49,557 nucleotides of DNA from Spirogloea muscicola (Eukaryota; Streptophyta; Zygnematophyceae; Spirogloeales; Spirogloeaceae): positions 551,481-601,037 of the forward strand of contig WELB01000019.1 in the NCBI GenBank assembly GCA_009602725.1, read 5' to 3'. A model generated the notes under the pieces. That model did no database searches, was not told where the DNA came from, and worked only from the letters and a program-made list of their open reading frames with translations. Position numbers and translations under genes: made by a program. Positions 1 through 49,557 of the stretch are shown in pieces (the first letter of the stretch is position 1; each line of letters opens with the position of its first letter).

Positions 1-1
1 C

Positions 2-345
2 TTTCGTGGCGGCGCTCCAGCTCCCCAAGTTAGCTTGTCAGATTTGTTTGTGCTCACCCGTGGGTACTAATGTCATCTTAGGTACCTTAGATTAGGTCTC
101 CGTATTATGTAGCATTGTTTAGTCTGCACTCGACTCTGCCTGAACAATGTATTGGCTTGAATTGGCCTCCCTTTCAATTCATGCGCCCCGCGCGCCTTCT
201 CTCTTTCGGGCTGGTTGTTCCAGCCCCTATTCTCAATGGGCGAGCACTTTCTTCCCACCTTCTGTATGCACCCTTTTTGGACGTTTAGCCCAAAAAGGGT
301 GGGACAAGGTCTGAGAGGGCCGTACACAAGGATACCAAGGATGGA
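2..345 (+). mobile_element. LINE 3' tail, family F, with hairpin module
   Basis: The first 70 bases read, in frame 2, as the end of a LINE protein: APQVSLSDLFVLTRGY then stop. This matches the C-terminus of the large LINE at 39142-42324 (SSYSDLMLLTRGY). The 3' UTR follows and ends in the hairpin GGGCTGG-TTGTT-CCAGCCC with CTATTCTCAATGGGCGAGC after it (about 205-245). Bases 36-200 are almost identical to 23993-24160, so both copies look recent. A piece of the same UTR also lies at 21540-21605. The element is cut by the window edge and was probably 5' truncated anyway. It ends before the TMEM230-like gene. Confidence 0.75.
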
Positions 346-577
346 AAACATGAACCCCCAGATTCGTTCGTCGCCCGGGCGGGCCTGCTTGACGCCGCTG
401 CCGCGGGCCCCGCCGCAGTCAGGCTCGGCGCCACCGCGGCGCCCGCCTTCCCGCGCCTGGAGCTGGCCACTAGGCCTCAGTCTCTCGTCGAAGGTGCGGC
501 CGTCGCCGCCGTCGCCGCCGCAGCCGTCGCCGTGGCGGCTGCCGCTGCCGCTGCCGCTGCCGGCTGGCGGCCACGGG

Positions 578-1074
578 ATGACCGCGCGGCCGTCGGCGCG
601 CTACTCTGCCCTGTCCACCGAGGACGGGGACGCAACGCGGCGGCCGCCATACGCGGCATCGGCTTCCGCGGGCGATTCGTGGGATGACCAAGGGCCCGCC
701 GCCAGGGACAAGCGATACAGCTACGAGCTGCGGGACCGTGTGCCGTGGCGGTCCGTCTTGCTGGCGGCCGGGCTGCTGCTCCTCGGAGTCCTGCTGCTCA
801 CGCTCTCGTACCTCATATCGACCAAGCACATGGGCGGCGACAAGTCCCAAAGCCTCGGCTTCCTTGCCCTCGGTGCACTGGCATTCCTCCCAGGTCCGTG
901 GCTGCACCTGGCGCACTGCCAAGCCCAGGTCTTCCATCCACAGCGCACAGGCCACATGCTGACGTGCAACAGGCGGGACTTTCGCTGCCTGCAGGTTTTT
1001 ACGAGCTTCGCATAGCATACTACGCCTGGCGGGGCCGCGAGGGCTACTCCTTTTCCCACATCCCGACCTACTGA
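578..1074 (+). CDS. TMEM230-like small membrane protein
   Basis: Two exons, 578-893 and 995-1074, give about 131 residues. The intron has donor CAG|GTCCGTG and acceptor GCAG|GTTTTTACG, and phase is kept through a split Gly codon. The protein has a polar N-terminus (MTARPSARYSALSTEDG), then VPWRSVLLAAGLLLLGVLLL as a first membrane segment, a short loop, SLGFLALGALAFLPGFY as a second, and the end RIAYYAWRGREGYSFSHIPTY. The block FLPGFYELRIAYYA with a final GYS..IP is the hallmark of the TMEM230/TMEM134 family, two-pass proteins of secretory and synaptic-type vesicles in animals. Its role in algae is unknown. The upstream frame stays open into the LINE tail, so the start was chosen at the first Met close to the family start. 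A TGTAA polyadenylation-type signal lies at 1329. Confidence 0.85.
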
Positions 1075-1716
1075 GGCACTGCTTGCGGGCGGCCCATTCG
1101 ATTTTGCACACAGGTGGTCTACCAGCCTCCACTCTACTCAATGCACTTATAACCTGGCACAATCAGAAGGAGCCCTGTGACGTCTTGGAGCTCGTGTGAG
1201 GACCGTGTGTCTGGAGCTCATAGCGCCAGGAGGCATAGCATGAACAGATTTGCAACATGCTCGACGGCACACTGACCATCTGCTGTCCTCGATGCGGGGC
1301 TAAGATGGGAAGACAACACAGTACAACTGTAACATAATTCGTGACCTTACTTGCACATCTTATGGTCAGCCCGGTAGTTTGTCACAAAAGAGCCTGTGCA
1401 TGGGTGCTTGTCAAGCACCCATTTTGTGACGTGGAAAATTAAAAAGTGGCTTCGAGAGACTGACACGTGGGGACCTGTAAGTGGAGTCTAGAATCCTACC
1501 ACATTACATAACCAGCACAAGCAATCCATATAATGTACGGCAAAGTGGCTCAACTTCCTCAGATACACGGAATGTCCTGAGCGAGGCTGAATCATCTGCA
1601 TAATTTGACATTCACAGATGACTGCCATGAAGAATTGTGGGAGGCAAAGAATGGGGTGGTGTTACAGGTAGCCCGAGTCAGGAGGCATCTATTTGGAGTA
1701 GCTGGAGCCACCGTCA
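1075..1716. other. Intergenic, convergent 3' ends
   Basis: This 640-bp stretch between the convergent TMEM230-like and Dabb genes holds no credible coding exon. It contains a TGTAA green-algal polyadenylation-type signal at 1329-1333 (plus), the reverse signal TTACA near 1505 (minus), and the nested inverted repeat at 1381-1430. Confidence 0.6.
1381..1430. repeat. Nested inverted repeat (50 bp)
   Basis: The outer arms are GTCACAAAA (1381-1389) and TTTTGTGAC (1422-1430). The inner arms are TGGGTGCTTG (1401-1410) and CAAGCACCCA (1412-1421) around one T. All 19 pairs are perfect, with an 11-base bulge on the left side only. It lies between two convergent genes and could fold in either transcript. 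Confidence 0.85.
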
Positions 1717-3983
1717 CTACATCAGCCTACTGCCGATAGGGTCCACTCTGAAGTCAACCGCCAAAAGACTTTGGCTCACTGGTAGGACCCACTTTTTCAG
1801 GACCTGTAAATGAGGCAGACAGGACTTGATCAGGTTATGGCTCAGGCCATCTTCCAAGCCTGCATGGTGCGCTGAAGACCAGGTCTTCAGAGGCTCTAAC
1901 TAGTCATCACAGATGTGAGTTGTATGGTAGCAAGCCAATGAGCCTTGCTCAAGGCACTTTCCAGAAGCATGAGACTCCTGACAATGACCAGAAAGAGATA
2001 TTGGGTGTCATCTATCACATGTATCGCACCTCACGATGAGAGGGGTGTTTGTTGTATGCCTGTAGATCCTCGTCTGGGTAAGATCCACCGCCCTGGTGAT
2101 TTTTGGGTATCTTGACAAACCAAAAGGTTTCAAGGACATCTTACAGAGATTGCCTTCTCTGATTCTGGATAACATAGATTTGCAGACAACGTCCAGGGAT
2201 GAGTTTACCTGACGGCACACGCACAACTAGACCATGCGTGTATCCTTGGCTCTGCTTTGCGAAGTTGGTGCCTGTGCCATGAAGCATTCATAGCACAAAT
2301 CCTAAGATCAGTTGTTCCTCCTCACTGCTAAGCAGGCACTTGAGTTTTAGGAATAGAACGACAAGGACATGCTGCTCACGAGGCACTCACCTGTGGTAAG
2401 CTGCACCACATTATCGCCAATTTTAGAAGGCAGCTCTGCTAATGCTTCTACCATTGCTTGTGAGTCCTCCTTGCTGGTGCCCTCCTTCACCCTCACCAGC
2501 ACGATATGCTCAATGCCAGCCTCAAATGCCTGTACATCCATGTATCGGCCTTGTCAGCAATATACAGATTACATAGGACTCTGGTGTGAATCAAAAGGAT
2601 CTCGATAACAGTCAATTATGTTTGACACTTTGCCTTGAGCTGCCAAGCCAGCAAACTCACATCCATGAGCGAGTCGCATGCAGACATTTTTATGCTTCTA
2701 GCGACCTGAGAAGACGATGAAAGGCTGCACCTTTTAGATGCAGCAAGTTGACGTGAAATATGGAGCGTCAGGACAGGTGTGCATGCTTACGTCACCCCTC
2801 CTGAAGAGCGCCTCAATGTCTTCCTCTACCTCACTCTCAAAGTCAACAATGAGAACATCCTGCAACACACACATTGTTGATCATTAAATTGGAGGAGATT
2901 GAAGATGAAGGATTGAAGAAGAAGATAGCATGTTCAACACGCCCAGTGGCCTGGCAAGGTTTGCGCTAATATCATAGGTGATGCACTTGGGGATCCTCAC
3001 TTCAAGATACGGATTCACATATTGTTTTAGGATCTCCTGTTGGTGAGGTAGCTCATAGTACTCAGAGAGAGCCTTCTGGGAGGGAAAGCGTACGAGCAGA
3101 GCATGAGTGAACCCTTTGGAGTTTCTTGAGTGTATTCGGCCTGCCAATACCAGTCAGGAAGTTTTCTAGCGTGTGAACGTACAGTCGTTGTCAGAAAGTG
3201 CACTGTAAGGGGCGTTGCAGGCACAAGAGGGCGGCTGGTTGAACCAACAAATAATGACCAACTCAAGTTGGCTTGACTGACTCAAGTCTGCAGCATTCAT
3301 ATGCAACTCGGTCCAACAAATTTGCTAGAATACATCACCAGCTTCCTTGCAAGTTGGTCTGCTGCTGCACATGCAGCCACGCGCAATAACCAGACTCTCA
3401 CCCAATGATGTCGATAAGATGTATCGGTAGTAGTATTGCAGCGTGAAGAGGTGGTCAAGCATCTCTGACTCCTGCTCGTCAGTCAAGTTGTCCTGCATCT
3501 GCAGCAGCACAACATGCTCCACGATGCCTCTGCAAGAGGCAACGTGCATCTCGTGGGAAACCTTTCAGTACTGAAAAGCGCACTGGCCAGGTTAACCCTC
3601 ATGCACAAGCCTACGATGTCATAAGGAGCATATCGAAGGCATCAAGTCACGACCACACGTCATGCGCCTGTCCATGGGTCATCAAGTTGTCAAGAGCAGG
3701 GAGATGCGCACCTCATCTTTTTCTGGGGCCTACAGTCCACCTTGTCGAAAGCGTCACTTGGCATCTCTGATCTCGAACTTGCTTGAGAAGTGAGGCCATG
3801 CTTGTTCGCAACTCTCTCCAGTCTGAAGCGCGGGGCTGGCGAAATAGCAGAGTGCACATTGCGTCGTCTGAATGTCTGGCCAGTCAGTGCGGACTGCTTG
3901 CATTCTTGGACAAGCACTCTGGAACTGCCAGATGACATGTGTGATTTGCAGAGACATTGCGAGTTGTCGAGCTTCAGCTGCAA
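1717..3983 (-). CDS. Tandem stress-response A/B barrel (Dabb) protein
   Basis: Nine exons on the minus strand: 3983-3712, 3529-3402, 3140-3001, 2859-2791, 2705-2661, 2529-2391, 2271-2209, 2073-2030 and 1803-1717. All phases close and give about 328 residues. Dabb domain 1 starts GIVEHVVLLQMQDNLTDEQ, passes KGFTHALLVRFPS and ends DVLIVDFESEVEEDIEALF. Domain 2 starts GIEHIVLVRVKEGTSKED, passes QGYTHGLVVRVPSDEDL and HPSHREVLKKWVLP, and ends LLAVDFRVDP. The exon structure of the two domains is parallel, as expected from internal duplication. The layout resembles plant two-domain HS1/UP3-type proteins, which are small dimeric stress-linked barrels of unknown chemistry. The roughly 75-residue N-terminal leader (start MQLKLDNSQCLCKSH) is rich in Ser, Arg and Gln and may be a transit peptide. 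A start at MPSDAFDKVD is also possible. TAG is followed at once by TGA. Confidence 0.85.
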
Positions 3984-5039
3984 GCGCTTTCAATGCAGGC
4001 CTAATTTCAGAGGCCTGCAATGCTTGGGCCTAAGGGCAACTCAAGGAGAGGACCGGGAGCAACGCATTGGCACTGGTGCTGCACCTGCTTGCCTGGTCAA
4101 GGGCCCCCAGCCTCGGATTTGCCGGCACTCAGCCTGACTTTTGACAGTAGCTCTGCTTCTGGACCTGGTGGGCCTGCAGCCGGCCAAGCTGCAGCAGTGG
4201 GGCCTTGCAAGCCTCGCCACCGTCGAGGGCATGGGCGCCACCGTCTGGGTGAGCGAGGCTGGTGGCGCCACTTCCGCTTGCACTGCCACCATGCCAGCGC
4301 AGCTATATCTCCCGTCACCGAGTCCGCGCCAGGCTGCTTGCAGCGTCTGCGGCACTCCTTCTGCAACTGCCACTGGCGTTGCCCGCTGGCGACGGCAATG
4401 GTGCTGGAGCGCCGGTGTCAAACAGATATTCCTATCGTAGTAACTACGACAGCCCTGAAAATGACCCGTTAACTTAGACATCAGCAGGGATGCAAAGTAA
4501 GATACATGTTGAGCCAAAGGGAAGACAAATAGAGGCTCAATTAGTGGCCGCGGTGTAAATTATAATCTAGTCACCTGCCAGACCTATCGGCATCGCCATC
4601 TGCAAAGGCCGTTGCGCTACTTGCCCGCCTCCCGCGGACCACGCTCGAACGCCACGGACGCGGGCGACAGGGGCTCCTGTGCGCAGCTGCGTCCACTTGA
4701 CAACGCCGACGCGAAAGTTTGGCTAATACTTGGCTGTGACACTAGTCAACAGCAATTTGGGACCCCAATCCCGCAACAAGCAGCACATGAAAGCGCGATG
4801 TCGTCATGAAGCCTTGCAATTCGCCGCGATCATCCACGAGCGACACGCGGATCCTGCATGGCCAGTTGCAGTGGTTCTTGAAGGAGTCTGATCAAGGGCA
4901 GCACTATGTTGAACGAGGTGCATGATACAGATATTTGCAGCTTCAACCTGTTCATTCTTGCACCAGACGCCCGAGAGCATGTAGCATGTCAGTGTCCAGT
5001 GCCTTGGTCTTGTCGTTACATAGGCAGGGAGCTTGCATC
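3984..5039. other. Divergent intergenic region
   Basis: This lies between the start of the minus-strand Dabb gene and the first sure exon of the CHD gene. It is GC-richer at 4040-4420, with frames open on both strands (for example 4141-4440 plus and 4041-4517 minus), but I recognise none of them. A short open stretch from ATG 4806 to a GTGCAT donor near 4913 could be a first CHD exon, but its phase does not join the next exon. The promoters of both genes should lie here. Confidence 0.5.
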
Positions 5040-15370
<10,331 letters not shown>

Positions 15371-16372
15371 ATTTAAGGCGATGGAGTATGAGAGATTGCA
15401 GCCTGTGCAAAGGCACATATGTCCGAGTCTTCAAGGAGCACAGGAGCCCCCCGACTCTTGTCAAATCTCAATAGATAGGCTGCAATCCACCTTATTACCG
15501 GAAGCTTTTGCTATCCTAGCACTGACATACTGTGGCTAGCGAGAGGGGTCCCGTACATTGTTTTTGATCTGCTGCACTCAACAGCATGAGGCTTGCACCT
15601 CATTAACCGGAATACTGTGCACTAGGCGGCTTTGGGCCCTCTGCTCATGCACAGCACTGCAGAGGCGTCTGCATGAGGTGGCGCATACATTGCTACGGTT
15701 GTGCTCTATACTCGGGAAGCACATCAGCTGACGTTGCAGTGGAAGTTGTTGGCTGAAAACCCAGGTAGATTGATGCTTGACATTGACTGTGCAGGTACGT
15801 CACTGCAAGTACGTCAGGACAGGACAGTGGGGATGCACAACCTTTACCACCACAACCATGTGACAGACCTGATACAACCCAAGTCCCTGAGACTGGAGCC
15901 AAGCAGACCCTGGCCTTGGTGTGATGATAGCCACTACCACTTACTGCAACGACCCTCAGCATGCTGCCATCTGGACAACCTCACAAAGTTTACACATCAA
16001 CGACTTGCAGACTCAGCATCAGTCTTAAAATCAGATTGTTGCGTCACGCAATAGACTGACGGCTGACAGAAGACTCAGAAATGTGGGGCAACGTGCATTG
16101 ATCAAACATAGGCTCACAGAGCAAGGCACCAGGAGCAACAATATGGAGGGTTTTTTGCATCAGGGGGTGGGCGTGACGCCCCCTCCCACTTGGCAAGGTG
16201 AGAGGCGGGGCTCTTTACAGTGGCCGAGTGGCGCTTGGCCCGCAACAAACACGCTCCGCCAAGGAGGCTGATGGACAGGCGAGAGGCCAGGGCGAGAGAG
16301 GGGGAGGGAGACGGGGCGGAGCAGCGGCGGGGCGCCAAGGTCTCCGCGGCAACGGCACGGCTGCCGCTGTGC
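15371..16372. other. Intergenic between CHD and psaD 3' ends
   Basis: The CHD and psaD genes are convergent here. Short open frames occur on both strands, but none has recognisable content or codon pattern. The part next to psaD (16180-16372) is GC-rich and probably holds its 3' UTR. No tRNA, repeat or mobile element was seen. Confidence 0.5.
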
Positions 16373-16868
16373 TCACATCTCAATGACCCGCTTGCCCGTG
16401 AATCGGACCTCGGCGGGGTTGGCGTTCTTGCCGATGGACCGCAGGTTGATGTTGGTGCCTTGCCGGCCGGCGTTGACCTTCTCCGGGTACACGCCGTCCT
16501 TGGGGTGGAGGTACTGCACCTCGCCGGACGGGAAGACGCGGTAGAACTGGTAGTCGATCTTGAACTTGGTCTTGAGCTGCGTGCCGAGCGCCAGGCACTG
16601 CTCCTTGCGCGCGAGCTTGAGCAGGTTGGGGCCGGAGCGCATGATGGCGGCGCCGCCAGTCGGCAGCTCGAAGATCTGCTCCTTCTTGCCCTCCCACGTG
16701 ATCACGTAGAACTCCTCCACCTGCGCCTTGCGCAGCAGCCCGCCGGTGCTGCCGCCGAAGATGGGCGACGGCGTGTCCGGCTTCAGCTGCGGCGGCGTGA
16801 ACCCCTGCGGCGCGGTCGCGTCCGCCGCGCGCACCGCGGCCAGGCGCTGCCGGCTCACGGCCGCCGCT
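16373..16868 (-). CDS. psaD: Photosystem I reaction centre subunit II (PsaD), 5' partial
   Basis: A single uninterrupted reading frame ends with TGA at 16375-16373. The mature protein is clear: [120 protein letters not shown] and [11 protein letters not shown]. PsaD sits on the stromal face of photosystem I and docks ferredoxin; the basic residues of the middle and C-terminal part fit that role. Upstream, [20 protein letters not shown] is the end of a chloroplast transit peptide. The rest of it and the start codon are lost in the N run 16869-17017. No intron is seen in the visible part. It shares a divergent promoter region with the Gln/Ala-rich gene. Confidence 0.97.
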
Positions 16869-17017
16869 NNNNNNNNNNNNNNNNNNNNNNNNNNNNNNNN
16901 NNNNNNNNNNNNNNNNNNNNNNNNNNNNNNNNNNNNNNNNNNNNNNNNNNNNNNNNNNNNNNNNNNNNNNNNNNNNNNNNNNNNNNNNNNNNNNNNNNNN
17001 NNNNNNNNNNNNNNNNN
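16869..17017. other. Assembly gap (149 N)
   Basis: This run of N removes the start of psaD. Reading frames drawn across it have no meaning. Confidence 0.99.
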
Positions 17018-17150
17018 CCCGGGGAGGGGGGTGCCGCCCCCCCCCGCGCCGGAGGGAGGATAAGGGCCCCCGCGCGGCGCCCCCATTGGCTCGCCGGCCC
17101 CATCCGCAGCGCGGCCCGCCAATTGGGCCGCTCCCGCCCGGCGGGCCCCC

Positions 17151-17445
17151 GCCTACGTGGCTGCCAGCGCGGCGAGGCCCCGCCAGCGTGGTGCGCCCTT
17201 CCGCCTGAATCTTTCCTGGCTGGACATCAACGTGGCCGCCAACGGGGCGCCCCCCAGTCACGTGGCGCCGCCGTCCACCGTGGCGCCCTGCCGTCCGACG
17301 TGGCGCCGACGGGCGGGGAGCCTGGTCCAGCGTGGCCGCGGCCGCCGACGTGGTGGCCATCTGGCGCCACGTGGTGAGGCTGACACGCGGCGCGCCGTGC
17401 ATGCATGGGCCCGGCAGGGGGGTCGCCTCCCCGAGACGTGGCCCG
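17151..17445. promoter_or_regulatory. CGTGG / G-box cluster upstream of psaD
   Basis: Ten CGTGG cores, all in the same direction, occur within about 290 bases, at 17156, 17187, 17231, 17261, 17279, 17299, 17331, 17349, 17370 and 17437. Two are full G-boxes (CACGTGG at 17259 and 17368), several are GACGTGG, and three sit in a tandem CGTGGCGCC unit spaced 18-20 bases. ACGTG cores are the binding core of plant bZIP and bHLH factors that drive light-regulated genes. The block lies between the divergent psaD and Gln/Ala-rich genes. That it controls psaD is inferred. Confidence 0.6.
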
Positions 17446-17542
17446 CCACAGCCATTCTACGTTTACCGCGGTCTCCAGTTCCCGCCGCCGCCGCCGCGCC
17501 GCTCGCCTCCGCGGCGATCGCCCGCTGGGAGGCGGCCGCAGT

Positions 17543-19126
17543 ATGAGCTCCGAGCAGGAGGCGAGGCCGCCCCCGGAGCAGCAGCAGCAGGGGCGGGAGC
17601 GCGAGGAGCCCGCGGCGGCGCAGGAGGAGCGGCAGGCGCAGCAGGCGGGCGCGGAGGGGCAGCAGGGGCAGCAGCAGGCGCCGGCGATGCAGCCCGGCGG
17701 CGGGCAGCAGAGCCCCGCCGGCCCGCCTCCGAAGCCGGACACGCAGGAGGAGGTGCGTGCGCGCCCGGCACAAGCGCTGCTGACTTCCAGGACGTCGTGT
17801 ATGCACTTAGAAGCGCGACACCGGAAGAGTCTTCGCCGAGGCCTCTCACCACGTTCTATATATGAAGTTTCCCAGATGGCACCATGCAAGCAACAAGTAA
17901 CAAAGGGGCAAGCGTAGTCCCCACGCTGTTGCTCAAGTGCTGCTCAAGTGGCGGTCGTGACTGTGGCTTACTGAACGAGCTCCCCGGCATTCGTGTGCAC
18001 CCAGGCGCGCGTAGCTGCCAAGGAGGCCTTCCAGGCGCAGCAGGCGGCGCAGGATGCGCTCAAGGAGGCGTACATGAAGCAGACGGCGGCGCAGGAGAAG
18101 GCGCAGCAGGCGGCGGCGCAGACTATCGCGCAGCAGGAGACTGCCAAGGAGGCGGCCACGATGACCGCTCGCCAGGCCGCCAGGGAGGCCGCCGCGCAGC
18201 AGAAGGGCGCGGACCAGCAGCAGCTTGACCAGACTGCTGTCCAGCAGGTGCTCCTTGGACGTCATAGCCTTGGCAGCTGCTTTCCCTTAACTTCATATAC
18301 CTCGCCTTTGCTAATACCTTAATAAGTAATTTCAGCATTTCCTGGCTGTGAGAGGTGTGAGCTCGGGTTGCCAGTGTTGATCTTTACTTACAAGAGCTTG
18401 CAGAGTTGATTCATTCTTGCTTTGCAGGCTGTTGCCCATCAAGCTGCACAGCAGGCAGTTTCGCTGCAGGCCGCCCAGTTGCCCAGCCAGCCCGCTGCAG
18501 TGCAGCCGGCTGCACCATTGGTGGTCGCTGCCCCTCAAGCTCAGGTAGTTGGCACGGTCCTAAGCTCGACAATGGCCCTCCCATGCTCCTCTGAGCTCAG
18601 GCCTGTACTCATTTGACCCAGCCTCATTTCCAGCTTTCCTTTTCAATACTAGGTGCCTGCACAGCCCCCCACAGCTGGGACGCAAGGGGAGCCAAGCAGT
18701 CAACAGAAGGCCGTGCTTGACGCCGCAAACCAGGCAGCCGCGGCAGCCTCGACGCAGATGACGATGGCCACTCAAGCTGCTGCCGGCACTGCAGACCCTG
18801 CCATCAAGCAGGTATGTAATTACTGGTACACATTTTCATCTCTGTGGCGACTATGTTTACTTGCTTGTGACATTCACAGGAGGACCACCTCATTTAACAA
18901 GGTTGTGGTCCAAGTCAGCATTGCTGAGCTGCATCTACATCTACTTCATTTGCAGGCTGCAGCCGGCCAGGCTCAACCTGCCCAGCAGCAGATGGGCGTT
19001 GCTCAGCAGATGGCAGTCGCTGCTCAGGACCAGTCTACTGCTACCGCTGCCTTGGCTGCAATCCAGAAGCAGTCGGTAGGGGAGGCCAGCAATCCAGGCG
19101 CGTCGGCAGAGATGCAAATTGGCTAG
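17543..19126 (+). CDS. Gln/Ala-rich, cysteine-free helical protein (hypothetical)
   Basis: Five exons, 17543-17752, 18005-18247, 18428-18544, 18653-18811 and 18956-19126, all phase 0, encode 299 residues. The N-terminal 70 residues are Gln, Glu, Pro and Gly rich (MSSEQEARPPPEQQQQGRE). Exon 2 is a long Ala/Gln/Lys/Glu amphipathic helix (AKEAFQAQQAAQDALKEAYM, later AKEAATMTARQAAREAAAQQ), which recalls LEA-like or coiled-coil proteins. Exons 3-5 repeat short Ala-Gln runs. There is no Cys, no signal peptide and no membrane segment. Most internal exons end in CAG and the next begins GCT or GCG, so each exon reads as a self-contained helical block. I do not recognise a family; a disordered or coiled-coil scaffold, or an LEA-like protectant, would fit. 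The promoter is shared with psaD. Confidence 0.65.
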
Positions 19127-20063
19127 CTGTGTCACACTCATGTGGCCCTAGCTTGCCTCTTAACATTGTCGCACCTGCTATTGACCTATACCATGCAGGA
19201 GTTTACCTTTTCCACATGCAGGCCAGACACTGTTATAGAGAGTGGTGCAATGGTCTGCATGCATTGACCGGATGCTGTCAAGCAACTCAACTGTCTTTTT
19301 GATAGCCAGTCGAAGGACAGTAAGAGCTGACCTAAGGTTGCTATTAGAGCAGAGATCATGTGAGCGTCGCAGCAGGCAATCGTTGGTAGCAACCTTCCAG
19401 CCTCTGCGAGTGAAGGGCCAGAGGAATTATGCATATAGCTTCCTTGCAACCTCACGTTTTTCCACAGCTGCACTCTGTGCGCTGATGAGCTCACAGGTCG
19501 ACGCATATCTACTATCATACAGACTGCTACAGGAAGTGCAAAAAATCGAGCAGAACACCTCTTCTTGTGCTTGGAGCTCTTTATGATGCAGGAGCAACTT
19601 CATTCCAGCCTTAGCTATCTTCCTCACTCTGCAATGTACTGGCTGCCTGTCCTTAAAGTTGCAAGTGAAAGCAGCAAGACTGACTGGACTTACAGTACAT
19701 GCCTAACATCAGTGTCTGACCTGACCGCCAGGCCTGTGTCACTGTCCTGCACTGGACAGTGATGACATGCATTCTGAAGCCGTACATCCTAATGTTTACC
19801 GCTTCTTGTAGCCGTGAGCCAAAGCAGACCAGCCTGACCTACGAAGCTAGTGCAAGTCTGAATTTTTATGTGATGAGCTTGCAGCTACAACAGATTATTC
19901 GCTAGAAAGGGATTTTGCATCTTATAGATTGAATCATGTCAAGGGCTATGTCCTTGACAACAGAATAACTCCACCTTCATAACCAGCTACAAACCTGTGT
20001 ATTGTCACGCAATTTACTTTCTGCTGACTCTGCTGTGGAACCCTTGGCATTTGCAGGCTCACT
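19127..20063. other. Intergenic
   Basis: The region lies between the convergent Gln/Ala-rich and secretory-protein genes. No exon with recognisable content was seen on either strand, and no repeat or RNA gene was recognised. A further small Ala/Gln exon cannot be excluded. Confidence 0.4.
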
Positions 20064-21447
20064 TCAAGCAGCCCACGCCCTAGCATCCAGGTCGTCTATG
20101 TCACCGCGGTGACGCCTGTGGTACAAGGGGCCATCCTCGGGTCCTGGCGCAGGCTCCGGGGGAGGTGCCGGAGGAAGCGCTGGCGGGAAGTCTGAGTTCC
20201 AGATGGCCCACGTGAATGCCCACCGCTTGCGACGGTCGTTGCTATCGTTGCACAACTTGCCATCACCAGTGCAGATGGGAAATTTCTGCCAATTTTGTAC
20301 CAGCTTGCCAGCGTCCAGCAATTTGTTGCTCTCACGACTGCATGCATTATGTTAGGCCAATCAGTGATGGGATAAGAGGTGCCTTCATTGTCTGAAAGAC
20401 AGCAAGTGACCCCAGAGACTGCAGTATAGTTGAAGGAACTGGAAGACAGCCACGGACTTTGGCATGTATGCTGCATTGTCAGCTTCTCATTGAGGAGGGA
20501 AGAGGGAGGACGTGCCCTGTGACATTGAAGCTGCTGACAGTGATGGCCGCGTACTTGTCATTGCTCCATTTGCGCACCTTGGCTAAAGTGATGTCCTCTA
20601 TGAGCACCTGACACTCGACGCAGTGCCGCAGCATGCAATGAGGCAACAATACATCCGAAATCCAAGAAGAGCTGCTGAGTGCAGATCGTGAACAACGATC
20701 TACTGACTGTTCAAGATCTTGAGCAAGCAGCCTCGAGATCGTCAGCGGGGAATGCAGGTACTCTAAGTCATGGACTCAGGGTCAGACAGTCGGAAGTTGC
20801 TGCCACCGCATGCGAGTAGCAAGACGTGGGTCTCACCGAGAGCGTCACGTTGTGCTTGTGGTGCAGGAGCTTCCCAAGCAGCGCAGCCTTCTCCTCGAAG
20901 GTCGTGAGAACGCGGGCGCGCGCCCCGGGCGGCAGCAGCAGCACCATCGGCGCGAAGATGGAGACAGCGCTGCCCCGTGCCACAGTCAAAAAGCGCAGGT
21001 AAGCTCTCTGTGGTGAGCCCCAGGCAGGTCCTCCATTGATCGAGGACGTAGCAAACGACATCAACCATGATTGCCGGAACATTGGCACTCATCGCCAGGC
21101 AGCTCACGGAGGCTCAATCAGGAGGGCGGCGGCGGCATTGGCGGCAGCGGCGGCGGCGGTGGCTGAGACGGGCATGCGGCGCGGCATGCGGACCTGTAGA
21201 GGTCGTGATCCTCCAGGGCCGCCTCGAAGCTCTCCCACCGCTCCTCAATCTCCCGCTTGATGTGACTCACTTTGGGGTCCGCCAGCACTGCGGCAGGGAA
21301 AGCAGCGCTCGCCTCGGCAATGCTGATGCTGTCGCTGCTGGGCAGCGGGTTTGGGCTTGGGGTTCAGGGGGTGCCGTCGAGGCGCTCACCTGGCAGCGCC
21401 TGCAGGGCCAGCGCGAGCACCAAGGCCAGCGCCGCGGCGGCGGCCAT
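20064..21447 (-). CDS. Unrecognised secretory-pathway protein
   Basis: Exons that join in phase are 21447-21390, 21287-21194 and 20969-20837, then one starting at 20607 (GTG CTC ATA). The last coding block runs to TGA at 20066-20064. The N-terminus MAAAAALALVLALALQALP is a signal peptide. Then come IKREIEERWESFEAALEDHD, a hydrophobic SIFAPMVLLLPPGARARVLT, FEEKAALLGKLLHHKHNVTL, and IEDITLAKVRKWSNDKYAAI. The C-terminal block holds WQKFPICTGDGKLCNDSND, RRKRWAFTWAIWNSDFPPA and a Pro-rich acidic end. NVTL and NVTG are possible N-glycosylation sites, and paired Cys in the last block fit a lumenal or extracellular site. I recognise no family. The joint between the 20607 exon and the last block (about 20340-20520) is unresolved. 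Confidence 0.6.
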
Positions 21448-21535
21448 GGCGGCAGCTGGAGCTCCGGGGGAGGGGGCGGTTTCGACCAATGAAAATGGTT
21501 GGTCTCTCTAAGCTGACCCATCACTCCGTTCGTCC

Positions 21536-22020
21536 CTGGGCCTGAACAATGTAATGGCTTGAATTGGCCTCGCTTTAAATTCATGCGCACCGCGCGCCTT
21601 CTCTCTCTCCCTGGGCTGGCCAATGACAGCGCTTCCAGATTGACTGGTGGCTGTGAGAGGCCAGCCCAAAAAGAACGGACAAGGTCGGGAGGGGCCGAAC
21701 GGCGCAAAAAAGCAATATTCTAATTGCTGAGACGGCAGCAAGGGGGCTCTTTTTCGGGCTGGTTGTTCCAGCCCCTATTCTCAATGGGCGAGCACTTTCT
21801 TCTCTGAGTAACCTCGAGCCAGTAAGTGCCTGTCAGAGTAACTAGGGCAAGTCAGAGTAAGCATCAGGCGGATAGACGTAGAATAATTGACAGCCATCGC
21901 CATCTACTGGAGTTTGTGTTTAGCTATGTAATTCTCTTTTCGGTATCTTTTCAGGTTCCCTAGATGTTGTCCATTCTTTTAGGGCTGGCCTCTGCCAGCC
22001 CCTCCTCTGTGGAAATATTC
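21536..22020 (+). mobile_element. LINE-F 3' UTR pieces and hairpin modules
   Basis: 21540-21605 matches the UTR of the tail at 140-200 (TGAACAATGTAATGGCTTGA, GCGCGCCTTCTCTC). An inverted module follows (GGTGGCTGTGAGAGGCCAGC at about 21648-21670). A forward module GGGCTGG-TTGTT-CCAGCCC with CTATTCTCAATGGGCGAGC lies at about 21755-21790, and a partial one at 21982-22005. No protein-coding part is present. Confidence 0.6.
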
Positions 22021-22330
22021 CGTGTATAACAAATGTAGGCCAAATGGCCAAATACAAAGGCAATCACATCTAAAGAAGTACATAACCTACAGCAGATTGA
22101 CCCGCTCAATAACCACGGGTCAAAATATAAAGGTCACTTATCGATGCATGAATACTAGATGCCAGAAACGGAGCCCTTCTGCACCAATTAGAGCTCGCCC
22201 AGCTTTCTGGTGCAAGGTACTAGCCTGAGCGCGCTGCAAACAGGCCGAAACTCGTCGCAAGAGCGACAGATATGCAGCTGGCAAGCCATCTCAGCCGGAG
22301 ATACATCTGCACGTCGAGTGTAGCCTAGAT
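22021..22330 (-). mobile_element. LINE-B 3' tail, inverted
   Basis: This is the reverse complement of the tails at 23036-23290 and 24958-25200. On the minus strand it runs from a block with CTTGCACCAGAAAGCTGGGCG through GTGACCTTTATATTTTGACC to AAATGTAGGCC read in reverse. Together with 23036-23290 it forms a large inverted pair that flanks a LINE-A tail. It is 5' truncated. Confidence 0.7.
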
Positions 22331-22649
22331 TGGCAATGTTTTGAAGGAGAGTGTGGAAACAAGGACCCAGACAGCTCTAGATGTCGATTGCCGCTGGCAG
22401 GAGCTGGTCGCATTGGGGGGAATCGGAGTAGGGCCGCAGTTTTCTTTGTTCTGCACCGCCCACTGCATGCCCAGCGATGTGTGTCGATGCTGGGCCCTTA
22501 TATGCCTCCGTAACAACAACGTCGACCAGGGTCCGTGGTCCTCTATGGGGCGCGACATGTTTACTGGAAGAGTCTTCCTCTAGCACTTTCTTCTTCTAGG
22601 CTGACGTCTCACAGAAGACTTTCTCTCTAGTCTCTTACAGCCAATGCCT

Positions 22650-22910
22650 TGAATAAGCCGCCGTACACACTTGAGCAAGCCGTGCTATGGCCGCCGCCTC
22701 TGAGTCTCGGCGGAGTGCCTCTCTCCCTGCAGCGAGCTACTCAGACCTGATGTTGCTCACTCGCGGGTACTGAGCTTCCCTCTGCAACGTCGTTTTTGTA
22801 GTGTAGTCCTTTTCCGGCTCCTCCTTCTTTGGCTTTGGACATTGTCCATTCTTTTTGGGCTGGCTTTGCCAGCCCATCTTCTTCATGGGCAAGCACTTTC
22901 TTCTTCTAAC
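22650..22910 (+). mobile_element. LINE-A 3' tail with hairpin module
   Basis: About 22680-22773 encodes, in the LINE-A frame, SRRSASLPAASYSDLMLLT then RGY-stop, nearly identical to the end of the large element at 39142-42324. The UTR has TTTGGACATTGTCCATTCTT followed by the hairpin GGGCTGG-CTTTG-CCAGCCC and CATGGGCAAGC. Upstream coding is lost. Confidence 0.8.
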
Positions 22911-22924
22911 TTAAGAGAGCACTT

Positions 22925-23005
22925 CTCTTCTCAAAGGGAGAAGGGCTCGCCCATTGAGGATAGGGTTGGGAGAAGCGAGCCCAAAAAGGTCTGGACAAAG
23001 TACGA
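22925..23005 (-). repeat. Inverted hairpin module
   Basis: GGGCTCGCCCATTGAGGATAG, GGTTGGGAGAAGCGAGCCC and AAAAAGGTCTGGACAAAG form the reverse complement of the LINE 3'-end module, here facing the forward module at 22848-22896. No coding tail is attached. Confidence 0.65.
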
Positions 23006-23035
23006 GAAGGGGCCAGCTGCATGTTTGTCGTTCTT

Positions 23036-23290
23036 GCGATGACGAGATTCAGCCTGTTTGCAGCGTGTTCAGGCTAATGCTTTGCACCAGAAAGCTGGGC
23101 GAGCTCTAGTTGGTGGCAGAAGGGCTTCGTATCTGACATCTAGTATCCAGGCATGATTAGTGACCTTTATGTTTTGACCCCTGGTTACTGAGCGGGTCAA
23201 TCTGCTGTAGGTTATGTAGGTCTATAGATGTGCTTGCCTTCGTATTTGGCCATTTGGCATTCGTTTGTTTCAACTACACGATATTCTTGG
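23036..23290 (+). mobile_element. LINE-B 3' tail
   Basis: The coding end is homologous to the LINE-A C-terminus: a block with FSVCSVFRLMLCTRKL in one frame, and GACCTTTATGTTTTGACCCC, which encodes the DLYVLTPGY-stop end. The UTR TCAATCTGCTGTAGGTTATG, GATGTGCTTGCCTTCGTATT and GGCCATTTGG is shared with 25085-25200 and 25690-25760, and in reverse with 22021-22140 and 39090-39141. Confidence 0.7.
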
Positions 23291-23460
23291 CCAGGGGAAG
23301 CACTAAGCAGCTCGCTGCACTAAGGAAAACAAGCACGAAGGCTCGCCCATTGAAATAAGGGGCTGGACAAAGCAAGCCCAAAACCGAATGAACAAAGGAC
23401 GAGAAGGGGCCAGGGGAAGCACTAAGAAAAAATCAGCACAAAGAGAAACTGAGTAGCTAC

Positions 23461-23540
23461 GAAGCACTCAGTAACCCCTGCTAAACAACCACAGGTTAGA
23501 GAAACGGGGTTCCTGGAAGCGGGTCCCCTGGCCGGCAGAG
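23461..23540 (-). mobile_element. LINE-E 3' tail, inverted
   Basis: The minus strand reads RFQEPRFSNLWLFSRGY-stop, a family-E form of the shared C-terminus. The UTR continues toward an inverted module at 23335-23420 (GCTCGCCCATTGAAATAAGG, GGCTGGACAAAGCAAGCCC). Its partner on the plus strand begins only about 20-50 bases to the right. Confidence 0.7.
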
Positions 23541-23559
23541 CACAAAGCACAAAGGTGCA

Positions 23560-23735
23560 ACGCCCTCGCTGCTGCCTCAGGCTCCGGCCAGGGGACCCAC
23601 TTCAACGAGCCTAGCCTCTCCAACCTGCGGCTGCTTAGCAGAGGTTACTGAGTGATTCTCCTGTAGCTCTTTGGATGTGTCCATTCTTTTTTGTGCTGGC
23701 TTCTGCCAGCCCCTCTCTTCTATGGGCGAGCTTTT
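23560..23735 (+). mobile_element. LINE-E 3' tail with hairpin module
   Basis: About 23610-23652 encodes EPSLSNLRLLSRGY-stop. Only about 35 bases after the stop comes TGTCCATTCTTTTTTGTGCT, and then the hairpin GCTGG-CTTCT-GCCAGCC with TCTATGGGCGAGC (to 23731). The same arrangement, inverted and nearly identical, is at 33388-33535. This makes the module the very end of family E. Confidence 0.8.
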
Positions 23736-23736
23736 C

Positions 23737-23980
23737 CTGCTCTCCCAGCACGCAGGTGCAGCGCGCGGGCCATAGACTTCTGCAGCGAGACGGCCAAGCG
23801 CACGCGGTACACCTGCGCTAGCGACCCAGCTGCATGGAAGTCCACCAGCTCCCCATGGAAGCGGCGGACGATGGCACAGCGTGAGAGCTGGTTGAGCAGC
23901 TCGAGCCACCGGGCGCCCAACGCCCCGTGCGTGTCGATGGCGAGCGGGAAGCATTCGTCTTCCCGCGGGTGATCTGCGTG
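23737..23980 (-). mobile_element. LINE RLE-domain C-terminal fragment
   Basis: The minus strand encodes GARWLELLNQLSRCAIVRRF, then AAGSLAQVYRVRLAVSLQKS and ARALHLRAGRAGK. It aligns with GSRWLDLLQRLARQAIDRRS and AAGSLAQVFRMRLAVSFQRS of the large LINE. The fragment is cut on both sides and abuts the module at 23690-23735. Confidence 0.75.
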
Positions 23981-23984
23981 TTTG

Positions 23985-24170
23985 AGCTCCTTTGTCAGAT
24001 TTGTTTGTGCTCACCCGTGGGTACTACTGTCATCTTAGGTACCTTAGATTAGGTCTCCGTATTATGTAGCATTGTTTAGTCTGCACTCGACTCTGCCTGA
24101 ACAATGTATTGGCTTGAATTGGCCTCCCTTTCAATTCATGCGCCCCGCGCGCCTTCTCTCTTGGCCCGAG
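23985..24170 (+). mobile_element. LINE-F 3' tail, near-identical copy
   Basis: LSDLFVLTRGY is followed by the same UTR as at 36-200, with one clear difference near the stop (CTACTG against CTAATG). In this copy the stop is displaced by that change. A further partial UTR copy (TTCATGCGCCCCGCGCGCC) lies at 24243-24272. Confidence 0.75.
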
Positions 24171-24449
24171 CGGCGCGGCTACCACATACCCAGCCTCGGT
24201 GGCACACTGGGCTGGGTCGTAGGTTCTGTCCTCTCCTCCATTTCATTTCATGCGCCCCGCGCGCCTTCTCTCTCTCTCGTCTTTGGTTTGTTTCAAATAC
24301 ACGAATCCTCTCTCTTCTCTCTGAGCTGTGCTCACCAGAAGCATCGTGCAGCGGCCTGACGACCTTGCGCGGACTACCCCTCCCTGCCACTAGTTAATGC
24401 GGCCGCGCTTGCTTTCCCTGCCCCAGGGTGCTGGAGGTGGTGACAACTT

Positions 24450-24945
24450 GTGACAACTGACTGCTTTGACTCCGCCAATCCCACCAGATCGGCGTCGTTT
24501 GCAGGGCACGCGGTCGGCCACGCGGCCCGGGGGAAGGAGCGAAAGTATACCGACCACCCGCTTGGCGATGCATTCGCGGCCCTGGCGATTCATGTGCACG
24601 GGGCCTTCGGCAGCCGCTGGCTGCATCTCCTCCAGCGGCTTGCCCGTCAGGCCATTGATCGGCGGCCGGGTCTGCCAGGAGCGCTGCCCAGCTGCAACGC
24701 CGCCGGTTCGCTTGCATGAGTCTTCCGCATGCGCCTGGGGGTATCGCTTCGACGTTCCCTTGCCCACGCCGGCCACGCGCGCAGGCCGTGCTATGGCCGC
24801 CGCCTTCTGGATCTCGGCGGAGTGCCTCGTTCCCTGCAGCCAGCTGTTCCGACCTGATGTTGCTCACTCGCGGGTACTGAGCTTCCCTTTGCATCGTCGT
24901 GTGTTTTCTGCCGTGGGATGTAGTGTAGTCTCATTTCGGCACCTC
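24450..24945 (+). mobile_element. LINE-A 3' fragment (RLE C-terminus and tail)
   Basis: The frame from 24450 reads SANPTRSASFAGHAVGHAAR, KERKYTDHPLGDAFAALAIH and GSRWLHLLQRLARQAIDRRP to about 24718, then continues in another frame to the end SYSDLMLLTRGY-like block ACCTGATGTTGCTCACTCGC at about 24855. It is very close to the large LINE-A. It joins a LINE-B tail at about 24950. Confidence 0.8.
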
Positions 24946-24957
24946 TTTCTTTGGCGA

Positions 24958-25275
24958 CGTCGAGTTTCGGCCTGTTTGCAGCGTGCTCAGGCTAGTGCCT
25001 TGCACCAGAAAGCTGGGCGAGCTCTAGTAGGTGGCAGAAGGGCTCCGTTCCTGGCATCTAGTATTCATGCATTGAGTAGTGACCTTTATGTTTTGACCCG
25101 TGGGCGGGTCAATCTGCTGTAGGTTATGTAGATTTTTAGATGTGCTTGCCTTTGTACCAGGCCATTTGGCCTACATTTCTTTCTAATACACGATCTTTTT
25201 TTGGCACTGGACATTGTCCGTTCTTTTTGGGCTGGCTTTGCCAGCCCCTCTTCTTTATGGGCGAGCAGTTTCTTT
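24958..25275 (+). mobile_element. LINE-B 3' tail with hairpin module
   Basis: This encodes VSACLQRAQASALHQKAGRA, LVGGRRAPFLASSIHALSSD and LYVLTRG, homologous to the LINE-A end (FQRSLAHAVHTRAGRALAAA). The UTR carries GGCCATTTGGCCTACATTTC and TTCTAATACACGATC, then GACATTGTCCGTTCTTTTTG and the hairpin GGGCTGG-CTTTG-CCAGCCC with TTTATGGGCGAGC (25218-25266). Confidence 0.8.
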
Positions 25276-25435
25276 CTGCTGGAGGCCTCCGCCACATTCG
25301 ACACCGGCGTCATGGGGAGCGCGGCGGCCCACATGCGACGGACGAAATCCAAAGAGCCAAAGAAGAAATTACTCGCTCGAAAACGATGCCGAAAACAAAA
25401 GCTACACAGCTAGACACGAGACAACGCAAAGGAAA

Positions 25436-25545
25436 GCTCAGTACCAACGAGTGAGCAGCAGCAAGTCCGAGTGACTCGCAGCCGGAAAAGAGGCACTCCG
25501 CCTAGATCCTGAGGCAGCAGCCATAGCGCGGCCTGCATGCGTGTA
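25436..25545 (-). mobile_element. LINE-A-like 3' tail, inverted
   Basis: The minus strand encodes HAGRAMAAASGSRRSASFPA and ASHSDLLLLTRWY-stop. It serves as an unoccupied reference for the tail at 32679-32830, which has extra sequence inside the same segment. Confidence 0.75.
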
Positions 25546-25684
25546 CACAAGAATTTGTTGGTGGTCAGACGTTCACTGCCATCGCCGTAAATTGGAGTGC
25601 TGTTTCTCCTCCGGGGTGCGTCCAAGAGCGGGCTCCTCGGGAGGGAAGGAAGACTCTTGAATAAGGAACAGCTCTGCCAATCTG

Positions 25685-25790
25685 GGTCAATTTCTGTATG
25701 TTATGTAGGTCTTAAGATGTGCTTGCCTTTGTATTTGGCCATTTGGCCCTCGTTTGTTTTAAAAACACGAAATTCCTCTGCCAACTTATG
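25685..25790 (+). mobile_element. LINE-B 3' UTR fragment
   Basis: GTATGTTATGTAGGTC, GATGTGCTTGCCTTTGTATT and GGCCATTTGGCCCTCGTTTG match the LINE-B UTR. No coding part and no complete module are attached. An inverted, degraded module follows at 25795-25855. Confidence 0.6.
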
Positions 25791-26329
25791 GCAATGGCTG
25801 TAAGAGAAGAAGTGGCTCTCCCAATGGGGGCAAGGGCTGTGAGAGGCCAGCCTGAACAAGGTCCGAAGGGCCGAAAGGCGCCAAAAGCACACAGCTATGC
25901 AAGATACTACAGCAAACGGGAGCAAAGCAAAAGCTGCCTCCTTATGTAAGAGGCACCTTTTGGGTCCAATGATAAGCAACGGCGGGCTTGTCAACATCAG
26001 GGTCCTGCCTACGGCTAATGTCACTAGAAGCTATCATTAGGCCTTCGAATTACTGTTGTGCAAGAGACACAGCTGCAAACAATGCTCTTTGAAGATGGCG
26101 GTGGTCGTGAAGGGCCAGCTCAGAACATGGACAAAGGCTCGAATTGAAGCCTTGGTATGAATGGAGAAGCCACTCAATGGTAAAAGTGGCTGCAATCGAT
26201 GGCAACCAGGACAGCCGCAAGTCTGAATGAGTAGCAGCAGCAATAACGTATTTCCCCAACTAGGGGGCGACTTGCAAAAGGCCCGGTCAACAAGCTTAGA
26301 AGAGGTCCAAGAGCCAGCGCCACAGACAA

Positions 26330-26450
26330 TCCACACATTGCTTGCACGAAATGTGGCGCCCAGCGACATTGACGTCATCACGCCAGGCGGTGGCCCGCCC
26401 ATCATCGCTGATGTGGTGACATTGGACCGACCTCGAGTGCAGCTTGCGCC
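26330..26450 (+). mobile_element. Degraded LINE endonuclease fragment
   Basis: A plus-strand frame reads APSDIDVITPGGGPPIIADV then VTLDRP, which aligns with RRADLVAILPSGGPRIITDV of the RLE domain of the large LINE. The surrounding sequence no longer shows recognisable LINE coding. The fragment is old compared with its neighbours. Confidence 0.5.
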
Positions 26451-27479
26451 ATGGCGCGACGGCCTCTGTTTACTGTCCTTCATTCTGGCCTGCCCTACCC
26501 CATCCACGGGGACGATATCAAATCGGAGTGCAGTGCCGGGGTAAGGACGGCTGGACAGATGCTTTAAGAGGCTAGGCACCTCATCCGGCGGACTGTGCAG
26601 ATAGGTACTCTTGCTTGAGCGTAAGAAGGTGCAAAATTGGAGTCGTGGCGCTAGACAGCCTGGAACTGGTGCAAGAAGCGGCAATGAAGGGCAAGTGTCG
26701 TGGTACACCCTTGGTGGCAGACCATTGGTGACAAGAACCGGGGTTGTGTGAAATACTCTTCTGAGGGCGGAGATGAATCCCTTGAGAACTGGAGTTGCGG
26801 CCAAAATGCCGTGAGCTTGGGGTGCAGGGGTACTGAGAGCCCGGGAGAAGAAAGACTCTTCCAGTAGAGGGCGACGGATGTGAATCGCCAGCCCAAACAT
26901 AGAGAGCCCGGAACGCTCTATACGGAGACTGTGATAAGTCGTGATGACATTTGTTGCTACAGTGAGCTTCGGCCACAATCTCCCAAGTTCTCTTGCTTGG
27001 CCGCGCTCTTGTGCTTCCTAATCCGCTCGTCCTTCTTACACGCCGCCTCCTCTTCGGACCTTTTCCATTACTTTTGAGCCGGCCATTAGCAGCCATCGAC
27101 CCTTTGAACAGTTTCTCTTCCCTTCAGAGGAAGCGCCATATTCATGACCGTGAGCAAGTTGGGAAAGAAGCTCATTCAAGAGGAGGCGTACTCCACGAAA
27201 GGCAAGCGCAGAAGTTGGACATAGGTGATCTCGGTACCGAAACTCACAAACCACAGGGTATCAAAGCTTAGGCTTTCAAGAAAGGCGATGGCTGTAAGAG
27301 GCCAGCCCCAGAGGAATGAACAAGAGTGTGACGAGTACGAGTGAGCGACCAGTGGAGCGGCTTTTTGTTGGGGCAGCACCATTCGGTAGCCCACGGGCAG
27401 CCCAGTCGGTAGCCAAGAGAGGGAGAGAAGGCTTCTTAGCGCTTCCTCTGGCTTCCTCTGGCCCCCTTCTCGTTCTTTG

Positions 27480-27540
27480 TTCATTCTTTTTTGGGCTGGC
27501 TTGTCCAGCCCCTATCCTCAATGGGCGAGCCCTTTCTTCG
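27480..27540 (+). repeat. Stand-alone hairpin module
   Basis: TTCATTCTTTTTTGGGCTGG, CTTGTCCAGCCCCTATCC and TCAATGGGCGAGC form a full module with no LINE coding tail next to it. The preceding TCTGGCCCCCTTCTCGTTCT also precedes the modules at 33100-33140. Confidence 0.7.
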
Positions 27541-27628
27541 AAGGCGCGCGGTGCGCATGGAAATAAAATGAGTATCTTACAAAAGTCCAGGTAACGGGGC
27601 AACGAGCTGGCTAAGGGGGACACTAATA

Positions 27629-27700
27629 TCATCGAGTGATCACATACAAATCTGACAAGCTAAGCTCGGGTGAAAGCCAAGTGGCATAAGATGTCAACGC
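27629..27700 (-). mobile_element. LINE 3' tail, inverted
   Basis: The minus strand ends WLSPELSLSDLYVITR-stop, the shared LINE C-terminus without the last Gly-Tyr. It lies about 190 bases upstream of the dihydropyrimidinase start, in its promoter region. Confidence 0.6.
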
Positions 27701-27890
27701 GGTCACGCCCACGTGGGAGACCAAGAGGACGTTTCTAAAGATCACGGCAGCTGGGCTCGTTGCAAGACAGGCAAGAGCCACTAACATTGACGTCGGTAAT
27801 TGAACGGCCGGCCGCCACGGCCCCAGGGCGCGGCAGTCCAATACCAGCAAGCTGGAAGAGCCCCCCCCCCCGAGCTTCACTAGCGCCGCC

Positions 27891-30800
27891 ATGGCGCCCC
27901 CCCTCCGCCTCCCCAGCGCCGGGCCGCCGCGGCGCGCGCTATCGCTGGCTGCCTGCCTCGCTGCCGCCGTGGCCCTACTCGCGAGCGCCGCGCAGGCCGA
28001 GCAGGTGATCCCCCTTCGGCGCCTCCTGCCCCGCACCGCGCTCTTGGCTCTTGCGCCAACTGTAGGCCTCGTGCACAGCGCGCCCGACGACTTGCGATAA
28101 TGATGGTGATATCGTCGCCGATGCCGAGTGGCTTCAGGGCTTCTGCAGCGGAGCGGGACCGGCCGTCCAGGAGGTGCTGGCCTCGCCCACGGCGGCGTCG
28201 CGGCTCCTCATCCGCGGCGGCACCGTGGTGAATGCGCATGGCCAGCTCGACGCCGACGTGTACGTCGAGGACGGGGTGATCTCCGCCGTCGGCCCGGGCA
28301 TCCAGGTGAGCTTTGCGCACCTCCTGAACACGTAAATCCGGCCGTCGTGGCGACGAGGCCATGGCAATGGGAGTGCTTGCTTCCGTAAGCACCGGTTGGA
28401 AAAGCTGCTAGAAGGCTTGGAATGGCTTCACTCTGCACCGGCTATCACGTCACCTACTGTTCTCAGTGGTGTCGCAGGTGCCGGAGGGCACGAGGCTAAT
28501 AGATGCAGCCGGCAAGTACGTGATGCCAGGTACATTCTCCTCCGCACATTCTCCATGCAGCCGTTGCCTCACACAGCCGGTCACCGGACAGTGTACAAGG
28601 CAGATGGGGCAGTGGAACTTCAGGGTCAGTGACTTTGGGATGCTGCAAATGGCCAACTTGACAAAACCCCTGTTAAGGCTGACTTTTTACTGGCCAAGAA
28701 GTCCTGCTGGAACGTGGCGAGCTTGTCTAATTTGGACCGAGGCGCTCGTGTCAGGCGGGATCGACCCCCACACGCACCTCGACATGCCATTCATGGGGAC
28801 GTCGACCTGCGACGACTTTTACAGCGGCCAGGCGGCTGCCTTGGCCGGCGGCACGACCATGCACATTGACTTTGCCATGCCGATTGATGGTGACGCCCTC
28901 AAGGGCTTTGAAGAGCACAGGAAGAAGGCCAAGAAAGCCATCATGGACTACGGCTTCCACATCGCCATCAACGGCTGGAGCGGCAAGATGAGCCTCGACA
29001 TGGAAGAGCTGGTCAGGCAAGGTGACCCTCCTTTATGATGTGATTGTGTGGAAAGGGTTGAAGAGACTGCAGTCACACCTACAACTAATTCTCTCAGTCA
29101 CCTGCTAAGGCTGGCCCATGATGCACCTTGTGCCCATTGCCACTACTTGGACGACAGGCGTAAACTCGTTCAAGTTCTTCATGGCGTACAAGGGCACCCT
29201 GCAAGTCACTGACGAGCAGCTGCTGGCCGGGTTTCAGAAGTGCAAGGACCTTGGCGCCATTCCTCAGGTGTTTAGCTCCATCTTTGGTCGGCCAGCAGCC
29301 AACCAGTGGCCATTGTTAGCTTGCAGTCGAGAATGTTTTTTCATGCTGCGGTTTTAAGTAGAGTTGAATCTTGTGTTGGGTTAACTCCGATTATATCAAT
29401 CTGCAGGTACATGCAGAAAATGGTGATGCAGTGGTCATGGGACAACAAAGAATGATTGAACTGGGCATCACTGGGCCCGAGGGACACGCTCTTTCTCGAC
29501 CCGCTGTGGTATTCACTGAGAGCATCATCAGACTCTGAGAAACCTTCAAGCCAGCTTACACTCGAGCGAGGACTCCTCTGCCACAGGATCCTGAGCCTGC
29601 CTGTTCTTGCTTAATTTCCTGGTCCATAATTGAGCGGCAGTTTGATACCATGACTTTTCCGCCCTGTTGAGTCTGCAGCTAGAGGGAGAAGCAACGGCTC
29701 GAGCCATTCGCCTGGCCAAGTTTGTGAATGTGCCCCTATATGTGGTCCACGTCATGAGCATTGATGCCTTGGAGGAGGTTGCTAAGGCACGTCTGGCAGG
29801 TGCATAAGTCAGACTTGCACCAATATGATGTTTTGTTAAGCTGACTGCATGTCTAGCCCTGCAAAAAGCTCAGCATCTGCGAGTGCAGATCACATGTGCT
29901 GAAAATACTCCGTACAATTAGAAGGCTTTGCGAAAAATTGAGCTACGAAACACTGCAGGACAACGCGTGATTGGCGAGCTCGTCATCTCTGGTCTTGTCC
30001 TTGACGAGTCGTACATCTGGAACACCGACTTCAAAAAAGCTGCTCAGTATGCTACCAGCAGAGCCCAGCCTGCATTGCTGTAGCAAACTGCTATGCCCCA
30101 ACTATGACTGTCGGCGCTGAGCAGGATAAATCTCTTTTTATGTTCCTTGGCTTCTTGAAACTAGGTATGTGATGAGTCCTCCTATACGTGGAGCTGAACA
30201 TGGCAAAGCACTTCGAGCGGCTTTGGCTGGTGGCATTCTTCAGGTCAGATTCTGGTTTTACTCTTCTGAAGCTCTTCACTGCATTTCCAGTTACCATGGC
30301 ACCTTATTCCCATGTCAGATATATTTCATAAGCACTTTGAAATGCGATACAAGATGAGTCTCTAACTCTTGGTTTTGTGCAGGTAGTGGGGACAGATCAC
30401 TGCCCTTTCAACTCCAGCCAGAAGGCCATGGGAAAAGACGATTTCCGCCTGATTCCCAATGGCGTAAATGGTATTGCTATCTAACACCATCTTTGCCTCT
30501 TTGCCACCGGACAGCTTGTGTAGCTTCTCCACCTTACACATCCCTGACCTATAAATCTGAAGTTCTTGATAATTAAGAATGTATTTGGTACCTCCAATTT
30601 TGGCCACGACCATAATGTGAGCTATCAGCCGTCCATTGGTGTGACCAGGAATTTCTGAGCGCATGATCATTACATGGGACGCTATGGTGGTAAGGGGAAG
30701 GCCTTGCATGTGAGGCATTGTTTCATGTGAAAACTATACAGTCTGTTGTACGTCACGATTACTTGATGTACCTCACCTTCACTCTGCATCGCCTCTCTCA

Positions 30801-31509
30801 CGTACTTCTCCTATCATTCCTGCAGAACTCTGGATTGGTAACGCCTTCAGATTTCGTGCGTATGACTAGTGCTGCTTGGTAAGGACATGATGGGAGAATC
30901 TATGCAAAGACTGGAAGCAAGCAGGCACTCCTTGAGGTGCAAATTGTGAAGAATGTTCAGTTTCTGACTCGCTGTTTTACAAGCTGTGCAAGAAGTAAGA
31001 CTGATGCAAGTGTTGCATGCTGTAGCGCTCAGATTTTCAACATTTATCCCCAGAAGGGCCTCATTGCGCCCGGCTCAGATGCTGACATCATCATCTTGGA
31101 CCCCAACAAGACGACCACAATGTGGGATGTTACATTACATTCTCAGATGGACACGAACATCTACGCTGGCTGGAGCATGAAGGTGCGGCTTACAATACTG
31201 GTATCAGTTGCATTAAACGGACGCCGCGTAGGAAGCGCTATAAACATCTTCAAGGTCTTCATTGGCCTCTCGGCATCAAATAAGTAAGACTCTGAATACC
31301 TGGTGCAGGGCAGTATCGAGGTGACTGTGAGCCAAGGCAAGGTTGTGTGGGAGAAAGGACAGCTGAGTGTGACCGAAGGTACAGGGCGGTACATACCAAT
31401 GCCAACATTCGGTCATCTCTACGACGGCCTCGACAAGCTGGATACTGAGCTGCTGGAGCTGTATAGGACCCCTGTGTCACATACGGGAAGGACTCCATCA
31501 AATGTATGA
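27891..31509 (+). CDS. PYD2: Dihydropyrimidinase
   Basis: Opens the ring of dihydrouracil and dihydrothymine in pyrimidine breakdown. Exons: 27891-28004, 28138-28305, 28478-28529, 28755-29021, 29158-29267, 29407-29508, 29679-29799, 29959-30046, 30165-30243, 30383-30470, 30826-30878, 31026-31182 and 31309-31509, about 533 residues. The metal site is intact: [13 protein letters not shown], the carboxylated Lys in [28 protein letters not shown] and GTDHCPFN. The N-terminus ([20 protein letters not shown]) looks like a signal peptide, as in plant PYD2. Oddities: exon phases require a further exon of 3n+2 bases in 30471-30825, where the family has a conserved GIEER segment, but I cannot find it. 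The last 31 codons are also duplicated in frame beyond the TGA. Confidence 0.93.
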
Positions 31510-31620
31510 AGCCATGGGTCCAGGCCAAAGCTGAATGCTGAGCTGCTGCAGCTGTATAAGACCCCTCGATCACCCCACAGGCTGGTGATCAAGTCCAGTG
31601 CAGTTGAACAGCTGACCTAG
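31435..31620 (+). repeat. 93-bp duplication at the dihydropyrimidinase 3' end
   Basis: AAGCTGGATACTGAGCTGCT at 31435 recurs as AAGCTGAATGCTGAGCTGCT at 31528, with GAGCTGTATAGGACCCC against CAGCTGTATAAGACCCC after it. The period is 93 bases (31 codons). The first copy is coding; the second lies in the same frame after the TGA at 31507-31509 and stays open to a TAG at 31618-31620. Confidence 0.75.
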
Positions 31621-32340
31621 CACTGGACTTGGCCTTGGTGTCATTTGCAGCTAATTGTTGTGTCAGCTGTTCAACTTGTACCTGCAACTTCTGCAGTTGG
31701 TCGCCTTCAACACGGCCAACATTAGATGAAGAATTCTCCATTCCCAATGACTTCTTGTTATGACATGATTGGCATGATGGCATAATGGCATCTTGTCAGG
31801 GTGTTTCTTCCAGCACTGAGACTCCTGATGACCCGTCCTTGCGCAATGAGTGCATGTTGCACCTGCAGTCTGGTGATGAGAAGCACCATTCTTAGAGATG
31901 TGACCTACTTTTCCACAATTGTGACAACTTACGACAGGTCGAGGAACATACTGGCCCTGTCGAGCATCCTGCACCTCAGATGTGTCAGGAAGTGCCACAT
32001 GTGCTGTGTGATGTCTTGAACAAATCTTCTTCATAAAAGGAACAACAGCATCAACCTTCTTATTAATCCCGCAGAGGAACCTGATGCAGCAGAAAATCGA
32101 TCATCTAAGCTCGATAAGGTGGAATCTGTAGACTCCTTCTCCAGTAGGACCTGATAAACATCATCTAGGTCATAGCTACATAGTCAAATTTCAAGCCTTC
32201 TGGACTTGTTCACGTGTTGTGATCTTTGACAACAGACAGCAACTGTTATTGTTGGCCTCTTATCAGACTGTCCTTCATGACAGCTGGTCAAGGTAGCCAA
32301 TAGCGTCGTTTGGATTGTGCACCTCGTAGGGTAATACGTC
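31590..32340 (-). mobile_element. Ty1/copia-type LTR retrotransposon gag remnant (fossil)
   Basis: The minus strand carries two zinc knuckles in a row, with cores CHNCGKVGH and CTHCARTGHQESQC. A short coiled-coil region (VEQLTQQLAANDTKAK) lies toward the end of gag, and upstream there is a stretch typical of the acidic part of copia gag. No pol, integrase or LTR was recognised nearby, so this is a fragment of one gene of the element. It is broken and looks old. It begins about 80 bases after the dihydropyrimidinase gene. The two small overlapping inverted repeats at its right-hand end (31591-31675) are noted as a finding. Confidence 0.6.
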
Positions 32341-32499
32341 AGCATTTGTCTTCATCTAGGCTCATCGACCCCATTGCACATCGACTACCTTGCGCATAAC
32401 AGGGCCAAAAGCGTTATTTTAAAGTGGGGTAGGATGAATCACTTGATAACTACGAGTGAGGATCCGCAAATTGGAAAGTTTGGAAAACACTAAAACACA

Positions 32500-32640
32500 C
32501 AGTGGCTGTGAGAGGCCATCCAAAAGAATGTAACAAGGTTAGAAAGAGAATTGCTCGCCCACAGAGGGTAGGGGCTGGGAAAGGCCAGCCCAATAAGGTT
32601 TGGAAAACGTCCAAAGAGCCAAAGGGTGCCGGAAAGGAAA
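32500..32640 (-). repeat. Two inverted hairpin modules
   Basis: GTGGCTGTGAGAGGCCATCC (about 32501-32522) and GCTCGCCCACAGAGGGTAGG with GGCTGGGAAAGGCCAGCCC (about 32553-32594) are two consecutive modules in the same inverted sense. They continue into the 3' UTR of the LINE tail at 32679-32830. Confidence 0.65.
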
Positions 32641-32678
32641 CCCACACAGCTAGACACTACACGACCCCAGAAGGAAGC

Positions 32679-32830
32679 TCAGTACCCACAGGTGAGCAGC
32701 AGCAAGTCCGAGTAACTAGCAGCTGGGAAAGAGGAAGGGCTCGCCCATTGAGGATAGGGGCTGGGAAAGCACTCCGTCGAGACCCAGAGGCAGCAGCCAT
32801 AGCGCGGCCTGCGCGCGAGTGGACTGCTTG
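32679..32830 (-). mobile_element. LINE-A-like 3' tail with a module half inserted in its coding part
   Basis: The minus strand reads the LINE-A end: first the block RAGRAMAAASGSRRSA, then, after about 35 foreign bases, FPAASYSDLLLLTCGY-stop. The foreign bases (32731-32768 region) are AGGGCTCGCCCATTGAGGAT plus AGGGGCTGGGAAAG, half of a hairpin module. GCTGGGAAAG occurs on both sides (32722-32731 and 32760-32769). Confidence 0.75.
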
Positions 32831-33034
32831 AGCCAGGGACAGCCAGAAAGGGCAGGAATGCGAAACTACTCTCCGTGACTTCTTTCACTAACGGAGAGTA
32901 GCTCCGTGTTTCTGGACACCTCCCAGCCACCGCCCTCTCATGGAACGTCCTTCTTCTCGTGGACACCTTCCACCCCCTCACCCTTGGTCATTCCGTTTCC
33001 TAGGCTGGCCTCTCACAGCCTCACACTGGAAGAG

Positions 33035-33200
33035 CACACACTGGGCTGGCTTTTCCAGCCCCTATCCTCAATGGGCGAGCAATTACCTCTTACACTTACT
33101 GCGCTTCCCCCGGCCCCCTTCTCGTACTTTGTTCATTCATTTTTGGGTTGGCTTTTCCAGCCCAAATCCTCATTGGGTGCGCCCTTTCTCTCACTATTCC
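33035..33200 (+). repeat. Two direct hairpin modules
   Basis: GGGCTGG-CTTTT-CCAGCCC with CTATCCTCAATGGGCGAGC lies at about 33043-33081. A second, GGGTTGG-CTTTT-CCAGCCC with AAATCCTCATTGGGTGCGCC, lies at about 33145-33184 and is preceded by TTGTTCATTCATTTTTGGGT. Neither has a coding tail. Confidence 0.7.
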
Positions 33201-33387
33201 TTTTTGCTGGGCACTGGTCAACATCAAGTAATGTAGGTCAGACTTGGGTCAACGCAGTGGCGTGGAAACGGTGCCGCCGGCAGAGCGCACGTGGGCCCGG
33301 CTGCAGCCGCCGCACGCGCGCGCGCGGGGCGCGTGCGCACCCTCGCCCGCGCGTGACCGGGGGATACCCTCCCTCTCCTTCAAGAAA

Positions 33388-33535
33388 GAAGAAAAAGCTT
33401 GCCCATAGAAGAGAGAGGCTGGCAGAAGCCAGCCAAAAAAGAATGGACAAAATCCAAAGAGCTACAGGAGGAATCACTCAGTAACCTCTGCTAAGCAGCC
33501 GCAGGTCGGAGAGGCTAGGCTCTCCTTCCCTCTCT
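33388..33535 (-). mobile_element. LINE-E 3' tail with hairpin module, inverted
   Basis: The minus strand encodes EPSLSDLRLLSRGY-stop (about 33490-33530). Within about 40 bases it reaches TTTGTCCATTCTTTTTTGGC, GGCTTCTGCCAGCC and TCTATGGGCAAGC (to about 33398). It is nearly identical to 23590-23731 on the plus strand. Short coding ends of this type are all that remains of family E here. Confidence 0.8.
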
Positions 33536-33583
33536 TCATTTCTTCATACACACTCACTCCTCTTACACACTCTCTCTCCCCCT

Positions 33584-33968
<385 letters not shown>

Positions 33969-34079
33969 TCGCTCTGACCGCTCTTGCTCTTCCCCCACCC
34001 AAAAGAGAGATCTTCTACTTCGACCGAGCAGGGGCAATGGCTGACATGCAAGACAAACCTCCCGAAGCGGGCGACGACT

Positions 34080-34205
34080 GTGAACAGAAAGTGGCTCTCT
34101 CAATGGGGGCAAGGGCTGTGATAAGAAAGACACCTCCAGTCGAGGCCAATGGCTGTTGGCCAGCCCAAATGAAGAGACGCCAGCCCAAGAGGAATTGACA
34201 AGGTC
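34080..34205 (-). repeat. Degraded hairpin modules before the RNase T2 gene
   Basis: GTGGCTCTCTCAATGGGGGC with AAGGGCTGTGATAAG, and GGCTGTTGGCCAGCCC with AAGAGGAATTGACAAGG, are inverted, diverged module pieces. They lie within 200-300 bases upstream of the RNase T2 start. Confidence 0.5.
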
Positions 34206-34395
34206 TGGAGGAGCTGGGAAGCGCAAAGCAACCCCCCTCCCTTCTCTCCTCTCCCCCTTCCCACCCTCGCTCCTCCCCGCCCTCCTCCCAGCCCTTGCAT
34301 ACAAATCTCACTCTCCCACCTCATCCCATCCATCATACCTGCAGCCCCGAGCTTTCCATACCGCTGCTCCTCCCCCTCCTCCAGCTGCAGGCTCC

Positions 34396-35966
34396 ATGGC
34401 GGCTGAGGCACTGGCGCAGATGGTGGCGACAACAATGGCAGCCGGTGCCGCCACTGGCGCCGCCAGCTTCGACTTCTTCTACTTCGTGCAACAGTGGCCG
34501 GGGTCGTACTGCGACGGCAACAGGTGCGAACGCTGCCCCACCTGACTCAGCCCCTGCGCCGGCCTGCCTGGACGGTAATTCCATGCCTTGGCCAGGTCGT
34601 CTGTTCTTGATTTCTACAGCATGTATGACATCTGGTGGTGACATTTTCTTCTGACAGGAAGTGCTGCTACAATCCCGACAAGGGCAAGCCCAAGGAGAGT
34701 TCTCCATCCACGGTCTATGGCCCAACTACGCAGACGGCAGCTGGCCCCACGACTGTAATGACAGCCGGAGCTTTGACATATCCGAGGTTTGGTTGCCTCC
34801 ACTTGCAACCCAGAATTGCCTTCGCAACTTCAGTACAAGTACCTTTCTTGTGTGCCCCAGTCGTCGCCTTCCGCTCAGGATAACATCCCCAGATTTAGCC
34901 CAAGAGCATTCGTGTCCAGCTTGGTTGGATGCTTATGGCCAATGGGGGATAAAGGGCTTGCGCTTGGTGTGCTCATGCAGCTTACCATCTATTATTTTCC
35001 AGATTAGTGACCTGGAAGATGACCTGGAGACTTACTGGGACACCTTACATTGCCCCGCTAGTAAGGGTGAAAGCTTCTGGTCGCATGAGTGGAGCAAGCA
35101 CGGGACCTGTGCTGACACCTTAGGGGACGAGCATGCCTACTTCAATGTGAGCAAGATTTGTGTAATATCATCAAGGTCGAACAATTTTCGATCGTGAAGT
35201 ACTCAAAAGTGCACCCACATCTTTCCTAGGCCGTCGAAGAGTGGGGTAAAAAGCGTTCCATTCTGGAGAAATTTTGGAGCCTTTTGTGCCAGAAAGGATG
35301 TCTCGCCTGAGCTATCTCCGATTATCTGCTCAGTTCCTCGTCATTAATGCAGGCTGCACTACAGCTATGGAACAGCACGCTCATCACACAGGCGCTTGCT
35401 GACGCTGGGATCACACCTGGGTAAGCACTCTTTCGTCCTGTATCGCTTCTTGGCCAATTTTTTTATTATCAGCAGCCGCTTCTGTCTTTTGAAGGAGCCT
35501 CAGACAATGTCGGCAAAACACAACAAAAGAGAGCACCTACTTTGCAAAGAGCCAGACAGTTGACGGTCTTCTGAGGTCGGCAAAAGCTCACTCTAGCCCT
35601 ACTCTTATGCAGGGCGAGCTACAATTTCCGTGACATCATGGACATCATAACAAATTATGTAGGCTTCAAGCCAGCAATCGAGTGCAACAACGACCGAGAG
35701 AAGAGGCCCCAGCTGTACCAGGTGCTTGACATTCTCAAGCTCCCTGCCATAAGGTGGCCCAATCACTCGCATGATCCGCGGATAAAACGTGGTGCAAAGT
35801 TTCTTGCTCTGCCTTATTTGTAACAGGCATCTGACGCCTTTAAGCTCCGCACGTTTGGCTGCAGGTCTACATCTGCGTGGATGCAGATGGCGAAACATTG
35901 ATTGATTGCCCCATCTATCCGAAAGTCAGGGCCTGTCCCAAAACTGTGGCATTCCCCTTGTTCTGA
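34396..35966 (+). CDS. RNase T2 family ribonuclease (frameshifted in this sequence)
   Basis: A secreted or vacuolar ribonuclease that cuts RNA through 2',3'-cyclic phosphates. Exons: 34396-34523, 34658-34786, 35003-35146, 35353-35420, 35613-35721 and 35865-35966, about 226 residues if read through. Marks: FVQQWPGSYCDG, KCCYNPDKGKPKE, catalytic block CAS I FSIHGLWPNY, CAS II FWSHEWSKHGTC, and the Cys-rich end VYICVDADGETLIDCP with RACPKTVAF. Both catalytic His blocks are present. Within exon 2, around 34696-34700 (CCAAGGAGAGTTCTCC), one base is missing between KPKE and FSIHG, and the frame resumes one step off. This is either an assembly error or a disabling change. The N-terminus (MAAEALAQMVATTMAAGAAT) is a weak signal peptide. 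Confidence 0.88.
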
Positions 35967-36718
35967 TCAAGATCTGCAACTATCACAGAAGATACTTTCT
36001 AATCATGACAATAAATGTTCGCCTGTGCGTCTCACGATATGCTATATGGCACTGTACATGGATGCTTGCTGAGACCAGCTTGTCATCTGTGAATATTTTG
36101 ATATCTGGGAATTTTGTAGCTAGACTGAGTTATACACCTGCTTCTGAGGTGCAAATCTGTCAAAGCGAGCACACTAAAATGACCTAAGCTGTCTCAATGC
36201 CTTTGTCACCTTCGTCTGCATATAACAACGAATAAACATAAGTATGAAGTCTGAATGTGCTTGATCATGTAAGGCGCATAATAAATGTTTTGAGCCACAT
36301 GCTGGTCCAAAAGTAGCATAAATTGGCAACTTCAAAGTGCAATCAGAACCGTCATCACAGTGATACCTTCCATCGAAGTGTTTCTATGAGGGTGAGAAGG
36401 TAACAGAGGTGACCACGGATGATATGTCCTGGAGCAGTTGGTGCAGACAAGTGCTTAGAAGAGCTGCACTCTAGCTGTATCGTCATTTAATGCAACGAAG
36501 GTGAGGAAGATATGTAAGCACAACTTCATGCCTTAGATTGAACCTCAAAGCAAGCAGAGAACCACATGTAATGAGAGGACAGAAGATGGGGCTGAGGAGA
36601 TCTCAGCTCTTCCGGCAAGGGTTCCAACCTGCGACCTGCTCATTGGACCAGCAAAGGGGGTGTAGAAAGGCTAGAATGCTAAGAACATTACCCACGACAC
36701 ATAAACTCTAAAATCAGT
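35967..36718. other. Intergenic after RNase T2
   Basis: An AT-richer stretch without a convincing exon on either strand. It ends at the twin dyads and the LINE-C fragment. No tRNA or hairpin module was seen. Confidence 0.5.
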
Positions 36719-36756
36719 GTGTTCGCGAGAACACGGGAAAGTGTTCGCGAGAACAC
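36719..36756. repeat. Two identical 16-bp dyads
   Basis: GTGTTCGCGAGAACAC occurs at 36719-36734 and 36741-36756, separated by GGGAAA. In each, GTGTTC pairs with GAACAC around GCGA. The period is 22 bases, about two helix turns. Confidence 0.9.
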
Positions 36757-36879
36757 TTGGCCTTGGCGACAAATCCCATGCAATTGTCTGCGCAATACAG
36801 CAGCGCGATACATCTGCAAATGTATGACCGCGTGGACATCCACAAGTCACTGCAGAAGACTCCTTCGAGCTGCTCAACT

Positions 36880-37625
36880 TAGAATTCTCTGTAGGGCGGA
36901 GTGATGTGTCAGCCCTTCCGGCTAAGATTTGTGTGGGTATACCAGGAGGGGCATGGGGGCCAGCTTCCTGGAGGTACGCAATCAGGCTGCCCTGAAGAAG
37001 CAACTCCGACAAGCTGGGCTCACAGGGAACGGTTACGTACACACACGGCACGACCTTGCCATCGTGCCTGGCGGTGGCCTGTGCACCATCTCCAACGTGG
37101 TGATGAGGACGCATCCAACCGTGGCAACACGTGCTCGTGGGCTAACAAGGCGGGTCCATTCGTCAGCAGAGCTTCCAACTCAAGGATAACAAACGCTTCC
37201 CACCTTAAGAAACGAAATCTTGTCTTACTTGCAGTTGACCTCCACGAGGACTTCTCGGGCGCTGTGCCTCACCTACTCCTTCAGTCTGCACTGCGTGCGG
37301 CGGCTGGCGGCTTGATGCTGGGGGCAGCACAGTAAGCTACCCATTTGTCAGATGCTCGGACTTGCTGGCTTCTTCGCATGGGCCTCTCCCCACCACTGTT
37401 GCAACTCCAGGGATTGAAGTTGCATTTACATGCTGGCCATGCCTTGGTTATGTCCTGCTGCAGAGCATCCTGCTGCAAGTTACTACAATGTGCGGCTGTT
37501 GACCAGGGGTAAATGATGGCTAGTCTTAGCAGCCATGATTCTGTTGAGTGCTCTCCTTTTGCGCTGGGGCTTCTTGACATTAACCTCTCGTCCTTTTTGG
37601 CCGGCCCTTCACGGCCACCGCCTCT
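36880..37625 (+). mobile_element. LINE-C 3' fragment (RLE domain to tail)
   Basis: Frames in succession read GYVHTRHDLAIVPGGGLCTI then SNVVMRTHP (the RLE core, compare TRRADLVAILPSGGPRIITD), LVLLAVDLHEDFSGAVPHLL (compare AALAIDVHGAFGSRWLDLLQ), LHLHAGHALV, and finally SYYNVRLLTRGK-stop at about 37500. The 3' UTR ends in a diverged module, CGTCCTTTTTGGCCGGCCC and TTCACGGCC (about 37588-37620). The coding part needs at least two frame changes, so the copy is dead. Confidence 0.75.
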
Positions 37626-37989
37626 GAGGGAGTGACATTTTTAAAAGGGGATAATGCGTGGAACTACCTGGGCGAGTCCCCACTTCCCAACCTTGGGGCC
37701 TCCAAGACTTGTTGCATTTGTACCGCTTTGGCCCCAGCTTCGCCTTCAAATTTTGACGAGAAAGCCGCGCTTAGGCGGTCGTACTCTGCCCTTATTTGCG
37801 CAATATCGCACTTAGAGATATGGAGACCGCACATCCTTACAAAGTTGAAAAAGTTGTCTGACCCCCAGACACAGACTCGGACTGGTAAGCTGGCACTGTG
37901 GCACAGTCGTTGCTGCCAACTTTGGCAACTGCTGATGGCGTCCTGCCCATCATTCACTGCTCCGCTCTTGTCAATTGTCGGGGCTGGCA

Positions 37990-38290
37990 GTGGAAAAAGC
38001 CTTGCCCTAGCCTCGAAGGGTAGGCGGGGCGGTGACTCTGAAACGCCAGCCCGTGCCAGCTCACGCCTTGCATCTGCATGCAGGCCGTGCCCTGGCTGCT
38101 GCTCCACGTATCGGCAGGGGACTCCTATCTGACTGCTAGTGTTTCCGACTTGCGACTGCTTATTGAGCGGCTTATGAGTTATCCTTCTTTTCCAACGTGC
38201 TCTTAGCTTTCCAATTTCTCTGGAACTTGTCATTCTTTCGTGGGCTGGACCTTCGCTCGCCCTTTAAGAGAGCTACTCCCTCTGACAAGT
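37990..38290 (+). mobile_element. LINE-D 3' tail with module
   Basis: VTLKRQPVPAHALHLHAGRA and LAAAPRIGR read as the LINE end, and SVSDLRLLI follows in a shifted frame at about 38132-38160. The UTR carries CTTGTCATTCTTTCGTGGGC and TGGACCTTCGCTCGCCC at about 38226-38265, a diverged module. Upstream (37630-37990) both strands are open, but I cannot assign them. Confidence 0.6.
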
Positions 38291-38299
38291 GAAGGACAA

Positions 38300-38480
38300 G
38301 GTCTGAACGGGCTGGAAAGCGCGTAAGAACACAGCTACACAAGTGACTACTACGAATGGGTGCTCTTTAGCGCCCAGTCTGCAGCAAGTCGTAGTTGCTT
38401 GCAGCCGGAAAAGTGTCACCTTGGCGAGACCCAGCAGCTGAGGCGCGGCCTTGCTGCAAATGCACTGCAAAACCTGGCAT
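38300..38480 (-). mobile_element. LINE 3' tail, inverted
   Basis: The minus strand reads ALHLQQGRASAAGSRQGDTF then PAASNYDLLQTGR-stop (about 38365-38470), a diverged form of the shared C-terminus. With the next tail it forms another back-to-back pair. Confidence 0.6.
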
Positions 38481-38594
38481 CGCCGGAGCGAGACTGATTC
38501 GGATGCAAAATGAGCAACCCTAGCCTGGCATTCCCTCATTGCCGCTCTTTGACCTACCAGCCGGGTTGGCCTCTCACAGCCACTCTGCTTTGTA

Positions 38595-38910
38595 AGAGCC
38601 GTTCCTGCTTTTTGTATCCGCCTCTCTGTATCCCTGCAGCGGTCCATGGCCCACGCTCTGCATCTGCGAGCTGGCCGTGCTCTCGCTGCGGGCTCTGGCT
38701 TTCGTCAGGGTGATAGCTTCCCGGCAGCTAGTCTGTCGGATCTGAGGCTCCTCACTCGTACTTATTGAGTTATCCATCCTCCCCCTGTTTTACCATTGCA
38801 TCCTCAGGCCCCTTTGTAGCTGCTCACCGCTCTTAGGCCCCTCTGAACCTTTGTGAATTCTTTTTGGGCTGGCTTTTCGCAGCCCTTGCCCCCATTGGGA
38901 GTGCCACTTC
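38595..38910 (+). mobile_element. LINE-G 3' tail with module
   Basis: About 38640-38768 encodes RSMAHALHLRAGRALAAGSG, FRQGDSFPAASLSDLRLLT and RTY-stop. The UTR ends with GTGAATTCTTTTTGGGCTGG, CTTTTCGCAGCCC and CCATTGGGAGTGCC (about 38853-38902). An inverted module piece (GCTCGCCCATTGAGGATAGG) follows at 38973-38997. Confidence 0.75.
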
Positions 38911-39084
38911 TTCTTTTTGGGCTGGCTCCTCACGGCCATTGCCTTACTTGGCAAAAGAAAAAAAGAAGCAAGTGCTCGCCCATTGAGGATAGGGGCTGCA
39001 AAGGACGCTACCAGCCGGGAGTCCTGGCGCGGAGTTGGGCCTGCCCCCATGATTCGCGGCTGCCGGCAGAAATAAGATCATCTA

Positions 39085-39141
39085 AAGGAGAGATCGTGTA
39101 TTAGAAAGAAATGTAGGCCAAATGGCCAGGTACAAAGGCAA
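39085..39141 (-). mobile_element. LINE-B 3' UTR fragment abutting LINE-A
   Basis: GATCGTGTATTAGAAAGAAA, TGTAGGCCAAATGGCCAGG and TACAAAGGCAAGCA form the reverse complement of 25140-25197. It ends directly where LINE-A begins at about 39142. Confidence 0.75.
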
Positions 39142-42100
39142 GCAAAGGCGGCGAGGCCACCGCCGCCGCCTTCACCGGCCTCGCCCGACCCCCCGCGGTG
39201 CCAATACTGCACGAAGCCCTACACCACGCGGTCAGGCCGGACCCTCCATGAATGGGCCTGCGTGTGCAACAACAACCGTGCGGAGCAGGCGCGGGGCGCA
39301 GCTGCTGCAGGTGGCCGCCGGGGCCGGCCAGGCCGGCCAGTCCCACCCGCGCCGTCCCCACCCACGCCTCAGCACTGGCAGTGGCTGGCCGGCCTCGACC
39401 TGGCAGCCGTCCACCGCCAGGCGGCCCTCCCGCTCGTCCGCCACGTTCCCCGCTGGGTGCGTCCACACATTCGCCGCGCGCTTCGCCCGGCGATGCAGCG
39501 GATTGTCCGAGACCATCGGGACGAGGCGGCCTGGAAGCAGTTCCTCCTCTTCCCCCGGCTACTGCTCGGGCGCGTCCCCAACGACGGCCGCCGGCAGGGC
39601 CAGCAGCCCCTCCTGGAGCGCGTCCAGATGTTCGAGGGCGGCCAGTGGGAGGAGCTTCTGGCACGCCACGATGCAGCGGTGGCCGCCTCGGCGGCAGACC
39701 ATGGGGCCACGCGGGCCGCGCCAGCCGGGGCCGCCAATGTCCGCCGGGCGCTACGCTTCGGCCATGCGGGCGAGTTGTCCAGGGCGGTCCAGGCCCTGGA
39801 CGACTCGGTGCTGGCGCCCACCAACGCCGCAACGCGGGCGGCCCTGGACTCCCTGCACCCTCCGGCGCGCAACCCCCTGCCCCCGTGGCTGGACACCTTC
39901 ACCCCGCTGGAGGAGGTGGTCCTCGACGCCGACGCCCTGCGGCAGGCCCTGCAGAGCAGCCGCCGCGCAGCCGCTGGAGGTCCTTCCCACATGCTCACCG
40001 AGCACCTCCGGGAAATCTTCTTGGAGGGGGACGCTGCCGACTTCGCGGCGCTCCACCAGGTGTGCCAGCTCCTAGCTCGCGACCAGGTCCCAGCCAGCGT
40101 TCGGGACGTCCTGTGCGCCAGTACACTGCTGGCGCTCAGCAAGGCCGGCGGAGGGGTCCGGCCCATCGCCATCGGGGAGGTACTCTACCGTCTGGTGGGG
40201 CGCGCACTCTGGCAACAGCACGCGGGGCAGGCCCAAGCACACCTGGCGCCCCAGCAGTTTGGCGCGGGGCTACGGAGCGGCGGCGAGACGGTCGTGCACG
40301 GCGTACGGGCCACCCTGGACCTGCACCCGGAGTGGGTGGCTATGGCAGTCGATGTCCGCAATGCCTTCAATAGCGTTGATCGGGACGTCATTGCGGAGGA
40401 GCTGAGAGAGGCCTTCCCCAGCCTTCTACCCTTCTTCAGGCTGGGGTACGGTCGGCCAAGTGACCTGCTGTGGCGGACGGAGGGGGGAGCGGTGGAGACC
40501 CTCCACTCCACCAGGGGTGCACGTCAAGGGGATCCACTCGCTGGATTCTACTACGCGCTGGCACACCATCGCGCGCTCCAGGCAACGGTCGCGGCTCACC
40601 CTGGCGTGCTGGTGCCGACGTACGCAGATGATACCACTCTGGTGGGACCGCCTGCAGACGTCGTGGCAGCCTTTGCTACCCTCCAGGTGCAGCTGGGCGC
40701 GATCGGCCTGGACATCAGGGCGGACAAGTGCTGTGCCTGGTCCCCGGCAGGTCCCCTGCCAGCCCACCTGGGCCTGCCCGTGGGCTGCCAGACACCGGCC
40801 GAGGGCCTCACTCTCCTCGGCGTCCCCCTGGGCGCACCTGCCTTCGTGGCGGAGCAGCTGCAGGGGCGGCTGCAGGACCACCTCCGGCCGGCGGCCCGCC
40901 TGCACACGCTGAACGACATGCAGCTGGCAACCGCCATGCTGACCCGGTGCATCGCGCAGCGGCCCCACTACCTGGCCCGCACCGTCCTTCCCTCACCGGC
41001 GGTGACGGCAGCGTATGAGGCCTTCGACACCGGCATCATGGCGGCCGCAGCCTCCCTCGTGCAGCACCCGGCGTTCCTCACCACCCAAGCTGCGCAGCTG
41101 CAGGCCAGCCTGCCGATCAGTCGTGGCGGCTTGGGATGCCGCTCAGTTGCCCGCGTCTGTGAGGCGGCCTTCCTGGGAAGCTGGGCGCAGGTGGCCGCCC
41201 CCATGTGTCAGCGGTTCCTCGTGCACGGACAACGCGCCCTGGAGCGGGCGGCAGCCGATGTGGAGACAGGCCAACTCCCCTTCCAAGTCGCCCTCCGCAC
41301 TGCCCGCGACAGGCTCCTGCAGGTCCACCCCAACATGTCCGAGCAGACTGTTCCTTTCCGGCACCTCGCCCACACTCCAGACCTGCGGGCTCAGGCACGC
41401 TTCACGGCGTTGGTCGAGAAGGCGGCCTCCGACCAGGCGGTGGAGCTTCTCCCTCCGTCTGACGTTCGCGGGCGTGCTCGGCTTCTCTCCGCCTCTTCCC
41501 CTGGGGCGGCGGCGTGGCTCCAAGCGCTCCCACTCTATGCCGCACTTACCATGCCCGACGAGGTCTACCGGACGGCGGTGCATCGGCTCTTGGGGCTCCT
41601 CCCTCCCTGCCTTACAGGTGTCACACAGTGCGAGTGCGGCGCCCGGCACGCCGACCCTGCGGAGCTGGCCGCGCACATGCTCCGTTGCGCCCACGGAGGC
41701 GAGAGGACCGCTTCCCATGATCTTTTGCGCGATGGTATGCAGGGGGTGTTCATAGAGGCGGGCTTCAAGGTGGCGGTGGAGTGCTCCTCAGTCATGCCCA
41801 TCCTGCGGGGCGAGGACGGCCGGTCGCACACCCGGCGCGCCGACCTGGTCGCTATCCTGCCCAGCGGCGGTCCCCGCATCATCACTGATGTGGTGACAAC
41901 GGACAGCTACGACTCCGGCAACCCCACCAGGTCGGCGTCGTTTGCAGGGCATGCGGTCGGCCTGGCAGCCCGGGCAAAAGAGAAAAAATATGCCGATCAC
42001 CCGGTCGGTGATGAGTTCGCGGCCCTGGCGATAGATGTTCACGGGGCCTTCGGCAGCCGCTGGCTGGATCTCCTCCAGCGGCTTGCTCGTCAGGCTATTG

Positions 42101-42460
42101 ATCGGCGGTCGGGTCCGCCCGGGGCGCTGCCCGGCTTCAACGCCGCCGGGTCGCTCGCCCAGGTCTTTCGCATGCGCTTGGCGGTATCGTTCCAGCGATC
42201 CCTTGCCCACGCTGTCCACACGCGCGCAGGACGCGCTCTGGCCGCGGCCTCCGGGTCTCGGCGGAGTGCCTCCTTCCCTGCCTCGAGCTACTCGGACCTG
42301 ATGTTGCTCACTCGCGGGTACTGAGCTTCCCCAGTATGTTGTCGTGATTGGTAGAGTAGAGGAGTCCTTCCTCGGCTTCTCATTCTTCGGCTTTGGACAT
42401 TGTCCATTCTTTTTGGGCTGGCTTTGCCAGCCCCTCTTTCTTTATGGGCGAGCCTTCTTC
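39142..42460 (+). mobile_element. Near-complete RLE-type LINE (family A)
   Basis: A non-LTR retrotransposon with one protein, open from about 39142 to TGA 42322-42324 (about 1,060 codons). No ATG is seen in frame at the left end, so it is probably 5' truncated. Order: an N-terminal C2HC finger CQYC..(TLHEWAC) at 39196-39258; a reverse transcriptase with motif A AVDVRNAFNSVD (40345-40380), motif B RGARQGDPL (about 40513), YADD (40621-40632), GLDIRADKC and LLGVPLG; a CCHC knuckle CECGARHADPAELAAHMLRC (41634-41693); a restriction-like endonuclease RRADLVAILPSGGPRIITDV (about 41834-41893) with AKEKKYADH and AIDVHGAFGSRW; and the end SYSDLMLLTRGY. No AP endonuclease is present. The UTR carries GACATTGTCCATTCTTTTTG, the hairpin GGGCTGG-CTTTG-CCAGCCC and TTTATGGGCGAGC (42398-42453). 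Confidence 0.93.
39262..42324 (+). CDS. LINE-A reverse transcriptase / restriction-like endonuclease
   Basis: This is the element's protein. It copies its RNA at a nicked target (target-primed reverse transcription). The restriction-like endonuclease at the C-terminus makes the nick, and the CCHC knuckle before it binds nucleic acid, as in R2-type elements. The RT palm motifs and the RLE Asp residues (RADL and TDVV) are all present, with no frame break, so the protein could be active. The true N-terminus lies further left, because the C2HC finger upstream of 39262 is in the same frame; 39262 is only a GTG inside the frame. Base composition is much more GC-rich than the host introns around it. 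The nearest groups are the RLE-only clades (R2, R4, NeSL, CRE, HERO); which one needs a tree. Confidence 0.9.
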   Translation: MCNNNRAEQARGAAAAGGRRGRPGRPVPPAPSPPTPQHWQWLAGLDLAAVHRQAALPLVRHVPRWVRPHIRRALRPAMQRIVRDHRDEAAWKQFLLFPRLLLGRVPNDGRRQGQQPLLERVQMFEGGQWEELLARHDAAVAASAADHGATRAAPAGAANVRRALRFGHAGELSRAVQALDDSVLAPTNAATRAALDSLHPPARNPLPPWLDTFTPLEEVVLDADALRQALQSSRRAAAGGPSHMLTEHLREIFLEGDAADFAALHQVCQLLARDQVPASVRDVLCASTLLALSKAGGGVRPIAIGEVLYRLVGRALWQQHAGQAQAHLAPQQFGAGLRSGGETVVHGVRATLDLHPEWVAMAVDVRNAFNSVDRDVIAEELREAFPSLLPFFRLGYGRPSDLLWRTEGGAVETLHSTRGARQGDPLAGFYYALAHHRALQATVAAHPGVLVPTYADDTTLVGPPADVVAAFATLQVQLGAIGLDIRADKCCAWSPAGPLPAHLGLPVGCQTPAEGLTLLGVPLGAPAFVAEQLQGRLQDHLRPAARLHTLNDMQLATAMLTRCIAQRPHYLARTVLPSPAVTAAYEAFDTGIMAAAASLVQHPAFLTTQAAQLQASLPISRGGLGCRSVARVCEAAFLGSWAQVAAPMCQRFLVHGQRALERAAADVETGQLPFQVALRTARDRLLQVHPNMSEQTVPFRHLAHTPDLRAQARFTALVEKAASDQAVELLPPSDVRGRARLLSASSPGAAAWLQALPLYAALTMPDEVYRTAVHRLLGLLPPCLTGVTQCECGARHADPAELAAHMLRCAHGGERTASHDLLRDGMQGVFIEAGFKVAVECSSVMPILRGEDGRSHTRRADLVAILPSGGPRIITDVVTTDSYDSGNPTRSASFAGHAVGLAARAKEKKYADHPVGDEFAALAIDVHGAFGSRWLDLLQRLARQAIDRRSGPPGALPGFNAAGSLAQVFRMRLAVSFQRSLAHAVHTRAGRALAAASGSRRSASFPASSYSDLMLLTRGY

Positions 42461-43090
42461 TGATGGCTGTGATTAGCCAGCCCAGGAAAAGGCGAAGGAA
42501 AAATAAAAATTGGTTCGAACTGTGGCCAAAAGAAAAAGCGCTAGAGCACACAGCGACTCCATTAGCCACTGGGTGCTCCAATTCCAATGGGCAAAGAATA
42601 CACGCTTCCACAGGGTGTGACTCTCGTCCGGTCCCCGTCATTCATGGTCATTGACCGGTGTGTGGCTCGCTCATTGCAGAACACCGGGTAACGGTCAGCC
42701 CAATCCGCCACAACATCCCCTGTTGAGGAGCTGGACAAGCTGCCAGCTGCCCGACGCGCCTTCTGGGGTGCCCGGCGGCGCCGCTAAGTCCTCGCTAGCT
42801 CCCCGTCACTGACTGCTGCCGCTGGGGGCCGGCGCGGGCGACTCTCCCAGACGCCGAAGTCGATTTCGGGGCTGTGGCGGGGGCGGTCTGGCCCTGCGGT
42901 ACGTGCTCCGCCGAGCCGGTCACTCTATTAGTGCACCGACTCGCCTAGAGGCCGAGATACACTGGTGAGCAGATTCCGAACGGACCGGGCACAACACGGC
43001 CAGGCATCTCCCCCCCCCCAAGCACCTCCCGTCCACCGCGCCCGCCCCCCCCGCCGTCGCCGCCACAAACGCCGCCGCCGGACGCGCGCC
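42461..43090. other. RPE upstream region
   Basis: After the LINE-A module a short inverted module piece (GATGGCTGTGATTAGCCAGCCC, in part) lies at 42461-42483. The remaining 600 bases have no recognised exon and become GC-rich toward the RPE start, so the RPE promoter and 5' UTR should be here. Confidence 0.5.
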
Positions 43091-45781
43091 ATGGCCGCCA
43101 TGGCCGCCACCGTCACCGGCGCCGCCGCCGCCGGCGTGGCGTGCCGGCAGAGCGCCGCCTTCGGGCGCCGCGTCCAGCTGCGCGTCGCTACCGCTGCCAC
43201 GAGCGCTAGGTCGGAGCTTGGGCCCCCTCCTGCACTCAGCTCGGGTGCTCTGCGCCTCGCCCTGAGGCGACGCTGCCGCTGAAATGCGCGCAGTCGTTTA
43301 TTGGACGCTCGGTATCAAGCAGCAGCTAACGGTCCTCCCTCACCGGCTGTACAGGGGGCCTCTGAAGGTCATGGCCAGTGCTCGCGTGGACAGCTGCTCC
43401 AAGCGCGACATCATGGTCGCGCCCTCCATCCTCTCCGCCAACTTCGCCACCCTTGGTGATCAGGTTGGCCTCTGACTGCTGCTTGGCCTTGCGACGTCAG
43501 TATGGGTTTGGAGCCCGAGGCTTAGGGCATCCTGTTGAGAGCTCAACAACAGGATGGGCATCCAGTTCAGCAGCAATATCACCGTCGCTGTGAAGTTCCA
43601 CACTTCTTGCTGAGCTCGTTTGACCATGTGTTGTGCGCATCTGCCTTTGGCACATGAAGCCAAGCTTGCTGGGGCAGGCTTACAAGCAGCTCTAACTACA
43701 TAGCCATCCTTGCACATGTCACCAGCTACTTAGTTTTGGCAAGTGGTGCCGTGGAGTCAACTTGCCCACCTCTGCTTCCAAGCTGTTGACAGAACGTGCT
43801 GCGTGGCAAGGGCAGGTGAAGGCTGTCGAGGAGGCTGGATGTGACTGGATCCACGTGGACGTCATGGACGGCCGTTTCGTTCCCAACATCACCATTGGGC
43901 CACTTGTTGTTCAGGCTCTCCGCCCTGTCACGGATCTTCCTCTTGATGTCCACCTGGTGCAGTCCCTTATGCCCTGACATCCACCCCGCAACTATGAACA
44001 CTCCATGAACACATGCCTGTTCAATGTTTGAAGTGAAATAGCAGGCAACGTGATGCACCTCCCTTTTTGAGGAGACGCCGCCTAGTAGGTGTTGGTGTGG
44101 AGTGGAAGCTACTGGACAAGGCTGACATCGACCAAGTGATAGCCGCAGCAAGTGCTAGCTGTGGAATGCCTTCATAGGTGTTGACAGATGTGATTGTTGC
44201 AGATGATTGTGGAGCCTGAGCTGAGGGTGGCTGACTTTGCCAAGGCTGGTGCTGACATAATCAGCGTCCACGCCGAGCAGTCGTCCACTATTCACCTCCA
44301 CCGCTCTGTTGCTCAGGTTGGCGGCAGATTCACTGTAGAGCTCCTCAGATAATCTCGATGCTAGTGAGGCTCTGCTTACAGAAGCTGAAGTTCTGGCCAT
44401 GTTGATCACCACAGATCAAGCAGTTGGGCTGCAAGGCTGGTGTTGTACTCAATCCTGGCACACCTCTTTCAGCTATTGAATACGTCCTTGACTGTGAGTC
44501 TTGTCAAGTTGCACTTGTGCATCATCACTGCAGAAGTTGCTCACTCAATCTGACGCATGAGTGAGCCACAGCTGACTTTGGATCTGCGGTCTTTATTTTG
44601 CTTCGTACAGCCACTGTATGAGGTCTGGTCTAAAATGTTGTACTGTATAGAGTATGGTGTAACACTAGTCTTGATTGAGGGAGTGGGGTATAACATCTGT
44701 GGCAACCTGATACTATGCAACAGCCGTGGACTTGGTGCTCATCATGTCTGTCAACCCCGGCTTTGGAGGCCAGAGTTTCATCGAGAGCCAGGTTCAGAAG
44801 ACCAGGGACTTGAGGCGGATGTGTGATGAGAAGGTGTGCCTGGTCATCTGACATGTATCGCCAGCAAGTCATGCGTTGAACACTTGGGTGTGGGAGTTTG
44901 AAGTGCTCCTCAATAGCAGGTGCTGATTATCTGAGTGCTGGTTATTTGCAGATTCTGCTGTTTCTGTATCATGACGAGGGCTAACTTTGCCTTGGACTTC
45001 GTGGCAGGGGGTGGATCCCTGGATTGAGGTTGACGGAGGTATCACACCAGCCAACGCTTGGAAGGTGGGGTTCTCCATTGCAGTCTGCTCACAGTGTCTA
45101 GCCAGGCTGGAGTAGGTCACATTGCTATGGTGCTTATGTGATCGACCTTTGCACAAGTAGATGTCAAGTAGATGCACAAGTAGAGGCATTGAACACGCAA
45201 GTCCCTCCCCTGCCAACAATTCAAGTGGGGCCAACGTCTGGATAACGCTCAGCTTAGTCTGGATGTTCTTGAGTGTTGGTCAATGAGTGATGGAGGAGCT
45301 TGCGGGACTTTGCAGCAATGGTGCCTGCACATGTTGTACTCATTGCCTTGAAATGTGCAGTGTAGCGCATGCTGGAATCTTACAAATAGTCCTTCCTCCC
45401 TGTGCACCTCTGCTGCAGGTGATTGAGGCTGGTGCTAACGCCCTTGTTGCTGGCTCCGCTGTTTTTGGAGCCAAGAGCTACAAGGAAGGTATGTGTGTCG
45501 TGACATTAGTGCATGCCCACTGTGGTGTTGAGCAGTTTCCAGTCAATGGCAACATTAGCAACTTGGTCCTTCGTGATTTGGACAAGCCGTAAGCTGCCGG
45601 CCTGCCATTTGCCACTCTTTCAGGAGCGCTTTTTGATCTTTTACAATGCGCAAGTTCACCAATTGCATGTAATGTTTATGTCTTCCAAAAGGATGCTCAT
45701 ATGCTGTCGCTTGCATGTGATGCAGCTATTGCTGGCATTAAAGCCAGCAAGAAGCCCGTTCAGGAGGCTGTGCCAGCTTAG
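43091..45781 (+). CDS. RPE: Ribulose-phosphate 3-epimerase, chloroplast
   Basis: Interconverts ribulose 5-phosphate and xylulose 5-phosphate in the Calvin cycle and pentose phosphate pathway. Nine exons, 43091-43209, 43355-43463, 43816-43956, 44203-44316, 44415-44493, 44724-44833, 45008-45064, 45419-45488 and 45726-45781, encode 284 residues and all phases close. The first 50 residues ([20 protein letters not shown], basic and Ala-rich) are a transit peptide. Family marks of the TIM barrel: [43 protein letters not shown] then [60 protein letters not shown] and [17 protein letters not shown]. The metal-binding His and Asp residues (HVDVMDG, VHAE, VDGGI) are intact. Family size is normal. Confidence 0.97.
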
Positions 45782-45818
45782 AGACAGTTTACTGCTCAGA
45801 TACCTGCTCAGCTTGCTT

Positions 45819-45823
45819 TGTAA
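45819..45823 (+). terminator. TGTAA polyadenylation signal of RPE
   Basis: TGTAA, the usual green-algal polyadenylation signal, lies 38 bases after the RPE stop codon. Confidence 0.45.
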
Positions 45824-46573
45824 CATCCCTTAAGCTGTCCTCTGTAGTCAGTGCAAGTAAGCGAGACACATGACATTCTTTCATCCTTGAACTATCTTCT
45901 CATGTCCAGCACGCTTGTCCAGCACGCTAACTAAGAATAGAGACATTGTTGGGACCTGCACTCCTTACTTGCTTATATCAAATTTCCCAATAGTCCTGAT
46001 CAGCAGAACTCCTAGACCAGCGAGTGATGGGCTCTTATACACTCAGCATGCAAACCCTGTTTTGAATTTAATGAGGACAGCCCAAATGAATTGTCACGAG
46101 TGGCCTGGTGCATTGCCATCCTGTATTCATGCTGGATATTTTATCACCAGGGGAAGAGCAGAGAAAGATATCAAATACATGACTTAGTTGAGCCATAGTG
46201 CGTGCTGGACTGTCTCAATGGTTGCTTCATGCAGTTGTCCTGAATAAAGAAGGCAATGGCGACAAGATGCAGCTCCTCATTGTTTGCTGATTAATGAGCA
46301 TGTGCCCCCTGCGTCGGAAAAATTCTAACGAAGCGCATGGTTGCAAATGAAGCTCCCTGTAGGCTAAAGGACATGCTAGCCAGTGGCTGCAATTCCAGTC
46401 TTAAGAATGGAGGAGCCGGGTTGGCTGTAATGTGCAATCTGGACAATGCTACCACACTAAAGTGCCGCATGACAGGAGGGGCCGGAAAATGGCAGCTAGA
46501 CAGAGGTGGAGGAATGCACGGGCAGAACGCCACAATCGGACAGTGCTACATGGCACAATTGCAGCTGACTGCC
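45824..46573. other. Intergenic between RPE and GPAT 3' ends
   Basis: The two genes are convergent. No exon, repeat or module was recognised. An open plus-strand frame at 46337-46810 runs antisense through the last GPAT exon and is a shadow. Confidence 0.5.
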
Positions 46574-49557
46574 TCAGCAGGCAGCGGCCGCGGCTGTGGG
46601 CAACTGCACTGCAGGCAACGGCGAGGCCAGGTGCGGCAGGGTGCGCTTCCAGGGCTGCGACAGCGTCTGGCCTGCAGGCGCCGCTGCCGGCCCTTGCCGC
46701 CCGTGGATGGCCGCTGTCATGACTCTGTATTGGTCCCTGACCTCCGCCCATGCAGCCTGGGCGATTGCCTCCTTGGCCTGCACAACAACCGGCCACAACA
46801 GGTATTGTGACCTCCAGTGACACTTCATAGAATACATCTCAGATACACATATATTGTTGACTGCTCTCCTTTATGTAATCGTCGCTCAGTCCTCCTCACC
46901 GCCTTCTTGTCGTCAGTGCTCCTGAGGATAGGCCAGTGGTCCAGCTCTGGTGCGACCGAGATCCCAACACCATGATACCCGATCAGCCTCTGCTCGCCGA
47001 GCTCCTTCTCCATCTGGTGCCATGGGTGCATCCAAGCATGTTCATGAGGACTGCCCTTTCTAGCTTTGCTGAAAGAAGAAGGGTCCCAGAGAAGGTTGCC
47101 ATACAGAGAGTGGGGAGAAGGAGCAAAGAGCAAGGTGACAGGGAGAGAATGAGAGAGTAAGGGGAGGGGAGGGTGGGGCAGAGTGAAAGGAGAGAGGCAG
47201 AGGAGGGTGGAGAAGGGTGAGGAAGGAGGTGGAGCAGCAACACAGAGATAGAGGGAGAGGTGAATGCATGAGGAAATAATAGAAACGCTCCAAGGTCTGA
47301 GAGATGGGGGTGGGGCTCACCTGTTGGGGCGGCGGCATGATGTCGTAGCATGTCATGGCGAGCGGGTAGAGGTGTCCGGGCGGGCCGGCGTCCACAACCA
47401 GGCGCCGCATGAGGTCGACTGTGCCGACGTCAAACTGGGCCTGGCCACAGGCCACCATCACACGGTGCTCAGCAGTGCGCTCACGAATACCGCTGCCTAC
47501 CGCCCGAGTGCCAACGAGCAATGGACAGGGACGTGATGCTGCTGCGCCTCACCGGCTGCCACGTGCCGGTTGCTGGGTCAGGTCGGTCGCGTCCGCCGCT
47601 GGGCGCGATCCACACGAGCAACCCACCCTCCCTACTCCCCGCACGGCGCCACACATGAGCCTTACCAACAAAGCGGCAGTGCAGCAGCCGATGGCGGCGG
47701 TGAAACTGGCGGCGTGCTTACTTGAAGAGGCTCGCCATGGCCTTGAGTGTGCGGCGGTTGGCGGCGGCCTTGGCATCCGCAAGCTCCGGCACGTCATGCA
47801 GCCGCTTCTTGGAGAAGACACAGAGCAGATTCCTGCCGCCAGCCGCCACAGTTTGTGCAAAGCTCTCAGCTTTCCAGCTATGCGGCCGTGGAGACAGCCA
47901 TAGCCTGCGGCCTCAGCGGTAGCTGCATGTCAGGCTGGAAGGTGCGGCAAGGGCGAATCACCGGCCCATGCTGAACGGCTTGCAGACGGGGTCGAGGACG
48001 ACGCGATCGCCGGCAACGTACGTCTGCAGCAGCAGCAGCCACTCCAGCGAGTCATCAGCCACTCAGCAACGTCAGTGGGGCCTCGGCGTGGCTATGGAGT
48101 CGAGGGCGCCGGTAGCCTGACCAGATTTTCGGCGAGCAGCGGGTGGGTGTGCTCGAGCATGAGCGCCATGACGGCAGGGTCAGCCTCTGTTTGGTGGTTC
48201 GCCAGCAGCACCACGTTGTGGCCCTGCAATCCCACAGCCTCTCGGCAGCCATCAGCAGCCGACGGACTGCGCATTTGGTGGTCGTGGTGATGGCCGCCGC
48301 AACCCTGGGTCCGGCTGCTAGAGCAGCAAGAGCAGTGTAGGCTGCCATACCTCAAGAATCTGCTGCTGGATGGTATTGAAGACCGCCTGATTGCCAAGGT
48401 AGGACGTGCTGCACGCCGCCACAGCCGTCGATACCACGGCGCAGCAACCTGAGGCCAAGGCCTCAAGTCGGCAGCGAGCGGAGCACAAAGATCTGGGAAG
48501 GGATTCTACACTGCTCTGCGATTCTAGGTGCATCAACGAGGGAGGTGAGGTAAGACGAGCTGAAGGGGAAAGGGGAGGAGGAGAGAGGGCGACGGTGTGG
48601 AGAGGGAGCCAGATGGGGGGGACATGTAGGAATGGGGTTTTGGAGTTGAGGACGAGGCGCACTCACTCGAAGTTGATCAGCGGGCGCACGTAGTTCTGGC
48701 CGAAGGCGTAGTAGTCGTACGGGTCCGTCATCCGCAGGTGGTGCGAGGGGAACGTGAACGGCTCCTCGAACTGCACCATGACGCGGTCGAAGACCGTGGC
48801 CATGACAGTTACCGCGACAGCGACCGGGTCAGCCGCGTTGCTGCGCTCCACCTGCGACACCAACAGGCGCAGCTCGGTGAGGCTTAGGCCAGTCGCACCG
48901 CTGGTCGAGTGCCAGCGAAGCTCGGGGCTGCTGGCGGAGGGACGGCTGCCATGGGCCTCACGGCGCTGCGGTAGTTGTAGTAGAATGCCTTCATGCCGGC
49001 ACCGGCGCGGGCCGGCAGGCGGCCAGCCTCCACCTCCCGCTCGATGCCCGCCAGCAGCTCTGCAAGGCACAGCAGCCGGTGCAGGGCGAGCGTCCGGCAG
49101 ATGGGCACACTCTCTCAGTCGCCACCGAGCACCTGAGCAGCAGCTACAGGGACTTGACGTCGTCGCTCTGAGCGGCAGCAAGCTGAGGAGGGAGAGAGGA
49201 GGGGGGGCGGAGGGCGGGGAAGCCCACTGGCTTTCGGCCGTACCTTTCTCAGAGCTGACGCCGACGAAGGTGTCGGTGTATGCGGCGCCCGCTCGTGCCG
49301 CGAGCCGCCGCCTCCTCTCGCTGGGCCGCCGCCGGCAGGCCGCTCGGGCGGCAATGGCGGCGGGCCTCGGCAGCGACGAGGAAGCGGCTGCGGACAATGT
49401 CGGCTGAGTCCGGCGACCCCGGGGGGCCCTGCCCACAACCTCTGCCGCTAGGCAGCTGCCGCCGCCGCCCGCGGCCGAGAAGCTGAGACTGCAGTCCGCA
49501 GGCCGCGACGCCGGCGGCCTTGTGACGGCGGCCGCGCCTCGCCACCCGGCCGCCGCC
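46574..49557 (-). CDS. ATS1: Plastidial glycerol-3-phosphate acyltransferase, 5' partial
   Basis: Makes 1-acyl-glycerol-3-phosphate from acyl-ACP, the first step of plastid glycerolipid synthesis. Exons (minus): 49557-49244, 49059-48962, about 48920-48667, 48408-48351, 48223-48122, 48023-47962, 47832-47722, 47631-47553, 47440-47321, 47013-46900 and 46777-46574. Marks: [54 protein letters not shown], the catalytic [10 protein letters not shown] (H-x4-D), [64 protein letters not shown], and the end [13 protein letters not shown] followed by a roughly 40-residue Ala/Pro-rich extension. The first visible exon is an Arg/Ala-rich transit peptide that stays open to the window edge without an ATG. 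The acceptor near 48920 is the least certain. Confidence 0.93.

Follow-up and report, generated by a model that had tools for sequence, protein, structure and literature searches.

A hairpin-bearing 3′ tail, probably a recognition element, shared by several LINE families of Spirogloea muscicola

In a 49,557-nt stretch of the Spirogloea muscicola genome (contig WELB01000019.1; hereafter the window), LINE families with differing C-termini end in the same short module, which consists of a T-rich 5′ flank, a hairpin, a conserved core and a pyrimidine-rich end. Judged from sequence, the module is quite probably the 3′-terminal recognition tail of a LINE clade with motifs of the restriction-like endonuclease (RLE) type. 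The hairpin tail is most likely the handle at which the LINEs' own enzyme starts copying; it resembles the 3′ tail of stringent-type LINEs and is a further example of a known mechanism.

Copies of the module in the window and the genome

The two-part module pattern was defined as GGGCTGG, a loop, CAGCCC, a spacer and a ATGGGCGAGC-like core. Scanning the window with this pattern gave 18 matches; an antisense reading (23358), a hairpin with another core (33000) and a chance match (18575) were discarded, and 15 two-part copies with spacers of 8-10 nt were accepted (10 on the forward and 5 on the reverse strand). This is beyond chance, and GTCCATTCTTTTTGGGCTGG has 8 matches in the window at three or fewer mismatches vs 0 in 100 dinucleotide shuffles. 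The earlier note had placed the module at 22840-42455; copies do lie there, but the accepted ones run from 206 to 42453, so the module extends past that range (Table 1). The family letters used here (A, E, F and G) could not be matched one-to-one to the A-G of that note. A core is present behind 44 of 54 hairpins, and the other cores TTGGGAGTGC, CTGGCCGCGC and TGGAAGAGY-like stretches also stand behind hairpins.

In the whole genome (153 Mb), exact TTTTTGGGCTGG-N4-20-CCAGCCC occurs 4826 times (possibly a lower bound, this being a large-family count) vs 0 for the reversed control. A longer module pattern gave 0 stretches among the viral contigs searched, in which relatives were sought and none was confirmed, and 2 stretches in prokaryote genomes, both on bacterial MAG contigs and both devoid of the T-rich flank. 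A search of Rfam returned nothing at the gathering threshold, and a literature search lying mostly outside the subscription journals yielded no recognised report of this tail, which is weak evidence.

Table 1. Positions of LINE parts, tails and module copies in the window
Feature	Position	Strand	Remarks
LINE family A ORF	39262..42324	+	RVT_1 E 1.4e-13; YADD; C-terminal KX2KY
Family A 3′UTR, stop to tail	42325..42394	+	UTR comparison
Family A 3′ tail	42395..42462	+	T-rich 5′ flank, hairpin (GGGCTGG 42415-42421, CCAGCCC 42427-42433), ATGGGCGAGC core 42444-42453, pyrimidine-rich end
Tail, 5′-truncated family A copy	22837..22903	+	coding remnant 22660-22770
Tail, family A copy split by nested other-clade LINE	25209..25275	+	coding remnant 24447-24877
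Family E tail	23676..23740	+	C-terminus SNLRLLSRGY; stop to tail ~20 nt
Family E, second copy	33388..33455	-	direct repeat GAAGGAGAG; 3′ side, 15 nt past core
Family G tail	38847..38913	+	C-terminus SDLRLLTRTY; core TTGGGAGTGC, then CACTTCTT
A-like family tail	32545..32612	-	C-terminus SDLLLLTCGY
~110-nt 5′-truncated copy within antisense D10 tail	27430..27539	+	direct repeats GAAGGC, 27427-27432 / 27540-27545
Micro-copy, 5′ break inside hairpin	32732..32770	-	sits in LINE coding sequence
Micro-copy, break in hairpin	38965..39006	-	
5′-truncated module copy	197..254	+	
5′-truncated module copy	21744..21802	+	
5′-truncated module copy	33041..33089	+	
Module copy, G-U pair	33124..33191	+	GGGTTGG
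Module copy, decayed stem	22938..23003	-	opposes 22837-22903
Module copy, decayed stem	23338..23400	-	GGGCTTG
Module copy, G-type core	25806..25867	-	TTGGGAGAGC
Nested sister-clade LINE (SDLYVLTRGY), rival D6 tail	24956..25193	+	boundaries by eye
Sister-clade LINE fragment, D6-type tail	22028..22556	-	
D10 repeat, third tail type	24095..24161	+	tail reading by eye

LINE families and their shared 3′ end

The RT domain of the family A protein carries YADD at 454, and KEKKY at 906-910 is the single occurrence of KX2KY, which excerpts of one paper describe as a catalytic motif of the C-terminal domain and a feature of RLE-encoding LINEs (PMC5678591). For the PD...D/E of the PD-(D/E)XK core, the family A protein has RRAD at 858-861 and then ITDVV, AD replacing PD. 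The same excerpts place a GXW behind the fourth strand of RLE proteins and give the RLE knuckle as CX2-3CX7-8HX4C (PMC5678591). The possible counterpart of GXW is GSRW at 931, longer by one residue; the knuckle does not occur in the family A protein, whose best match, at 790, is CX1CX12HX3C. The family A ORF is listed with a GTG start, the frame being already open from 39076, and a CX2CX12HX3C motif lies at ~39199-39261, within the open frame ahead of this GTG. A single-sequence structure model (mean pLDDT 38.5) was too poor for reading a fold, and a sequence search against solved structures gave no match up to E 1. Going by its motifs, the tail-bearing group is one of LINEs with RT, YADD and KX2KY, as in the RLE kind.

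Identity to the family A C-terminus is 57% over 30 residues in family E, 69% over 52 in family G and 50% in a copy with a T3-like hairpin. The reading from stop to module is clean in 7 copies, with the C-termini SDLMLLTRGY, SDLLLLT(R/C)GY, SNLRLLSRGY and SDLRLLTRTY; family F was added by eye. The module stands at the 3′ end of five 3′UTR types, and in the 10 pairs of these types its identity is 56-75% (shuffled 30-37%), while the UTR ahead of it is near background at 8-43% (shuffled 12-32%). The proposal that families with different proteins keep this 3′ end therefore holds: a conserved tail is common to families with differing C-termini and near-background UTRs. Such conserved tails next to near-background UTRs would also be expected if the families had come to share the tail by recombination, by template switching or by capturing it, instead of by descent with selection, and the three different tails D6, T2 and T1 are indeed stacked within a single pair of direct repeats of 9 bp. 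However, the tail subtypes are not the same in all 3′UTR types, the G-type core being found in SDLRLLTRTY copies and T1 in the others, and we consider such sharing unlikely.

The module is not, as had also been suggested, the handle of a whole superfamily, because the sister clade (SDLYVLTRGY) and a third family carry other tails. All 7 sister-clade copies enter a D6-type tail first (2 by exact TACACGA, 5 by eye). Behind 3 of the 7, a module lies within 260 nt downstream, which we read as a separate insertion or an outer element. The nested sister-clade LINE of Table 1 is bordered by TCTTTCTTTGGC (24944-24955) and TCTTTTTTTGGC (25194-25205), and the module at 25216-25266, which lies behind the nested LINE, is assigned to the outer family A copy.

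Element ends and the hairpin

The earlier note proposed checking whether ATGGGCGAGC is the last element base; it is not, as the element continues for ~7-9 pyrimidine-rich bases, which read (A/C)CTTTCTTC in the main tail type. The information content is 0.91 bits at position 9 past the core and drops to 0.38 bits at position 10 (T1, n=39). No poly(A) stretch stands behind the tail in the copies listed. The 5′ breakpoint falls within the module in 33 of 81 core-bearing copies, the shortest of which measure roughly 25-35 nt, and a flank match of at least 7 bp is found in 8 of these 33 (2.2 expected, P 0.0002). The insertions are 5′-truncated, end just past the module and have target-site duplications; 5′ truncation, a near-constant 3′ end and target-site duplication are the signs of target-primed retroposition, and all are present. 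Stalling of RT at the hairpin was rejected: judged by eye, the breakpoints are scattered over the hairpin and the sequence upstream, and do not pile up clearly at any point. The occurrence of inserts as small as roughly 25-100 nt also suggests that a reverse transcript can integrate even if its synthesis is aborted very early.

An element that stops ~7-9 nt past the core, with no poly(A) in the copies listed, would also fit a tail that forms the 3′ end of the LINE transcript or serves its export, and is conserved for the RNA end rather than for RT recognition. Since the module is incomplete in 33 of 81 copies, reverse transcription appears to begin at it, and we regard an end-forming or export signal as improbable, although a double role is still compatible with these copies. 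The same partial modules, standing alone, could be taken for an independent SINE-like or satellite repeat lying behind LINE stops by accident; the module, however, ends several LINE families, and its copies have variable breakpoints and no fixed 5′ end, which makes this very improbable.

Within one tail type, the stem is constant and the loop varies (CTTTT, CTTGT, CTGTT, TTGTT). Three T1 tails fold better than shuffles (z -4.2, -2.9 and -3.3); the G-type tail, with z -0.73, and a truncated copy, with z -0.95, do not. Compensatory change in the stem, proposed earlier as a test of the hairpin, is at chance level genome-wide at the two pairs fully tested, with 4 doubles vs 4.5 expected at pair 4 and 0 vs 0.16 at pair 5 (approximate expectations, the wild type having been counted with N{4,20} and the variants with N{4,6}); pair 3 has 1 compensatory double, given without a count of singles. 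Pair 4 is a wobble in 615 copies, and among 100 places listed most carry the loop CTTTG, a common loop that points to few independent events. Among singles at pair 6, 86 are wobbles vs 55 mirror mismatches (one hairpin on C17 being counted in both lists), and with pairs 5 and 6 pooled the numbers are 121 vs 77 (P 0.002). Over 62 rows, 16 stem transitions keep the pair and 5 break it; with transversions included, 16 changes keep and 16 break it. Measured by the criterion of the earlier note, the lack of excess compensation speaks against the stem, but the single changes still weakly indicate a folded RNA in which G-U would be tolerated more readily than A-C.

An outer helix of TTGTCCAT with ATGGGCGA, obtained from folding, was rejected after arm swapping in 55 of 97 hairpin matches (42 were excluded as antisense, as chance or for want of a recognisable 5′ arm or core), which gave no support (own arms -7.21 vs permuted -6.92 ± 0.26 kcal/mol, P 0.13; within-type permutation, P 0.28). 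The controls were -7.45 kcal/mol for a reversed and -5.71 kcal/mol for a shuffled 3′ arm. For both helices together, the covariation score was exceeded by 3 of 500 shuffles and the cells changed on both sides by 9 of 500; the two measures less affected by relatedness do not stand out, with 181 of 500 shuffles unbeaten for pairs altered in both arms and 51 of 500 for pair types.

Proposed mechanism and known systems

In the recognition-tail reading, the LINE protein would bind the tail RNA, namely the T/U-rich flank, the 5-7 bp hairpin and the TGG-containing core, and would place the pyrimidine end of the tail at a nick, where target-primed reverse transcription would follow. If every new copy begins with the tail and is frequently cut short, the genome would accumulate thousands of tails. 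The families would retain the tail by descent, because its loss would end mobility, and the sister clade would use its own. Alternatively, though with little likelihood, the tail may be a shared currency, interchangeable among the proteins of several RLE-like families, with copies stacked tail on tail; insertions would then favour the pyrimidine end of the tail itself, so that copies land on each other's tails.

Under our preferred reading, the thousands of natural copies, together with families whose tails are related but distinct, are material for finding the part of the tail that the protein reads. According to excerpts of PMC4176376, zebrafish ZfL2-1 and ZfL2-2 and eel UnaL2, stringent-type LINEs of the L2 clade, need a 3′-tail stem-loop for mobility, four LINEs have an almost identical stem-loop, and R2 has a 3′UTR requirement. 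Like these L2-clade LINEs, the present families end in a tail with a conserved stem-loop. On the other hand, the L2-clade loop is described as specifically recognised, whereas here the loop varies on a constant stem; the present protein also carries RLE-type motifs, its tail is pyrimidine-ended and recognition is putative. The RLE-encoding clades named in the consulted part of PMC4640811 are CRE, R2, R4, NeSL and HERO; as far as the cited excerpts describe RLE-encoding LINEs, the present families share with them RT, an upstream zinc-finger-like motif and KX2KY at the C-terminus, and differ in the spacing of the knuckle and in the dispersed insertion sites observed in this window. Zepp and ZeppL of green algae also accumulate in clusters, but an excerpt of PMC8226300 places them among L1 LINEs. 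The stem-loop 3′ tail, experimentally worked out in L2-clade LINEs, would thereby be extended to a group with RLE-type motifs.

Occurrence and carriers of the tail

The module described in the earlier note was confirmed as present in the window and non-random; it is read here as a two-part LINE 3' tail consisting of a hairpin (GGGCTGG, loop, CAGCCC), a spacer, a TGG-containing core and a pyrimidine-rich end. Fifteen two-part modules were counted on both strands between positions 206 and 42453, interspersed with related hairpins that have other 3' cores. A sequence-only model built from the 15 copies yielded 113 matches at E 1 or lower across 28 of a total of 31 sequence sources. The exact hairpin occurs 4826 times (this may be a lower bound) in the 153-Mb, 471-contig genome, of which the window is C19:551481-601037. 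After hairpins of the 7-bp kind, the core comes next in 44 of 54 cases; among the remaining 10 are hairpins read in antisense and copies that are interrupted.

C-terminal fragments of several LINE families were recovered from the analysed stretches by tblastn, and 21 places with such fragments were followed downstream. A clean run from stop to module was found at seven of them (window 39262, 22660, 32848, 23559 and 38610; 97433 and 177690 in C1, a stretch compared beside the window), with the C-termini SDLMLLTRGY, SDLLLLT(R/C)GY, SNLRLLSRGY and SDLRLLTRTY; at the other places, nested insertions interrupt, there is no stop, or no recognisable tail is reached. For family F (in stretch L005), the reading from stop to tail was made by eye. 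The types A, A-prime, E, F and G, represented by one copy each with F cut one base early, give ten pairwise comparisons; in all of them the UTR from stop to tail is 8-43% identical (shuffled 12-32%; both 43% values are pairs with A-prime), whereas the last 62 nt are 56-75% identical (shuffled 30-37%).

The tail is not the handle of a whole superfamily, a possibility raised in the earlier note, since all seven sister-clade copies that were read (SDLY(V/I)LTRGY, one of the seven being frameshifted) are followed by a D6-type tail of the form GGCC...GGCC...(T/C)ACACG-like, called by exact TACACGA in two and by eye in five. A module lies within 260 nt after three of these seven copies, and is read as another insertion or as the outer element. 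The commonest form of the D6 tail has 748 exact matches genome-wide. A third repeat type ends CCGCGCGCCTTC(TC)n and, judged partly by eye, resembles a tail belonging to a further family. One sister-clade LINE (24956-25193) is nested in a family A 3'UTR, and its flanks, TCTTTCTTTGGC (24944-24955) and TCTTTTTTTGGC (25194-25205), form by eye a 12-bp duplication with one mismatch. In some tails a second small palindrome, CCAGTCAATCTGG, lies between hairpin and core (L004 1344-1383, L005 1400-1424, window 21629-21668).

The hairpin as a possible RNA structure

Across the alignment of model matches (L001, L002 and L006 left out; L005 and L007 overlapping), 91.8% of the inner-stem cells hold a pair. 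Stem changes were tallied in 62 rows, with L007 duplicates and gapped rows dropped and the innermost pair left out: 16 one-sided transitions keep the pair through G-U and 5 break it, 11 transversions are pair-breaking, and 3 double changes are paired and 1 is broken, several changes coming from one subfamily. The two arms being reverse complements, the near context of a C-to-T change in either arm is shared by its G-to-A mirror in the opposite arm. Genome-wide, wobbles and pair-breaking mirror changes number 615 and 35 at pair 4 (mostly one subfamily), 35 and 22 at pair 5 (P 0.11), and 86 and 55 at pair 6 (P 0.011), the wobble side being favoured at all three; double changes number 4 at pair 4, none at pair 5 and 1 at pair 3, where only doubles were counted. 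On these counts, G-U is accepted in the stem more readily than A-C, which is what would be expected of a stem in RNA. Compensatory doubles at pairs 4 and 5 are at chance level genome-wide, and the stem covariation raised for checking in the earlier note is without support.

Six stretches were folded, with z of -2.9 to -4.2 for three tails of the main type T1, -0.7 for a tail with the G-type core, -0.95 for a truncated copy, and -4.8 for 90 nt in which two hairpins face each other. Support for an outer helix was not found, and this candidate was rejected.

Element ends and clustering

The breakpoint lies within the module in 33 of 81 copies located by their core, which were chosen for an intact 3' part. 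Left and right flanks of the 33 match over a mean of 5.18 bp versus 4.39 permuted, a value reached by 0 of 5000 permutations; matches of at least 7 bp, which begin 5-10 nt past the core, number 8 versus 2.2 expected (P 0.0002), and those of at least 6 bp 11 versus 5.4 (P 0.004), some being low-complexity pyrimidine.

Family A element and examples of flanking direct repeats
Feature	Place	Content
LINE family A	window 39262-42324	one long ORF; RT domain
Flanking direct repeat	L010	CTTTACTGG
Flanking direct repeat	L003	TACGTTC
Flanking direct repeat	L005/L007	CTCCTCGGAAT
Flanking direct repeat	C1	CCAAAGAAG
Flanking direct repeat	window 33397	GAAGGAGAG
Flanking direct repeat	window 27530	GAAGGC

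Conservation past the core drops at positions 9-10 in both T1 (n=39) and T3 (n=10), at 8-9 in G (n=16) and at about 8 in T2 (n=16). The core end is not the last element base, a point put up for checking in the earlier note; about 7-9 pyrimidine-rich bases follow it. The consensus of these bases is (A/C)CTTTCTTC in T1 and CACTTCTT in G, and part of this conservation could reflect target preference.

Neighbouring cores at most 300 bp apart number 23 in the window and the C1 stretch taken together (15 tandem, 5 tail-to-tail, 3 head-to-head), versus 12.2 +/- 2.5, at most 20, in 1000 simulations with each core jittered up to 2.5 kb; at 60, 100 and 150 bp, the 4, 7 and 11 pairs, versus 2.8, 4.5 and 6.6, are inside the simulated range. 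In at least three inserts (C1 96918, C1 64866, window 38904), the pyrimidine end leads into the T-run and the GGGCTGG that belong to a different module. There are hints, short of proof, that tails attract insertions.

At L005 2090-2275 (also in L007), D6, T2 and T1 tails are stacked between one CTTCCCCTG repeat pair, by serial insertion or as a chimeric reverse transcript, and L020 5900-8400 is a dense 2.5-kb nest where several types of tail lie in tandem and inverted arrangement. In the window, a long (CT)n microsatellite (about 33588-33960) adjoins LINE fragments, the tails of which are likewise rich in pyrimidines. An island with LINE fragments on both sides (about 34391-35967) looks by eye like an intron-containing gene for a putative RNase T2 homologue.

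Family A and known LINEs

The family A protein carries YADD at 454, RRAD at 858 with ITDVV next, KEKKY at 906 and GSRW at 931. A CX1CX12HX3C motif lies at 790, and a CX2CX12HX3C motif is located directly upstream of the ORF in the same open frame; an antisense D6 tail adjoins this frame at about 39144. In RLE LINEs, the catalytic K sits in KX2KY (PMC5678591), which KEKKY matches; relative to that description, family A deviates in knuckle spacing and has AD where PD is expected. Because of these deviations, and since the structure model was useless, the protein is termed RLE-like, as its motifs suggest.

The most likely mechanism, known from stringent-type LINEs, is target-primed reverse transcription that starts from the tail, to which the LINE protein would bind. 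Experiments on zebrafish L2 elements found separate reading of the stem and the loop (PMC4176376); unlike in those elements, the loop differs here among copies of a single tail type. That source already reports a common stem-loop between L2-clade LINEs; the present case adds heavy amplification together with RLE-type motifs, several subtypes of the tail, and inserts that are very short.
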